Of a stretch of 64,000 bases of DNA, positions 1 to 64,000 are shown one piece after another. This stretch comes from Tridacna crocea (Eukaryota > Mollusca > Bivalvia > Cardiida > Cardiidae). A program made the position numbers and the translations under genes. The stretch's first letter is position 1, and each line of letters opens with the position of its first letter. Under the pieces are notes generated by a model, which had not been told where the DNA came from, did not search any database, and was given only the letters and a program-made list of their open reading frames with translations. The stretch lies in the NCBI GenBank assembly GCA_943736015.1, contig OX031060.1, forward strand, positions 7,701,501-7,765,500, given 5' to 3'.

Positions 1-640
1 TAAAAACGTCTGTCTTCCTAATATCAGTGACAAGTTTGCTCACATCGGGATATAAAGTAGTACACCGGTTCAAATCTAATATAAAAACCTTGTGTGCACT
101 TAAGATGCTATATTTTCAGGACTGTACCAATGAAACTGGGTTAGATTTCTATCTTAATGATATATTGAACAAGTTTCAAATTTGGTCAAATCAGTTTTAG
201 AATTAGGTTACTGGGACAAATTGTAGGAAAATCTTGTTTATGCCCTCTAGAAGCCATATTTTCAGTGCAATACTTATGAAACTTGGTGAGAGTATTTGTG
301 TTGACTATACCTCAGATAAGTGTGAAATTGGGTCATACTGGTTAAAAATAAGATCACTGGGACAAATGTCAGAAAAGCCTCTTCATTTACACTGAAGGCA
401 ACATTTTTAGTCAAATACTCATGAAATTTTGTCAAATTTTTTTAAATTGGTTCACATTATTAAGGACAAAAATTAGGACACTTGGATAGATCCTAAAGAA
501 ACCTCAATGTGTGCTCTCTTTTAGCCACATTGTCAGTATGATCAGAGCACTTGTCTTGATATTAATTTAAACATGTTTGAACTAGGTCACATTGAAGCAA
601 AAAGTAGGTCATGAATGGTGATCAATGTCTCACATCCGTA
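1..640. repeat. Diverged tandem repeat, period about 146 bp
   Basis: Related phrases recur at regular spacing: ACTGGGACAAAT near 211 and 356, and variants of ATGAAACTTGGT near 129, 276 and 421. The whole stretch reads as four or five decayed units. Units of this kind (GTCAAA / CATGAAACTTGGT) are common non-coding repeats in molluscs. It runs off the left edge of the window. No open frame of note. Confidence 0.6.
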
Positions 641-1124
641 CAACCATGATGTCTACAACTTTATCCATATCCAAGATGATTACTCTGTGAGTGCTTTATG
701 GCCAATGACCCTCTTGCTTCTCTTTTCTTGTTTTAGATGATTAGTTGTACATAGTAATACTTGTATGTCTGAAATGACAAGTTTGATAATTGGTTAATCA
801 TGCTTGATAATCATTGGTCAGTCATGCTTGTGGTCTTCTTCCTCAGGACTAAACCAATAGGTGGACAAAGCATGTAGGAAGTTCTTAACCATCAGTTAAC
901 AAATTAAGTTCCTGTTTCAAATCATTCATATTAACATATATCTATCTATTCTGTCTCCATTATCCACTTTTTTTAGGAAAATGCAACTAAAAAACAGCCT
1001 TGTAGGCTGAATCTGATTGCTTATGTTATACTGAAATACCTATAAACAATAGAGTTACAGTTTCTCTCTACCAAACAATAGTGCACATGAGTAGCTCCAC
1101 AGTTAGCATAATTCAAGAATTACT
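641..1124. other. No gene or recognised repeat
   Basis: AT-rich sequence without a long open frame, splice-framed exon or clear repeat that I could identify. Confidence 0.5.
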
Positions 1125-1218
1125 GAGTGACAGATGTCCTTGTAAAAAGAAATTCCATGAAAGCATGGGTAAGTGCACTTGTAGCTGCAATATAACTGAA
1201 ATGATGTTGAAATAGGTG
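1125..1218 (+). repeat. SINE 3' portion
   Basis: The phrase GCATGGGTAAGTGCACTTG followed by ATATAACTGAAATGATGTTG matches the 3' part of the tRNA-headed SINE seen at 42970-43300 and 58066-58300. The head is missing. A hairpin element abuts its tail at TTAA. Confidence 0.6.
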
Positions 1219-1446
1219 TTAACCCATTACCGCACAATCCCTACTTTTGATGCCCCTGAGAAAGAAGCCTTTTGAAAACACTGTGGGAAAAGGAGAAAAT
1301 GCTGGTAACCAGCATTTTCTCCTTTTCCCACAGTGTTTTCTACCCATTTCAGATCAAATTTCAATTTTTCAGTCACCTTGATTTTGTCGTCTGCAAATGC
1401 TTTCAATTTGAACCAGTCTAAAATTTTGTTGTGTGGTAAGGAGTTA
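1219..1446 (+). mobile_element. TTAA-hairpin MITE, type A (reference copy)
   Basis: Non-autonomous element of about 228 bp. The ends are short inverted repeats of about 17 bp starting TTAACCCATTACC, here with the right TTAA mutated to TTAG. A left arm (ACAATCCCTACTTTTGA, CCCTGAG) leads to a central palindrome at 1274-1340: 33-bp arms identical in inverted orientation around a single A. A right arm follows with the conserved words GTCGTCTGCAAATGC and CAGTCTAAAATTTTG. There is no coding capacity. The TTAA target and CCC-starting ends suggest piggyBac-type mobilisation, which is an inference. In the entries below, + means this arm order. Confidence 0.9.
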
Positions 1447-1500
1447 GATACCATAGATACAAAAGACCACAGCCTTCAGTTGTTTCACCTGTTATAGTAC

Positions 1501-2594
1501 GGTCACAAATCAGTAAATGCCGCCTGCCGGCGTGGTAACTGCCAGTTTTCACTCAAATTCGGCCAGTGGCAGCTCGGTGGCAGGCACAATCGGCAGGCGG
1601 CAGGCGACATTTTAGACACCGCTAGGACACCGCTGAAGTTTTAAGAAAAAGTTAAAATTCTGACTGCCACCGGCTAATTTTTTCCAGTTGTGGCTGTCGT
1701 CAGGGCGCCGGCCGGGCGCATTTCGTGGTCGCGCGGTGGCAATCAAGCGGCAGACAGGCGGCAGCGCGATTTTTACTCGGTCGTCACGGGGTTCAAGGGC
1801 CTTCAATCTTCGGCCGGCGATCGGTAGGAACTAACTGCCACTCTCCAGCATCCGGCCTGCTACCGTTATGCTACCGAAATGCCACCGTGCGATTTCAAAA
1901 TATCTGCCGGCGGCAGGGCGGAGATTGAAAAGCAGATGGAAGGCGGCTGTCGAAGTTGGTAGGTGGCAGGATAGCGATCTGCCGAGTGCAGACTCCCGGG
2001 CCCCTGAATATAAATCCGAGGCTATTCACAATAAGAAATTGTCGTCATGGCGATTCTTACAGCACCAGGGCGACTCAGAGACTTGCATATTGCTGGGTTG
2101 GGCTCTGGTCTGTTGCGCTGCGGTGCTGGCGCTTTGTCTTGCCCCTTGCCTTTAGGGGGCAACTTGTTGGAAGGAAAACTTTATTAAATATTAGCTCTAT
2201 TTATCTTATGGTTGATAATAATGATGAACACTTTGTAGTGATACGAGAGCAATCTAGCTATATATATCCCCCGTAAACCAGCCTGCCGCCGTCAGATTAT
2301 CGGCCGGTGTCAGTTGTATATGGTCAGTGTCCGCCAGGCCGCCGGGCGGTGGCAGGTAGAATCTGACGGCTGCCGGACTGTCGCCTAACTGCCACCGGCC
2401 GACACCCTGATGACATCCCACACCCCTCGAACTTGAGAAACTGCCTGCCGCCGCCCGGAACCCGCCAGGCGGCCTTTTACTGGCAGTTATTTATGACCAC
2501 TCTCACCGATTTGTAAAAAATCGGCCGGCGGCATGTAATTTTAAGAATCCACCGATGTCTAAAAATCGGCAGGTGGCAGTTTCACATTGTGACC
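1501..2594. mobile_element. 1.1-kb GC-rich non-autonomous DNA element
   Basis: Bounded by short inverted ends, GGTCACAAAT at 1501 and ATTGTGACC ending at 2594. The interior is far richer in GC than its surroundings and full of diverged CGGCCGGCGGCAG/CTGCCGCC subrepeats in both orientations. A less GC-rich stretch (about 2000-2280) sits inside. No transposase is visible. The overlapping open frames of 64-106 codons are products of the GC-rich repeats and look non-coding. Target duplication is unclear (ATAGT on both sides at best). Confidence 0.55.
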
Positions 2595-2787
2595 ATAGTG
2601 TTAGACCTGTAGTCCAACAGTACTCATAATAATGGTATTTAGGGGTAAAGTATACTGTATTTCAAAGCCCAACACTTAAAAAATAATGCGCAAAGTTCAA
2701 TTACTGCACTAGGGTGGTTCAGATACTGTAATTCTGATTGCTATAATAGTCAGTATTGATGGACATATAATTATAAGTGCTGAATCC

Positions 2788-2970
2788 TTCAATCCTTTTC
2801 CACACAAGCCTGAGGAGCAAATCTGAAGAAGGAGGCTTTTTTAAACATTGTGAGAAAAGGCATTTTCTCCTTTTCTCACAAAAGTTTTCCATTCTTAAGA
2901 AAAACGATAAACCATGATACTAGTATGAGCATTGGTGAGTCTAAAATTTTGTTGTTTAGGAAAAAGTTAA
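2788..2970 (+). mobile_element. TTAA-hairpin MITE, decayed
   Basis: The left end is eroded (TCAATCCTTTTCC). The hairpin is shortened because part of the loop-proximal stem is lost. The right end, GTTGTTTAGGAAAAAGTTAA, is recognisable. Confidence 0.6.
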
Positions 2971-3007
2971 AGGTTGAAGCAAGATTTAGTTACTTATGCA
3001 GTATGGA

Positions 3008-3234
3008 TTAACCCTTTACCAGACAACAGTGTTTACCGCTTATCTAATTTAACAGCAGTAACTGTTGCAGACAACAAACTGGTCTTTACAATAGAAGAAA
3101 ACAATGTGCAGAAAGGAGAAAATGCTGGTCACCAGCATTTTCTCCTTTTCTCACAATGTTTTCAAAAGCTTTTTTTTTTTTTTCATTTTTAGGTGGGGGG
3201 GGGGCCTCAAAACTCGGAATTGGGTACAGGGTTA
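3008..3234 (-). mobile_element. TTAA-hairpin MITE, type A
   Basis: Intact left TTAA; right end TTAG. The loop variant is GGTGACC. A poly-T tract and a G9 run have expanded in the right arm. Confidence 0.8.
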
Positions 3235-3387
3235 GTTCAAAGTCCACCATTCCAGGGTTGTGGGCGTCCTTGTTGAAATAATTATGTTATGAAAGTACAG
3301 GAAATGCCCACTTCTCCGCCCCAGCTTTTGAACATTTTGTAACAAACTGAGGGTCCATGCCTTTCTGGGCAGACATTGGTAAATAAC

Positions 3388-3600
3388 TCAACCTTTTACA
3401 AAAAAGGACAAAATTTAAACCTGTCGTATAAGTGTAAGCATTTGCAGACAACAAATTGAATATGACTCAAAAACTAAAACTTCTCTTTGAAAGTATCAAA
3501 AAACATCGTGGAAAAGAAGAAAAATGCTGGTGACCAGCATTTTCTCCTTTTCCACGATGTTTTCAGAAGGCTTCTAATCCTCGGTCTAAAGGATAAAACG
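3388..3600 (-). mobile_element. TTAA-hairpin MITE, type A, decayed ends
   Basis: The left end is TCAACC; the right end is lost against the next copy. The stem at about 3498-3564 carries a CATCGTGG/CCACGATG pair in both arms, a co-varying change from the usual CATTGTGG/CCACAATG. Confidence 0.7.
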
Positions 3601-3627
3601 CATTGTTGGGTGAAGGAGAAAATGCTG

Positions 3628-3851
3628 GTTACAGGTAACAATCCCTGGTTTTTACGGGTCTAAAACAGTAGCCTTTAGAAAACAATGTGGGAAAAGGAGA
3701 AAATGCTGGTTACCAGCATTTTCTCCTTTTCCCACAATGTTTTCTACCCTTTCATAGACAGAAATCATCTTTCCAGCAACAGTTGAATTGTTGTCTGCAA
3801 ATGCTTTCAGTTTTGTCTAGTCCAAAAGTTTGTCATTTGGGAAAGGGTCAA
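3628..3851 (+). mobile_element. TTAA-hairpin MITE, type A variant
   Basis: Left terminus missing; right end is TCAA. The hairpin at 3678-3744 has a single mismatch. The left arm is of the 'CCCTGGTTTTTACGGG' variety also seen at 51877. Confidence 0.8.
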
Positions 3852-3951
3852 TTGTCTATAATGCATTTGAACTTTGATAGCCATTTGTGGTATGAAATGC
3901 TAGTATTTGACAGATCATTTTATATCCTGCATTGCATTCCTTAGGATAATA

Positions 3952-4648
3952 TCACGCTAAATTACATTCAAAGTACACCTGCACCATTTAGTCTCGATGA
4001 TATATTTTTAGGTCCGTGAAGTATGAATTCAAAATGTCATCGTGTATGCCTTGTCACGCGAGAAGTATAACCGTTGGTATTTTGAATTTTGACATTGAAA
4101 TGTGTATATTTGCATGTTTTGCTTCAAATTATAAAACTGTACATTTTGGGTTTTTTTAGCAGCTGATTTTGAAAACTTCAAATTCGGAACATGAATAATA
4201 AATGTGAATTAATAGTTATTGCATGAAGGAGTATGTTTGATGAAATATTATGAATAAAGGAGAATGTTGTTCCTTAATGATCACTTGTAATTTTGCCATG
4301 ATTTTTTTAACAGAATTTTGTCACAAAATGGCAAAAGTTGAGTGATCTTGGTAAATCTATAAGAAATGAAAAATTCTTCGAACTCTTTATTTTTACTTCA
4401 AATTTTTATGATTTTTCCCCCTTTTTTTAGGCGCTGAGTATAATTTTTTTCATGTTTTCTTTAAGACACAGTGATATGTATTTTGCTCACGTGAGAAAAC
4501 AGTCGGTGTTAAATCATAAGTGACAAGCTCGGAGAAAACCACTTAATGTGTATCAGATATTTTGTATGTTTAGTTGAAGAAACTTTGAGTGTTTAAATAC
4601 TTTGAGAAGATTTTTTTGGTTTGTGAACGGTTTGTGTTCTAAATAACT
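3952..4648 (+). promoter_or_regulatory. Repeat-free stretch upstream of the Rabin8-like start codon
   Basis: About 700 bp with none of the repeats that fill the neighbourhood, ending at the first coding exon. By position it should hold the 5' UTR and perhaps the promoter. I see no decisive TATA box or initiator, so this is inference from location only. Confidence 0.35.
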
Positions 4649-4731
4649 ATGCTGGGAACACTGTGTGTTATTCTAGAAGAGAATTTTGAGAATTATGGAT
4701 TTTCATCCTCAGACGATGAAGAAAATGAAAG
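4649..4731 (+). CDS. RAB3IP: Rabin8-like exon 1 (start codon)
   Basis: ATG at 4649; 27 codons plus AG, donor GGTAATT. It encodes an acidic, serine-rich N-terminus (SSSDDEENE) that continues in phase into S-D-G-E-V-D of exon 2. Support is phase, acidic continuity and the upstream stop; there is no conserved domain here, so this exon is a little less certain than the rest. Confidence 0.8.
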
Positions 4732-7700
4732 GTAATTATCATAAAGTTTGATTGTTGATTATTGATTATTAGTTATGTTTGACTGTTCATTCCACACAAT
4801 CCAGAGTTTTTAATGATGCTAAGGGAGAAAATCTTTTGAAAATTTTGTAAATAAAAAAGGAGAAAATGTTGGTAACCAGCATTTTCTCCTTTTCCCACAA
4901 TGTTTCGTACCCTTCTTAACCCATTACCAAACGACAATATTTTAGACTGGTCCAAATTGAAAGCATTTGCAGACAACAAAAAAAAAGCTACAGAAAATTA
5001 GAAATTTGTTTCGTGAAGGGTAGAAAACCTTGTGGGAAGAGGAGAAAATGCTGGTTACCAGCATTTTCTCCTTTTCCCACAATGTTTTCTAAAGGCTTCT
5101 TTCTCAGGGGCATCAAAAGTAGGGATTGTGTGGTAATGGGTTAAAGCAATTAAGTAATTGTGATTGTCAATTGTTCTGTCATTTTAACCCATTACCACTC
5201 AATCCCTACTTTTGACGCCCCTGAGAAAAAAGCCTTTTGAAAACACTGTGGGAAAAGGAGAAAATGCTGGTAACCAGCATTTTCTCCTTTTCCCACGGTG
5301 TTTTCTACCCTTTCCAGAACAAATTTCTATATTTCAGTCACCATTATTTTGTCATCTGCAAATGCTTTCAATTTGGACCAGTCCAAAATTTTCTTGTGTG
5401 GTAATGAGTTAACAAGCTTTCAGTTTGGGCAAGATATAATTTTGCTGTTTTGTAAAGGTTTCTGCAATGAACTGAGTTGCAATAATAAATATCAGCCATG
5501 CTCTTACAAAAGGGGGCTTCATGCATCTCAGTGTTGTATGTGACAGAGCATTCCTTCACATGCTTAGATTCATTAAATCATAGATTCATAAAATCCATTT
5601 TGTCTAACTACCCCCGAATCATGATTGACGTAGACTTTGATAGAAAATTGTGTAAAGCACTGGTCAAAGAGACTCAGAAAGCATGGATAGGTGCACTGGC
5701 TGCTGTGATATATCTGAAAAAATGTTGAAAATGGCAGTAAACACCTTAAAATCAATCAATCTAACTCTTTACCAAGCAATACCAAGTTTATCAACCTTAA
5801 TAATTATTGGGCAAGGAGCCGCCTTAACCCATTACCACACAATCCCTACTTTTGACGCCCATGAGAAAGAAGCCTTTTGAAAACACTGTGGGAAAAGGAG
5901 AAAATGCTGGTAACCAGCATTTTCTCCTTTACCCACAGTGTTTTCTACCCTTCCCAGGACAAATTTCAATTTTTCAGTCACCTTTATTTTGTCGTCTGCA
6001 AATGCTTTTAATTTGGACCGGTCTAAAATTTTCTGGTGTGGTAATGAGTTAACCCTTTTCCACACAGCAAAATTTTAGACCTATGCAAATTTGAATTATT
6101 TGCAGAAGATCATCTCATAGTGAATCAAATGACACAATTCTCCCTTGATAGGGTTGAAAGCTCTGTGGGAAAAGGAGAAGTTGCTGGTTACCAGCAATTT
6201 CTCCTTTTACCACAATGTTTTCAAAAGGCATCGTTCTTAGGGTCATTAAAAGTCGTCATTGTGTAGTAAAGGGTTAAAACATTGTTGGAAGCGGAGAAAA
6301 TGCTGGTATCCAGCAATTTCTTCTATGCCCACAATGTTTTTTACCATATCAAATTTTTCTGTGCCAAATGCTTTCAATTTGGACAAGGCTAAAATTCTGT
6401 CACCTAGAAATGGCTCAACTCTGTACCAAACAACAAAATTTCAGAATGGTCCAGATTGAAAGCATTTGCAGATGACAAAATAAAAGTTACTGAAAATTTT
6501 AATTTAGTTTTGGGAAGACATCGTGGGCAATGGAAAAAAAAATGCTGGTTACCAGCATTTTCTCCTTTTTCCCTCAGTGTTTTCAGAAGGCTTCTTTCTT
6601 AGGGTCGTTAAAAGTCTGGATTGTGTGGAAAAGAGTTAACCTTGTGATCATGTTTAAAACACATTTAACCGCTAAAGAAGTAAAGGGAAAAAAATGAAAT
6701 AAATGATCTATATACCTGATCTATATTACAGAAAATGTCAAGTGAATATATTATTTTGAACTTGAACAGGATTGAAGAATGTTGCTTCATTAACATTTTA
6801 CCTGGGGGCAGACCAGAATTATGGTTTGTTTTGTTTTGAACACATCACTTCTATGAAAAAAAAAATGGACCATTAACCTAAGAAATGTATTTGTTTACCT
6901 AATCACAGTGAATTACAAAAAATACAGAAAAGTACATGTATGTTGTTTGAACTTTAACTCTTTACCAAACAACAAAATTTTAGACTGGTCCAAATTGAAA
7001 GCATTTGCAGATGGCAAAATTCATGTGACTCAAAAACTGAAAAACTTGTTACGGGAGGGTAGAAGAGATTGCTTGAAAAGGAAGAATGCTGGTTACCAGC
7101 ATTTTCTCCTTTTCCCGCAATTTTTTCAAAAAGTTTCTTTTTCAGGGTCATGAAAATTAGGGGTTGTTTGGGGAAGGGTTAACATGATAAAAGAATTTTT
7201 CTCCAGTTGCTTGGGGGCTGCAAAAGGGAAAAGAAAATTTTAATGACATCAGTTTGCAATACTGCATTGTATTGTACTATTGTATAGAAAGTCAATATAC
7301 AGGGTGTTTTATTATTAGCTAACAATTTCAAATGTACCCGAGGCTGTATTTTTTTTTTTACAAAAAAGTACAATGAAATTCATACCATTTGATAAGTCAA
7401 AGATTATAGTTTTATGAGATGTACACTACCTAAGGTTATATTAACCCTTTACTACACAATCCCGACTTTAAACGACCTCGAGAGAGAAGCTTTTTGAAAA
7501 CACTGTGGGAAAAGGAGAAAATGCTGGTAACCAGCATTTTCTCCTTTTCCCACAGTGTTTTCTACCCTTCCCAAACCAGATTTTAATTTTTCAGACACTT
7601 TTATTTTGTCGTCTGCAAATGTTTTCAATTTGGACCAGTCTAGAATTTTCTTGTGTGGTAAAGAGTTAAACAATAAAGGGACAAGCAACTTAAAACAATA

Positions 7701-10700
7701 TCTACCATATTCAACCTGATTAACACTCCCTCCTTAATAGTAGTGCCCACCACAATATTACTTACTCCAGAGGCCTCTGGACAATCCCACCCGCACCCAA
7801 CGGGAATCTAAGTGATAGTCGGTTACTGGAGTGACCAACTTCCAAATTCAGAATAACTTCATTAAACGCTGACTTACAAAATTAATTGATGACATCATAT
7901 CTTACAAACTTACCGTTGTGGTATTGGCATAATATTAATTACACTTTTACTTCATAAATCAATGTTATTAATGCTTGACTATCCAAATATACATACTGTA
8001 CACTTCCCTACCATTGCAAACTTCTGGCTGCACAAAATTGTCAGCTTACTTTAAAAAAAATCATAAAAAAAGTCAAGAATCCAAAACAAGTGTTCCTTAA
8101 AAATTGTGAAAGCTTTTTTTATGTTCAGGTGAATCATGATTGGGAGTACTAGATTTTGCATTGATACAGCGTGTCTGTCAAATATGGCAACAACTTTGCA
8201 CACGGTACTTGGATGAAAGTACCATACCTACTCTACATGACGGCCACGAAATTTCGGGAAATTGGCTGTGATTGAGAGAGAGAGAGATAGAGATCTCTCT
8301 CTCTCTCTCTCACTCTCTCACTCTCTTTGGTGAGAAAGGGGGTCATGGTAGCTTTATTTTCAAGATCACATTAAGTCAGACTTTACTTTTCAACCATCCC
8401 AATGCTCCTTGGCCATTTACTGTATACTAGTAACTATGATGTTGTTAGTGTACGATCTTGTTGAAACCAGATGTACTTTGGTACTATGTATCCTACCATG
8501 AAGTGCTAGCATAGAGGAGTAAATAGTGTAAGATCAGCTATGATAGACTATGAGAACCATTGGGAATTATTTCAGTCTTTAATGGCTAGCATATATATTT
8601 ACCTCCTTTTGTTTTATGCTTCTTGGGTAATTTATGGGGAAATAATGGTAGATCATAAATTTTAATGATTCCAGTGAAATTAATTGTAAATATTTCTGTA
8701 ATTCTTCGATTGGAAGTGGAAATAATTGGTTGTGCAGACTTAAGTTATGTGGGTTAAGAGTGTGTAAAATTCAACAAGACAAAGTTTGACGTAACTGACA
8801 TTAACCCAACATTTCTCACGCTTTACCAAATATTTGGTTGTGTTCTTATGTGACGTTACGTACACGTCAGGGGAATTACGGAAAACAGCAGCTGAATTTT
8901 GATGCAAGTCCAAACAAAGAACGGGTTTGAAACATCTTGTGATTATTTGTGTCTTACGTTGTATTTCTAGGATGAAAATTTCTCTTGGGTATATTTGGCG
9001 CTTGACGGCTTAACCCCTGACCACACAATGACGACTTTTCACGACCCTGGGAAAGAGGCCTTTTAAAAACATTTTGGGAAAAAAAGAAAATGCTGGTAAC
9101 CAGCATTTTCTCTTTTTCCCAAAATGTTTTCTACTCCATTAAAAAATGATTGTACTTTGAGCCATATTGAAATTGTCGTCTGCAAAATGCTTTCAGTGTG
9201 GACAAAGCTTAAATTTTGTCGCCTGTAAAGGGTTAACGTTTCGTTTGACTTTTGGCTAGGAATGATGGATGTCTTTGCAATTAAGAAAGCAATAAGGGTG
9301 ATGGAGAAGTGTATTATTATGAATTGTATGCTGTTCGTCATTAGTTATGGCAAAGTATTCTCTAGTCAGACTTTCGGTGTAAACAAGTGATTTACTGTGA
9401 TAAATGGAGTTAGAATCTTCGTTTCATGATCCAAACCAAACTGTCCTGTGCTATAAAGACCTTGAAAGGAAAAAATGCCGGCTGGTTACCATTATTTTTA
9501 TCGTATACCAGCATTGTTTTCTATCATTGAAATGACAAATCCCTTTATTTGAGGCACATTGCATAGGCGTAACCAGGAAAAAGTAAATTATACTAAGTTG
9601 GCCATTTTTGAGGCAGGTGACGATAGCAATTTGGAATCAGCCAAATGGAATTGGAGCGGTAAAATCAAGACATTTCTGATCTTAGCTGTTTTAGAAAACG
9701 GCCAACCTGAAAAATACGCGAAAAAAGGCAGCATACGACCTATTCTCGATTTTTTTACATTACGCACGTGCATGGTGTGCATAACAGAAGTTACGCCTAT
9801 GCATTGAATTTGTGACCTGCAAAATGCTTTCAATTTGGATGAGTCCAGAGCTCCAGATAACAAGAAGTGATAGTATTCTAAATCCATTATTTCTCTTTGA
9901 AACTGTATGTTATGGGTATTCTTTAGAATCGGCTCTATGAGACCCTACATAAGAAACCTTTTGAAAACATTGTGGGAAAAGGAAAAAATGCTGGTAACTA
10001 GTATTTTCTCCTTTTCCCACAATGTTTTTTATACTCTGTCAAAACACGGACAAATTACGGCATTCGGCCTTCTCTAAGTTTTCGTCAGCAAATGCCATCA
10101 ATTTGGTCAAGTCTAAAATTTTATCATTTTGTAAAGAGTTAACTCTACTGAATGACAAAATGTAAGACTGGTCCAAATTAAAAGCATTTGCATACATTAT
10201 ATAAACATTGCTCAGATTGCAAGATTCATCTTTGATTGGATTGAAAACATGATGGGAAGAGGAGAAAATGCTTGTTACCAGAATTTTCTCCTTTTCCACC
10301 AATGTTTTCAAGGGCTTTCTGTCTTAGGGTCTTTAAACTTGGATTCTGCAGTAAAGAGTAGGAAAAAGTCCTAACAAAGTGTCTGAACTTGAATCTAAGG
10401 ATAGATTATTACTATATATGGACAGGGCAGAATGCGTACAAAAAATAGCAAACAGTCATGGCAGAATTTCTTCATAAGTAGGCGCTCAGTATTGTGGGAA
10501 GGGACACGGTTCTAAAACTGGAATTGTCAGTCAGATATGCAGTAAAGGGTCATAAAAGTAGTTTTGGTAAAAGGGTATTTTATGTTTTGCAGTGATGGAG
10601 AGGTAGACCTACCTGTACGAAGACGAGATGCTAAAAGAAATCACCTTCGCCATGCATTCTCAGAAGTCCTGCCCAACGAAGATCCTCGCCGTCGAAGTCA

Positions 10701-13700
10701 GACCATGGCAGAGGCAAAAGAATACACCTATAACAGGTTGCAGCAGGAACTTGACATTGCTCAATCGGTATGTCAATTTTAACCCTTTCTCAAACAAGCC
10801 CTCGTTTTTACGTGTCTGCAGTACAAGTCTTTAGAAAACACTGTGGGAAAAGGAGAAATTGCTCTTAACGAGCAATTTCTCCTTTTCCCACAGTGTTTTC
10901 TGCCCCTTCAGATAATTTTCTGCCATTGTTATGAAAGTTAGAATTGTCGTCTGCAAACTTTTTCAGTTTGAGAGAGTCTAAATTTTGTCGTTTGGGAAAG
11001 GGTTAACCATTACCTCACAACCTGTACTTTTGACGACCCTGAGAAAGAAGCCTTTAGAAAACATTGTAGGAAAAGGAGAAAATGCTGGTAACCAGCATTT
11101 TCTCCTTTTCCCACTATGTTTTCTACCATTCACAAAACAAATTTCAAATTTTCAGTCACTTTTATTTTGTTGTCTGCAAAGACTTTGGATTTGGACAAAC
11201 CAAATATTTTGTCGTTTGGTAGTACCAATGAGTTAACTCTTCCCAACCACGCTGAAATATAACCTGTTGCTGTTCGTGTGCTATAATTCGTCTGAAATAG
11301 TTTTCCTTTTATTTTTTCCTCATCTGTTCTCACAGAAAAAGTCGAGGTAATGTTGCAGCTGCATCATCATCCTAGTCCGTATTCGGTGTCATCATTGTGC
11401 AAAACTTCGACATTTTATAAAATCTCTGTAATAACTTAACGTAGTGGACCCGTAATAGAAAACAGCTATTTCTATATAATATTATTCTACAAAATTTGCT
11501 AAGATTGAAAATAAGTATTATTGTACTACTTTCGCCGAGGCACTTTTTCCTTTTTGTCCTTCCTAGAATTATCATTTATAAATCTAAAACTACTATATTC
11601 TCATTACAAATGGACATAATAATTACCTCCCTTTTCTGGAAATTAACAAAACTATCGACAAATAATTTAAAGAAAGACATCAAAGGGATTCCTAGTCAGT
11701 TAAAAATGTGCAAAAATATTACATCTGTACAAATCTGTCTTTATCAACTGTCGAGAAATTTTATGCCATGCTGCCCCAGAAGTATTACGAGTCCACTACC
11801 TTAAGATATTTACCTCAATATGGACACATTGTTGACTGTCAAAAACCCATACAACAGGGACAGATAACTATCAAAGTATTTTTAGACATAGTTACGCCCC
11901 TTTTTCAACATGGTGCTCTGGTTTATTTCAGGGATGGACAGTTTTCTAAACATTTTAGAATTTTGAAAAATGAGCAACATCTATTTACTGTGACAGATAA
12001 TTACCCATATTTCCATTATAGCTTTGATGTCTTGTAAGAAAAGACAAGTTTCTTTCTTTCCCTTCGGTTTTGTCTGCTTATAAGGCTGTACATAGCTGAA
12101 GTGTTGCAACCCCCACCCCTTTTAAACACCCCCCCCCCTTTGAAAGTAATTCGTTTGTGTTTTCCGTTTTAATTCTCATGAATGATATCATCTTTTTTCC
12201 AAATGACATGCTTAAATATGGCTATTTAAAACTGAAAGATGACAAGCTCAAGCTGGAGTGTGATACAAAACAAACTAAAGGTCTTTTCCATTAAAAAAAC
12301 AGTATGGGATTTGGAGAAAATGCTGGTTACCAAGTTTCTTCTCCTTTTCCAATAATGTTTTCAAAATGCTTCTTCTTCAAGGTTAGTTGAATCACAGGAT
12401 TGTTTGATAAAGGAATAAAGGACCTTCATGGTCCTGTTGTTTTGATGTATATTAATTCTCCATTGTTTGTGAATCATGTGGAACAGAAAAAATATGTTTT
12501 TCCAAGTAACTTATATTACAGTTATTGTCATAAATTATTAATTGCCATATTTTATTAAGATTAATATTTTGGTTACAAAACTTTGTTATTGTATATTCAT
12601 CCTAGTTATGTTTTATGTGCACCTGACTTGAAACAGGTAACTTTTCAACAAACTTCCCTTCTCTTTATGACCCTGAGGAACAAGGCTTAACTCTTAGCCA
12701 CACAGTCCCGATTTTTAACGCCCTGAGAAATATAGCCTTTGAAAACATTGGTGGGAAAAGGAGAAAATGTTGGTAACCGGCATTTTCTCCTTTTCCCACA
12801 ATGTTTTCTACCCTTTTCAAATCAATTTACAATTTTTGAGTCTCATCTATTTTGTCGTCTGCAAATGCGTTCAATTCGGACAAGTCCAAAATTTTGTGGT
12901 TTGGTAAACGGTTAAAAAACATTGTAGGATAAGGAAAATATGCTTGTTGCTAGCATTTTCTATCATTTTGAAGACAAATCCCAACAGTTGAGCAAATTTC
13001 ATTTGTTTTCTAAAAACACCTTCACTTTTCCAAGACAGAAATTTTATCATCTGGTGAAGAAAACATGAAGTTATTAAATGAAATCAACTTGAAGTTTTCT
13101 TTCATGTACATGTATAAGATTTTGGAACTTTATGAATCATCTATCATAGAATGAAAAAAATGAATCATTTACAAAGCAAAATATATATTAAAAAAATAGA
13201 TAATGATAATGTATTTTCTTTGCCTCAAATTTTTTTCAGGAGCTGAAGTTGAAAGATGAAGAATGTGCCAAACTACTCAAAGTTCGAGATCAGATTGGAG
13301 AGGAATTAGAAGAATTGACTGCAAGTCTCTTTGAGGTTTGGATTTTTTTATTTTCTTGCTGTTTCTGTTGGTTATTTTTAGCCGATGTCAGTTTGAAAGT
13401 AGCATAGTTTTACATGTGATTTTTTAGCTCCGCTGGCCGAAGACCAGCGGGCTTATGTCATGGCCAGGTGTCGGTTGTGCGTCCGTCTGTGCATTAACCC
13501 TTTACTCCATAGATACTCATTTCTATGCATTGCTTGTAGGAGTCTTTGGAAAACATTGTGGCAAAAGGTGAAATTGCTCGTCACGAGCAATTTCACCTTT
13601 TGCCACAATGTTTTCTATGCTATCAAAAGGTGTCATATACACATAAGAAACAGCTTCATCCTTACTGTTATTTACGGACAATTAGAGATACCATAGAAAT

Positions 13701-16700
13701 GTCTTATGGGGTGAAGGGTTAACTTTTATTTCAAATATCTTTTTCTGTAAAAACTACCCATCCAAATTTGATGAAACTTAACAGAAATCATCCTGCTGTG
13801 GTCCTCTTTAGATTTTTTCTAAATAATTTGATTCCTTCAAAAATTCTGAACAACTTCTGAATTTTGTAATTGTCCCAAAGTTATGTAACTTTCAAAGTTA
13901 GAAAAAATTCTGAGAATAAGAATGAGAAAGTTCTCAATAATGAATATGGATTGATGGATATTTTTATGAATACGGACCCTATTGTCCAAGTACCTGAAAA
14001 GTTCATTGGCATCTGGTGCCAAAAACAGAATATCATTAATTCATTACCAAAGGACAAAATTTTAGGTTTGTCCAAATCGAAAGAATTTGCAGACGACAAA
14101 ATAAAAGTAACTGAAAATTTGAAATTCATTTTGTGAAGGGTAGAAAACATTGTGGGAAAAGGAGAAAATGCTGGTTACCAGCATTTTCTCCTTTTCCCAC
14201 AATGTTTTCTAAAGTCTTCTTTTTAGGGTCATCGAAAGTAGGGATTGTGTGGTAATGGGTTTAATACAAGTGTTTGTCAGGCTGCCTGTAAAATGTCAGT
14301 GGATATCTCTGAATTTTGTTTCTTCTATTTGTTTTTAGGAAGCAAACAAAATGGTGCAAGATGCAAATTTAAAGAGGATACACTCTGAGAAGTTGTTAGA
14401 AGATGCTAATAATCAGGTAACGGTTTGTTCCATCTCTTTCTTTTATCTGTTTTGCTCAATGTATATATTTTTACTTGTTTGTATAATTGAATAAACTTTC
14501 TTTCTATGCATCTGTCTATTTACCTATGATTTTGTGTAGCAGTTCCGTGTAATTCTATATTTTCTGAGTATTATGAGGATTTTTTTTATACCCCAGCAAA
14601 ACGAATGTTTTTGGATGGGGGGGGGGGGGTATACTGGAATCAGCCTGTCTGTCCATGTGTCTGTCTGTCCGTGTGTCTGTCTGTGTACAAAATTCTTGTA
14701 ATTTTGTGTTACAAACTCTTCCTACAGTTTCCCTTCAATTGTATTGAAACTTTGCACATCTACTGATCATATATTGAAGATTTGCAACATGCAATTTTCA
14801 AGTGTCAGCTCTTCCTGGTTGAGGAATTATCTTCCGTTGAACTTGACACTTATTTCTGTCAAGGCGCTGGCTGGGGTATTAAGTCACATTGACAGTTCTA
14901 GTTGATACTTGACCTGAAAATAAAAACTTTGTCCATTTTGAATATATTTGCTGACTGCAAGCTAAATGTTGCTCAAAAAAACACTTTGTCTTTCAGAAGT
15001 AAGAAAATATGGAGAAAAGACAGTTTACACTGGCATTTTTTTCTCTTTTACACAATGAATTGAAAAGCATGGCAAAGGTTTGTGATCTGATTTTTTTTTT
15101 GTCAGATTGAAGTTCTGAAGGCAGAGGTGGTAGCGTTGAAGCAGCTGGTACTGACTTCGACCCCAAGTTCTCCGAACAAGCATCTACATCCACAAATAGC
15201 AAATGGCGAGGTTAAAGACAAAGAAAAGGACAAGAAAAAGGAGAAAGGATCCAAACCATTTTGGAAAACTCATCGAAGGTATGTAAAATAAATTATATGT
15301 ATCCTTAACCCCTTACCACGAAATCCCAAATTTTATGACTCTGAACAACAAGATTTTTGAAAACATTGCGGGGGAAAAGAGAAAATGCTGTTTACCAGCA
15401 TTTTCTTAACTCATTACCACACAACAAAATTTTAGACTAGTCCAAATTGAAAGCATTTGCAGACGACAAAATAAAAGTGACTGAAAATTTGAATTTTGTA
15501 ATGTGAAGGGTTGAAAACATTGTGGGAAAAGGAGAAAATGCTGGTTACCAGCATTTTCTCCTTTTCCTACAATGTTTTCTAAAGGCTTCTTTCACAGGGG
15601 CATCAAAAGCAGGGATTGTGTGGTAATGGGTTAATTTTCCACAATCTTCTTTGTATCCTATCAAAGATGGAAATCTTCACATGGGCCTACTTTTATTTTG
15701 TTGTCTGCAAGTGCTATCAATTGGGTCAAATTCAGAATTTTGTTTATTTGAAAAGTTTTCTAAGCCTTCTTCTTCAGGGTCTATAGAACTTTGAATTGCA
15801 TTATAAAGGTCTAACTCTTTACCAAACTACAAAATTCTAGACTTGTTCAAACTGAAAACATTACTGACAACAAGAAATGTTACTCAAAAATCAAAATTTG
15901 TTTTGAATAGGATAGAAAAAAGAAATTGTGAGAAAGGAGAAAATATTAGTAACCTCCTTTTCCCACTGTGTTTTCAAAAACTTCCTTTCTAATTGTCTTT
16001 AAAACTCAGGATTGTGGTATAGAGGGTCAAATGGAGTAAATTTTATCTCTTCAAAAAACAACAAAAAATTAGAGTTACTGAAACTTAACCCTTTATCACA
16101 CAGCAAAATTTTTTGCCTACCCAAACTTAAAGCATTTTCAGACGGCAACTTTGCTGTGCCTCAAATGAAGCAAGTTTTCTTTGATAAGCTGGAAAACTTC
16201 ATGAGAAATGGAGAAAATGCTGGTTACCAGCATTTTCTCCTTTCCCACAATGTTTTCCAAAGGCCTCTATCTCAGGATCATCAAAAGTTGTCATTGTGTG
16301 GTAAAAAGTTGAAGCATTTGTGGATGCACAAATCAAATGAAAAGATAGAATATGACTTTTGATAGGTTGGAAAACATTGTGGGTAAAGGAAAAAAAAGGC
16401 CATCTCTGTCAGGAAAATTAAAACTGTGGATTGTGCGGGAAAGCGGTAATACTGTGTAAATAAAGTGGTTGTCTGCCATAAGCATAGTGGGTATAAAATC
16501 AACCGTTTTGTTGCTCTACTTGTTGTGTTATATATATTATATGGCTGAATTTACACTTTACCAAACAATACAATGTAAACTTGTCTAATTGGAAAGCATT
16601 TCCGGATGACATGATGAATAATACTCAAAAATTGAAACTTGTGTTTGAAGGGATGGAAAACATTGTGGGTGACGGTGGCTAAGAGCATCCTCTCCTTTTC

Positions 16701-19700
16701 CAGCAATGTTTCCAAAAGTCTTCATATTCAGGGTTGTTAAAATCATGTATTGTGTTGTTAACCCTTTACCACAAAATAATGACTTTGACCACACTGAGGT
16801 AGAAGCCTTTTGAAAATATTGTGGGAAAAGGAGAAAATGCTGTTAACCAGCATTTTCTCTCTTTCCCAAAATGTTTTCTACCCTTCCCGTAGCAAATTTT
16901 GACTCTTCAGTCTGATTGATTTTTGTCGTCTGTAAATGCTTTCAATTTGGACCAATCTGTAAATTTGTCGGTTGGTGCAGAATTAAAGAGTGAAAACAGA
17001 TTTTTTAGGTAACATTATGTGGTAAAAACTCTCTGAAAAAGTTTTCTGTGGAATTCTATACGAACAATTTGTAGATTAAAAGTATTACCAAAGTACTTAA
17101 TGATATGTATCAATAAGCTTGGAAGATTTATCTCCCTTCCTGCCCCTGAAGAATTTATATCGGGCAATAGAATAGTTGTCTCTTTTACTTGTAACCCTTG
17201 GACTTCTTAGCCCAACTCACTGACATTTTGTGTACAGTGTAGATCACGATGATTTTGCACAGATAATGCAGATTGATCTCGGATCTTGGTCTGATAAGAA
17301 GACATTTGAAATAGGACTGTTGGTTTTTACTTTTGGTTTGAAAGTTTGATTTGTTTTATTAAACAGGATAAAGGTTGAATTTTTTCATAGGACCAAATTT
17401 TAGACATGTCTGAATTGAATACCTTTCCATATAACAAAATGTACATGACTTAAAAACTTAAATTGGTCTGTTATAAGGGGAGAAAACTCTGTGGAAAAAG
17501 GAGAAAATGCTGGACACTAGCATTTTCTCCTTTTTAGCTCACCTGAGCACAACGTGCTCAAGGGGAGCTTTTAGGATCACCCGGTGTCCGTCGTGCGTCG
17601 TCCGTCGTGCGTCGTCAACAAACATCAACTCCTCCTAAACCCCTGGGCGGATTTGGACCAAACTTGGCAGGAATGTTCCTTGGGAAGTCCTCTTTAAAAA
17701 TTGTTCACAGAATTTGATTCCATCAAAAACTCTGGTTGCCATGGCAACAAAATGGAATTTTTTAGCAAATTCTTTAAAAATCTTCTCCTCTGAAACCGCT
17801 GGTCGGATTTTGAAATAATTTCACAGATATGTTCCTTGGGTGACCCTTTTCAAAAATTGTTCGTGAAATTTTGATTCGTCAAAAATTGTGGCTCTGGTGA
17901 ATGGGGGCTTCTTGCACTATACAGAAATGAAGAAATTCTTTAAAAATCTTCTCCTCTGAAACCGCTGGTCTGATTTTGAAATGATTTCACAGATATGTTC
18001 CTTGGGTGACCCTTTTCAAAATTTGTTCGTGAAATTTTGATCCATCAAAAAATGTGGCTCTGGTGAATGGGGGCTTCTTGCACTATACAGAAATGAAGGA
18101 ATTCTTAAAAAATCTTCTTCTCTGAAACAGCTTGTTAGATTTTGAAATAATTTCACAGAGTTGTTCCTTGGGTTACCCTTTTCAAAAATTGTTGCGAAAT
18201 TTTGATTGGTCAAGAAACATGGCTCTGGTGAATGGGGGCTACTTGCACTATACAGAAATGAAGAAATTCTTGAAAATTCTTCTTCTCTGAAATGGCTGGA
18301 CAGATTTTAAAATAATTTCACAGAGATGTTCCTTGGGTGACCTTTTTCTAAAAATGTTCGCGAAATTTTGATTGGCCAAGAAACATAGCTCTAGTGAATG
18401 GGGGCTACTTGCACTATATGGAATGAAGAAATTCTTGAAAATTCTTCTTCTCTGAAACCCGTGGTCAGATTTTAAAATAATCTGACAGAGACGTTCTTTG
18501 GGTGACCCTTTCTAAAAGCTGTACATATAATTTTGATCCGTCAAGAAATATGGCTCTTGTGAATGGGGGCTACTTGCACTATACGGACATGATGAAATTC
18601 TTTAAAATTCTCTCTTCTCTGAAACCCCTGGTCAGATTTTGAAATAATTTCAGAGAGATGTTCCTTGGGTGACCCTTTTCAAAACTTGTTTGTAAATTTT
18701 GATCCATCAAGAAACATGGCTCTCGTGGATGGGGGCTACTTGCTCTTATACAGAAATGAAGAATTCTTAAAAATTCTTCTTTTTGAAACTGATGGTCAGA
18801 TTTCGAAATGACTTTTACAGGTGACCTTTTGAAAATTGCTTGGCAAAATTATAAATTTGGTTCCAATGTTTCAGTACTTCAAAAAAAAAAATAGACTATG
18901 GTCATCTCAAAAATTCAGGTGAGCGATCCAGGGCCATCTTGGCCCTCTTGTTCTATATTTGTGTTTAAGTCTTTTTCTATAGGGTTAGTAACACATGTTA
19001 GGACTATTTGTTAATGCATGAGGCTCTATTTAGGGGAATTAAGTCACGTTCTTTAACTTTTTACTACACAGTCCCGACTTTTGACGACCCTGAGAAAGAA
19101 AGCCTTTGAAAACACAGTGGGAAAAGAAGCAAATGCTGATAACCAGCATTTCCTCCTTTACCCACAATGTTCTCTATCCTGCTGGAAACAAATTCAATTT
19201 TTGACTTATGCTTAATTTTTTGTCTGCAAGTGCTTTTAATTTGGATGAGTCTAAAATTTTATTGTTTGGGAAGGAGTTAAAAACTCTAGATATTGTTATC
19301 ATCTTTCTTCTCTAGATCAACAAGTCATCATCAGTTTACACAAGAGGACAGAAATCAGGCTGAAGCCGAACACAGAGCGATAACCGATAAATGCAAGGAG
19401 GTCAGTATACTAATGCCCTTTAACCCTTTCCCAAACGACAAAGTTTGGACTCTTCAAAACTGAAAGAGATTGCAGACGACAATTTTAGATTATGAGAAAA
19501 TGGCAGAAAGTTCTCAAAAAGGGTAGAAGACACTGTGGGAAAAGGAGAAATTGGTCGTTACGAGCAATTTCTCCTTTTCCCACAGTGTTTTCAAAAGCCT
19601 CTTAACTGCAGACACGTAAAAACCAGGGCTTGTTTGGGAAAGGGTTAACTCGTTTCCAAACAATTCCAAGTTTTGACGCCTTTGAAGAAAAAGCCTTTTG

Positions 19701-22700
19701 AATACATTGTGGGAAAAGGAGAAAATACAAGCTTTTTCAGCTTGTAACAAAGACATTTTTAGTATCTCCTAGTGTTTGTGCACCACAGGTTGGACTGTAA
19801 TTGCGATTGATAAGTTGGATGGGGCTAATATGATGGAAAATGTCTTTTGAAGATTGAATATTCTAGGAAAAAGGAGAAATGTTCTTTGCCAGCATTTGTT
19901 TTTTATCTGCCACACATTCTAGGCCTTCTTCATCAGGGCTGGAAAAAGATGGGTTTGTTTGGCAAAGGTTGAATCTTTGTAAGTTTTAAACCATTACCAC
20001 ACAATCCCTACTTTTGACAACCCTGAGAAAGAAGCCTTTAGAAAACAAATTTGAAATTTTCAGTCACTTTCAATTTGTTGTTTGAGGGATTGTGTGGTAA
20101 TGACTTAAACTGTCATGGATTAGAACCCTTACGTAAAAATAATGAGTTTTAATGACCCTTAGAAAGAAGCCTTTGAAAAACATTGTGAGAAAATGCTGGA
20201 AACCAGCATTTTCTCCTTTTCCCAAAATGTTTTCTATCCATTCTAAACACAAATTTCAAACTTTGAGGCACATTTATTTTAATGTCTGCAAATGCTTTCA
20301 ATTTGAACAAGTCTAAAATTTTGTTGCTTGGTGTTATGTTGATCATGCCGCCTGCCCTTTTATCATCATGTGACATTTACTAGTATTTGGTTCAAAACCC
20401 CCCTAGGACAAAACCCCCCTAGGACAAAACCCCCCTGGACAAAACACCCCTGGACAAAACACCCCTGGACAAAACACCCATACCCTTAACTGAAAAGTGG
20501 ACAAAACCCCCATGGTTTTAAATGATTCTTTTTGTACGATCATTTTAAACATGAATAAAATTTACTGCTTTAAATACTTGTGGGGGTTGTAAAAAATAAT
20601 GTTTTTGTATAAGTTAAATTGATTTGATATGAATTTTTTTTCTTTAAATTGTGCCTTATGATAAAAAATGTGTTTTTTTCTTAAAAGTTTGCTTTATGAC
20701 CAAAAATGTGTTTTTTTTCTTCTTAATACATTCATAATAAATTCATAATAAATTATAAATGCAATCATACAATGGAAAAAATCATTTATATATTAATCAA
20801 AGGATTTTTTTTTTCTTATTTGGTGCTTTTATATGTTCAAATCTACAACTAAATATTAGTGAATATGACAGGTGTAAACATGCAAATCAGGTGATTAATC
20901 CCTTCTCAACACCTGTCTTGCCCAAGTCTGCATAGGTGTTGATATATCAATAGAAATTATCAACAAACTTGAGGTACAAATTAAAATAAGATAATATCTA
21001 AATCATTTTTTGCCTTTCATGTTTGATCTTTTTCCTTAAATCAAACAGACTTGTTTTGAATACTTTAAAACTGTTTGCAAATTATGTGTTTTCTCAAATT
21101 TACATGCTTTTTATATATGATGGGGGTTTTGTCCTAGGGGGGTTTTATCCTAGGGGGGTTTTGTCCTAGGGGGGTTTTGTCCTACACTCGTCCATCGAAG
21201 TGTCTTTCTATAACTTTGAACCCTTTACTCCATTGATACTTGTTTCTAGGCATTGCTTGTAGGAGCCTTTGGAAAACACTGTAGCAAAAGGTGAAATTGC
21301 TCATGACGAGCAATTTCACCTTTTGTCACAATGTTTTCTATACTTTCAAAAGGTGTCATATACACATAAGAAACGGCTTCATCCTTGCTGTTATTTATGG
21401 TCAATTAGAGATACCATAGAAATGCCTTATGGGGTAAAGGGTTAAATTTCATTTTCCCAAAATGTCGTAGACCATCATATTTTCATGTTGTAACCTATTT
21501 CCAAAGTATTGCAAATTCATATAACCAAGAGTACAATGTATATAGTAGGAAATTAAATATTGCATGGCTGTCTCTTTTTCTTCAAGATTGATCCTGTATG
21601 TTTTGAAGAATTCCGAAATTGGAGACAGCAGCCCGATTTATCCAGGAACAGTCCTTTTATAGCCAGAATAGCAGCAGAAGATATATGTACATGTCTAAAT
21701 TTTGCCAACACACAGGTGAGTAAAACATACATCTAGACAATCCAAACACTACAATTCTGTCTTGATCTTGACTTCTTTTGAAATAAGTTTATAAGTATTT
21801 TATCTATGTCAGATGAGGAAGTTGCAAACTGATCGCTATGTAAGACATTATCAAGAAACAAATGTAGCTCTTGATTAGGGGATTTGGACAAAAAACACTG
21901 TGTGAAAAGGAGATAATACTGGTTACTCATATTTTCCATGTTTCCCTTAACCCTTTACCCCATAAGGCATTTCTATGGGATCTATAATGGATGCTAAGTA
22001 ACAGCCAAGGATGAAGCCGTTTCTCATGTGTATATGACACCTTTTGATAGTGTAGAAAACACTGTGGCAAAAGGTTAAATTGCTCGTCATGAGCAATTTC
22101 ACCTTTTGCCTCAATGTTTTCCAAAGGCTCCTACAAGCAATGTGTAGAAATGAGTATCTATGGAGTTAATGTTTCCAAAAGCCTCTATTGAAAAGAGAGG
22201 ATCTCCCAGAAAGGTTTACCTGTTAGTGACAAACACTGCAGTGGACAAGTTATTTAGTATTCCATATCCTTTAGTTATTTTGAAGTCATTTATAATGTGA
22301 AAAGACTTAACCCTTCCCAGATAAGCCCTGGTTTTTATGGCTCCGAGGCTGAAGGTGTTTGAAAATAACGAGCATTTTCTTCTTTTTCCTCAGTGTTTTC
22401 TATCCACAGAGATAAAAATGCCACCATTTTAGCTTCTCTAAATTTGTCGTCTCCAAATTCTTTCACTTTCAGCAGACCAAAATTACCTCATCTGGTAAGG
22501 ACTAATTTTTTTCTGTTTTTCTGTTTGAGCAGCTAGCAGAGAAAGTTTTGACGTGTGTAGAAAAGAATACTCTAGCCATAGAACCTATACCAGGAGAAAA
22601 TAATCTCCCAAGGTAAGCTTGTGTTAAAGTGGATTCAAATTTGTTGACTTCAGTTCATGATTTAAGATCATTTTTCTGTTAGAGTAGGTTGCAGAGAAAG

Positions 22701-25700
22701 TTTTGACGTGTGTTGAATAGAATGCTCTAGCCATAGAATCTCATCTGTAAAATTGTAGATCTTTTCTCCTTTTCCCATAATGTTTAAATGCCTGCTGCAT
22801 CAGAGTAATCAAAATATTTGTTGGTATTTGCATTCTTTCCCTTTCCCATAATGTTTTATGATCTTTCATAGACATAAGTACTCTCTCATATGAGCCCATC
22901 TTTTTTTTTACTGCAAACGCTTTAATAATCACTTAAATCTAAAATTCCGTTTGTGATACTGAATCACTAATTAACCCATTACCACGCAATCCCTACTTTT
23001 GACGCCCCTGAGAAAGAAGCCTTTTGAAAACAGTGTGGGAAAAGGAGAAAATGCTGGTAACTAGCATTTTCTCCTTTTCCCACAGTGTTTTCTACCCTTC
23101 CCAGAACAAATTTCAATTTTTTAGTCACCTTTATTTTGTCGTCTGCAAATGCTTTCAATTCGGACCAGTCTAAAATTTTCTTGTGTGGTAAAGAGTTGAC
23201 CCCTAACCATGTTAGAAGAACTTTCACCAGTCTAATTTGAAAGCATTTTATAGCGACAATTTTAATGCGATTAAAATGATGGAGCTGTCTTTGATAGGGT
23301 AGGAGACATTGTCAGAAAAGGAGAAAATGCTTCTTACTAGCATTTTCTCCTTTTTCCACAATGTTTTCAAAAGACTTCTAAGAATTGTTAAAACTCAGGA
23401 TCGTGTAATAGTTAATAACTATCTTGAACTTTCTTCTAAAAAAAATTTAATGTTCTACTTTGTATTTTCAGACTGTGTCATTTATCCAATGTTCATAAAT
23501 TATGTAATTATAAAGTCAAACTCGGGGACGATCCAGAATGGTACACCATATCCCATATATGCAGGAATAGAGTAAGTAGAACTTTGGCATGGGAACAGAC
23601 ACCATAGTAGATCATCAGCATGAGTTTACCCATCCTCGGAACACAGGATTAACCCTTTACCAAACTACAAAATTTTAGACAGGTCCAAATTGAAAGCACT
23701 TGCAGAGGACAAAATAATAGTAACTAAAAAATTAAAATCTGTTTTTAGCAGGGTAGAAAACATTGTGGAAAAAGGAGAAAATGCTGGTTACCAGCATTTT
23801 CTTCTTTTCCCACAATGTTTTCAAAAGGCTTCTATTTCAGGGTCGTAAAAACCAGGGATTGTTTGGTAAAGCATTACGTTACTCTCCATGCATTACCCCT
23901 GGGAAAATTGACTAGCAAATTGTCGTTTCTTATGAATATTCATATGGTTGGAAAGTACCCGAATAGCCAATGGAAAGATCGATAACATATTCATTCTCTC
24001 TTGTCGGGAGGGCAATTTCATTTCGTCAGTTACTAAAAACAGAAATTTTCTCCTTTTCCCACAGTGTTTTCTAAAGGCTTCAAAAAGGCGTCAAAAGTAG
24101 GGATTGTGTGGTAATGGGTTAAGATATGAAAGGCATCATCAGAAATTAATAAAAAGAACAGGCAACTTTTGTTTTGAGAAAACTTAAAAAAACATTTTTT
24201 GTTTACTGCACAATCCTGAGTTTGAAAACATTGTGGGAAAAGGAGAAAATGCTGGTTACTAGCATTTTCTCCTTTTCCTACAGTGTTTTCTACTCTTTTG
24301 CAGACAGATTGCATCATTGGTGCAACATGTAATGTCTCAATGGTTTTATTTATAATCATGTTTCCAGTATGGATATGTTCAGAATTTTGTTGTGTGGTAG
24401 AGAATAAAAAAAACAAAACATCAAAGCAAATGAAGCTATTCTGTTGTTGTAGCAAAAACATATTTTTCATTGATTGAGAAACAAGTTCTTACAACTTATA
24501 CTTACACTCTTCTGAATCAGCTTCCTGGGAACTTTACCAGTACTTGTGCCAAATATGTTGGCGGACGGAAAATCACAAAGTTGTTGTATTCTGTTGTGAT
24601 ATTTGAGTTTCTTTGTGTTTTTACAGATCACTGCAGTATGTGACTTTTTTACCTATATCAGGTACATACAGCAAGGCTTAGTCAAAAGTCAAGGTAAGAA
24701 TGATTTGAACTGGTTACAAGATTACAAAATTTAACGCTTATGTTACTGAAAAAGTAAAATAAAATTTTAACCCTTTACCGCACAATGTGGACTTTTTACA
24801 ACCCTTTGAATGAGCCTTTTGAAAACATTGTGGGAAAAGGAGAAAATGCTGGTAACCAGCATTTTCTCCTTTTCCCACAAGGTTTACTACCCAATCAGTG
24901 AAGAATTAAATCACTTTGAAATTGTCGTCTGCAAATGCTTTCTATTTGGACCAGCGTTAGATTTTGTTGTCTGGTAAAGGGTTAAAGGTGACAGTAAAAA
25001 CTAAAATTTTCATAGTTCAAAGGTTTTTGTGGAGGAAAGATATCTCCCTATCATACAGAGTAGATCCAAGATCAGAGGGCATGTACATTGCCATCTGATC
25101 TTGATCTATCTGTCCGTAAAACTTCATTGAGTCACACTTACCAGCCTCATGCTTGTCCAGAGAATTTCAGACATTAACCCTTTCCAAAACGACAAATTTT
25201 TGGACTAGACCAAATTGAAAGCATTTGCAGACGACAATTCAACTCTTGCTGAAAAGATGATTTCTTTGTATAATAGGGTAGGAAACATTGTGGGAAAATG
25301 AGAAAATGCTGGTTACCAGCATTTTCTCCTTTTCCCAAAATGTTTTCAAATGGCTACTATTCCAGACCCGTAAAAACCAGGGATTGTTTGGGAAACGGTT
25401 AAATTAGAGCCGAGTCAAAAGGATTTTTCTTTGAAAAGGTAGAAAAAAGTTTTGTAAAAAGGAGAAAACTTGGTAACTAGCATTTTTTGTTGCTTTATTA
25501 CCAAAATGTTTTCAAAAAAACATTTTTCCTTGGGATCATTAAAACAGGATTGCTTGGTAGTAAAGATTTAACCCTTTACCAAACCACAAAATTTTAGACT
25601 GGTTCAGATTGAAAGCACTTGCAGAGGACAAAATAAACATAACTCAAACATGGGAATTTGTTTCCAGCAGTGTAGAAAACATTGTGGGAAAAGTGGAAAA

Positions 25701-26715
25701 TGCTGGTTACCAGCATTTTCTCCTTTTCCTACAATGTTTTCAAAAAAGGCTTCTATTTCAGGGACATAAAAACCAGGGAATGTTTGGTAACGGGATAACA
25801 AGGAAGAAGAGTTACAGGAAATCCTTAACTATTGGAGATAAAAGAAATGCACATTCCCAGTCAGTGATAGAGATGCAGATATTTTCATATTAAAGCTGGT
25901 ATTTGGGTGAATGTATGGCTAAAACAGACAGTGTACATCCAAGATCATACTGCACATAATGTGCAGTCTGATCTTGATCTATGCTGTCGGCACAAGTACT
26001 ACAACAGTTGATTGTCTTAGGTCACCAGCTGATGACAAATTTAATTTGGGTCAGCTGACAAGATTTGACTTTGAAAGGGCACAAAACATGAGAAGAGGAG
26101 AAAATTTTGGTTCCAAGTATTTTCTTTTTTCACAATATTCTCAAATGTCTCTAACCTCAGTGTCATTAACCCTTTACTACACAATGCTGACTTTTGACAC
26201 CCCTAGGAAAGAAGCCTTTTGAAAAACCAATGTTTTCTGTCCTGTCAAAGAAATATTGCTCTATCTGAGCCACATTGAAATTGTCGTCTGCAAATCCTGT
26301 CAGTTCAGACAAGGCCAAAATTTTGTCGTCTGGTAAAGGGTTAACTCTTTGCCACACGAGAAAATTTTAGACAGGTCCAAATTGAAAGCATTTGCAGACA
26401 ATAACAAAAAGGTGACTGAAAAATTGAAATTTGTTCTGGGAAGGGTAGAAAACGCTGTGGGAAAAGGAGAAAATGCTGGTTACCAGCATTTTCTCCTTTT
26501 CCCACAGTGTTTTCAAAAGGCTTCTTTCTCAGGGTCGTCAAAAGTAGGGATTGTGTGGTAAAGGGTTAAGACATTGGATTGTTTGATAAAGGGTTAACCA
26601 TGTCATGCATTTTATTTATGAATTTATTATTTTTCTATTTTCAGACGCAGATGTATTTTACGAGATTGTACGATTGAGAAAACAGATGTCTCTTGCCAGG
26701 CTTGGATATATTTGA
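4649..26715 (+). CDS. RAB3IP: Rab GEF Rabin8/GRAB-like protein (RAB3IP/RAB3IL1 family), 11 exons, 378 aa
   Basis: Join 4649-4731, 10593-10767, 13240-13335, 14339-14416, 15106-15278, 19316-19400, 21587-21715, 22533-22612, 23472-23571, 24627-24693, 26645-26715. This gives 1137 nt with no frame break, and every intron is GT..AG. A TAA at 4640-4642 is in frame before the ATG. Residues about 75-165 form the Sec2 coiled coil ([48 protein letters not shown]). A lysine-rich linker follows (about 181-202), then the conserved C-terminal region ([26 protein letters not shown]). Family members catalyse GDP/GTP exchange on Rab8 in vesicle traffic and ciliogenesis, downstream of Rab11. The length is close to human RAB3IL1; the choice between the vertebrate paralogues is not meaningful here. 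The introns hold about 50 hairpin elements. Confidence 0.92.
4786..4915 (+). mobile_element. TTAA-hairpin MITE, right half missing
   Basis: The left arm and hairpin are present (loop GTTGGTAACC); the copy stops just after the hairpin where another copy begins at TTAA 4916. Confidence 0.7.
4916..5144 (-). mobile_element. TTAA-hairpin MITE, type A
   Basis: TTAA at both ends. Hairpin 5023-5089 with two mismatches. It abuts the truncated copy on its left. Confidence 0.88.
5184..5412 (+). mobile_element. TTAA-hairpin MITE, type A
   Basis: TTAA at both ends. Hairpin 5239-5305 with one mismatch (CACTGTGGG against CCCACGGTG). Confidence 0.9.
5490..5570 (+). repeat. Head fragment of 'GCCATGCTCT' mollusc repeat
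   Basis: AGCCATGCTCTTACAAAAGG is followed by GGGCTTCATGCATCT, the opening of the repeat seen more fully at 52150, 59596 and 60687. Confidence 0.45.
5635..5765 (+). repeat. SINE 3' portion
   Basis: The SINE body words AAGCATGGATAGGTGCACTGG and ATATATCTGAAAAAATGTTG are present, and the copy ends with an AATCAATCAATC tail. Confidence 0.6.
5824..6052 (+). mobile_element. TTAA-hairpin MITE, type A
   Basis: TTAA at both ends; hairpin 5879-5945 with one mismatch. Its right TTAA (6049-6052) is also the left TTAA of the next copy. Confidence 0.9.
6049..6277 (-). mobile_element. TTAA-hairpin MITE, type A variant
   Basis: TTAA at both ends. The loop-proximal stem is GTTGCTGG/CCAGCAAT rather than ATGCTGG. 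Second member of a four-copy chain. Confidence 0.85.
6278..6418 (+). mobile_element. TTAA-hairpin MITE, left arm lost
   Basis: Begins at the hairpin directly after the preceding TTAA; the right arm is complete and ends TCAA. Confidence 0.75.
6415..6639 (-). mobile_element. TTAA-hairpin MITE, type A
   Basis: Starts at TCAA shared with the preceding copy and ends at TTAA. The stem around 6514-6588 has several substitutions. Confidence 0.85.
6640..6953. other. No gene or recognised repeat
   Basis: AT-rich intron 1 sequence; nothing recognisable. Confidence 0.5.
6954..7182 (-). mobile_element. TTAA-hairpin MITE, type A
   Basis: TTAA at both ends. The left stem has decayed (ATTGCTTGAAAAGGAAGAATGC) against an intact right stem. 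Confidence 0.85.
7441..7669 (+). mobile_element. TTAA-hairpin MITE, type A
   Basis: TTAA at both ends. Hairpin 7496-7562 is a perfect 33+1+33 palindrome of the CACTGTGGG type. Confidence 0.92.
7670..8790. other. Intronic sequence without recognised gene
   Basis: No exon with conserved content. It contains a GA/CT simple repeat at about 8273-8330. The remainder is unremarkable AT-rich sequence. Confidence 0.5.
8273..8330. repeat. GA/CT simple repeat with inverted halves
   Basis: A GAGAGAGA run changes to CTCTCTCT within AGATAGAGATCTCTCT, so the two halves are complementary. Confidence 0.8.
8795..8960. repeat. Diverged copy of the 51230-51500 interspersed repeat
   Basis: CATTTCTCACGCTTTACC, then GGGGAATTACGGAAAACAGC and CTGAATTTTGATGCAAG, parallel CATTTCTCGCGCTTGACG, GGGGAATAACGGAAAAGAAC and CTGGATTTTGATAAAG at about 51370-51470. 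Confidence 0.5.
9010..9236 (+). mobile_element. TTAA-hairpin MITE, type A
   Basis: TTAA at both ends. The stem shows matched changes in both arms (ATTTTGGGAAAAAAAG opposite CTTTTTCCCAAAAT). Confidence 0.85.
9450..9860 (+). mobile_element. Old TTAA-hairpin MITE interrupted by another element
   Basis: A decayed hairpin (9465-9525) is followed by the right arm GACAAATCCC..GAGGCACATTG, which breaks at 9561 and resumes at 9807 with AATTTGTGACCTGCAAAATGC. The gap is the CATTG-flanked element at 9562-9801. Confidence 0.7.
9562..9801. mobile_element. 240-bp MITE with CATTG target duplication
   Basis: The termini are perfect 12-bp inverted repeats, CATAGGCGTAAC and GTTACGCCTATG. They are flanked by the direct repeat CATTG at 9557-9561 and 9802-9806. 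Removing the element and one CATTG restores the right arm of the host hairpin MITE, so the boundaries are firm. The superfamily is not assigned. The 82-codon open frame across it is not convincing as a protein. Confidence 0.85.
9910..10142 (+). mobile_element. TTAA-hairpin MITE, left end eroded
   Basis: The hairpin (loop GGTAACTAG) and right arm are clear. The right TTAA 10139-10142 is shared with the next copy. Confidence 0.8.
10139..10360 (-). mobile_element. TTAA-hairpin MITE, right end eroded
   Basis: Shares its left TTAA with the preceding copy; the right end has decayed to AAAGAGTAGG. Confidence 0.8.
10593..10767 (+). CDS. RAB3IP: Rabin8-like exon 2
   Basis: Acceptor TTTTGCAG, donor GTATGT. 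It encodes residues 28-86, a basic and acidic region ([19 protein letters not shown]) leading into the first Sec2 helix ([13 protein letters not shown]). A hairpin element begins 12 bp past the exon end. Confidence 0.92.
10779..11006 (+). mobile_element. TTAA-hairpin MITE, type B
   Basis: TTAA at both ends. Hairpin 10834-10900 has the type B centre AATTGCTC/GAGCAATT and one mismatch. It lies 12 bp inside intron 2, next to the donor, and shares its right TTAA with the following copy. Confidence 0.9.
11003..11236 (+). mobile_element. TTAA-hairpin MITE, type A
   Basis: TTAA shared on the left, intact on the right. Hairpin 11057-11123 has two mismatches. Confidence 0.88.
11240..12249. other. Intron 2 sequence, no recognised gene
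   Basis: A 109-codon open frame (11708-12037, +) shows no domain I recognise, no splice framing and no codon bias, so I do not call it a gene. Otherwise plain AT-rich sequence. Confidence 0.45.
12250..12415 (-). mobile_element. TTAA-hairpin MITE, decayed
   Basis: Hairpin halves and the right arm GGATTGTTTGATAAAGG are recognisable; both termini are gone. Confidence 0.55.
12640..13057 (+). mobile_element. TTAA-hairpin MITE split by a nested copy
   Basis: The left arm (12640-12686, ending GAGGAACAAGGC) and the continuation (12916-13057, starting AAAACATTGTAGG) are separated by a complete copy inserted at TTAA. Confidence 0.65.
12687..12915 (+). mobile_element. TTAA-hairpin MITE, type A, nested
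   Basis: TTAA at both ends; it sits inside an older copy. The hairpin at about 12738-12805 has an extra G in the left stem. Confidence 0.88.
13240..13335 (+). CDS. RAB3IP: Rabin8-like exon 3 (Sec2 core)
   Basis: A 32-codon exon, phase 0 at both ends, acceptor TTTTTTCAG, donor GTTTGG. It encodes [15 protein letters not shown] and [12 protein letters not shown], the most conserved stretch of the Rab8-binding Sec2 coiled coil. Confidence 0.95.
13424..13900 (+). repeat. 'AGCTCCGCTGGCCGAAGACC' repeat, interrupted
   Basis: It starts with a small inverted pair (CGCTGGCCGAAGACCAGCG) and a GTCCGTCTGTGC word typical of a mollusc repeat class. It is broken at TTAA by a type C hairpin element and resumes at 13723 (CAAATTTGATGAAACTTAAC). 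Confidence 0.6.
13494..13722 (+). mobile_element. TTAA-hairpin MITE, type C
   Basis: TTAA at both ends. Hairpin 13549-13615 is a perfect 33+1+33 palindrome with a type C stem (GTGGCAAAAGGTGAAATTGC) centred on CGTCACG. The flanking arms differ from type A (TCCATAGATACTCATTTC on the left, CATAGAAATGTCTTATGGGG on the right). Nested in the preceding repeat. Confidence 0.9.
14036..14264 (-). mobile_element. TTAA-hairpin MITE, type A
   Basis: TTAA at both ends; hairpin 14143-14209 is perfect (CATTGTGGG type). Confidence 0.92.
14339..14416 (+). CDS. RAB3IP: Rabin8-like exon 4 (Sec2 core)
   Basis: A 26-codon exon, phase 0 at both ends: [20 protein letters not shown] and EDANNQ. Acceptor TTTTTAG, donor GTAACG. 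Confidence 0.95.
14588..14880 (+). repeat. ATACCCC..GGGGTAT mollusc repeat
   Basis: Starts ATACCCCAGCAAAACGAATG, has a G13 run and a GTCTGTCTGTCC stretch, and ends CTGGCTGGGGTAT. The ends are inverted repeats. This class is widespread in mollusc genomes. The G run is probably length-variable. Confidence 0.65.
15106..15278 (+). CDS. RAB3IP: Rabin8-like exon 5
   Basis: Ends the coiled coil ([16 protein letters not shown]), then the TSTPSSPNK linker and a strongly basic run ([14 protein letters not shown]). Donor GTATGT leaves phase 2 (AG|A). The linker resembles the SSSPTSP region after the Sec2 domain of vertebrate Rabin8. Confidence 0.94.
15305..15753 (+). mobile_element. TTAA-hairpin MITE split by a nested copy
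   Basis: Left arm and most of the hairpin at 15305-15405; right arm (GTTGTCTGCAAGTGCTATC) at 15635-15753. A complete - copy lies between, inserted at TTAA in the stem. Confidence 0.8.
15406..15634 (-). mobile_element. TTAA-hairpin MITE, type A, nested
   Basis: TTAA at both ends; hairpin 15523-15589 with one mismatch. Younger than its host copy. Confidence 0.9.
15752..15813 (-). mobile_element. TTAA-hairpin MITE, right-end fragment
   Basis: TTTTCTAAGCCTTCTTCTTC to TATAAAGGTCTAA; the rest is missing. Confidence 0.6.
15810..16030 (-). mobile_element. TTAA-hairpin MITE, decayed hairpin
   Basis: Left end CTAACTCTTTACC, right end GGGTCAA. The loop-proximal stem is partly deleted. Confidence 0.75.
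16085..16312 (-). mobile_element. TTAA-hairpin MITE, type A
   Basis: Left TTAA intact, right end TTGA. The stem centre is intact; the outer left stem has diverged. Confidence 0.85.
16312..16450 (-). mobile_element. TTAA-hairpin MITE fragment
   Basis: Starts inside the arm at GAAGCATTTGTGGATG, abutting the previous copy. It has only half of the hairpin. Confidence 0.6.
16550..16761 (-). mobile_element. TTAA-hairpin MITE, decayed hairpin
   Basis: Left end TTAC. The stem centre is replaced by unrelated sequence. The right TTAA (16758-16761) is shared with the next copy. Confidence 0.75.
16758..16986 (+). mobile_element. TTAA-hairpin MITE, type A
   Basis: TTAA at both ends; loop variant GTTAACCAGC. 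Confidence 0.87.
17190..17376 (+). mobile_element. Second TTAA family (GATCAGACTGCA hairpin), decayed
   Basis: Left end GTAACCCTTGG with the CAACTCACTGACATTTTG word, a degraded hairpin around GTGTAGATC, and a right end AGGATAAAGGTTGA that matches the reference copy at 41433-41644. Confidence 0.55.
17373..17534 (-). mobile_element. TTAA-hairpin MITE, truncated by the following 1.4-kb repeat
   Basis: Left arm and hairpin (to CATTTTCTCCTTTT) are present; the right arm is absent where the AGCTCACCTGAGC repeat begins. Confidence 0.75.
17535..18952 (+). repeat. 1.4-kb mollusc repeat with internal tandem units (copy 1)
   Basis: Opens TAGCTCACCTGAGCACAACG and closes CAGGTGAGCGATCCAGGG then GGCCCTCTTGTT, so the subterminal CTCACCTG/CAGGTGAG words are inverted. 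About six diverged units of roughly 166 bp (CTCTGAAACCGCTGGTC, GATATGTTCCTTGGGTGACC, GTGAATGGGGGCTTCTTGC) fill the middle. Non-coding. A second, longer copy is at 33990-35585. Confidence 0.85.
19053..19280 (+). mobile_element. TTAA-hairpin MITE, type A
   Basis: TTAA at both ends; ends 35 bp before exon 6. Confidence 0.87.
19316..19400 (+). CDS. RAB3IP: Rabin8-like exon 6
   Basis: Completes the split arginine codon and encodes [20 protein letters not shown] and AITDKCKE. Acceptor CTCTAG, donor GTCAGT. Corresponds to the variable linker before the conserved C-terminal region. Confidence 0.88.
19420..19648 (-). mobile_element. TTAA-hairpin MITE, type B
   Basis: TTAA at both ends. Its hairpin has the centre TTGGTCGTTACGAGCAA. 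It starts 19 bp after the exon 6 donor junction and shares its right TTAA with the next copy. Confidence 0.9.
19645..19745 (+). mobile_element. TTAA-hairpin MITE, left half only
   Basis: Left arm and half of the stem to GGAGAAAATAC, then a different small inverted repeat (ACAAGCTTTTTCAGCTTGT). Confidence 0.7.
19850..19973 (-). mobile_element. TTAA-hairpin MITE, decayed fragment
   Basis: Stem remnant GGAAAAAGGAGAAATG and right end GTTTGTTTGGCAAAGGTTGA. Confidence 0.5.
19986..20108. mobile_element. Hybrid TTAA element with two left ends and no hairpin
   Basis: 123 bp. Both termini are of the left type: TTAAACCATTACCACACAAT at the start and ATTGTGTGGTAATGACTTAA at the end. The hairpin and most of the right arm are missing. 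Confidence 0.75.
20119..20340 (+). mobile_element. TTAA-hairpin MITE, type A, ends eroded
   Basis: The hairpin lacks about ten left-stem bases (TTGTGAGAAAATGCTGG); the right arm is clear. Confidence 0.75.
20404..21185. mobile_element. Foldback element with tandem C6/G6 termini
   Basis: About 780 bp. The left end is a tandem array of ACAAAACCCCCCTAGG-like units, degrading to ACAAAACACCCCTGG. The right end is the same array inverted (four CCTAGGGGGGTTTTGT units, 21121-21184). The 550-bp interior is AT-rich and without coding potential. Confidence 0.8.
21217..21445 (+). mobile_element. TTAA-hairpin MITE, type C
   Basis: Left end TGAACCC, right TTAA. The type C hairpin has a GCTCATGACGAGC centre. 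Confidence 0.88.
21587..21715 (+). CDS. RAB3IP: Rabin8-like exon 7
   Basis: 43 codons, phase 0: [40 protein letters not shown]. Matches the family pattern F-x-E/R-F-R-x-W ... CPF-x2-KI-x2-ED-I-x-PCL-x-F. Acceptor TTCAAG, donor GTGAGT. Confidence 0.95.
21870..22215 (-). mobile_element. TTAA-hairpin MITE split by a nested type C copy
   Basis: The hairpin with its left stem ends at TTTCCC (21946); the right arm resumes TGTTTCCAAAAGCCTCTATT at 22170. Confidence 0.65.
21947..22169 (-). mobile_element. TTAA-hairpin MITE, type C, nested
   Basis: TTAA at both ends; inverted relative to the copy at 13494. Stem nearly perfect. Confidence 0.88.
22307..22505 (+). mobile_element. TTAA-hairpin MITE, left stem mostly deleted
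   Basis: Left end TTAACCCTTCCC, right end GGTAAGGACTAA. The left stem is lost, leaving AACGAGCATTTTCTTC. Ends 27 bp before exon 8. Confidence 0.78.
22533..22612 (+). CDS. RAB3IP: Rabin8-like exon 8
   Basis: 26 codons plus [22 protein letters not shown] then GENNLP. Acceptor TTGAGCAG, donor GTAAGC. A decayed duplicate lies 155 bp downstream. Confidence 0.94.
22671..22738 (+). pseudogene. RAB3IP: Decayed duplicate of exon 8
   Basis: From TTTTTCTGTT through GCAGAGAAAGTTTTGACG to CTCTAGCCATAGAA it repeats the exon 8 acceptor region and most of its coding part. 23 nt in a row are identical (22691-22713). In the exon 8 frame it reads [10 protein letters not shown]-stop: TAG at 22718-22720 replaces AAG. 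No donor site is left at the right place. Confidence 0.85.
22757..22955. mobile_element. Two TTAA-hairpin MITE fragments
   Basis: 22757-22830 is a - right-stem fragment (CTTTTCTCCTTTTCCCATAATG). 22835-22955 is a + right half with TACTGCAAACGCTTTAATAA. Confidence 0.5.
22971..23199 (+). mobile_element. TTAA-hairpin MITE, type A
   Basis: Left TTAA, right TTGA shared with the next copy. Hairpin 23026-23092, two mismatches. Confidence 0.9.
23196..23415 (-). mobile_element. TTAA-hairpin MITE, type A
   Basis: Starts at the shared TTGA, ends at TTAA 23412. The loop is CTTACTAG. Confidence 0.82.
23472..23571 (+). CDS. RAB3IP: Rabin8-like exon 9
   Basis: Completes an arginine codon, then [20 protein letters not shown] and [13 protein letters not shown]. 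This matches the C-x(n)-C-x-[YH]-R/K-[VI]-K-LGD...YYIS..CR-x-R block of the family. Donor GTAAGT. Confidence 0.94.
23649..23877 (-). mobile_element. TTAA-hairpin MITE, type A
   Basis: Left TTAA, right end TTAC. Confidence 0.87.
24036..24122 (-). mobile_element. TTAA-hairpin MITE, right half only
   Basis: Right stem (ATTTTCTCCTTTTCCCACAG) to terminal TTAA. Confidence 0.7.
24200..24405 (+). mobile_element. TTAA-hairpin MITE, ends eroded
   Basis: The hairpin (loop GGTTACTAG) is clear; the right arm is strongly diverged. Confidence 0.7.
24627..24693 (+). CDS. RAB3IP: Rabin8-like exon 10
   Basis: 22 codons plus [21 protein letters not shown]. This is the near-invariant [13 protein letters not shown] block of Rabin proteins. 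Acceptor TTTACAG, donor GTAAGA. Confidence 0.96.
24767..24985 (+). mobile_element. TTAA-hairpin MITE, type A
   Basis: TTAA at both ends; the outer right stem has changed to CCCACAAGGTTTAC. Confidence 0.87.
24986..25173 (+). mobile_element. Second TTAA family hairpin element, decayed
   Basis: GTAGATCCAAGATCAGAGGG..CCATCTGATCTTGATCTATC forms the hairpin (about 25063-25115). It lies between two type A copies. Confidence 0.55.
25174..25402 (-). mobile_element. TTAA-hairpin MITE, type A
   Basis: TTAA at both ends; both outer arms follow the 'CCAGACCCGTAAAAACCAGG' variety. Confidence 0.88.
25405..25571 (-). mobile_element. TTAA-hairpin MITE, left truncated
   Basis: Decayed stem; right end GGTAGTAAAGATTTAA shares its TTAA with the next copy. 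Confidence 0.65.
25568..25798 (-). mobile_element. TTAA-hairpin MITE, type A
   Basis: Left TTAA, right end ATAA. Confidence 0.86.
25892..26027 (+). mobile_element. Second TTAA family hairpin element, partial
   Basis: Hairpin at about 25926-25990: CAGTGTACATCCAAGATCA against GTCTGATCTTGATCTATGCTG. Confidence 0.55.
26028..26166 (-). mobile_element. TTAA-hairpin MITE, decayed fragment
   Basis: GATGACAAATTTAATTTGGG to GTCATTAA; weak hairpin. Confidence 0.55.
26166..26344 (+). mobile_element. TTAA-hairpin MITE with the hairpin deleted
   Basis: 179 bp with TTAA at both ends and both arms complete. The palindrome has collapsed to GAAAAACCAATGTTTTC. Both TTAAs are shared with neighbours. Confidence 0.85.
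26341..26569 (-). mobile_element. TTAA-hairpin MITE, type A
   Basis: TTAA at both ends; hairpin 26448-26514 with one mismatch. A leftover right end of another - copy (GGATTGTTTGATAAAGGGTTAA, 26576-26597) follows. Confidence 0.9.
26645..26715 (+). CDS. RAB3IP: Rabin8-like exon 11 (stop codon)
   Basis: Completes D356 and encodes [22 protein letters not shown], stop TGA at 26713-26715. It matches the MFWEI-x-RLRKEMSLA-x-LG C-terminus of the family. The 3' UTR probably runs into the hairpin element at 26776. Confidence 0.95.
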
Positions 26716-26775
26716 TGTGAATTGTGATCTTATGATCGAACCTCATGGGAATGAAATCAATTTTAAATCAGGCAG

Positions 26776-27003
26776 TTAACCCTTTACCACACAACAAAAT
26801 TTTAGACCTGAAGAGATTGAAAGAATTTGAAGACAATAAGGAAACCATTGCTCAGATGATGGGATTTGTCTGTAAAGAGTAGAAAACAATGTGGGAAAAG
26901 GAGAGAATGCTAGTTACCAGCATTTTCTCCTTTTCCCACAATATTTTCAAAAGCTGTCTTCTTCAGTGTTGCTAAAACTGGGTATTGTATGGCAAAGGGT
27001 TAA
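26776..27003 (-). mobile_element. TTAA-hairpin MITE, type A, in or near the 3' UTR
   Basis: TTAA at both ends, 60 bp after the Rabin8-like stop codon. If the mRNA extends this far it carries this hairpin. Confidence 0.87.
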
Positions 27004-27235
27004 ACACAAGCAAAAAGAAACACAGTGACAGGATCTTGTTTCATCCAGAATGTTAGACAAAAAATTTAGACGGGTTGATCCATGATGATATGGCATGCTT
27101 TTTGCTTTCTTATCTTGATATATCTTGTAGCAACTTAGGCTGTGCCTAGTGCTTAACTATGTAATATTCAACAGAATTTTCTTGTCATGTGGAAATATAT
27201 TTGAAGACGAAAAATGCAATCCATGGGATTTGTCT

Positions 27236-27462
27236 TTAGGCTCCATACCATACTACAACATATTAGACTAGTCCAAACTGAAGGTGTTTGTAGATAACAA
27301 AGTTAAAGTGACCCATAAATTGAAATGTAATTGTTGATGGGTGGGAAACATTGTGGGAAAAGCAGAAAATGTTGATTTCCAGCATTTTCCCCATTTCCCA
27401 CAAAGATTTCAAAACCTGTTTTGATGGTGATTGTTAAATCAGGATTGTTTGGTAAAGAGTGA
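27236..27462 (-). mobile_element. TTAA-hairpin MITE, decayed
   Basis: Ends eroded (CTCCATACCATAC; GGTAAAGAGTGAA). The stem has several mismatches. Confidence 0.75.
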
Positions 27463-27572
27463 AAAGGTTGAAAATAAATTGGGAGGAAATACATTTACTG
27501 GTTTTCAACACTCTCCTTTTTTCACAATATTTTTTAAAAGCATTTCTTCAGGGTATTAAACACATAACTGTT
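27462..27572 (-). mobile_element. TTAA-hairpin MITE fragment
   Basis: A decayed stem with GGTTTTCAACACTCTCC and the right-arm word TTTCTTCAGGGTATTAAA. Confidence 0.5.
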
Positions 27573-27607
27573 AAGAAAGTGTCAAGGGTTGGAGAATAAA
27601 GTACAGA

Positions 27608-27837
27608 TTAACCTTGTACTCCACAGATACTCATTTCTATGCATTGCTTGTAGGAGCCTTTTGGAAATCATTGTGGCAAAAGGTGAAATTGCTCGTGACG
27701 AGCAATTTTACCTTTTGTCACAATATTTTCTATGCTATCAAAAGGTGTCATATAGACATAAGAAACTGTTTCATCCTTGCTGTTATTTAGGGTCAGTTAG
27801 AGATACCATAGAAATGCCTTATGGGGTAAAGGATTAA
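27608..27837 (+). mobile_element. TTAA-hairpin MITE, type C
   Basis: TTAA at both ends; centre GCTCGTGACGAGC. Confidence 0.88.
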
Positions 27838-28186
27838 TAGTGAGTTATAGGTTGGCTCCTTGGCTTATAAAATTCAGTGAGTTATGACACAGAATTGTTA
27901 ACAGGAATAATTGCATTACTTTACGATTCAACTTTGTACTATACACTGAACAAAACTTGAAAACTGCCTTTTCCCATCCTATTTTGAGAAATAATAGTAA
28001 CAGTAATGCTCAAAAACCAACAAATTTTCATGAGAGAGTTCACAGTTAAATTTGTTACCTTGTTAAAGTGTTACAAATTTATGGGCCATACTCCTGCAAA
28101 AGGGGGCTTAAGGCATCTCCATGATGAATGATACCTAGCAAGTCATCACACATGTATGAATGCATTTTTTATAGCCACTTTTTAAT
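27838..28186. other. No gene; head of the 'GCCATGCTCT' repeat at 28083-28180
   Basis: GGGCCATACTCCTGCAAAAGG and GGGCTTAAGGCATCTCC mark the repeat head. The rest is unrecognised AT-rich sequence. Confidence 0.45.
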
Positions 28187-28415
28187 TTAACCGTTTACCA
28201 TAAAATCTCTGGTTTTTACAACCCTGATAAAGAAGCCTCTTGAAAACATTGTGGGAAAAGAAGAAAATGCTGGTAACCAGCATTTTCTCCTTTTCCCACA
28301 ATGTTTTCTACCCTGCTGGAAATAAATTTCAATTTTTGAGTTACGTTTATTTTGTCATCAGCAAGTGCTTTTAATTTAGACTAGTCTAAAATTTTGTCGT
28401 TCGGTAAAGGGTTAA
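28187..28415 (+). mobile_element. TTAA-hairpin MITE, type A
   Basis: TTAA at both ends; one stem mismatch (AAAGAAGAAA). Confidence 0.9.
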
Positions 28416-28504
28416 CAAACGACTCAGTCTTGAGTTGACTCATCCTTTGACATGCAGAAAATTTACTAATAGAAATGTTTCGACCCAGATCAGCTTGCAC
28501 ACAC

Positions 28505-28717
28505 ACTTTTGCGGATGTCAAATGAAATGTGGCACTACCATTGGGATTTATCAGTTGTAGATAGAAAACTTTGTCGGAGAAGAACAAAATGCTGGTATCA
28601 GAATTTGGAGAAAATGATGCTTATCAGCATTTTCTCCTTTTCCCGCAATGTTTTTAAATTTCAAAAGCCTTAATCTTCAGGATAGTAATTAGCTAGTATT
28701 GATGGGTAAAAGATTAA
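28505..28717 (-). mobile_element. TTAA-hairpin MITE, decayed
   Basis: The left stem is disrupted and partly repeated (ACAAAATGCTGG, then GGAGAAAATGATGC). Right end AAAGATTAA. Confidence 0.65.
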
Positions 28718-28835
28718 ATAACCTTCAAAGTTACCTGAGATTTCAATCTTTGTTCAGATTACAACTTATATTATTGTGCCATAGATTTTCAAAATTAATG
28801 CATAAAGCTTTGATCTTTGCTTTGAAGAATGGTTT

Positions 28836-29043
28836 TTAACCCATTACCACACAATCCCTACTTTTGACGCCCCTGAGAAGGAAGCCTTTTGAAAACACTG
28901 GTAACCAGCATTTTCTCCTTTTCCCACAGTGTTTTCTACCCTTCCCAGAACAAATTTTAATTTTTCAGTCGCCTTTAGTTTGTTGTCTGCAAATGGTTTC
29001 AATTTGGACCTCTCTAAACTTTTCTTGTGTGGTAAAGAGTTAA
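28836..29043 (+). mobile_element. TTAA-hairpin MITE, left stem deleted
   Basis: TTAA at both ends. The left stem jumps from GAAAACACTG straight to GTAACCAGC, so the hairpin cannot form. Confidence 0.87.
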
Positions 29044-29237
29044 TAACTTCAATTGTCTCTTTGCTCAGCCAATCAGAATTTAGATTTTTTTTTTTAATCT
29101 ACTTTCTTTTTTTATAGATTTTTTCATCGCAATCTAAACCTGTTATTTAGTTATATAAGAGATCTAAATTGTAGCACAGAACAGGTCTTGGAAAAATGAT
29201 TAATCAGATTCAAGATGATTGATTTATATCGCTGGTT

Positions 29238-29298
29238 GAGAGCAATACTGTTGTAAGTGCCTATATAATGTATAGGCACTTACAACAGTATTGCTCTC
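29238..29298. repeat. Perfect 28-bp inverted repeat with 5-nt spacer
   Basis: GAGAGCAATACTGTTGTAAG at the start and its exact complement at the end, spacer TAATG. The flanks are weakly complementary too (TTATATCGCTGGTT against CACCCATCAATATGA), extending the stem imperfectly. Single copy in the window. Confidence 0.85.
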
Positions 29299-29350
29299 AC
29301 CCATCAATATGATTTATGAATGATGGCTAATTATGCGATGCAGAAATCTT

Positions 29351-29805
29351 TTAACCCTTTACCACACAACAAAATTTTAGACCTGTGTATAGGGAAAGCA
29401 CTAAAAGACAGTACGGTAAATGTAGCTTAAATAAATAGATTTCTCTAAAACAAGATAAAAAGCATTGTAGGTATTGGGGGAAAAATGCTGATTACCAGCA
29501 TTTTCTCCTTTTCTCAAAGTTTTTTTTCAAATGCTCTTTACCTAATGTTTGTTAACTCATTACCAAACATCAATAATTTTGGCATGTCCAAATCAAAAGC
29601 ATTTGGAGACGACAAAATAAAAGTGACTGAAAATTTGAAGTTTGTTTTGTGACGGGTAGAAAACATTGTGGGAAAAGGAGAAAATGCTGGTTACCAGCAT
29701 TTTCTCCTTTTCCCACAATGTTTTCTAAAGGCTTCTTTCTCAGGGGTGTCAAAAGTAGGGATTGTGTTGTAATGGGTTAAACAGGGATTGTGTTGAAAAG
29801 GGTCA
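29351..29805 (-). mobile_element. TTAA-hairpin MITE split by a nested copy
   Basis: 29351-29551 carries the left arm and hairpin; 29781-29805 is the displaced right end (ACAGGGATTGTGTTGAAAAG). A full copy lies between at TTAA. Confidence 0.75.
29552..29780 (-). mobile_element. TTAA-hairpin MITE, type A, nested
   Basis: TTAA at both ends; hairpin 29659-29725 is perfect. Confidence 0.92.
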
Positions 29806-29809
29806 CAGT

Positions 29810-30038
29810 CTAACTCTTTACCATACTTCAGAATTTTAGGCCTATTCAAATTGAAAGCATTTGTAGATGATAATTTCATAGTGGCTCAAATGACCCATTT
29901 ATCTCTTGATAGAGTAGAAAACTTTGTGGGAAAAGGAGAATACGCTGGTTACCAACATTTTCTCCTTTTCCCACGATGTTTTCAAAAGGCTTCTTCCTCA
30001 GGGTCATGAAAAGTCGTCATTGTATGGTAAAGGGTTGA
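29810..30038 (-). mobile_element. TTAA-hairpin MITE, type A
   Basis: Ends CTAA and TTGA; stem GAATACGCTGG/CCAACATTTTC has mismatches. Confidence 0.85.
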
Positions 30039-30284
30039 ACTAATTGTTGAGTTTATTTTCATAAAAGGGCAAGCAAAACACAAATACTTGTTTTCTGTGA
30101 ACTTTTTGTACTTGTCAAAATCTATTTTAGATGGTTGATTGTATTTCAGTGGTAAATTTTCAAACTGTATCAACATTTACTTTTATTGTACAGAGGGACA
30201 GAAGATGATCATCAACAGGCACATTTCTAAAAAAAAACATTTTTCTGGTTGAGGATATGCTGATAAGGGGCATGTTCCTCTTTT

Positions 30285-30365
30285 GTCACATGTAGAAGCG
30301 AGCTGTTGCTGCGATATGACTAAAATATTGTTGATAGTGGAGTAAAACACCAATCAAAACTCATT
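30285..30365 (+). repeat. SINE 3' portion
   Basis: GAGCTGTTGCTGCGATATGAC, ATATTGTTGATAGTGGAG and ACACCAATCAAAAC match the SINE tail. Confidence 0.5.
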
Positions 30366-30507
30366 TGTCACAATCTTTTTACATTGTCATTGCAAAAAAC
30401 AGTAATTTTGTATTGGTTAAGTTCACATGTCAAAGGTAGAAGTTTTAATGTTGATGGTATCTAAATATGAAATCAGGGCATTGGCATTTTGATAATAGTG
30501 TCAGTAA

Positions 30508-30687
30508 GTAACCCTTAGAATGCTAGGCACAACTTTCTTTGCTTTTGTGTACAGTTTAGATCCAGGATCAGACTGCATAGAACATGAAGTCTGATCTTTG
30601 ATCCACTCTTTCTGATATGCAGTATCATATTCTGGTCAAATGAAACCGTAAAATTGTAAGACTTGGGTAGTGTTGAAATCTATTTAA
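30508..30687 (+). mobile_element. Second TTAA family hairpin element
   Basis: Starts GTAACCCTTAGAATGCTAGG. Hairpin near 30550-30608 (AGATCCAGGATCAGACTGCA / AGTCTGATCTTTGATCC). The right end meets the next element's TTAA. Confidence 0.6.
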
Positions 30688-30884
30688 CCCTTTACCACAT
30701 GGCAGATTGTAAGGCCTATCCAAATAGAAAGCATTTGCAGATGATAATTTAATATTGGCCCAAATGATTCAATTTTTCTTTTATAGAGTAAGAAATGCTG
30801 GTAACCCGCATTTTCTCCTTTTCCCAAGAAGTTTTCAAAAGGCCTGTCCTTCAGGGTTGTTAAAAGTCGTAGGTAAAGGGTCAA
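30684..30884 (-). mobile_element. TTAA-hairpin MITE, left stem deleted
   Basis: Left TTAA, right TCAA. The left stem is lost (AGAGTAAGAAATGCTGG). Confidence 0.82.
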
Positions 30885-30904
30885 GACTTGATAGGCCAGT
30901 GATT

Positions 30905-31126
30905 TCAACCTGAACATTTTTACTCCATAATGATCCTGGGGAAAGAGGCTTTTGAAAACAATGTTGGAAAAGGAGAAAATGCTGGTGACCAGCATTTTCT
31001 CCTTTTCCCACATTGTTTTCCACCATTTCAAAGACAGAAATTGTCGGTTGACCTACATTTAATATGTCATCTGCAAATGCTTACAAATTCATCAAGTCAA
31101 AAATTTTGACAATTGGTAGGGAATTG
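30905..31126 (+). mobile_element. TTAA-hairpin MITE, type A
   Basis: Left end TCAACC, right end eroded. Stem intact in the centre with GGTGACC loop. Confidence 0.82.
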
Positions 31127-31580
31127 GTTTGATCTATTTTATTGATTCAGTGGTCTGAACTAAGGTTTGAACTTACCTTATTAAACCTTAGAACACCTGT
31201 GACAGCTGCAGTTTCATGGCAGGAACTGTGGGTAGAAGATCAGTCCAATCTTTAATACACACTTTCTGATTTTACAAGAGATAGTATATAATTGTATTAT
31301 TTGGAATCCATTCAATTGTCGGACTGACAGTCTCCACTTTGGGTTGTTTATCATTCTAAGGGTTACATATTTTTTTAAAACTTTGTTGTTGAGTTTGAAG
31401 CAAATGGAACATTGTTGATAAATCATGATTTTTATTTTTGATAAAAACAAAAAATTTGAATCAGGTTTTCTTTGTGCAAATGAAATGATTAATATTATAA
31501 GAAGTTATTTTACTTTTTTTGTATTTGTTTGTAAGTTTGACCAGCTGTGTGTATTGTTTTTGACTTGTTACATTCTACAG
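31127..31580. other. No gene or recognised repeat
   Basis: AT-rich; the open frames of 68-78 codons on both strands carry no recognisable domain. Confidence 0.45.
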
Positions 31581-31810
31581 TTGACAAATCTCTTCACCAA
31601 AGAGTCCCTGGTTTTTATGACCTTGAGATAGAAGCCTTTTGAAAACATTTTGGATAAAGGAGAAAATGCTGGTAACCAGCATTTTCTCCTCTTCTCACAA
31701 TGTTTTTTACCCTTCAGGAAATAAATTTTAATTTTTGAGTTACTTTTAATTTGTCATCTGCAACTGCTTCCAATTTGGACCAGTCTAAAATTTTGTTGTT
31801 TGATAAAGAC
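31581..31810 (+). mobile_element. TTAA-hairpin MITE, type A, ends eroded
   Basis: Left end TTGACAAATCTCTTCACC; right end GTTTGATAAAGACC. Confidence 0.82.
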
Positions 31811-31814
31811 CTGA

Positions 31815-31962
31815 TTTATCAGCATTTTCTCCTTTTCCCACAATGTTTCCTACCCAATGAAAGACTGAAGCCATTGTTTGATCTACACTAAATTTGTATT
31901 CCGCAAATGTTTCCGCAGGCTGGTGAAGTCCAGAAGTTTTGGTGTTTGGTAAAGTGTTCATA
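31815..31962 (+). mobile_element. TTAA-hairpin MITE, right half only
   Basis: Starts in the right stem (ATCAGCATTTTCTCC) and ends GTTTGGTAAAGTGTTCA. Confidence 0.75.
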
Positions 31963-32035
31963 AATAATGAGCTGTGTCAAATGTAAAAGTTGTTCTTTTT
32001 TTTCCAGCACTTTTGACATTTGACAACTTGTTTGT

Positions 32036-32436
32036 CATCTTCGCAAGCCAAGGCTGACGATTCACTATGCTACTCTACCCTGGCGGATCAAGTTTGATTT
32101 TTACATTCCCCTGATATGCTTTTTCATTGGATGCAGCCAGCTCTAACTGCAACGAATGAAATCACTGGTAGCATTTCATCTTTGATAGAAATAGAATAAG
32201 GTTGCTACCATTCGAATGGAAGGTAAACATGGAAACCCATGTGGATGTCTGCTTATCGCATCACGTGTATTTGTAAGCCGTTTGTAAAACAATATTTCAT
32301 TGGCTTTTATAAATATGATGTAAAGGGGGGTAATAACCAGCATCCAATAGAGGGTGCATCACAGGAATATCGAAATCGTGCTCAATCAGCCAAGGGAAGA
32401 CTCACGTAGTGATCGTAACCTTAATTTGCGAAGATG
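32036..32436. mobile_element. 400-bp element with 9-bp target duplication (copy 1)
   Basis: Terminal inverted repeats CATCTTCGCAAGCCAAGG and CCTTAATTTGCGAAGATG. Flanked by CTTGTTTGT and CGTGTTTGT, an 8-of-9 direct repeat. Non-coding. A second copy lies at 52807-53210 with a perfect 9-bp duplication. The duplication length suggests Mutator-type mobilisation. Confidence 0.8.
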
Positions 32437-32988
32437 CGTGTTTGTAAAATACAATTAAACTGAGTTTGTGACTTTCTTGCTGTGAAGTAAGATGAAAATG
32501 TGCAATGTCTTAATTTATGTAGTGTAAACAGAAGAATAGTGTAACCTATATACCCTGTTTTAAGGATGAATTATGTTTAAGTATCATCCTGATCTCATGT
32601 TTTCATATCATTATTCTTTGACTATATATTTTTTTTTTCTTTAAATTTTAGTCCTAGCTTCCTTATTGGTCAAGGTATTTATTCACAGCCAATGAAAAAA
32701 GTCTACTGAGAAAACAATAAAAATTGATTCTAAATTTAGAATAATTCATGCAGATTTGACTTGTTCATGGTTGCATTGGTGTCTGTGTAAGCTATCTTTT
32801 GGGAAAAATAAAACAAATAGAAATTGCTGAAAGTATGGTTAAGAATGAGCATTCACTTGTTGATATGAAATAAGTTTGGAAAGTGAAGAAATTTATTTTA
32901 CTCAACAAAATTGAAGGTTGCCGAGATGGTAATAGTGTTTGATTTGTATCAGGGAGACTAGGTATAGTTTATTATTTTTGGTATTGTA
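32437..32988. other. No gene or recognised repeat
   Basis: AT-rich; no splice-framed exon seen. Confidence 0.45.
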
Positions 32989-33190
32989 TTAACTCATTAC
33001 CAAACAACAATATGTTAGGCAAAAATAACTCTATTAACAGTTAAAATTTGGTTCAAATAATGAGATATTTCTTTAAAAAGATAAATAACATTGTGGGAAA
33101 TAGAGAAAATGCTTATTACCAACATTTTCTCCTCTTCCAATGATGTTTTCAAAAATTATGTACATCAGAGTTATAAAAAAGTGCAAACAT
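32989..33190 (-). mobile_element. TTAA-hairpin MITE, decayed
   Basis: Left TTAACTCATTACCAAAC intact; hairpin weakened (GAAAATGCTTATTACCAACA); right end lost. Confidence 0.7.
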
Positions 33191-33579
33191 TTCCTAATGT
33201 GACTTTAAAGTTCCATCAGTGAAAAATACAGGATGTATTTAATACTCTAAGGCTGTTTTACTTTATTTTTGAGTGATTAATCAAAGTACAATGGGTTTTC
33301 AAAAATACTCATTCCATTTTTGTTGTGTGTAATTCTTTGTATGTAGGTGTGTGAGTGTCATTGTTTGTGTAAATTGTAAGTCATTCTATTGACTATTCAT
33401 TAATTATTGCATGAAATTTCAATGTGAACACTAGTTTGCACATATTTGTAATTTTGAGCAAAGGAAAATTAAAAACAATAAATTGAATATTTTGTTGTGT
33501 AGTTGAATTATAGTGAAATTTTCCATCAGAGACAAATTGTGGTGAATTGCAGAAAAGAAAAAGGCAAAAAGGAGAACAA

Positions 33580-33765
33580 GGCTGGGATTCACCAACCATT
33601 CTTAAGAACGTTCTTTGTCCTATTCTCCAGAATTTTCTACATTTGTAAGTAACACAGCTTTTGATTGGCTAAACCAAATGGTTTAGCCAATCAGAAGTTG
33701 TGTCACTTAAAAATTTAGAAAAACCTTGGAGAAAAAGACTAAGAATGGTTGTTGAATACACGCCC
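33580..33765. mobile_element. 186-bp foldback MITE
   Basis: The ends ATTCACCAACCATTCTTA and AAGAATGGTTGTTGAATA are inverted. The centre GATTGGCTAAACCAAATGG folds on GGTTTAGCCAATC. Whole element near-palindromic, non-coding; target duplication not resolved. Confidence 0.75.
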
Positions 33766-33989
33766 AAAATGGAATGAATATATTTGAATCATTCTGTGCC
33801 AAAATGGGGTTATTGTATCTGCCAAAAATATTGACCTGAAACAAAATGTTTGGGTATATTGTTAAATTTTTAGCTTCTCAAAGGATCATTACAGTTTCAG
33901 ATTCAGCCAGTGGATTTATATTGTATGATGACTCAATCGGCATTGCGCATTATAAAGATGCGTCAAACACAGTTTTGCCACTCATTTAT

Positions 33990-35585
33990 TAGCTCACCTG
34001 AGCACAACGTGCTCAAGGGGAGCTTTTAGGATCACCCGGTGTCCGTCGTCTGTCGTGCGTTGTCCGTCGTCAACAATTCTTTAAACATCAACTCCTCCTA
34101 AACTGCTGGGCGGATTTGGACCAAACTTGGCAGGAATGTTCCTTGGGAGGTCCTCTTTAAAATTTGTTCACAGAATTTGATTCCATCAAAAACTCTGGTT
34201 GCCATGGCAACCAAATGGAATTTTTTAGCAAATTCTTTAAAAATCTTCTCCTCTGAAACCGCTGGTCGGATTTTGAAATAATTTCACAGATATGTTCCTT
34301 GGGTGACCCTTTTTAAAAATTGTTCGTGAAATTTTGATTCGTCAAAAAATGTGGCTCTGGTGAATGGGGGCTTCTTGCACTATACAGAAATGAAGGAATT
34401 CTTTAAAAATCTTCTCCTCTGAAACCGCTGGTTGGATTTTGAAATAATTTCACAGATATGTTCCTTGGGTGACCCTTTTCAAAAATTGTTCATGAAATTT
34501 TGATCAGTCAAAAAATGTGGCTCTGGTGAATGGGGGCTTCTTGCACTATACAGAAATGAAGGAATTCTTAAAAAATCTTCTTCTCTGAAACCGCTGGTCA
34601 GATTTTGAAATAATTTCACAGAGTTGTTCCTTGGGTGACGCCTTTAAAAATTTGTTCGCAAAATTTTGATTGGTCAAGAAACATGGCTCTGGTGAATGGG
34701 GGCTTCTTCCACTATACAGAAATGAAGAAATTCTTAAAAATTCTTCTTCTCTGAAACAGCTGGTTAGATTTTGAAATAATTTCACAGACTTGTTCCATGG
34801 GTTACCCTTTTCAAAAACTGTTCGCGAAATTATGATTGATCAAGAAACATGGCTCTGGTGAATGGGGGCTACTTGCACTATACGGAAATGAAGAAATTCT
34901 TGAAAATTCTTCTTCTCTGAAATGGCTGGACAGATTTTGAAATAATTTCACAGAGATGTTCCTTGGGTGACCCTTTTCTAAAATTGTTCGTGAAATTTAG
35001 ATTGGCCAAGAAACATGGCTCTAGTGAATGGGGGCTACTTGCATTAGATGGAAATGAAGAAATTCTTGAAAATTCTTCTCCTCTGAAACCTGTGGTCAGA
35101 TTTTAAAATAATCTGACAGAGATGTTCCTTGGGTGACCCTGTCCAAAAGCTGTACATATAATTTTGATCCCTCAAGAAACATGGCTCATGTGAATGGGGG
35201 CTACTTGCACTATACGGACATGATGAAATTCTTTACAATTCTCTTTCTTTGAATCCCCTGGTCAGATTTTGAAATAATTTCAGAGAGATGTTCCTTGGGT
35301 GACCCTTTTCAAAACTTGTTCGTAAATTTTGATCCATCAAGAAACATGGCTCTCGTGGATGGAGGCTACTTGCTCTTATACAGAAATGAAGACTTCTTAA
35401 AAATTCTTCTTTTTGAAACTGATGGTCAGATTTCGAAATGACTTTTACAGGTGACCTTTTGAAAATTGCTTGGCAAAATTATAAATTTGTTTCCAATGTT
35501 TCAATACCTCAATAAAAAAAAGAAAAGACTATGGTCATCTCAAAAATTCAGGTTAGCGATCCAGGGCCATCTTGGCCCTCTTGTT
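33990..35585 (+). repeat. 1.6-kb mollusc repeat with internal tandem units (copy 2)
   Basis: Same ends as the copy at 17535 and closely similar throughout, but with about seven instead of six units of roughly 166 bp. This suggests unit gain or loss by unequal pairing. The open frame at 34546-34785 (-) follows the tandem units and is not a gene. Confidence 0.87.
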
Positions 35586-35592
35586 TTTGTAT

Positions 35593-35715
35593 TGTTCGAT
35601 TGAATTGTGTTTTACGCTGCTGTCATCATTATTTCAGTGATATCATATTGAAGGCTCACATATTCACTACTTCCTTGGTTTCATCGGTTCAATGCTTGGG
35701 CACTGAAGTGCTTCA
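35593..35715 (+). repeat. 'GTGTTTTACGCTGCT' interspersed repeat
   Basis: TTGAATTGTGTTTTACGCTG, ATTATTTCAGTGATATCAT and GTTCAATGCTTGGGCACTG. Related copies lie at 44738-44850 and 63048-63170. Confidence 0.5.
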
Positions 35716-35869
35716 TCCAAAGATACTCCCAAGAAAGACCTATCATATCCAGTGAGGCACAAAAGAGGATTCCTGGTATATCTAGTTTGACACATTACCA
35801 CTGATCCATCCAAAACATGAGGACTGCTAATTGTTTTTGATGTTATATACTAGTATTCAAATTTCTTGA

Positions 35870-35893
35870 GTGGGGTCCTGCTTGGCTCAGTGG
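35870..35893 (+). repeat. tRNA-like SINE head fragment
   Basis: GTCCTGCTTGGCTCAGTGG resembles an A-box; a hairpin MITE interrupts it at TTAA. Confidence 0.35.
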
Positions 35894-36122
35894 TTAACCC
35901 ATTACTACACAATCCCTACTTTTGACGCCCCTGAGGAAGAAGCCTTTTGAAAACACTGAGAGAAAAGGAGAAAATGCTGGTAACCAGCATTTTCTCCTTT
36001 TCCCACAGTGTTTTCTACCCTTCTCAGAACAAATTTCAATTTTTCAGTCACCTTTATTTTGTGGTCTGCAAATGCTTTCAATTTGGATCAGTCTAAAATT
36101 TTCTCATGTGGTAAAGAGATAA
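35894..36122 (+). mobile_element. TTAA-hairpin MITE, type A
   Basis: Left TTAA, right ATAA; hairpin 35949-36015 with two mismatches. Confidence 0.88.
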
Positions 36123-36261
36123 TAACCAGAGGTACTGATTTTGTTGTGGGAGTGTTTTAGAGCACGATGCTTCACAAACCCTGCCCAGTAAAGGCAAAAT
36201 TCAGTAGAGCCTCTAGATCTACATAGGCCTATGAACAAGTGAACTGTAATTGTGACATAAC

Positions 36262-36468
36262 TGCAATAACATTTTATCCTTTTCCAAGCTTGAGGAAGAA
36301 GGCATTTGTGAGTATTGTTGGAAAAGATGATAATGTTGGTAACCAGCATTTTCTCGTTTTCTACCCTGTCAAAGACAATTTGCACTATTCGAACCATGCT
36401 TGATTTGTCATCTGCAAATGCTTTGGATTTGGACAAGTCTAAACTTATGTCACTTAGTGAAGAGTCGA
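36262..36468 (+). mobile_element. TTAA-hairpin MITE, decayed
   Basis: Most of the right stem is lost (CATTTTCTCGTTTTCTACC); right arm clear. Confidence 0.72.
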
Positions 36469-36834
36469 ACTGAAATCAACCAATTCAGCCAGAATATGTC
36501 ATAAAATATTAGACAATGTAGATGTGGGATTAGTATCTGCCCTGTGAGTAGTCTACTCTTGATCTTTACTTCCATAAAAGCATCACTAAATCTGAAAGCA
36601 CGTTTAGATGATGTCTAATAGCAGGCAAATAATGATTTTGATTTTCAGCAGTCTATGTCATTATTTCAACAAGGCTTGGCTTACATGGTTTAGAGATGCT
36701 CAAGGGGAACTTTTATGACAGTCACTTGTCTGGTTTTCTTTATCTCTAATTTCATCAATTGTTGCATTTTTTTCAACCCTTTACGAAAGAATCCTGTTCT
36801 TAGCCTCGGGCAAAGGCCAGCAAACTTAAGTAGT

Positions 36835-36930
36835 TGTAGGACCTAAGGTCAAGTGGCAGGGGACTTTATCAGTTGTAAGGTCATATGACAGGGGACTTGG
36901 AAACTTATTTACGGCTGTGGTGAATCTTGT
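36835..36930 (+). repeat. Short interspersed repeat 'CAGGGGACTT..CGGCTGTGGTGAATC'
   Basis: ACAGGGGACTTGGAAACTT and ACGGCTGTGGTGAATC recur inverted at 56196-56250. Confidence 0.55.
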
Positions 36931-37097
36931 CGCCCTGAGTCGAAGGCTAGTCGGCGGCATTTGTTGCCGCAGCCGTTTAACAACTATCAGATTTACTTGC
37001 GTCAAACAGCCATTAGGTTATCATATTTACGATATGCACAAAGTAACCCCGGCACAACCCAGATTTCGGCGGTTTAACAGTTTGTCATATCGATTCT

Positions 37098-37282
37098 AGG
37101 ACAACTGCCCCCCGGACTATTGCCCCCTGGGGACAAATGCACCCGGGCCATTGCCGAGGACAATTCCCCGTGGACTATTCCCCCCCCTCCCCGAGGACTA
37201 TTCCCCCCAGACTATTGTCCTCGGGGGGCAATAGTCCGAGGGAAAATTGTCCTTGGGTGGCAATGGTCCGGGGAACTGTCCT
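37098..37282. repeat. GC-rich foldback of GGACAATnGCCCCC units
   Basis: 185 bp of AGGACAA..GCCCCCCGGACTATTG motifs; the second half is the inverted complement of the first, around ACTATTCCCCCCAGACTATT. Contrasts with the AT-rich surroundings. Confidence 0.75.
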
Positions 37283-37410
37283 GATACGGTCGTAACGCAT
37301 TCAATATAAACAAATATTTAAATAATTTTTACATCAAATTCAACTGCGTAACTCTTTTACTGACCATAAAATTCAGATAGAGTTCACTGACCTCATTTTC
37401 TGTTTATAAG

Positions 37411-37887
37411 GGGTGTATTCCTTTCGTCTGTTCTGCCACAATGTTCTCTGTTCTGGAATGCTGTTCTGAAATGTGCGAAACGAATACTTCGGAATACAAT
37501 ACACTGTTCCGGAATTATGTTCTGAATGGAGCATGTTCGGAACACTGTTCTAAACCATATCGAAATGAAAGTACATTGGCATGATGACTGTTGCAATAGC
37601 TGTGTTAGTTAAGGAAATGATTAGCTGCAGAGAAAGAGTAGACGAGTCTGCTATGCCCCTATTTATGGTATTCGTGTCGTAAAAAAGAACAATTGCAAAT
37701 TTTGCCATGACGAATTTGTCCGTCGTTCAGCCATCTTGTATCACCTAGCAACCGTTCAGCAGGTGCGCTACACCTCGATTGAATTAGAAGTCAGAACATG
37801 TTCTGAAGAACACGGCACAGTGTTTCGAAATACTCCATTGATCTAGAACAGGTTCGGAGTGTTCTGAGTAGCGAAAGGAATACGCCC
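37411..37887. mobile_element. 477-bp element with GTATTCCTTTCG ends
   Basis: Ends GGGTGTATTCCTTTCG and CGAAAGGAATACGCCC. Subterminal GTTCTG/CAGAAC words recur in both orientations. No transposase; target duplication not evident. Confidence 0.7.
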
Positions 37888-38483
37888 ATAGTCTCTGCAG
37901 AAGGCCCGGTGATCACTTCCTCCAAGGGAAATCAGAGTTCTGGCTTAGTAATGATTAAGCCCAGGACACACTCATGGTTTGGCCAGCCTTTGCCGTGACG
38001 TGACCGAAAAATGTTGAGAGCCGCACAAAGTTAGTACCATTCAGTCGACGGATATAACCACAAAAGTTGTTTGTCTATTCCTTTCGTACAGATTTCTCGT
38101 CTGGATTCCGCTCAATTTATCGATTCAATTGGCGGAAAGGATCGTATTTGATGATCAATTAACAGAGAAGACCCACAAGGAAAAAAACTGACCAATCAGT
38201 CTACGTTTTCCCAATTTTCCAACCCGATTGCTTCTCAGACATTAGAGCAAATTCTTCTACTTATTAACTGTCAGTGGAAATTAATTGAATGTGAACGAAT
38301 ACAGATATTTTTTTTCCTCTTACTATTGCTGGCTATTGTGACGACATTTAGCTGGATGGGTTGCTAGGAGCGATACCGCCTAAAAGATGTATTGAGCAAT
38401 GAAAAGTAAATATCCTGTGTAAAACCGTTTTCCTCCGCCCAAACAAAATGGATGCCAGAGCTAGAAAGATCAATTTAAGCTTC
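37888..38483. other. No gene or recognised repeat
   Basis: Mixed-composition sequence; no exon or repeat that I could support. Confidence 0.4.
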
Positions 38484-38712
38484 TATCTCTTTTTCCAAAC
38501 AGCAAAATTTTAGACTGGTCCAAATTGAAAGAGCTTGCAGACGACAAAATAAGCGTAACTCGAAATTTGAAATCTCTTTCCAGCAGGGTAGAAAACATTG
38601 TGGGAAAAGGAGAATATGCTGGTTACCAGCATTTTCTCCTTTTCCCACAATATTTTCATAAGTTTTGTCTGTCAGGGGTGTTAAAAGTCGTCATTGTGTG
38701 GTAAAAGGGTAA
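38484..38712 (-). mobile_element. TTAA-hairpin MITE, type A, ends mutated
   Basis: Left TATCTCTTTTTCC, right AAAAGGGTAAC; the stem is nearly perfect apart from GAATATGC. Confidence 0.85.
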
Positions 38713-38803
38713 CAGAATGGCAGGGAGCAGTGGAATGCTTCTTAGGTGCGTGCTAACAACAATTCAACAACCCACCGTTTCGCTCCGACCTAAATGGAAA
38801 TTA

Positions 38804-39015
38804 GCCGAGCCAGCTCAGTCCCGGTAGCGTTCAGTACTTGAGAACATGAGGTCGCAGGTTCGATCTTCGACTCGGCCAGTATCTTCCCGAGGATTGATGA
38901 TTGTCACAGCGATACAATTTATTCTTCTTCCACCATTGGCCCATTATTTGGACAGTGGTTAAATGGGAAAGCAGGCAGTGGCTTGGAAAGAATATTGTGC
39001 GGAGTAACGTTCAAA
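38804..39015 (+). repeat. tRNA-derived SINE, 3' truncated
   Basis: Head GCCAGCTCAGTCCCGGTAGC (A-box-like), then GGTCGCAGGTTCGATCTTCG (B-box-like). The body CCGAGGATTGATGATTGTC..GGCAGTGGCTTGGAAAGAAT is shared with 43060-43180 and 58061-58190. It degrades after 39015. Confidence 0.75.
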
Positions 39016-39256
39016 AAGAACTGTTTTGATAGGTGATAACGCAAATTACATTCTGGCCAACCAAAAAGGAATAGTCTGATGGCATAATACCAACCTGTGA
39101 TAAATAGGTGTCTATCATTCGTTTTTTAGAGAGGATTTGATAACACTTTTAGAGAATCATTTCGACATAGCATGACATTCGAAGCACTACTTTCATATGT
39201 ATTTTAACGTCGGGTCGTGCCACAAAATTCTCTGCCTCACAATGTCACATTCATCG

Positions 39257-39397
39257 AGAAATAGAGGATAATCAACTGGTTGTTTTTGATATGAAAAATA
39301 TCTCACGAGGATGCGTTGTTAGGCGTTGAAAAAACGAGTGCGCAGCACGAGTGAGATATTTTTCATATCAAAAATAACCAGTTGATTATTCTATTTA
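39257..39397. repeat. Inverted repeat, about 40-bp arms
   Basis: TAATCAACTGGTTGTTTTTG and ATATGAAAAATATCTCAC return inverted as GTGAGATATTTTTCATAT and CAAAAATAACCAGTTGATTA. The spacer is about 43 nt. Confidence 0.8.
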
Positions 39398-39568
39398 TTA
39401 TATACCTTATTAACATCATTATTTGTAATTTTGTGTTTGAAAGTCGAAAAAAATGTAGTCGAAAAAAAAGTAGTTCTAAAATTACGGCAGGAAGTGAAAA
39501 TGAAAGATGATATCAAAATTTATTACACTGGGAAATTCCAGGATTTCACTGCTAGGTATATAATAAAT
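39391..39568. repeat. Possible small element with ATTTATTATATACC ends
   Basis: ATTTATTATATACC near 39391 and GGTATATAATAAAT near 39568 are exact inverted 14-mers. The interior is AT-rich. It overlaps the preceding inverted repeat, so both may be one larger element. Confidence 0.5.
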
Positions 39569-39685
39569 CTTGATATTCCTTAGTCGTGGTATAGAAACAC
39601 AAATTATATGTTTCGTGTTTTTTTCAAATAAAGACAGCTATTTTTTTTAGGTATAAGATCTCTACGTTTTTAAATCTTTGACTGC

Positions 39686-39800
39686 ATGCTAAGGGCGACT
39701 CACCTTTTGCGGACAGCAAAGATCAAGATCAGACTGCACAGAACATGCAGTCTGATCTTGGATCTATACTGTCCGATAAGGAAATATTATTTCTCAAAAT
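39686..39800 (+). mobile_element. Second TTAA family hairpin element, partial
   Basis: ATGCTAAGGGCGACTCACC, then GATCAAGATCAGACTGCA against TGCAGTCTGATCTTGGATC. The TTAA ends are not preserved. Confidence 0.6.
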
Positions 39801-39863
39801 ATACCTTTGAAAAAGTAATATATGTTTATACAGTTTTTACTGACGAATAAAAAATCCATTTTA

Positions 39864-40282
39864 CAGGGTGTCCGGAGAATAAGGTTTACACTTTGGTATA
39901 TTTTATATAAATAAGGCTGTCAATTCCAGGTGAAGAAATAAAAAAAACTAAATATACATGTAGATAAAGCATGTAAGTATTTTGTGTGACATTTTTATTC
40001 TTAAAGTTAGTTTTGAACTTCCTTTGTAGCACTTTTACTCTCATAAAAACATTTCACAATGAAAACTCGCTGATCGAACGTGAACCGCACCATGTTCAAA
40101 ACAACAATATTTAGAATGACGTCATCGTATTTCAACTTCAACATAATATTTCCCGCCTTTTTTACAGTGAAGAAATAATTCCATCTCTTGCCTTTAATTT
40201 GATATTTGTTTTGTTGTGGTGTTATAAAGATTATCAAAGTTATTGGCATATGAAACTGTTACCTTACTTTCCGGACACCCTG
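39864..40282 (-). mobile_element. Deletion derivative of a mariner-like element
   Basis: Ends CAGGGTGTCCGGAGAATAAG and CTTACTTTCCGGACACCCTG form long inverted repeats (imperfect beyond the first 13 bp). The flank is TA on the left, TT on the right. A transposase N-terminus remnant remains on the - strand. At 419 bp it is far too short to be autonomous. Confidence 0.75.
40007..40093 (-). pseudogene. Transposase N-terminal remnant
   Basis: Reads MVRFTFDQRVFIVKCFYESK, SATKEVQN, stop. The FT-x-[ED]QRVFIV-x(4)-YE-x-KS pattern is that of the N-terminal helix-turn-helix of some mariner-like transposases. Everything after 28 codons is gone. Confidence 0.6.
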
Positions 40283-40480
40283 TTGTTTTTTTCAGCAGGA
40301 TATGGGTTAAGCGAACTGAGTAAACAGTTTTATGGCGCGGTTGTCGCTATAAAGGCCTATCCTAATTCGACTGGTAATAGTAAAATTTTCAGGCCAAAAT
40401 AAAGATATCATAGTATATTTACTAGTTAAATGAAGTCCTGTTATAATTTCTAAGCTTCATTTGTCGTGGTATATTTTCAG

Positions 40481-40645
40481 ATAGAAAAGGTCGTGATATC
40501 TTTTAAGGCTTCGTTTGGCGTGGAACATTTCGTTGGAAAAGTTGGTTTCGTTATATTTCCCAGGCACTGTGAAGATCACAAGTGGTGCAGTACATTGACA
40601 GGCAATGCTATAGAAGACGTGTTTCAATGCAAAGGCAATATAGTT
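40481..40645 (+). CDS. Candidate single exon, product unknown
   Basis: A 55-codon frame bounded by a good acceptor (TATATTTTCAG) and donor (GTT|GTAAGT), phase 0 at both ends. It encodes a cysteine-bearing peptide: IEKVVISFKASFGVEHFVGK, then VGFVIFPRHCEDHKWC and AIEDVFQCKGNIV. Base composition is less AT-rich than its flanks. I do not recognise a family. No partner exon was found, so it may be an orphan or decayed exon. Only splice-site quality and phase symmetry support it. Confidence 0.4.
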
Positions 40646-40683
40646 GTAAGTATTGATTTAATTAACACAGCCTTATCAAAAAA

Positions 40684-40775
40684 AAACTGCACCATTTTAG
40701 CCACATTGAAATTGTTGTCAGCAAATGCTTTGAATTTGGACATGGCTGAAATTTTGTTGTCCGGTAAAAGGTTGA
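40684..40775 (+). mobile_element. TTAA-hairpin MITE, right arm only
   Basis: Right-arm words GTTGTCAGCAAATGC and GGTAAAAGGTTGA; starts 39 bp after the candidate exon. Confidence 0.65.
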
Positions 40776-40951
40776 AGATTAGTTAATCACGTAAAAAAAT
40801 CTGTGTTATATAGCGAAATATCTTTACGACCATAAGTATGTTTTTATTTGCTATGTCCTGGTCGTAGAATTAAAAGAATGGTAAATACTTCAGTGTCTGA
40901 GATCACATTTTTCTAAAAATAATCAACTTTACTGTCTTGTTGATCTAATTG

Positions 40952-41000
40952 AGACAGACAGACAGAGTAAGAGAAAGAGAGAGAGGGATTCAGACGGACA

Positions 41001-41049
<49 letters not shown>

Positions 41050-41262
41050 CACAGAGACACAGACACAAAGAGAGAGAGAGACACACACACAGACACAGAG
41101 AGAAAGACACAAAGAGAAGGGAGACAGAGCGCGAGAGAGAGAGAGAAAAAGATTCCGACAGAAAAATAAGCAGAGCATGAGAGTAAGACAAAGAAAGATT
41201 CAGACAGCAGACAGAGAGAAACACAGACACAGTGAGACAGAGAGAGAGAGAGAGAGAGAGAG
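40952..41262. repeat. Purine-rich (GA)n / (CA)n simple repeat
   Basis: Over 300 bp made almost only of A, G and C on the + strand: GAGAGA and ACAGACACAG runs. The 62-135-codon open frames on both strands (RERERE / SLSLSL) follow from the repeat and are not genes. Confidence 0.92.
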
Positions 41263-41432
41263 TTTGAAGTTATTTTTGCAAATTTTACAACATAAAAAAA
41301 GGCGTAAAAACCCAAAAGTTCGAGAGACTTCAAACAGTAATTTGATTTCTATCTGATATTGTCAAGATGAAAAGAAACATGGCGTCTTTAGATCCTCATA
41401 TTGGCATTTCGGAATTCACATTCTTTTTTTTT

Positions 41433-41644
41433 TTAACCTTTCGGCTGCTAAGCGCGACTCACTGACATTTTGCAGTCAGTGTAGATCCAAGATCAGACTG
41501 CACAAAACGTGCAGTCTGATCTTGGATCTACACTGTCTGACAAGTAGATATCTTACTTCTTAAAACACTTTGAAATTGCACATCTCTGGTTTCCATTATC
41601 AGCTTGAATGTTTCATTTTACTTATATAGGATGATAAGGGTTAA
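41433..41644 (+). mobile_element. Second TTAA family, reference copy
   Basis: 212 bp with TTAA at both ends (TTAACCTTTCGGCTGC ... ATGATAAGGGTTAA). The hairpin at 41477-41535 has perfect 27-bp arms (CAGTGTAGATCCAAGATCAG) around a 5-nt spacer AAAAC. Sequence unrelated to the main family, but the design is the same. Confidence 0.85.
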
Positions 41645-41769
41645 CCTAGATGAATCCAGAAATTCGGTATTTTTCTTTGAAGATTGTCGAAGATCGTATT
41701 TGTGTGGCCTGTGGATATGTTTCCAGTCGCATAGGGAAATGCTGAATCTGTAGATTTGGGTTTATTTTA

Positions 41770-41850
41770 CGCGACAATCCAGTTTTTAAACGATTCTCAG
41801 GGATGAATTTGAAATCATTGTTGGAAAAAAGGAAAACGATGCGTTTTCTT
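41770..41850 (+). mobile_element. TTAA-hairpin MITE, left-arm fragment
   Basis: CGACAATCCAGTTTTTAAACG and AATCATTGTTGGAAAAAAGG. Confidence 0.45.
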
Positions 41851-41886
41851 AAACATGATTGATTGATTGTATTGCAGTTTTTAATG

Positions 41887-42345
41887 GTTGTCTGCGCATG
41901 TCATATTCTTCGAAGATTCGACCTGTCTTAGTTTAAACATATTTTATTGCCAATTGTACACATAGTTTTCTATATAACAAAGACGGTAATCATCCAAATA
42001 AGGCAAAAGGGTCTGGCCACAAGTTCTCACAACTTAGCTTCGGCCATTCCCTTTTAAATGACGCATCACTCCCACCGATATTGGGGAGATTGTAGTAATA
42101 CGCGCTTTAAGTATAGCAATGGAGAAAATGGCTTTTATCAATAGGTTTGAAGAAAGATCAGGCCTGTTTTAGCTCCAGATTTCTCTAAATCGCTGACTAT
42201 AGCTGAATGAATCGCACCACGTAGCATTTTATTGAATAAACATTTGTTTAAGTTTGAAATTCAAAGTAACGGTTGTCGCTTAGAAAAGTTGTCCAAATTA
42301 GATAGATGAGTATTCGTAGAATGCCATTTAGCGGGACATAGTGGT
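41887..42345 (+). repeat. 'GTCTGCGCATGTCATATTC' repeat, copy 1, interrupted
   Basis: GTCTGCGCATGTCATATTC and GAAGATTCGACCTGTCTTA, a break at about 41931-42053, then ATGACGCATCACTCCC to GAATGCCATTTAGCGGGA. Three more copies are at 52377, 57737 and 60325. Confidence 0.75.
41931..42053 (-). mobile_element. 5'-truncated LINE tail
   Basis: On the - strand it ends GGCAATAAAATATGTTTAAAC, a 3' end typical of CR1-like mollusc LINEs. It lies inside the preceding repeat, between GTCTTA and ATGACGC, which are contiguous in the other copies. Confidence 0.55.
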
Positions 42346-42454
42346 TTTTAACAGCTTAGGTCGTATCACGGCGGTCAGTGTACCTACGCATATGTTTCTT
42401 AGCTTTCTCACACCAGTACTGACACAACCTTCTTTCTCATATGCATTAGGGTTG

Positions 42455-42538
42455 AGAGGCGAAAAAAGTTTGCCGCAACACCACCAGGTCATGAGTCGAT
42501 CATGCTAACCAATGAGCTACCCGGCCCAGCTTCTTGAA
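42455..42538 (-). repeat. tRNA-like SINE head
   Basis: On the - strand: GGGCCGGGTAGCTCATTGG, an A-box-like head, followed by TAGCATGATCGACTCATGAC. Cut at TTAA by the next hairpin MITE. Confidence 0.5.
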
Positions 42539-42766
42539 TTAACCCATTACCACACAATCCCTACTTTTGACGACCCTGAGAAAGAAGCTTTTAAAAAACA
42601 TAGTGGGAAAAGGAGAAAATGCTGGTTACCGGCATTTTCTTCTTTTCCCGTAGTGTTTCTACTCTTTTCAAAACAAATTTCAAATTTTCAGCCACTATTG
42701 TTTTGTCGTCTGCAAATGCTTTCGATTTGGACCAGTCTAAAATTTTGTCGTTTTATAAAGAGTTGA
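42539..42766 (+). mobile_element. TTAA-hairpin MITE, type A
   Basis: Left TTAA, right TTGA. The stem has paired changes near the loop (GGTTACCGGC). Confidence 0.87.
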
Positions 42767-42856
42767 AATATTTTTTTTAATGATTGCAGTGCATGGTGCA
42801 CGGGTATACTTCCGGTCTCATTGACTAGCAACTACTAGATCGATCAGAATTTCGGC

Positions 42857-42880
42857 GGGGGAGGGGGGGGGGGGGAAGCT
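42857..42880. repeat. G-rich tract
   Basis: GGGGGAG followed by a G12 run. Confidence 0.8.
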
Positions 42881-42896
42881 GCCTAACTGTTCCGAG

Positions 42897-42940
42897 TTGA
42901 ACCACCCTTAGAATAGTTTGCTTTTGAAAACATTGTGGGG
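42897..42940 (+). mobile_element. TTAA-hairpin MITE, left-arm fragment
   Basis: TTGAACCACCC, then GCTTTTGAAAACATTGTGGG. Confidence 0.45.
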
Positions 42941-42969
42941 TTCAAAGATTTTTTCTTACGCATTCAGTT

Positions 42970-43300
42970 TGGCTGCTTTGCAAAAGCCGAGCGCCGGTAG
43001 TCCAGTTTGTAGCGTACAGGGCTTGAGAACAGAAGGTTGTTGATTCGATCCCTAACTGGCCAATCTCCTTCCGAGGATTAATGATAGTCATTGCGACAGG
43101 ATTCATTCCTCTTCCACCGCTGACCATTGTCTCGACGATCATCATGTAGGAAGGCAGCCATTGGCTTTGAAAGAAGATTGTGCTGAGTACTGTTAAAGAG
43201 ACCCCAGGAAAGTGTATGGATAGGTGGACTGGCCGCCGCGATTTAACCGACATAATGTTGAATATAGCGTCAAGCATCATACCATCAGTCAATTAAACGA
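42970..43300 (+). repeat. tRNA-derived SINE, near full length
   Basis: tRNA-like head with GATTCGATCCCTAACTGG (B-box), body GAGGATTAATGATAGTCATTG, GGCAGCCATTGGCTTTGAAAG, and tail GTATGGATAGGTGGACTGG..ATAATGTTGAATATAGCG ending AGTCAATTA. Confidence 0.78.
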
Positions 43301-43347
43301 TTTACAAAACTGTCAGTTTGGGCAATTATTTGTCGCCATGTAAAAAT

Positions 43348-43515
43348 TTAACTTTTACTATACGATAAAATTTTAGAAATGTTCAAATTAAAAGTATTTG
43401 CAGATGACATATTAAATCAAGCTCAAAGATATGAAGTTTGCATCTCACAGGGTAAAGAACCATTTGGAAAAAAGGGAAAAAATGACGGTTGATATCGTAT
43501 ACAAACGGTGTTAAA
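43348..43515 (-). mobile_element. TTAA-hairpin MITE, decayed
   Basis: Left TTAACTTTTACTATACG and arm GTATTTGCAGATGACA; the hairpin has decayed. Confidence 0.65.
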
Positions 43516-44160
43516 TAAATAAATAAAAACACAGCATGAAAGGACAATTTGTATAGAAAAATATAGGTCACGGATTTTTGCTATCGCTCCTGTTTTGTAG
43601 AAAAAAAATGCCGCAAAATGAATGAATTGAGGACAATGATTGCATCAAAATAACAAAGCAGGCGATATATCTGTAAACAAAAGGTTCATACACACTCGGT
43701 AAATTTGGATTTGAAAAGTCGAGGTGGAGAGCGAATTTTTGTCGCCAGGGGGTGCTTGTGAGAGGGCGCATCGAAAAAAATCCAAACACTTTAAACCGAT
43801 ATTATTATTATGTAATCGCTGTTTTAAAAAAGTCACGAAACAAATTTGAAATGAAAAATAAACTTTTTCACAAAAATCTAAATACATTCATTCAAAACCA
43901 GTATAAAAGCCAAGACTAAATAAAAAACACTGCATGAAGGGGCGAGCGGATCCGTTCCTGATAATCCAAGATCAGAGAAAAGGAGAAAATGACCGTTGGT
44001 CATTGGCGATTTGTGACATTTTGATTGGACGTAAAATGACCATTACCGTGGAAAGCAGGACGTAAATCGATGTTTTATTTTCGAATTTCCGCAGCGCACC
44101 CTTTCTCAGCTCTACGTGACGAGATAAGTACTTTTTGGGGTCGACGCAAAGAACATCCAA
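43516..44160. other. No recognised gene
   Basis: Several short open frames on the - strand carry no recognisable domain. A small GC-richer patch at 44020-44150 is unexplained. Confidence 0.4.
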
Positions 44161-44164
44161 AATA

Positions 44165-44300
44165 GGCCTACTGTTAAGATTACTTTTGATATTTGGCTGA
44201 AAGATATCGGAAAAGATTTTGATAGTTTAGGTTCGAGATCAGACTGTACATTCTGTGCAGCCTGATCTTGATTTCTAACATCTGTAATAAATATGGTTCG
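44165..44300 (+). mobile_element. Second TTAA family hairpin element, partial
   Basis: Hairpin GAGATCAGACTGTACATTC / TGTGCAGCCTGATCTTG at 44233-44272. Confidence 0.55.
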
Positions 44301-44318
44301 TCATCTTCACGAAGCTCT

Positions 44319-44553
44319 TTAACAAGCTTTCCTGAGTTGTAGCGAAATCGAAGAAAGAGGCTTTTGAAAACATTGTTGGAAAAGGAGAAAATGCTGGTAA
44401 CCAGCATTTTCTCCTTTTCCAACAATGTTTTCTATCCCCATTTTTAAACGAAATCCAGTCCTGCAAGCCACATTGAATTTGTCGTCTGCAAATGCTTTCA
44501 ATTTGGACAAGGCTAAAATCTTGCCGTCTGCATGGTAAAGAAGTAAAGGTTAA
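44319..44553 (+). mobile_element. TTAA-hairpin MITE, type A with co-varied stem
   Basis: TTAA at both ends. Hairpin 44366-44432 is perfect, but both arms carry GTTGG/CCAAC where most copies have GTGGG/CCCAC. Confidence 0.9.
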
Positions 44554-44737
44554 TAAGACAAGCCAAATTAGATTTCGAGTCGCTCCGTGGTAAGAGATAC
44601 GCCAAACCTTTAATCCCCGATGGATTATTCGAAGGAAATAAAGCCAAGAAATCTCTTCTTTTTTTTCTTATTTCATTTCTTGCGCATTGATTCCCTTAGA
44701 AGATGCATTTCTTTGTTGGACGGGTTTTCTGTTTGAT

Positions 44738-44850
44738 ATATTGAATCGTGTTTAATTCCGCTTTCAACATTATTTTAGTAACATCATGGCGACTGATTGC
44801 GATATTCTTATATGTCCTGCGTTTTGTCATTACAAGGCAAGGGCTCTACT
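44738..44850 (+). repeat. 'GTGTTTAATTCCGCT' interspersed repeat
   Basis: CGTGTTTAATTCCGCTTTCAA and AACATCATGGCGACTG match the copies at 35593 and 63048. Confidence 0.5.
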
Positions 44851-45079
44851 TTAACTCTTTACCGAACAACAAAATTTTAGAATAGTCCAAATTGAAAAAC
44901 ATTTGCAGTCGACAAAATAAACCTAACTCAAAAATATAAATTTATTTCCAGCAGGGTAAAAACATTGTAGGAAAAGGAGAAAATGCTGGTTACCAGCATT
45001 TTCTCCTTTTCCCTCAATGTTTTCAAAAGGCTTCTTCCTCAGGGTCGTTTAAAGTCGTCATCGTCTGGAAAAGGGTTAA
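44851..45079 (-). mobile_element. TTAA-hairpin MITE, type A
   Basis: TTAA at both ends; a few stem mismatches (GTAGG / CCCTCAA). Confidence 0.88.
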
Positions 45080-45084
45080 AGTGA

Positions 45085-45200
45085 CTTGCACAAGGACACT
45101 GTCCCTAAAAATCACTCCTTTGTAAGTGGATCGAACCCGGGGTTACTGGTTTAGCGCCCGACACTTGTTTCCTGAGCAACGCAGGATTTCCTTTTCAGGT
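45085..45200 (-). repeat. SINE-like fragment with B-box
   Basis: On the - strand GTAACCCCGGGTTCGATCC resembles a polymerase III B-box, preceded by CGGGCGCTAAACCA. Confidence 0.45.
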
Positions 45201-45244
45201 TTTTTTTACAAGAAAATTTGAGCCATGCTCTGTGGAAAGGGGAA

Positions 45245-45462
45245 TTAACCCTTTAGCAAACAATCCCTGATTTTTACGACCCAGAGATAGAAGTCCTTTG
45301 AAAACATTGTGGGAAAAGGAGAAAATGCTGGTAACCAGCATTTTCTCCATTTTCCCACAATGTTTTCTATCGGGCTGGAAACAGATTTCAATTCTTGAGT
45401 CACTTTTATTTTGTCGTCTGCAAGTACTTTCAATTTGGACCTATCTAAAATTTTGTCGTTTG
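45245..45462 (+). mobile_element. TTAA-hairpin MITE, right end lost
   Basis: Left TTAA. The right stem has one extra A (CTCCATTTTCCC). Stops at GTCGTTTG where the next copy starts without its own TTAA. Confidence 0.87.
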
Positions 45463-45687
45463 CCCATTACCACACAATCCCTACTTTTGACGCCCCTGAG
45501 AAAAAAGCCTTTAGAAAACATTGTGGGAAAAGGAGAAAATGCTGGTAACCAGCATTTTCTCCTTTTCTCACAATGTTTTCTACCCTTCACAAAACAAATT
45601 TCAAAATGTCAGTCACTTTGATTTTGTCGTCTGCAAATGCTTTCAATTTGGGCCAGCCTAAAATATTGTCGTTTGGTAATGAGTTAA
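45463..45687 (+). mobile_element. TTAA-hairpin MITE, left TTAA lost
   Basis: Begins CCCATTACCACAC directly after the previous copy; ends at TTAA. One stem mismatch. Confidence 0.88.
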
Positions 45688-45689
45688 GA

Positions 45690-45850
45690 GTTAATGAATC
45701 TGCAAGAAGTATCGACTCAGCTTAGCCTGCGTAGTATGCGCAGGCGATGACCCGAAATGAAGCTTTTTTGTTTTGGAAAATTTTCTGCGTATCAAAGGAC
45801 AAGAGTACCTCATGATTCTGTGGATCGGTTTTTTAAAACTGAATTTTATG
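45690..45850 (+). repeat. 'GCATTTGCG..AGTATCGA' repeat copy
   Basis: AAGTATCGACTCAGCTTAGC, a small hairpin GCCTGCGTAGTATGCGCAGG, and CAAGAGTACCTCATGATTC match 52150, 59596 and 60687. Confidence 0.6.
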
Positions 45851-46190
45851 ACAGACAGACAGACAGACATTTATTTTTTGACGTATACAAGTTGTACATT
45901 GTCACAGCACATATACATAAAATGAATTTAGTCACCTGAATAAATATAAACCTGAAAACAACAAAGGAAAAAAAGGGAAAAGGGAAAAGAGATAGAGAAA
46001 AAGAAGATAGAAAGCACACCCACACACCCACACCCGCATCTACACCCACCCACCCATCCACACAAACGCACGCACACCATGGCGAAGACGTACATGATAG
46101 TAGTGTTTCAGATTTGTTTCGAAAATGGATCATTTGACAAAAATATCATAAATCGAGAGAGGACGAACAAGAATAATGATAAAGTAATAG

Positions 46191-48548
46191 TTACAGGATA
46201 ATGTTTAAAATACTATTTCTAAGAGTCAATGCTTCCTTAATGAATTTACAAAGATTAATGAGTTCGAATTTATCTCTTGAGCATAAAAGACTATGATATT
46301 TGAACACTGATGGGTGTAAGTAATAGCTAGATTTAACATACTTTTTTCTCAATGCAATAAAACTTTTACAAACACAAATAAAATGGAATTCATCTTCTAT
46401 ATCATTTTCTCCACAACATTGGCAATAGCGAATCTGACGCGGTATAGAGTTCCTACCGTGTCTGCCTGTTTGTATTCTTAAAGGGTGACTAGATGTACGT
46501 AAACGAATGAAATATAATCTATATGACTTTGGGATGATATTTAAGTAGTATTCGTACTCAAATGAAGTTTTAAAGTATTTATACATATCTAAAACCGTGC
46601 TTGTATTGACAGACCTGAACCAGTCAGTAATAAACGAGTCTAGTATTCTTTCTTTGAAATCATGTAGGAAGCTTTTTACATTAACCGAATGATACGATGT
46701 GAAAATATTTGAAAATCCATATGTATCGAGCAAAGACTTAACATTTTTCACCCAATTCGATAAGCCATTAAAACTGTCCTGTAGAGCACATTCGTAAATT
46801 GTTTTCTGTAAAATATTGTCTGTATTAACAATCTTAAACCAATACTTGATGATACGGACATATCTATTGATAAATAAAGGGAAACGACCCAGTTCACCGT
46901 AAACAGTTGCATTACACGTACTACTTTTGACCTGCAATAAATTTTTGCAGAATTTCAGATGTATACGCTCAATATCTTTAGATTTAGTGTAACCCCAAAT
47001 TTCACAAGCATAACTAAGTATCGATCCTACAAAGGCATCAAATAATTGACATAGAATTTTGGGATTAAGATCGAATTCTCGACATTTGCATATTAGAAAA
47101 TGCAGGGCTTTCAGTGCTTTGCCAGTTAAATATGCTTGATTTAGTACAAATGAACCTGTATAGTTGAAAACTACGCCTAAGTAATTAAAATTGTCAACAA
47201 CTTCAATATTTTGACCTGCATAGCTCCACTTTTCTGCCTCTGTTGGTCGACCCCTTTTACGAAATACAACGATTTTTGTTTTGGAAGTGTTGACTTTAAG
47301 ACCCCATTTGTCACAATACTCGTGCAAAAAATTCAAATGCTGCTGCAATTCTTGTGGGGATTTACCTTTAACAGCCATATCGTCAGCAAACAAAAGTAAA
47401 ATAAAAACAATATCGTTAATATTCAGGCCACAGTTGGTGTCTTTTTGAAGAAATAGCTCAAGATCTTCGACAAACAGCGAAAATAATATGGGAGACATAA
47501 CTTCCCCTTGTCGTAGACCGATTGCATAGTGAAAAAAATCTGAATACGAAGAGCGCAATTTTACACAAGATTTTACCTGTTCATACATATTCCTAAGAAC
47601 TCTTAAGACTCTACCTTTAATGCCGGACTGGAATAGTTTTAGCCATAAACCATCTCTGTAAATTGTGTCAAAACACTTCATCATATCTATAAACGCAACA
47701 TAAAGTCGTTCTTTCTTATTTAATCGGTGTTGAACCAGTGATAGTAAAGTGAAGATTGCGTCCACAGTTGAACGACCTTTTCGAAATCCGAATTGTGCAT
47801 CAGATATTGTGTTATTATTTTCACAGAAACGTTCAATACGTTTGTTAAGGATGGATGTAAATAGCTTAGAAAAACAACTTAGGAGAGTTATACCACGGTA
47901 ATTGTTTACGTCATCAACGCTCCCTTTCTTGTGTAAAGGTATAATGATACTTTCACCCCACTGTTTAGGATAAATGCCTGTATTAAGTATTGCATTAAAA
48001 ATGTCGCAAAGGTGACCCGAAAGAATATCACTGGTTTCAATGAAACATTCATTCATCAGAAAATCATTGCCGACAGATTTACCTCGTTTGAGTGATTGTA
48101 TAGCTTTTTGAACTTCGGAAATGGTTATTGGTTCATCTAGTTCTGGGAAAGAATCATCGACGTTATCAAAATCATAATTATTGCAAAAATCTTCTACGTC
48201 GTTATTCATAAAATTACTGTTTTCATTCGATATTTTTTGGAAAAAATCTCTAAATTCTTCTAATGAAATATCATGTTTGCTGTAGCTTGATTTTGGCTTA
48301 AAATAATTCCAAAACTCTTTTGGCTTACTTTTGTGTAATTGCTCTATTTGTTTAATTTTCTGTTTGTAATGTTGACCTTTTTTGTATTTTACCAGATCTT
48401 TATACAGTTTTCTGTGACTACATAATACAGACCGATTCTCTTCATTTTTAACTAAGTTAAAAGAGCGTAATGCATCTAAATATGATCGGCGAGCAGACGA
48501 ACATTCCGCATCAAACCATGCAGCATTTTTCTGACAAGTATCGTTCAC
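46191..48548 (-). CDS. LINE ORF2, reverse transcriptase part
   Basis: 785 codons, no ATG start because this is a frameshifted continuation. Core reverse transcriptase motifs: AQFGFRKGRS (251-260), YVAFIDMMKCFD (283-294), GLRQGEVMSP (344-353), FADD (387-390), GLKVNTSKTK (416-425). A zinc-knuckle-like C709-x2-C712-x9-H722-x4-C727 lies near the C-terminus. The enzyme would copy element RNA at nicked target DNA. Confidence 0.93.
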   Translation of the reverse strand: MNDTCQKNAAWFDAECSSARRSYLDALRSFNLVKNEENRSVLCSHRKLYKDLVKYKKGQHYKQKIKQIEQLHKSKPKEFWNYFKPKSSYSKHDISLEEFRDFFQKISNENSNFMNNDVEDFCNNYDFDNVDDSFPELDEPITISEVQKAIQSLKRGKSVGNDFLMNECFIETSDILSGHLCDIFNAILNTGIYPKQWGESIIIPLHKKGSVDDVNNYRGITLLSCFSKLFTSILNKRIERFCENNNTISDAQFGFRKGRSTVDAIFTLLSLVQHRLNKKERLYVAFIDMMKCFDTIYRDGLWLKLFQSGIKGRVLRVLRNMYEQVKSCVKLRSSYSDFFHYAIGLRQGEVMSPILFSLFVEDLELFLQKDTNCGLNINDIVFILLLFADDMAVKGKSPQELQQHLNFLHEYCDKWGLKVNTSKTKIVVFRKRGRPTEAEKWSYAGQNIEVVDNFNYLGVVFNYTGSFVLNQAYLTGKALKALHFLICKCREFDLNPKILCQLFDAFVGSILSYACEIWGYTKSKDIERIHLKFCKNLLQVKSSTCNATVYGELGRFPLFINRYVRIIKYWFKIVNTDNILQKTIYECALQDSFNGLSNWVKNVKSLLDTYGFSNIFTSYHSVNVKSFLHDFKERILDSFITDWFRSVNTSTVLDMYKYFKTSFEYEYYLNIIPKSYRLYFIRLRTSSHPLRIQTGRHGRNSIPRQIRYCQCCGENDIEDEFHFICVCKSFIALRKKYVKSSYYLHPSVFKYHSLLCSRDKFELINLCKFIKEALTLRNSILNIIL

Positions 48549-48994
48549 AAGTATGTCGAATCAGTGGTTGTAACACGCTTTGAAAACAAAGAATGCGATA
48601 TCGAATGAAGTGTCCCGCTAAACTGGTCCACTGCACTATTCACAGTTTCTGGTGCATTTGTTCTAATACTGTTTACGATAGAATTAAAATTAGGCAAATT
48701 TGCGATGACAATAGAACGAAACTGAGCTGTCAAATTGCTATTCCATTTGTATTTAGTTTCAGTATAGGAACATTTATCTCTAGCAGTATTCTTGCAGTAT
48801 AATGAAAAATGTAGTGGCGCATGGTCACTCCATTCGTTAAATGTTCCGACACCGAACTGTTTTAACAAAGAAAAATTTTCCTCGTGGGCTAAAAGGTAAT
48901 CAATTACGGAACAACCGTTATGCGAATAAAATGTGTGGTGATTCGAATCTCCAATTCGACCGTTAACAATGCGTAGCGATGTTGATTTACACAA
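48545..48994 (-). CDS. LINE ORF2, C-terminal part of endonuclease
   Basis: Carries LLAHEENFSLLKQFGVGTFN and the catalytic SDHAPL motif of AP-type endonucleases. It ends at a TGA at 48545-48547, beyond which the reading continues in another frame. Confidence 0.88.
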   Translation of the reverse strand: MCKSTSLRIVNGRIGDSNHHTFYSHNGCSVIDYLLAHEENFSLLKQFGVGTFNEWSDHAPLHFSLYCKNTARDKCSYTETKYKWNSNLTAQFRSIVIANLPNFNSIVNSIRTNAPETVNSAVDQFSGTLHSISHSLFSKRVTTTDSTYL

Positions 48995-49016
48995 ATCAAG
49001 TAGTTTAAATCCGTGA

Positions 49017-49619
49017 CTAATTGTGAATACTATCGACTGAGGCTCTGACAGGGGGGTGCTCTATTAAATAATTATCTTCATCGCAGAACGCATTATAATC
49101 GTCATGTACTATACAGTCAAATCTGTTCCCTACACGGGCGTTAAAATCTCCGGCGATAAAAACATCACCCTTTTCTCTGTAAAATGAAATGTCTTCTTCT
49201 AATAACGAAAACAGGTCAACATCAAATACATTATACGCTGGTGATTCCTCACCCCAAATGTAAGAGCCACAAATATACGCATCTTTTTCTAGATCAAAGA
49301 AGTTTTTGTCTACTTTAACCCAGATAATTGTGTCATGTACGTTTTTTACAGTTCTTATACCACTTTTCAAATGTTCTTTATAACAAACAACTACACCGCC
49401 GCTGTATCTACGTGCATTCTTGTTCTGAAATTTACGAAACAGATTATGGGAAATATATCCAGACAAATTTACATCGCTTTTGGCATGAGTCCAAGTTTCA
49501 AAAAGAAAACAAATATCATAATTTGAAATAATGTCAACAAACTCTGGACTGTTCTTTTTGACACTGCTTAATCCATTAATATTCCAAGCTAACACTGACA
49601 GTTCATCCCCTGAAATGTC
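49017..49619 (-). CDS. LINE ORF2, N-terminal part of endonuclease
   Basis: Begins right after the ORF1 stop codon in the same frame. Shows LAWNINGL, the metal-binding ETW and AGDFNARVG motifs of AP-type endonucleases. A one-base shift at the G6 run 49051-49056 sends it into a false end (VRASVDSIHN). In the neighbouring frame the text continues through SHGFKLLDLCKS. Confidence 0.9.
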   Translation of the reverse strand, partial: DISGDELSVLAWNINGLSSVKKNSPEFVDIISNYDICFLFETWTHAKSDVNLSGYISHNLFRKFQNKNARRYSGGVVVCYKEHLKSGIRTVKNVHDTIIWVKVDKNFFDLEKDAYICGSYIWGEESPAYNVFDVDLFSLLEEDISFYREKGDVFIAGDFNARVGNRFDCIVHDDYNAFCDEDNYLIEHPPVRASVDSIHN

Positions 49620-50273
49620 TCATTCCCTTATAGCCTTACCATCAACATAGAGAGTATCATATACGATCCAGCTTCTACTACCTTGTTTTCTTGCATTTTT
49701 CATTTTGGCTACAAGTTTTTTCCTTTTATTAACTACTTCCGGTGGAAACTGTTCGAAAACTTTGTAAGGGGTTCCTTCGAGCTCCTTCCACTGTCTTCGA
49801 ACCGTTTCCCTGTCTTTAAAATAAGTGAACTTGGCAATGATGGATCTATTTCTACCCTGTTTTCGTTCGCTTGGTGAACGATGTACACGCTCAAATTTTA
49901 CAGTTTTAGCAAATTCATCTGATAATTTCATAACATTTGCAAGGTGGTTTCTTAATTTACTTTCAGTCTGATCTGGACCTTCTATGGTACTCTCTTCTGT
50001 AATACCAACAAAAACAAGATTATTCCATATGAATCCCATAATGCATCTCAGAGATGTATGCTTTCCCCCATTTCCCCCCCCCCCCTCCCCCATTTTTACC
50101 AGACCGTGGCTTATAAAATGTTTTATGCATTTATCATAGATCTTCTGCAATTCAACGGCGGTCATTGCATCAAAATTCATACGAGGAATTGATTGATAGA
50201 ATTCCCATAGAGGCAAAGACAATATTAAGAATATTTCTGTTTTATGCTTGTCTTTTTCACCCGGCCAGGCTAT
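49620..50273 (-). CDS. LINE ORF1 (L1 ORF1p-like, 5' incomplete)
   Basis: Open from the TAG at 50274-50276 to TGA 49620-49622; the first in-frame ATG encodes the M of MNFDAM. NNLVFVGITEE and RVHRSPSERK..SIIAKFTYFKDRE resemble the RRM of L1-type ORF1 proteins, and YKVFEQFPPEVVNKRKKL the C-terminal domain. A GEGGGGNGG stretch comes from a C10 tract. It would bind element RNA. Confidence 0.8.
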   Translation of the reverse strand: MAWPGEKDKHKTEIFLILSLPLWEFYQSIPRMNFDAMTAVELQKIYDKCIKHFISHGLVKMGEGGGGNGGKHTSLRCIMGFIWNNLVFVGITEESTIEGPDQTESKLRNHLANVMKLSDEFAKTVKFERVHRSPSERKQGRNRSIIAKFTYFKDRETVRRQWKELEGTPYKVFEQFPPEVVNKRKKLVAKMKNARKQGSRSWIVYDTLYVDGKAIRE

Positions 50274-50361
50274 CTATCGTCGGTTTACTTAAAACAAAAC
50301 CTCGTAACTACAGCTTGTTTCAAGCCGCAGTTATGAGGTTTTTGAAGTAAACAGACGCTAT
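50274..50361. repeat. Small inverted-repeat element (copy 1)
   Basis: TATCGTCGGTTTACTT and AAGTAAACAGACGCTA frame a near-palindrome (CCTCGTAACTACAGC / GCAGTTATGAGG). It abuts the broken 5' end of LINE ORF1. Second copy at 58551-58635. Confidence 0.7.
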
Positions 50362-50429
50362 GTTTTGGCCTAATGTTACAATACTAAGTTCTGGCAAATT
50401 TGATTTCTAAACCTCTTTCTTGCTATACA

Positions 50430-50635
50430 AGTTAAAGAGAACTTTCAAGTCAATAGTTAAAAGCTGAGTAATGTTATATCAAACTATTTGTTGAGAAAAA
50501 TAACAACAACATCTCCTTATCGGACAGTGTAGATCCAAGATCAGACTGCACGTTCTGTGCAGTCTGATCTTGATCTACATTGTCCGCAAAAGGTCAGTCG
50601 AGCTAAGCAAGCTGCTTTTGATCCGAAAGGAGGTC
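50430..50635 (+). mobile_element. Second TTAA family hairpin element
   Basis: Hairpin 50525-50583: CAGTGTAGATCCAAGATCAG / CTGATCTTGATCTACATTG. A similar copy follows in the same orientation. Confidence 0.65.
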
Positions 50636-50639
50636 AGTT

Positions 50640-50807
50640 AGTCGCAGTAAAAATCTGAATAAAATTATATAACACCTTTTGTTAGAAAAATATCTCCTAA
50701 TCAGACACTGTAGATCCAAGATCAGACTGCACGTTCTGTACAGTCTGATCTTGATCCACACAGTCTGCAAAAGATTACCTAGGCGCACCTAGCAGCTGAA
50801 AGGATTA
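50640..50807 (+). mobile_element. Second TTAA family hairpin element
   Basis: Hairpin about 50706-50764 with GTAGATCCAAGATCAGACTG; right end GCAGCTGAAAGGATTAA keeps TTAA 50804-50807. Confidence 0.7.
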
Positions 50808-50892
50808 AAACTTGCACGTTTAAATTCCCAGTTCTAGATTTCTTAGCAACTGTAAAATTCGATATTTAGATCTATATGTGCGTCCTTCGAGA

Positions 50893-51040
50893 TCTAATAT
50901 GGATCAGACGACAAAATTGTAGACTGTTCAAAATTGAAAGCTCTTGCAGACGACAAATTAAATGCACCTCGCATTATGAGATTAGTCTTTGGAAAGGATA
51001 GTAAACATCTTGGGAAAAGGAGAAAATGCTGGTTACTAGG
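50893..51040 (-). mobile_element. TTAA-hairpin MITE, left half
   Basis: GATCAGACGACAAAATTG, GCTCTTGCAGACGACAAATT and left stem to GGTTACTAGG. A further left-arm scrap lies at 51052-51090. Confidence 0.68.
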
Positions 51041-51229
51041 CAGTGTTAAGTTTTATGTCTTACCAGACGTCAAAGTTTTAGATTGTACGATACAATAAAT
51101 TTATTCATCTTTATTAGCGTAAGAATAGAAGGCCTCTGTCCAACAATAGAAATAATAAAGTTTTCACCTTTTAACAATTAGCAATGTGCCATTGTGTTAT
51201 TTTTAATTAGTTCATGGTTTCCGATAGGA

Positions 51230-51500
51230 TATTGAGAAATAGCAGTGAAAATATTTTTCGATCTTACACTGGTACCACCAGTGAAAATACCGATTTTCAC
51301 GTTCTTGTTGCCTAGGTAAATTGCGCGTGCCTATCAACCAGATGGGAAATATGACGTCATATACCTTACATTTCTCGCGCTTGACGTAATATTGTGATAC
51401 GTTGCTATGCGGGAGGGGTACGCCACGGGGAATAACGGAAAAGAACCGTACTGGATTTTGATAAAGCTCCTCCCAGAAAGGGTTAAAAGCATGAAATAAA
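51230..51500 (+). repeat. Interspersed repeat with ACTGGTACCACCAGT hairpin
   Basis: GAGAAATAGCAGTGAAAATA, ACACTGGTACCACCAGTGAA, then GGGGAATAACGGAAAAGAAC. Diverged partner at 8795-8960, and a half-copy at about 61230-61310. Confidence 0.55.
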
Positions 51501-51665
51501 TAGAATATTTGTTTTTTTAGTAGAAAGATTGAAATTTATTTCATTTCGTGAACATCATCCGTAATATTTTCACTCGTGGCTGCGCCACTCGTGAAAATAT
51601 TACCGATGGTGTTCACTCGACGAAATAAATTTCGATCTTTCACCGAAAAAAACAAATATCCTCTA
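51501..51665. repeat. 165-bp near-palindrome
   Basis: TAGAATATTTGTTTTTTTAG returns inverted as AAAAAACAAATATCCTCTA. The centre CACTCGTGGCTGCGCCACTCG is self-complementary. Arms of about 75 bp, imperfect. Confidence 0.78.
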
Positions 51666-51669
51666 AATA

Positions 51670-51840
51670 ATTTGTAGATGATAAAGTGTATGTGACCCAC
51701 ATATTGTATTTTGTAATAGACAAGATAGAAAAACATTGTGGGGAAAAGGAGAAAATCTTGGTCACTGCATTTTTCTTCAGTGTTCATGTTCATAATGCTA
51801 ATTTTCATAATGTTTTAAAATGGCGTCTTTGTCGGGAAAG
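51670..51840 (-). mobile_element. TTAA-hairpin MITE, decayed
   Basis: TTTGTAGATGATAAAGTGTA, a stem half GGGGAAAAGGAGAAAATC, and AATGGCGTCTTTGTCGGG. Confidence 0.6.
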
Positions 51841-51876
51841 TCATTACGGAATTTTTCTGTAGAAGATGAAAAGGCT

Positions 51877-52109
51877 TTAACCCTTTCTCAAACAATCCCT
51901 GGTTTTTACGGGTCTGGAATAGAAGCATTTTGAAAATATTGTGGGAAAAGGAGAAAATGCTGGTAACCAGCATTTTCTCCTTTTCCCACAATGTTTTCTA
52001 CCCTATCATAATCATAGAAAAATCATCTTTTTAGCAACTGTTAATTTGTCATCTGCAAAATGCTTCCAATTTGGTCAGGTCCAAAATTTGCTGTTTGGGA
52101 AAGGGTTAA
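51877..52109 (+). mobile_element. TTAA-hairpin MITE, type A variant
   Basis: TTAA at both ends; left arm of the CCCTGGTTTTTACGGG variety; one stem mismatch. Confidence 0.9.
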
Positions 52110-52149
52110 ATGAATTTATCAAAGTAGAAATCCAAATACTAGTACATGT

Positions 52150-52372
52150 ATTGCCATTTAAAACATTTAGCCATGCTCTGAGAAAAGGAGTCTGAATGCA
52201 GCTGCGCAGGCTGACCTGGGTCGACGCCTTTCGTAGTCGATTAATTTTCTGCGTGTCCAAGGACCAGTGTACCTCATTATTCAGTCAGTCGGTAGTAAAA
52301 AATGGATTGTGTGACACTGTACTTATCTGACGTCTTGCTTTGTATCATGGATCACGGAGATGCAATAAGCCT
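52150..52372 (+). repeat. 'GCCATGCTCT' mollusc repeat copy
   Basis: AGCCATGCTCTGAGAAAAGG, GCTGCGCAGGCTGACCTGG, and TTTCTGCGTGTCCAAGGACC..GTACCTCATTATTCAGTC. Confidence 0.62.
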
Positions 52373-52376
52373 GTTG

Positions 52377-52730
52377 TCTGCGCATGTCATATTCTTCGAA
52401 GATTCGACTGTCTTATATGACGCATCACTAGCCCTAAAAGCGAACTGACTGTAATATTACGCTCTATAAAGTAGCAATGTAGAAAATAGCTTTTATCAAT
52501 ACGATTGAGGAGAAATGAGACCTGCTTTAGCTCCAGATTTCTCTAAACTGCTGATCATATAGCTGAGTGAATTGCACGAGGTAGCGTTTTACTGAGTAAA
52601 CGTTTATTTTAGTTTGAAATTCAAAGTAACGGTTGTCGCGTAGGAAAGTGGTTCAGCTCTGTACCCAGGATGCCCAAATTAGATAGATAAGTATTTATAG
52701 AAAGCCATCTAGCGGGAGGTAATGGCAATA
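52377..52730 (+). repeat. 'GTCTGCGCATGTCATATTC' repeat, copy 2
   Basis: Uninterrupted copy from GTCTGCGCATGTCATATTC to GCCATCTAGCGGGAGGTAA. Confidence 0.78.
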
Positions 52731-52806
52731 AGCCTTTTTTTTACCTCAAAAAGCTTACCGTATCGAACTGTGGATGTAAGATTAGGCAACAACTTCTTTG
52801 TAGTCA

Positions 52807-53210
52807 CATCTTCGTAAGCCAAGGCTGACGATTCACTACGCTACTCTACCCTTGGCGGATCGAGCTTGATTTTTACATTCCCACGATACGCTTTTTCATT
52901 GGATGCAGCCAGCTCTACCTGCAACGAATGAAATCTCTCGTAGCAGTTCATCTTTGATAAAAATAGAACAAGGTCTCTACCTTTCGAAAAGAAGGTAAAC
53001 ATGGAAACCCACGTGGATGTCTGCTTATCGCTTCATGTGTATATTCGTAAGCGGTTTGTAAAACGATATTTCATTAGCTTTTAGAAATATGATTTAAAGG
53101 GGGGTAATAACCAACATCAAGTAGAGGGCGCATCGCATGAATCTCGAAATCGGGCTCAATCAGCCAACGTAAGATCGACGTAGTGATCGTAACCTTGGCT
53201 CGCGAACATG
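52807..53210. mobile_element. 400-bp element with perfect 9-bp target duplication (copy 2)
   Basis: Ends CATCTTCGTAAGCCAAGG and CCTTGGCTCGCGAACATG. The 9-mer TTGTAGTCA is repeated exactly at 52798-52806 and 53211-53219. Closely similar to copy 1 (32036-32436) throughout. Non-coding; the 74-codon - strand open frame overlapping its right end is not a gene. Confidence 0.88.
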
Positions 53211-53404
53211 TTGTAGTCAGTGCTTGCCCGATCAACACTCTCTGCTGAAAGCGGACTGAGCTGGGCCTGTAAGCTTTGGGATTAAACCACTTTATCACAA
53301 CTGTCTAATTCGCCTACTTAGTATTCAAATGGTTTCAGCGAACACTTCATTGCAAGCTCGGAAGAAACCTCACAATTTGGGAAACATTATTTGATCATTT
53401 TTCA

Positions 53405-53575
53405 CCAATTCCTATGAGTCATGTTCTGTAAAGAAGGGGCTTAATGCATCTACAAATAATATTGACCACGCCACTCTGTGCAACCAGTGCAGGTTGACAG
53501 TGGTCGAAACTTTTTGCCATTGGTCAATTTTCTACGTGTCTAAGAATCACTCTTCCTCCTGGTTCAGCCAGTCGT
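53405..53575 (+). repeat. 'GCCATGCTCT' mollusc repeat, interrupted
   Basis: GTCATGTTCTGTAAAGAAGG, CAGTGCAGGTTGACAGTGG, CCATTGGTCAATTTTCTACG. Broken at TTAA by the following hairpin MITE; probably resumes at 53805. Confidence 0.55.
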
Positions 53576-53804
53576 TTAACCCATTATCAAACGGCAATAT
53601 TTTAGACTGGTCCAAATCGAAAGCATTTGCAGACGACAAAATAAAGGTGACTGAAAATTTGAAATTTGTTTTGTGAAGGATAGAAAACATTGTGGGAAAA
53701 GGAGAAAATGCTGGTTACCAGCATTTTCTCCTTTTCCCAAAATGTTTTCTAAAGGTGTCTTTCTCAGGAGTGTTAAAAGTAGGGATTGTGTGGTAATGGG
53801 TTAA
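53576..53804 (-). mobile_element. TTAA-hairpin MITE, type A, nested
   Basis: TTAA at both ends; hairpin 53683-53749 with one mismatch. Confidence 0.9.
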
Positions 53805-53929
53805 CGAAGTGTATTTTATGGATCCCTTATTAAGTGCCCTTTTACCAGATTAAGGTTCATGTTTATTTGCCAATTGTTTTTTGATATTTCTCTTCTATAT
53901 TCATGAATCTCTTCCATTTCGAGGCAACC

Positions 53930-53975
53930 TCACTCACTCACTCACTCACTCACTCACTCACTCACTCACTCACTC
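53930..53975. repeat. (CACT)n microsatellite
   Basis: About eleven CACT units. Confidence 0.95.
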
Positions 53976-53977
53976 GC

Positions 53978-54170
53978 TAAGCAGGGTAATTTTACGACCC
54001 TGTGAGACAAAGCGTCTAATAAAACATCATGTGAAGAGCAGAAAATGCTAAGCATCCAGCGTTTTCTCCTTTCCTGACAGTGTTTCCAGCCCTATGAGCG
54101 AATAGTCCCATCATTTGGTCAAAATTAGTTTGTTGACTGGAAATGCTTTCAGTCTAAAATTGGCCTGCAA
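53978..54170 (+). mobile_element. TTAA-hairpin MITE, decayed
   Basis: Left arm ATTTTACGACCCTGTGAGAC; stem GAGCAGAAAATGCTAAGCATCC; right arm TTGACTGGAAATGCTTTCAG. Confidence 0.65.
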
Positions 54171-54187
54171 AACGCGAAAGTGGGATT

Positions 54188-54420
54188 CGGACATTTGCGT
54201 AAAGTCTCGTCTCTGATCAGAGTGTGCAGTCCGCGCAGACTGATCCGAAACGACTCTTTCCATTTTTATGTATTTTTTCTGTTTTGCACAAGTCTACTGT
54301 AGCACAAAATCTAATGTAGTCGGATAGTGCCGTCTTGGATTAGCCTGCGCGGACTGCGCAGGCTGATCCGAGACGACACTTTACGCAAATGTTTGGATAC
54401 CCTTTATCGCGTGTTGCAAG
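54188..54420. repeat. Foldback with two GCGCAG hairpins
   Basis: GGACATTTGCGTAAAGTCTCG at one end is inverted as CGACACTTTACGCAAATG at the other. Each arm contains its own small hairpin (GTCCGCGCAGACTG; GCCTGCGCGGACTGCGCAGGC). Confidence 0.7.
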
Positions 54421-54629
54421 CCTAATATCTTGTCTTGTAAAGAGTAGAAATAAGATCTGGAGTCTTGCAAGGCACTATAACAACCTAATAAATCATTCGA
54501 TCCCCATGATTTGACTAGATATTTCCTTATAAGGCAATTCCGTTTAATTAGGTATTTTCTTGCCGCTAGACTGTGCCTAAATTAGACTGTTGCGAAATCG
54601 TGAGACGAAATAATATCTTTTTTTCGATC

Positions 54630-54774
54630 TGTCTATCTATCTATCTATTTATCTGTCTGTCTAGTCAACTATTCATCTATCTATCTTTTCATCCATCCAT
54701 CGATTAATTCATCCGTTGTCTGTCTGGCTGCCAGTTTGTTGTTGTCTGTCTGTCTTCCCCCCCCCCCCCCCCCC
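54630..54774. repeat. (CTAT/CTGT)n and C18 tract
   Basis: CTATCTATCTATCTATTTATC, CTGTCTGTC runs and a C18 run at 54757-54774. A G9 tract follows at 54962-54970. Confidence 0.9.
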
Positions 54775-55019
54775 ACACACTTTTTATTATCCATTTCTCG
54801 CAGTTTTCATTATCATGATTGTCGCCGTTATCATCATTATCATCGTCGCTACCCAACAGGCAGTCGACCAACCAAAAAACTTGAAGGTTTGAAAAACCTC
54901 TTGGAAATAGGAGATTAGACAGGTCTCTCTCCGTCTTCTCTCTCCCCCCTCTCTCTGGGGGTGGGGGGGGGAGCTGGGGATTTGTCAAAGGAAAGAACTC
55001 CCATTCTGTTGAGCTCAAC

Positions 55020-55532
55020 TTTTTGCCATTTAGGCTTGCATGTATGTTACATATGCAGCTTTTATCTACAATTTATAAAATCACTCAACGGGTTTGTCAA
55101 TTTAAAAAGAAGACAGAGATTCATCGATACCTCAGTAGTTTTTTAAGAATTATAAATATTTCACTTTATATCATGTCGTCTTTTTTCGTTTTTGCTAATT
55201 AAGTCAATTAAAGTACCCTGTAAAAAAGTTACGTACCTCCGTCTGTCTCTGAAACCAAACAAACATTTTAAATTCTGTTTTAAAAGTGAAATGTAAAAGT
55301 ATTTTATCTGTACATCTATATATAGAACATATTGCGAAGCCCTGAAAGCCCATGTTGGTATGTTGATAATCGTTGTGCCCTGGGGCACTAACTGTTTATC
55401 AAAACAAAATAATACCCATTATGCTGTGTATCTGAGAAATTCATTTCTTCAAATCAATCACTTATATGTCCATTCCTTTTTTTTTTCATTAACTCCCCTC
55501 CCTATCTTATCAAAAAGTCTATTTTTATTTGT
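55020..55532. other. No gene or recognised repeat
   Basis: AT-rich; short open frames without recognisable content. Confidence 0.4.
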
Positions 55533-55700
55533 TTAACCCTTTCCCAGACAATCCCTGGTCTTTATGATCCTGAGATAGAAGCCTTCTGAAAACATTGTGG
55601 GGAAAGGAGAAAATGCTGGTAACCAGCATTTTCTCCTTTTTCCACAATGTTTTCTGCCCTACACAAACATATTTTAATTTTTGAGTTTATTGTTTATAAT
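55533..55700 (+). mobile_element. TTAA-hairpin MITE, right arm truncated
   Basis: Left TTAACCCTTTCCCAG; complete hairpin; the right arm stops at TTTTTGAGTTTATTG. Confidence 0.82.
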
Positions 55701-55704
55701 AATG

Positions 55705-55835
55705 TTATGCTGGTATCCATCGTTTTCTCTTTTTCCCACGGTGTTTTCTATTCTCTCAAAAACGAATATTATTTGGTGCTGCCTTTCATTTGTCCTCTGC
55801 AAATGCTTTCAATATGGACATGTCTATGATTTGTC
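55705..55835 (+). mobile_element. TTAA-hairpin MITE, right half only
   Basis: Starts in the loop (TATGCTGGTATCC) and runs through CCTCTGCAAATGCTTTC. Confidence 0.75.
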
Positions 55836-55965
55836 GAATAGAAGTCTTTATTCGTGAAGTCTTTCTTTCACGATTTTTTCAACTTAATATGGCCCCTGAA
55901 AACGTAATTAGAAAAGGGAGATATCCCTTGTTTCCAGCAATTTTCATTATTTTCCACTATATTGA

Positions 55966-56585
55966 TATTAATAGAATTTCGTGCCATGCAAAAGGGACCC
56001 AGGGGGAGGGGGAATAATAATTCATCTCCGAGATTAAATTTATATACCAAGCAAGTAATCACTTAAATGTAATTATGGATCCGTGAAATATATTTAGCCA
56101 AACAACTGGCTGAATCTTGAGGTAAACTGGTCGTTTGACATGCAGAAAATTTACAAATAGCAAAAGAGATCGACCCCATGTCTTCGGCTCTGGGTGACAT
56201 GATTCACCACAGCCGTGAACAAGTTTCCAAGTCCCCTGTCACCTGACTGTACAACTAATACTGTACACATTCTATAGATTTGCGCAGTGTTGAAAACACG
56301 TTGAAAGACAAGAAAAAACATTCTCTTTTTCCTCGAATTTCAAAGGAAAGATAAGTACAAAGAATGACAAGCTTGTTTTTTTGTTGTTTTACCCTGAAAC
56401 ATTCGGAGCCGAAAGACAAGCAGATTAGATTCTTTTTAGAGACATTGGCCCCGATAATGAAGTTTCCTAACTTTGATGGATATAGGGTGAAAAATGCGTT
56501 GATGTGCGTTTGCAAACACGTGGTATAGAAGGATACGGCGCTTTCAGAAAATGAACAGAATTTGGGGAATGTAACACAGCTCTAA
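55966..56585. other. No gene; two repeat scraps
   Basis: 56135-56165 (GACATGCAGAAAATTTAC) recurs near 28450. 56196-56250 is the inverted partner of 36835-36930. An 86-codon - strand open frame (56255-56515) has no recognisable domain. Confidence 0.4.
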
Positions 56586-56589
56586 GCTC

Positions 56590-56700
56590 AACCTATTTGG
56601 CTTTGTGCGGATTGTTTAGAATAAGATCAGACTGCACAAAACGTGCAGTTTGATCCTGAATCTACGTTGTCCGTTATTTTATTATATGTTCTGACCGAAC
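56590..56700 (+). mobile_element. Second TTAA family hairpin element, partial
   Basis: ATAAGATCAGACTGCACAAA / CGTGCAGTTTGATCCTGAAT hairpin at about 56620-56668. Confidence 0.6.
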
Positions 56701-56991
56701 CAATTTTAAAACAGCAATATTTTGGCTCTAGTTCCTAACCGAAGAGGCCCATGTCATTAATTCTGCAGTGGTAAGGATAAATATTGAATTATTCATAAAG
56801 TCATTTAGGTTGCATTTTCGGAGTTTCCTATCTCACATAAATTCAATTTGATATTCCTGTTCGGGTTAAAACTACAGGAAATAAAAAAAATATACTGGAT
56901 AATTCCATTTAGGAACAAGAGCAAATTGTACTAAGAACAAGAAATCGAAAGCTTTAATTTTTGTTTCCATAAGATAGAGCTCTAAATAAAT

Positions 56992-57140
56992 TTAACCCAT
57001 TACCAGCATTTTCTCCTTTTCCCACAATGTATTTTACCTTTCACAAACAAATTTCAAATTTTCAGTCACTTTTATTTAGTCGTCTGCAAATGCTTTCGAT
57101 TTGGACAAGCCAAACATTTTGTCGTTTTGTAAAGAGTTAA
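56992..57140 (+). mobile_element. TTAA-hairpin MITE with left arm and left stem deleted
   Basis: 149 bp with TTAA at both ends. TTAACCCATTACCA runs directly into GCATTTTCTCC: the end word TTACCA has been joined to the loop-side copy of the same word. Confidence 0.87.
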
Positions 57141-57335
57141 ACGGAATTTCTTGGCCATCACCTAAAGTCCAAATATCACGATTTTTAGCAACGTTCTTTC
57201 CGCTGGGGGAATATTACGCTATTGGACAGTGTAGATTCAAGATTAGACTACACGTTTTTTGCAGTCTGATCTTGATCTAAACCGCCCTTAATTCAAAAGC
57301 GTTTAGTGTTGCTCGTAGCAGACTAAAGGATAAAT
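57141..57335 (+). mobile_element. Second TTAA family hairpin element
   Basis: Hairpin about 57226-57284: AGTGTAGATTCAAGATTAGA / CAGTCTGATCTTGATCTAAA. Right side GTAGCAGACTAAAGGATAAA. Confidence 0.6.
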
Positions 57336-57372
57336 GTTTTTGTTACATGCCGAACTTTTTTTAGATCATTTA

Positions 57373-57604
57373 TTAACCCATTACCACACAATCCCTACTT
57401 TTCCGGACGCCCCTGAGAAAGAAGCCTTTTGAAAACACCGTGGGAAAAGGAGAAAATGCTGGTAACCAGCATTTTCTCCTTTTCCCACAGTGTTTTCTAC
57501 CCTTCCCAGAACAAATTTCAAATTTTCAGTCACCTTTATTATGTCGTCTGCAAATGCTTTCAATTTGAACCAGTCTAAACTTTTGTCGTGTGGTAAAGAA
57601 ATAA
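57373..57604 (+). mobile_element. TTAA-hairpin MITE, type A
   Basis: Left TTAA, right ATAA; hairpin 57431-57497 with one mismatch; 2-3 extra bases in the left arm (TTTTCCGGACGCC). Confidence 0.9.
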
Positions 57605-57736
57605 AACATTCTAGGTTATTGTTTTCGATGGGTCATTTATCATCATTCAAGAAGAATGGGTGTCGCCTGTTAAGATATTTAGGTAGTTGTTGCTATTTAA
57701 CAATATGTGCACCAGGATCATCAATGAATCAAATGC

Positions 57737-58060
57737 GTTCTCTGCGCATGTCGTATTCTTCGAAGATTCGACCCGTCTACTATGACGCATCACCCACCCC
57801 ATATGCTAGGGAAAAGTAGGGCTTACACCGAAGCTACCCAAGCCTGATGGGGCTGTTTTAAGAAATGGCCAGTGCACAGAAACATGCTAGCTGATTATAG
57901 CTGAATGGATTGCACCAGGTAGCGTTTTATTATTGAGTAAAAATCAGTTTCAGTTTGAAATTCAAAGTAATGGATGTCGCTTAGAAAAGGAGTCCGGTTC
58001 TGTACCCATAATGCCCAAATTAGATATGTATTTTTAGAATGCCATCTAGCGGGAGATAAT
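57737..58060 (+). repeat. 'GTCTGCGCATGTCATATTC' repeat, copy 3, rearranged
   Basis: CTCTGCGCATGTCGTATTC at the start and GAATGCCATCTAGCGGGAGA at the end; the middle is partly replaced (57790-57890). Confidence 0.7.
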
Positions 58061-58065
58061 GGTAC

Positions 58066-58300
58066 TAAATGAGGATTGATGATCGTCATTGCCACAAGAT
58101 TCACTCTTCTTTCAACACTCTTCTACCGATGAACGTTTGTTTTGACGATACGTGGAAAAAGCAGACCGTGTTTTGGGAAAGAATATTGTGAGAAGCACTG
58201 CTAACAGAGCTTCCAGGACAGTATGGATGGGTGCACAGGCCGCCGCCATATAACTGAAATAATGTTGAAAAGGGTGTCATTTAATACATAGTTCAAATGA
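58066..58300 (+). repeat. SINE body and tail
   Basis: GAGGATTGATGATCGTCATTG to GTATGGATGGGTGCACAGG and AACTGAAATAATGTTGAAAAG; the tRNA head is missing. Confidence 0.68.
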
Positions 58301-58315
58301 TCAAAAGCGATTGTC

Positions 58316-58543
58316 TTAACCCCTTCCCAAACGACAAATTTTAGGCTCTTCCAAATTGAAAGAGTTTGCAGACGACAATTTTAACTTTCATAACAATGGC
58401 AGAAAATTATCGGAAGAGGCAGAAAAAACTGTGGGAAAAGGAGAAATTGCTCGTTACGAGCAATTTCTCCTTTTCCTACATTGTTTTCAAAAGGCTTGTG
58501 CTGCTGACGCGTAAAAACAAGGGCTTGTTTGGGAAAGGGTTAA
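58316..58543 (-). mobile_element. TTAA-hairpin MITE, type B
   Basis: TTAA at both ends; hairpin centre ATTGCTCGTTACGAGCAAT. Confidence 0.9.
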
Positions 58544-58550
58544 TGTCGCA

Positions 58551-58635
58551 TATCGTCTGTTTACTTCGAAAACCACGTAACTACAGCGAGTTACAAGCTG
58601 TAGTTACCGAGTTTTTTAAGTAAACCGGCGACATA
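58551..58635. repeat. Small inverted-repeat element (copy 2)
   Basis: TATCGTCTGTTTACTT / AAGTAAACCGGCGACATA with inner AACTACAGC / GCTGTAGTT. Same family as 50274-50361; directly follows a type B MITE. Confidence 0.75.
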
Positions 58636-58715
58636 GGGATTGTCCAAGCTTCTTTTATAGCACATAAACAAAAAATCAAAAGCATTTGTGCAAACAAGGT
58701 CGAGTTTCCGGTCTA

Positions 58716-58944
58716 TTAACTCATTACCAAACGACAATATTTAAGGCTTGTCTAAATCGAAAGCGTTTGCAAACGACAAAATAAAAGTGACTGAAAATTT
58801 GAAATTTGTTTTGTGAAGGGTAGAAAACATTGTGGGAAAAGGAGAAAATGCTGGTTACCAGCATTTTCTCCTTTTCTCACAATGTTTTCTACAGGCTTCT
58901 TTCTCAGGGGCGTCAAAAGTAGAGATTGTGTGGTAATGGGTTAA
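58716..58944 (-). mobile_element. TTAA-hairpin MITE, type A
   Basis: TTAA at both ends; hairpin 58823-58889 with one mismatch. Confidence 0.91.
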
Positions 58945-58958
58945 TAAGAAAGGGTATA

Positions 58959-59000
58959 TTAACTCTTTATCATAGTAGTAAAAGGAGAAAATGCTGGTAC
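58959..59000 (-). mobile_element. TTAA-hairpin MITE fragment
   Basis: TTAACTCTTTATCATAG joined to the left stem AAAAGGAGAAAATGCTGG. Confidence 0.55.
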
Positions 59001-59286
59001 AGATGTAAGTGGGAATCCCTCCCTTCCTTGAAAATATGGGCAATCCTACCCCCACCCATCTCCTACCGCCCCGCACCCCCGAAGACCACGTATATATGAC
59101 TTGTCTCATTCAAACAAACGAAATAAAGCTGATGCGACAAAAAATATTCCAAGAAAGAAAATAACAACTAGAACAAGAATTGGGGCGCCACGCATCTTCG
59201 ATTTTCTCTGATTACAGTTCTAAGCAACCAATATGCCCCAGTCTGTTGTTTTTATATATGATCTATAGTAGACAATTATGTGACCT

Positions 59287-59515
59287 TTAACTCATTACCA
59301 AACGACAACATTTTAGGCTTGTCCAAATCGAAGGCATTTGCAGACGACAAAATGAAAGTGACTGAAAATTTGAAATTTGTTTTGTGAAGGGTAGAAAACA
59401 TTGTGGGAAAAGGAGAAAATGCTGGTTACCAGCATTTTCTCCTTTTCCCACAATGTTTTCTGAAGGCTTCTTTCTCAGGGGCGTCAAAAGTAGGGATTGT
59501 GTGGTAATGGGTTAA
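59287..59515 (-). mobile_element. TTAA-hairpin MITE, type A
   Basis: TTAA at both ends; hairpin 59394-59460 perfect. One of the best-preserved copies. Confidence 0.93.
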
Positions 59516-59595
59516 AATAAGATCAAAGATTCTTCTTATTTGTTTTCTTTTTTTCAAAAACTTTGAAATCGAATGTATTGATCAATGTATCTACA

Positions 59596-59812
59596 CTGGG
59601 GCCATGTTCTGGAAAAAAGGGGTTAAATGCATTTGCGCCAAAAAGTATCGACACGGATCACACTGCAAAGTATGTACAATCTGACACGAGTCGAAACTCT
59701 TTGATATTGGTCAATTTCTGGCATATCCAGGGACGATACTACTTTGTGATTGTTGAACGAAATGGATTTTTACGGACCCATTATTACGTCGTTTTTTGAC
59801 AATATTTCGCTC
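59596..59812 (+). repeat. 'GCCATGCTCT' mollusc repeat copy
   Basis: GGCCATGTTCTGGAAAAAAGG, AAAAGTATCGACACGGATCA, GGTCAATTTCTGGCATATCC. Confidence 0.6.
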
Positions 59813-59936
59813 CCAATCTGTGGTGATCTCATTAATATGAGCGTAGTAAATTTTCTTTTTTTTTGTATAAACTTACGGTAATTATTATGTAAGATTTATT
59901 ATACACCATTTTCATAAAAAGATCAGAGATATTTTC

Positions 59937-60262
59937 TGCAATTCTCGCTGTGTTTTTAAATACAAAACAAAGCCTTTGCGGGTGTTGTCCACGAATTTAT
60001 TGATCAACCCTCGTTTGCAAGGACTTGCTTCTTAGAATGGGTCACTAAGATGCATTAACAATCCAGTTTGCAAGAGCTCGGCTCATTTGATAGAATTTTT
60101 TTTACAATTTTCGCTCTATTTTTAAATACAAAACAAAGCCTTTGAGGATATTGCCCACGAATTTATTGATCAACCCTCGTATACCATGACTAGCTTTGTA
60201 GAATGAGACACTAAGATGCATTAACACTCCAGTTTGCTAGAGCTCGGCTCATTTGATAGAAA
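59937..60262 (+). repeat. Tandem duplication, two units of about 165 bp
   Basis: TTTTTAAATACAAAACAAAG, GAATTTATTGATCAACCCTCG and GAGCTCGGCTCATTTGATAG each occur twice in order, first at 59937-60098 and again at 60103-60262. The units have diverged modestly. Confidence 0.85.
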
Positions 60263-60324
60263 TCTCAATCGTTCCGACGTTCATGTTGATCAGTTTATTT
60301 GAGCCATGAGGGGACTTGATGCCG

Positions 60325-60686
60325 TTGTCTGCGCATGTCATATTCTTCGAAGATTCGACTGTCTTATATGACGCATCACTACTAGCCCCGAAAGCGGGCT
60401 GACCGTAATATTACGCTCTATAAAGTAGCTCAATGTTGAAAATAGCTTTTACGTATCAATACGTTTGAGGAGAAATGAGACCTGCTTTAGCAACAGATTT
60501 CTCTAAACTGGTGATCATAGTTGAGTGAATTGCACGAGGTAGCGTTTTATTGGGTAAACCTTTTTTTTTTGTTTTAAATTCAAAGTAACGGTTGTCGCGT
60601 AGGAAAGTGGTTCGGTTCTGTACCCAGGATGCCCATATCAGATAGATGAGTATTTATAGAATGCCATCTAGCGGGAGATAATGGAC
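60325..60686 (+). repeat. 'GTCTGCGCATGTCATATTC' repeat, copy 4
   Basis: Complete copy ending GAATGCCATCTAGCGGGAGA; closest to copy 2. Confidence 0.78.
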
Positions 60687-60886
60687 TTAATGCATTTGCG
60701 AAAAGTATCGAACCAGGTCAGCCTGCGCAGTCCGCGCAGGTTGACCTGAAGCGAAACTTTTCGCTATTGGTCCATTTTCTGTGTGTGTCAAAGGATCAGT
60801 CTACCTCATGATTTAGTCAGTTGTTCGACAAAGGGTATGTGTAATGCTGTGATGACTCGCTTGGTTTCATACATCACGGAGTTGCC
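60687..60886 (+). repeat. 'GCCATGCTCT' repeat copy with GCGCAG hairpin
   Basis: GGTCAGCCTGCGCAG / GCGCAGGTTGACC form a hairpin at 60716-60747. It abuts the preceding repeat and is cut by the next MITE. Confidence 0.62.
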
Positions 60887-61120
60887 TTAACCCTTCCCCG
60901 AACGGCAAATTTTGGACCAGACCAAACTGAAAGCATTTTGCAGATGACATATTAACAGTTGCTAAAAATATGATTTTTTTCCCTATATAATGGGGTAGAA
61001 AACATTGTGGGAAAAAGGAGAAAATGCTGTGACCAGCATTTTCTCCTTTTTCCCACAATGTTTTCAAAAGGCTTCTATCCCTGACCCGTGAAAACTAGGG
61101 ATTGTTTCGGAAAGGGTTAA
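60887..61120 (-). mobile_element. TTAA-hairpin MITE, type A with matched arm insertion
   Basis: TTAA at both ends. Both stem arms have five A/T (GGGAAAAAGG / CCTTTTTCCC) where other copies have four. Confidence 0.9.
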
Positions 61121-61284
61121 GCCCACCTTTGGAAGGGCATAACTCATGTGTTTGGCATTATAAATACTTTCTTATAGCGTATTAAACAGTATTTTCACTT
61201 TAAATGTGTATTTTCATGAAATACGGAGCATTATATCATGCTTTCCGGTAAGATATCGGGAAATATTAGTGAAATATTTATCGA

Positions 61285-61495
61285 TATTTCACGCTTACGA
61301 CCAGTGAGTCCCGTGTGACGGTGCTATGTGCACTGAGAACGTTAAAGAACCAGGCATAACATAGGATGGGTTTCGTCCTGTATCTGCACTATCCCCCGTA
61401 ACAATAGTTACAGCTTTCAGGAAGTGGGAGGTGGGCGTCACCCATATGGGCAACCGGTGGCAACGATAAAGTAAATGCAAATTCAATCAATCACA
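61285..61495 (+). repeat. Probable LINE 3' end or SINE fragment
   Basis: GAGAACGTTAAAGAACCAGG and a terminal AATCAATCAATC repeat are typical of animal LINE/SINE 3' regions. The 63-codon - strand open frame across it is not a gene. Confidence 0.5.
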
Positions 61496-62145
61496 AACTA
61501 TCCCAGTCCCAATGTACTGGCCAAATCCATCCACATGATAAATAATTTGGCAAAACAAATACTTCATGGCAAAACAATGGTAAGAATACTGTTCAAACGA
61601 ATCAATAGATTACTTTCTGTACAGAACATTTTCCCTTCAAAACGAATTTTTAAATATCATGGCAAACGGAGAAACTGCTTGTAACTAGATTTCGAGCTTT
61701 AGAAAAGAATCGTGTTATTAATGAACTGCTGTTGAAAACGACGTTACATACAATCTGGAACCAAAATTATCGAGAAAACAAGCTATCGATTTCATAAAGG
61801 AAATATAATAAGGAACTAAGAACGATAGGTCTTATTTTGCTAAAGACATGCCGACTTTATATCGTCTAGATTGGAAATTTAGCGAGCCTGCCTTTCTGTT
61901 TGCTTGAAAAGGTCTAAATTTAGACTGACAGGGGGCGCCATCTGTTTCTGAGATACAATTTTCGTCTGGCGTTTTTCAAGGAGGCACGAATGTTTTGAAG
62001 AGGAATTTAGCAAACGCTTGGAATTTTGTCAAACTTTTTTGGTATTTTTTTCTCATCTTTTTGTTTCTGGACGTATTTATTTCTGCGTTTTGCGTTCTGC
62101 GTTTATTTGCGGGCTTTTGGGTGGCTCAAATTTATGCGTTTTCTT
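61496..62145. other. No gene or recognised repeat
   Basis: Unremarkable AT-rich sequence; nothing supportable. Confidence 0.4.
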
Positions 62146-62382
62146 TTAACTCTTTATCAAAATGATAAACTTTCAGACTAGTCGAAATTGAAAGCATTTG
62201 CAGACGACATAATAAATGTGACTGAAAAATTTAAACTTATATTGGAAAGAGTAGAAAACATTGTGGGAAAAGGAGAAAATGCTGGTTACCAGCATTTTCT
62301 CCTTTTCTCACAATATTTTTAAAAGACTTTTTTATTTGTCTCCGGTGAGTTATAAGTTGGGATTGTGTGGTAGAGAGTTTAA
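62146..62382 (-). mobile_element. TTAA-hairpin MITE, type A
   Basis: TTAA at both ends, the right one shared with the next copy; a few bases inserted in the right arm (TTTATTTGTCTCCGG). Confidence 0.87.
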
Positions 62383-62485
62383 CGTATTACTTTAAAACGC
62401 TAAAATTTTGGAATTGTCCCACATGCAATGCACTTGCAGACGACAAATCAAATGCGGCTCAAATAGTGGGATATTTCTTTGACAA
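62379..62485 (-). mobile_element. TTAA-hairpin MITE, left arm only
   Basis: Left end TTAACGTATTAC, arm CACTTGCAGACGACAAATC. Stops near where the next copy begins. Confidence 0.65.
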
Positions 62486-62495
62486 GGGCATTTCT

Positions 62496-62725
62496 TTTAC
62501 CCTTTACCAAACGACAAATTTGTAGACTGATCCAAATTGAAAGCATTTGAAGACAACAAAATAAATGTGACTGAAAAGCTAAAATTTGCTATGGGAAGGA
62601 CTGAAAACATTGAGGTAAAAAAGAGAAAATGCTGGTTACCAGCATTTTCTCCTTTCTCCACAATGTTTTCAAAAGGCCTCTTCCTCAGGGTCCTCAAAAG
62701 TCGTCATTGTGTGGTAAAGGGTTAC
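62496..62725 (-). mobile_element. TTAA-hairpin MITE, type A
   Basis: Left end TTTACCC (one base of TTAA lost), right TTAC; several left-stem mismatches. Confidence 0.85.
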
Positions 62726-62734
62726 TGTTGTGGT

Positions 62735-62815
62735 TATACTGGCATGTTCTCCATTTTCAACAAAGTTTTCAAAAGCCTTCTGCACCGTTAGGACTCGAGA
62801 TTTTTGCGGGCAAAA
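62735..62815 (-). mobile_element. TTAA-hairpin MITE, right-half fragment
   Basis: CTGGCATGTTCTCCATTTTC and TTTTCAAAAGCCTTCTGC. It may be the displaced other half of the copy at 62379. Confidence 0.5.
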
Positions 62816-63047
62816 ACGATAAAAACTAAAAGTCTCACGACTTAAAAAAAAAAGTATAACTAACATGATACGAATATGATATTAATTTCATACCATGAAC
62901 TGATAATCTTGAGTTCAGTAAGATTTGATTCTTTGACAGACTGGTTGAGAAACGATGAAACTTTTGTAGATAGCTTGCGCTTACATAGCTAGAAATTTAG
63001 TAAGACAGTGTAGAATTGATTGATTGATTAATCGATTGACTGACTGC

Positions 63048-63170
63048 CTAACTGATTGATTTAACAGTGTTTTACGTCGCTTTCAACATTATGAATGCCA
63101 TATCACGTCGAAAGCATTCTTTACGCGTTTGTACACTTGGTTTTGCCAGTACTAGGCCGGGACTCTGACG
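63048..63170 (+). repeat. 'GTGTTTTACGTCGCT' interspersed repeat
   Basis: CAGTGTTTTACGTCGCTTTC, GCCATATCACGTCGAAAGC, GTTTTGCCAGTACTAGGC. A GATTGATTGATT run precedes it. Confidence 0.55.
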
Positions 63171-63180
63171 TTGTCATTGT

Positions 63181-63620
63181 AATGGTGTAGGCTCAGCAGT
63201 AATGGTGTAGGGTCAGCAGTAAAGGTATAGGCTCAGCAGTAATGGTGTAGGGTCAGCAGTAATGGTGTAGGCTCAGCAGTAAATGTGTAGGTTCAGCAGT
63301 AATGGTGTAGGTTCAGCAGTAAATGTGTAGGCTCAGCAGTAATGGTGTAGGCTCAGCAGTAATGGTGTAGGCTCAGCAGTAAAGGTGTAGGCTCAGCAGT
63401 AATGGTGTAGGCTCAGCAGTAATGGTGTAGGCTCAGCAGTAAAAGTGTAGGCTAAGCAGTAATGGTGTAGGCTCAGCAGTAAATGTGTAGGCTCAGCAGT
63501 AATGGTGTAGGCTCAGCAGAAATGGTGTAGGCTCAGCAGTAATGGTGTAGGCTCAGCAGTAAAGGTGTAGGGTCAGCAGTAATGGTGTAGGCTCAGCAGT
63601 AATGTTGTAGGCCCAGCATT
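63181..63620 (+). repeat. 20-bp minisatellite, 22 units
   Basis: Twenty-two consecutive units of exactly 20 bp, consensus AATGGTGTAGGCTCAGCAGT, with no insertion or deletion. Variant units (AAAGG, AAATG, AAAAG starts) fall at units 3, 6, 8, 11, 14, 16 and 20. Confidence 0.97.
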
Positions 63621-63704
63621 GCCATGAACAGTGCTTTAGGAATTTGTAGAAAAATGAGAAAAAAAAAACCCAATCTATTGCATGCAGAGGTAGTTTGTTA
63701 TAAT

Positions 63705-63905
63705 ACCGGTATATTACTAATACCTGGTTTGAAAGACAAATTATGTATGGTTAAAAAACATGTATTAGTATTTTTCTTTGGAAGGATGAAAAATATTATG
63801 GGAAAAAAATGCTGGTAACCAGCATTTTCTTTTTTTTCCAAAATGTTTTCTAAAGTCTTTTTCATCAGGGTCGTTACAGGATGGGATTGTTTGGTGAAGG
63901 GTTAA
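63705..63905 (-). mobile_element. TTAA-hairpin MITE, left end eroded
   Basis: Stem GGGAAAAAAATGC / GCATTTTCTTTTTTTTCC; right end GTTTGGTGAAGGGTTAA. Confidence 0.8.
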
Positions 63906-64000
63906 ACCTGAATTCATGATTATCATCCACTTTCACGAGAATGTTTCCAGAGTTGTCTACAGAACATTTATTTTAGGACATACTAAACAAATGCTATTAA

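What the first reader, a model, noticed from the sequence alone, without database searches (positions are those of the whole stretch)
1219..63905. A TTAA-ended family with a 67-bp palindrome fills about 30% of the window
About 100 copies and fragments share one design: TTAA ends, about 17-bp inverted termini, two unrelated arms and a central palindrome of 33-bp arms around one nucleotide. Several copies are perfect (1274-1340, 7496-7562, 13549-13615, 14143-14209, 29659-29725, 44366-44432, 59394-59460). A near-loopless palindrome is unusual in ordinary MITEs and should be unstable during replication, yet it is the best-conserved part. This suggests the hairpin is used, for excision, replication or as transcript structure. 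The link to piggyBac rests only on TTAA and the CCC end.
Basis: partly seen in the sequence, partly recalled or inferred. Interest (0 to 1): 0.85.

Follow-up and report, generated by a model that had tools for sequence, protein, structure and literature searches.

The report
Million-copy palindrome-cored TTAA mini-transposon
An animal genome (probably a giant clam's) holds roughly a million copies of one 229-base jumping element whose middle is a near-perfect mirror-image DNA word with two halves that evolve in step, which suggests that the palindrome itself helps the element to spread.

Summary
In detail: 103 copies or fragments cover 30.1% of the window, and the seven palindromes named are perfect. 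It is not local: 20 arbitrarily placed 10-kb samples are 19.5% this family and the exact 31-base core occurs 191,599 times genome-wide, implying about 1.1 million copies. The element is a 229-bp piggyBac-type MITE with TTAA duplication (11 of 98 joined-flank sites restore an older copy) and CCC ends like those of the genome's own piggyBacs. No autonomous partner with the same ends was seen at 29 transposase loci read.

The new part is the palindrome. Families A and C differ almost wholly in their arms (47% and 39% identity) yet keep the palindrome 85% identical, in the same place. Genome-wide there are 191,599 type-A and 10,018 type-B symmetric cores but 10 hybrids; independent arms would give about 19,000. 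Resident copies decay mostly one arm at a time, so symmetry is imposed when elements amplify. I favour a duplex dyad site for a dimeric protein, perhaps the transposase; hairpin use is the main rival.

The parts
1219..1446 (+). full-length family A copy (T63C with A115G subfamily); palindrome 1274-1340 perfect
   Evidence: 39 further genome places at 96-97% identity over all or nearly all of its first 182 bp (which scored only 40 candidates)
1274..1340 (.). 67-bp perfect palindrome, 33-bp arms around one nucleotide
7441..7669 (+). full-length family A copy; perfect palindrome 7496-7562
13494..13722 (+). family C copy: arms unlike family A, palindrome 13549-13615 with four pairs changed on both sides, same 55-67-107 layout (TTAA counted with the arms)
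14036..14261 (-). full-length family A copy; perfect palindrome 14143-14209
29552..29780 (-). full-length family A copy inserted in an older copy; joined flanks give one profile match across a single TTAA; perfect palindrome 29659-29725
44315..44541 (+). copy with a private symmetric change (G67T with C111A); perfect palindrome 44366-44432
59287..59515 (-). full-length family A copy; perfect palindrome 59394-59460
15406..15634 (-). full-length copy nested in an older copy (empty-site evidence for TTAA)
12687..12915 (+). full-length copy nested in an older copy (empty-site evidence)
19420..19648 (-). family B copy: pairs 63/115, 81/97 and 86/92 changed on both sides (palindrome 19526-19592, two further mismatched pairs)
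21219..21445 (+). family C copy (palindrome 21272-21338)
21947..22171 (-). family C copy (palindrome 22055-22121)
27608..27837 (+). family C copy (palindrome 27664-27730)
1219..63905. extent over which the 103 copies/fragments lie (57 near full length; coordinates)

Best explanation
The repeats are a non-autonomous piggyBac-type MITE, 229 bp including both TTAA, spread by cut-and-paste into TTAA by a transposase made elsewhere in the genome (TTAA duplication and ends shown; transposase inferred). The 67-bp palindrome, at fixed distances of 51 and 103 bp from the TTAA ends, is a cis-acting part under selection in the lineages that amplify (inferred from comparison): arms drift freely while the palindrome keeps its sequence and symmetry, and changes that came to mark whole subfamilies did so as matched pairs, with one exception (pair 68/110 in family C). 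After insertion a copy decays mostly one arm at a time (shown), so symmetry is enforced at, or filtered by, mobilisation (inferred). The likeliest reading of the palindrome is a duplex dyad site whose two halves are read by a protein dimer, with the cysteine-rich C-terminal domain (CRD) of a piggyBac-type transposase as first candidate (inferred by analogy; binding not shown).
For: piggyBac type: 11 of 98 joined flanks give one profile match across a single TTAA; ends TTAACCC(T/A)TTAC..GTAA(A/T)G(G/A)GTTAA; 118 piggyBac transposase (PF13843) matches, 26 of them without stops over at least 345 of 349 profile positions; both ends seen at 7 of 29 transposase loci read, in four styles: TTAACCCTTTATATAC, TTAACCCTTTCAGYGC, TTAACCCTWGTCATGC, TTAACCCATKTATGCC. 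I looked only for TTAA followed by C/T-type ends, only for TTAACCC, so that these all begin CCC is partly by construction. Kolobok, the other TTAA superfamily considered, ends RR/YY (PMC9587614 passages). Selection: divergence 7% in the palindrome, 21-22% in the arms, likewise with one-arm ascertainment and in each consensus base class outside the ten subfamily columns and the centre. Among four subfamily consensuses 48 of 116 arm sites vary but 6 of 66 palindrome sites, those being three matched pairs; a looser grouping that brings in family C gives 75 of 116 and 11 of 66, five matched pairs and one unmatched site. Families A and C: ungapped identity 47% left arm, 39% right arm, 85% palindrome, both 229 bp with the palindrome at 56-122. 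Coupling: 191,599 A, 10,018 B, 10 hybrids genome-wide; 51 of 58 window palindromes show 36 both-side changes against 8.3 shuffled and 3-15 slid. Duplex rather than hairpin: T88 and A90 beside the free centre change in 3.8% and 4.4% of copies against 16.4%. CRD candidate: 10 of 11 C-terminal frames read contain Cys/His-rich segments, the eleventh gave no frame; of six handed to Pfam, PF13842 zinc finger at E 4.9e-5 to 1.2e-3 in three (one above the curated cut-off), 0.014 in a fourth, none in two; in piggyBac/piggyBat two CRDs bind a palindrome (PMC11707139, passages and section 7).
Against: No autonomous element with these ends was seen at 29 transposase loci (of 118 matches). Known CRD palindromes are short (19 bp in piggyBac; 14 bp for one of piggyBat) and near the tips; this one has 33-bp halves and lies 51 and 103 bp inside. 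No binding data exist. Within subfamilies the palindrome also diverges less (3.8% vs 9.2%), which purely neutral decay after insertion would not give unless many copies act as sources; within family C the regions are nearly equal (0.93, 0.95, 0.94). Family C's consensus has one unmatched pair. One-sided changes also occur at the five subfamily pairs (4 to 25 copies each). In one search the number of pairs with any both-side change (9) is not above one slid control (10 at -1), nor is the number of further pair types (30 and 30); the excess is in cells and covariation score. Both-side private changes exceed the simplest expectation about threefold at one site (156 vs 50), so some arm-to-arm copying is not excluded.
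Confidence: 0.55

Rival explanations
1. Fold-back amplification: the palindrome extrudes as a hairpin or cruciform and is used for replication, strand switching or gap repair, raising copy number and re-perfecting the arms at each round.
For: Arms are coupled almost absolutely between types A and B (10 hybrids). Symmetric doubles at a test site are three times the simple expectation (156 vs 50). Hairpin-based amplification has been proposed for fish MITEs (Angel elements; recalled, no listed paper held the term).
Against: Only the central 67 bp is symmetric; the arms are not. The centre-adjacent pair, unpairable in a hairpin, is conserved. The centre base keeps one orientation (A in 133 of 159 copies with a letter there, T in 14), so the palindrome is not flipped freely. 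Palindrome sequence is kept, not only pairing. Palindrome loss is no commoner than right-arm loss (6 vs 7 of 159).
Confidence: 0.17
2. Mutational upkeep without function: template switching or gene conversion between the arms keeps them matched in resident copies.
For: The mechanism is described for RNA-gene hairpins (PMC8794818, abstract and opening). Excess of symmetric doubles: at most about 106 against 6,194 one-sided changes at site 83.
Against: Outside the five subfamily pairs, changes are overwhelmingly one-sided: 398 one-sided, 16 matched and 16 unmatched two-sided in 162 copies; matched are no commoner than unmatched. Copying between arms would make changes symmetric but would not slow them, yet the palindrome diverges a third as much as the arms.
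Confidence: 0.12
3. RNA hairpin: transcripts of the element form a 33-bp stem that yields small RNAs or masks host silencing, and this is selected.
For: The stem is a plausible dsRNA substrate; MITE-derived microRNAs are reported in wheat (PMC8862332, search listing and start of abstract only).
Against: No preference for G-T over A-C one-sided changes (96 vs 127); T88/A90 conserved; no Rfam match in the window; searching the library for letters of the stem listed six papers, none on small RNAs by title or start of abstract. No small-RNA data were available.
Confidence: 0.08
4. Hitch-hiker: the palindrome is an old nested palindromic insertion carried along without a role.
For: It is followed by TA in most copies and preceded by TT or TA, as a nested TA-target element might be.
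Against: A passenger should diverge like the arms; instead it is the slowest part and its position is fixed in families whose arms are hardly alignable.
Confidence: 0.04

Closest known systems
CMITE, piggyBac-related MITEs of Acropora corals (PMC2872659; abstract, part 1 of 2 of Results, and Discussion read)
   Same: TTAA duplication; ends beginning CCC; an internal region (75 bp) better conserved between families than the terminal repeats; several families with different ends sharing one core; authors suggest that the core matters for transposition.
   Different: About 100 bp and an estimated 1,600 copies in A. millepora; the main text has none of the words palindrom-, hairpin, stem or secondary structure, so symmetry is not reported; one family was tied to an autonomous element (AmiPB1).
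piggyBac / piggyBat transposon ends (PMC11707139, passages and section 7 read)
   Same: TTAA target; asymmetric placing of palindromic sites in piggyBac; palindrome bound by two cysteine-rich domains of a transposase dimer.
   Different: Palindromes there are short, near the tips and partly repeated; here one 67-bp palindrome lies inside the element.
T2-MITE / Kolobok of Xenopus (PMC6004289, passages read)
   Same: Predominant, long-lived TTAA MITEs.
   Different: Kolobok ends are RR..YY (AGGRR in T2); here CCC..GGG.
KolobokP of bivalves and other animals (PMC9587614, passages read)
   Same: DNA transposons especially rich in bivalves, from a superfamily known for TTAA.
   Different: Long terminal direct repeats and no strong target preference; not this layout.

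Membership tests
piggyBac superfamily (as non-autonomous member) | TTAA target-site duplication | tested here: met
   11 of 98 joined flanks restore an older copy across one TTAA
piggyBac superfamily (as non-autonomous member) | ends starting CC[C/T]T (12-19 bp inverted repeats) | tested here: met
   TTAA-CCC(T/A)TT... at the left end, mirrored at the right; strictly CCCT in family C and most subfamily consensuses, CCCA at the left and CTCA/CTCT at the right of the commonest A subfamily, so met loosely
piggyBac superfamily (as non-autonomous member) | autonomous element with the same ends and a DDE_Tnp_1_7 transposase | tested here: inconclusive
   118 transposase matches exist; flanks of 29 loci read (1.1-1.5 kb a side), such ends seen only in MITE copies or fragments lying there
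piggyBac superfamily (as non-autonomous member) | mobilised by a piggyBac transposase in an assay | not testable with these tools
   bench experiment
Kolobok superfamily | 5'-RR..YY-3' ends next to TTAA | tested here: not met
   ends are CC..GG; definition from PMC9587614
MITE | short, non-coding, inverted ends, target duplication, many copies of uniform length | tested here: met
   length mode 229 (31 of the profile-matched TTAA pairs; 8 each at 228 and 230); about 1.1 million copies estimated
CMITE-like (shared core, changing ends) | core better conserved than ends across families | tested here: met
   A vs C: palindrome 85%, left and right end repeats 63% and 68%
CMITE-like (shared core, changing ends) | sequence homology to the coral core | not tested
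   the coral sequence is in a figure, which is not held

The most novel reading that the evidence does not exclude
The palindrome, not the terminal repeat, is what the mobilising machinery chiefly selects: a 67-bp dyad (or fold-back) handle that lets the rest of the element turn over completely while remaining mobile, possibly with re-perfecting of the palindrome during each amplification round. It would be a new kind of cis-determinant for a TTAA transposon and the reason one MITE reached about a fifth of a genome.
Probability: 0.3. Interest if true: 0.88.

Novelty: new variant of a known kind. Interest (0 to 1): 0.74.

Why it matters
A single 229-bp family at about 1.1 million copies and about 20% of sampled sequence would rank with human Alu in copy number (recalled). 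It supplies hundreds of thousands of natural copies of one palindrome, so questions usually argued from a few cases become countable: how fast palindromes lose symmetry, how often arms copy each other, and which positions a mobile element must keep. The arm coupling (10 hybrids where about 19,000 would be expected) makes a direct bench test simple. If the genome is Tridacna crocea, the family also bears on published repeat tables, where 22.48% of that genome is labelled rolling-circle (PMC11700175, Table 2); which label this family received is not known.

Tried and rejected
Local expansion: rejected by 20 samples and the whole-genome core count. Chance: rejected by controls. Ascertainment bias as the cause of conservation: rejected by one-arm ascertainment. 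Composition or CpG effect: rejected; the same base classes change 3-9% in the palindrome (ten subfamily columns and centre left out) and 17-28% in the arms. Free inversion of the palindrome: disfavoured by the fixed centre base. Palindrome as deletion hotspot: not seen. The 492-aa piggyBac-like frame near MITEs on three chromosomes looked like a composite autonomous element, but it lies in a larger repeated unit with MITEs nested at the same places. Other 229-bp families with an unrelated palindrome: none seen; the unmatched TTAA pairs that hold a palindrome hold this family's (judged by eye). Viral-contig search for a 25-base core: 0, with the caveat that records near this genome may be left out. 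Haemocyanin as a taxon marker: nothing anywhere, controls included, so uninformative. Rival TTAA transposases other than PF13843 were not searched for. Dropped before counts: clusters under five copies (72 of 162 copies used at the tighter threshold); 7 of 58 window palindromes (indels or many mismatches, and one, 10243, left out without reason); the five subfamily pairs were picked because matched changes were common there (six or more), so their excess is partly by choice, and the genome-wide counts are the independent test for two of them (81/97, 86/92).


Full report
WHAT IS THERE. The window lies at C5:7701501-7765500 of an assembly of 1,048,827,098 bases in 31 contigs. Contigs C1-C18, 40-77 Mb each, sum to 1,048.4 Mb, so this is a eukaryotic chromosome set. 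A profile made from 71 full copies finds 103 copies or fragments in the window, 57 near full length, covering 30.1%. Reversed and Markov-shuffled controls give no profile hit.

GENOME-WIDE. Twenty 10-kb samples at round coordinates on 18 chromosomes hold 217 copies and 19.5% coverage, ranging from 0 to 53%. Bootstrap 95% intervals are 13.6-26.0% of sequence and 0.79-1.51 million copies. The exact 31-base core GGAGAAAATGCTGGTNACCAGCATTTTCTCC occurs 191,599 times, against 0 for the pattern read backwards. The samples hold 37 exact cores where the genome count predicts 36.5, so they are representative; scaling gives 1.12 million copies, and pooling with the denser window 0.94 million.

ANATOMY. 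The family A consensus is 229 bp counting both TTAA: TTAA, 51-bp left arm, palindrome at 56-122, 103-bp right arm, TTAA. TTAA pairs matched to the profile peak sharply at 229 (31; 8 each at 228 and 230). Of 162 full copies aligned, palindrome arms differ from consensus at 7.1% and 7.4%, arms at 21.6% and 20.8%, end repeats at 13.9% and 16.2%. Choosing copies by the right arm alone gives palindrome 7.9% and left arm 17.4%; by the left arm alone, palindrome 6.6% and right arm 19.3%.

TARGET DUPLICATION. Ninety-eight of 162 full copies had TTAA at both ends and enough flank. Joining their flanks at one TTAA gives, in 11 of 98, a single profile match running across the joint, that is, an older copy of the family restored.

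PIGGYBAC KINSHIP. PF13843 has 118 matches in the genome; 26 of them cover at least 345 of 349 profile positions without a stop. Flanks of 1.1-1.5 kb a side were read at 29 loci. Seven showed both ends, in four TTAACCC styles. The search patterns presupposed TTAA followed by C or T, and TTAACCC, so the CCC is partly by construction; at several loci no end was found. Ends like the MITE's own were seen only in MITE copies or fragments lying in those flanks. Kolobok ends differ (PMC9587614 passages; PMC6004289 passages). So 'piggyBac-type' is well supported; the exact partner is unknown.

FAMILIES. Beside family A there is a family C (9 copies aligned), also 229 bp with the palindrome at 56-122. 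Its arms are 47% and 39% identical to A without gaps, the palindrome 85%. With gaps the right arm scores 41 against a best of 40 in 300 shuffles, so kinship of the right arms is barely detectable, while the left arm clearly exceeds its shuffles (32 against a best of 24). Families B and E keep 229 bp; a single further copy in L021 has 230 bp, right-arm identities of 27-38% to the others and a palindrome 90-94% identical. Among four subfamily consensuses (72 of 162 copies; smaller clusters dropped), 48 of 116 arm sites vary, 8 of 38 end sites and 6 of 66 palindrome sites, these last being three matched pairs; a looser grouping that includes family C gives 75, 18 and 11, the 11 being five matched pairs and one unmatched site.

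MATCHED CHANGE. In 162 copies five pairs (63/115, 69/109, 76/102, 81/97, 86/92), picked because matched changes were common there, carry 18, 10, 9, 19 and 20 matched changes against 5.0, 1.5, 0.7, 2.9 and 2.8 expected; one-sided changes also occur at them (25, 22, 9, 4 and 12 copies). Over all 33 pairs, partners slid by 1-4 columns give 5-12 matched changes against 92. On 51 of 58 window palindromes the standard counter gives 36 both-side cells against 8.3 in shuffles and 3-15 when slid; the number of pairs with any such change (9) does not exceed one slid control (10). Genome-wide, the type-A core numbers 191,599, the type-B core 10,018 and the hybrid with one arm of each 10, 3 forward and 7 reverse. 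Independent arms would give about 19,000 (2 x 191,599 x 10,018 / 201,617, my arithmetic).

AFTER INSERTION. At pairs outside the five, copies carry 398 one-sided changes, 16 matched and 16 unmatched two-sided ones; two-sided changes number 32 against 18.7 expected from each copy's load. Genome-wide, G83A is found on one side in 6,194 otherwise intact cores (3,116 + 3,078) and on both sides in 156, where simple independence predicts about 50 (my arithmetic). Unequal ages or inheritance could explain the excess; taken wholly as arm-to-arm copying it would be about 2% of one-sided changes. Resident palindromes therefore mostly decay arm by arm, and the near-absence of hybrids must come from the lineages that amplify. 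Rare copying between arms may supply symmetric variants that selection then keeps (inference).

HAIRPIN OR DUPLEX DYAD. A hairpin cannot pair T88 with A90 across one base, yet these change in 3.8% and 4.4% of copies against 16.4% at the centre. One-sided changes show no G-T preference over A-C (96 against 127; 175 others). Not only pairing but sequence is kept between families with scrambled arms. These points favour recognition of the duplex by a two-fold symmetric protein. They are indirect: a hairpin-binding protein could also demand sequence. In piggyBac and piggyBat, two cysteine-rich domains of the dimer bind a palindrome (PMC11707139), and transposases of this genome end in Cys/His-rich segments (of six tested PF13842 at E up to 0.0012 in three, one above the curated cut-off, 0.014 in one, none in two). 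The longer halves and inner position here are differences, so the CRD is a candidate, not a finding.

ORGANISM. Not named by the tools. Eighteen large chromosomes and 1,048.8 Mb fit Tridacna crocea, listed at 1048 Mb in Table 2 of PMC11700175, which calls its chromosome structure consistent with the 18 of T. maxima (passages). T. derasa (18 chromosomes, 1,060.2 Mb, mitochondrial genome 24.95 kb; PMC11490831 passages) fits less well: the contig with COX1 here, C31, is 29,009 bases. Some lucinid clams also have 18 chromosomes (PMC13033139, PMC12485333, search listings) but larger genomes. This is inference only. The same table gives 22.48% rolling-circle, 16.01% SINE and 14.19% DNA elements for T. 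crocea; where this family was filed is untested.

PRIOR WORK. The nearest described case found is CMITE in corals (PMC2872659): same target, same kind of ends, a core better conserved than the ends, but no palindrome mentioned. Searches for MITE, piggyBac, palindrome, mollusc and bivalve terms and for letters of the core listed no paper that, from its title and start of abstract, describes this element; only the best rows were listed and the library is partial, so this does not show that it is unpublished.

Noticed in passing
window 46191-48548 and 49017-50222, minus strand: LINE-type remnants: a 785-aa frame with a reverse transcriptase domain (PF00078, E 3.9e-38) and two shorter frames upstream of it that were not searched.
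   Followed up: partly
window 29234-29302, 33643-33712, 41472-41540, 51548-51616, 54320-54386, 60698-60764: Other long near-palindromes of unrelated sequence, possibly other fold-back repeats.
   Followed up: no
L019 (C9:18000001-18010000), about 551-8631: A repeat with a 1,602-bp period, six units seen, each carrying the same MITE palindrome.
   Followed up: no
L009 1512-1754: Three palindromes of the family within about 250 bp, as if the core had been multiplied inside one element.
   Followed up: no
L047/L048, L059/L060, L061/L062 (C15, C5, C18): A piggyBac-like gene (492- and 462-aa frames) lies in a larger repeated unit with three nested MITEs at the same places on three chromosomes.
   Followed up: partly
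family C consensus, positions about 16-34 and near the right end: Imperfect short palindromes near both tips (CATAGA..TTTCTATG at the left, CATAAGGCATTTCTATG read inward from the right end), reminiscent of piggyBac's subterminal palindromes.
   Followed up: no
window about 1530-2010: A stretch that looks G+C-rich by eye, unlike its surroundings; the first 4 kb has the highest G+C of the 4-kb steps.
   Followed up: no
L027 6917 and 7491; L057 796-839: Degenerate or differently spelled palindromes resembling the family's outer arm, possibly older families.
   Followed up: no
C31:26516-27850 (L087): COX1 on a contig of 29,009 bases with TGA in frame, read through with the invertebrate mitochondrial code: a large mitochondrial genome.
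   Followed up: partly
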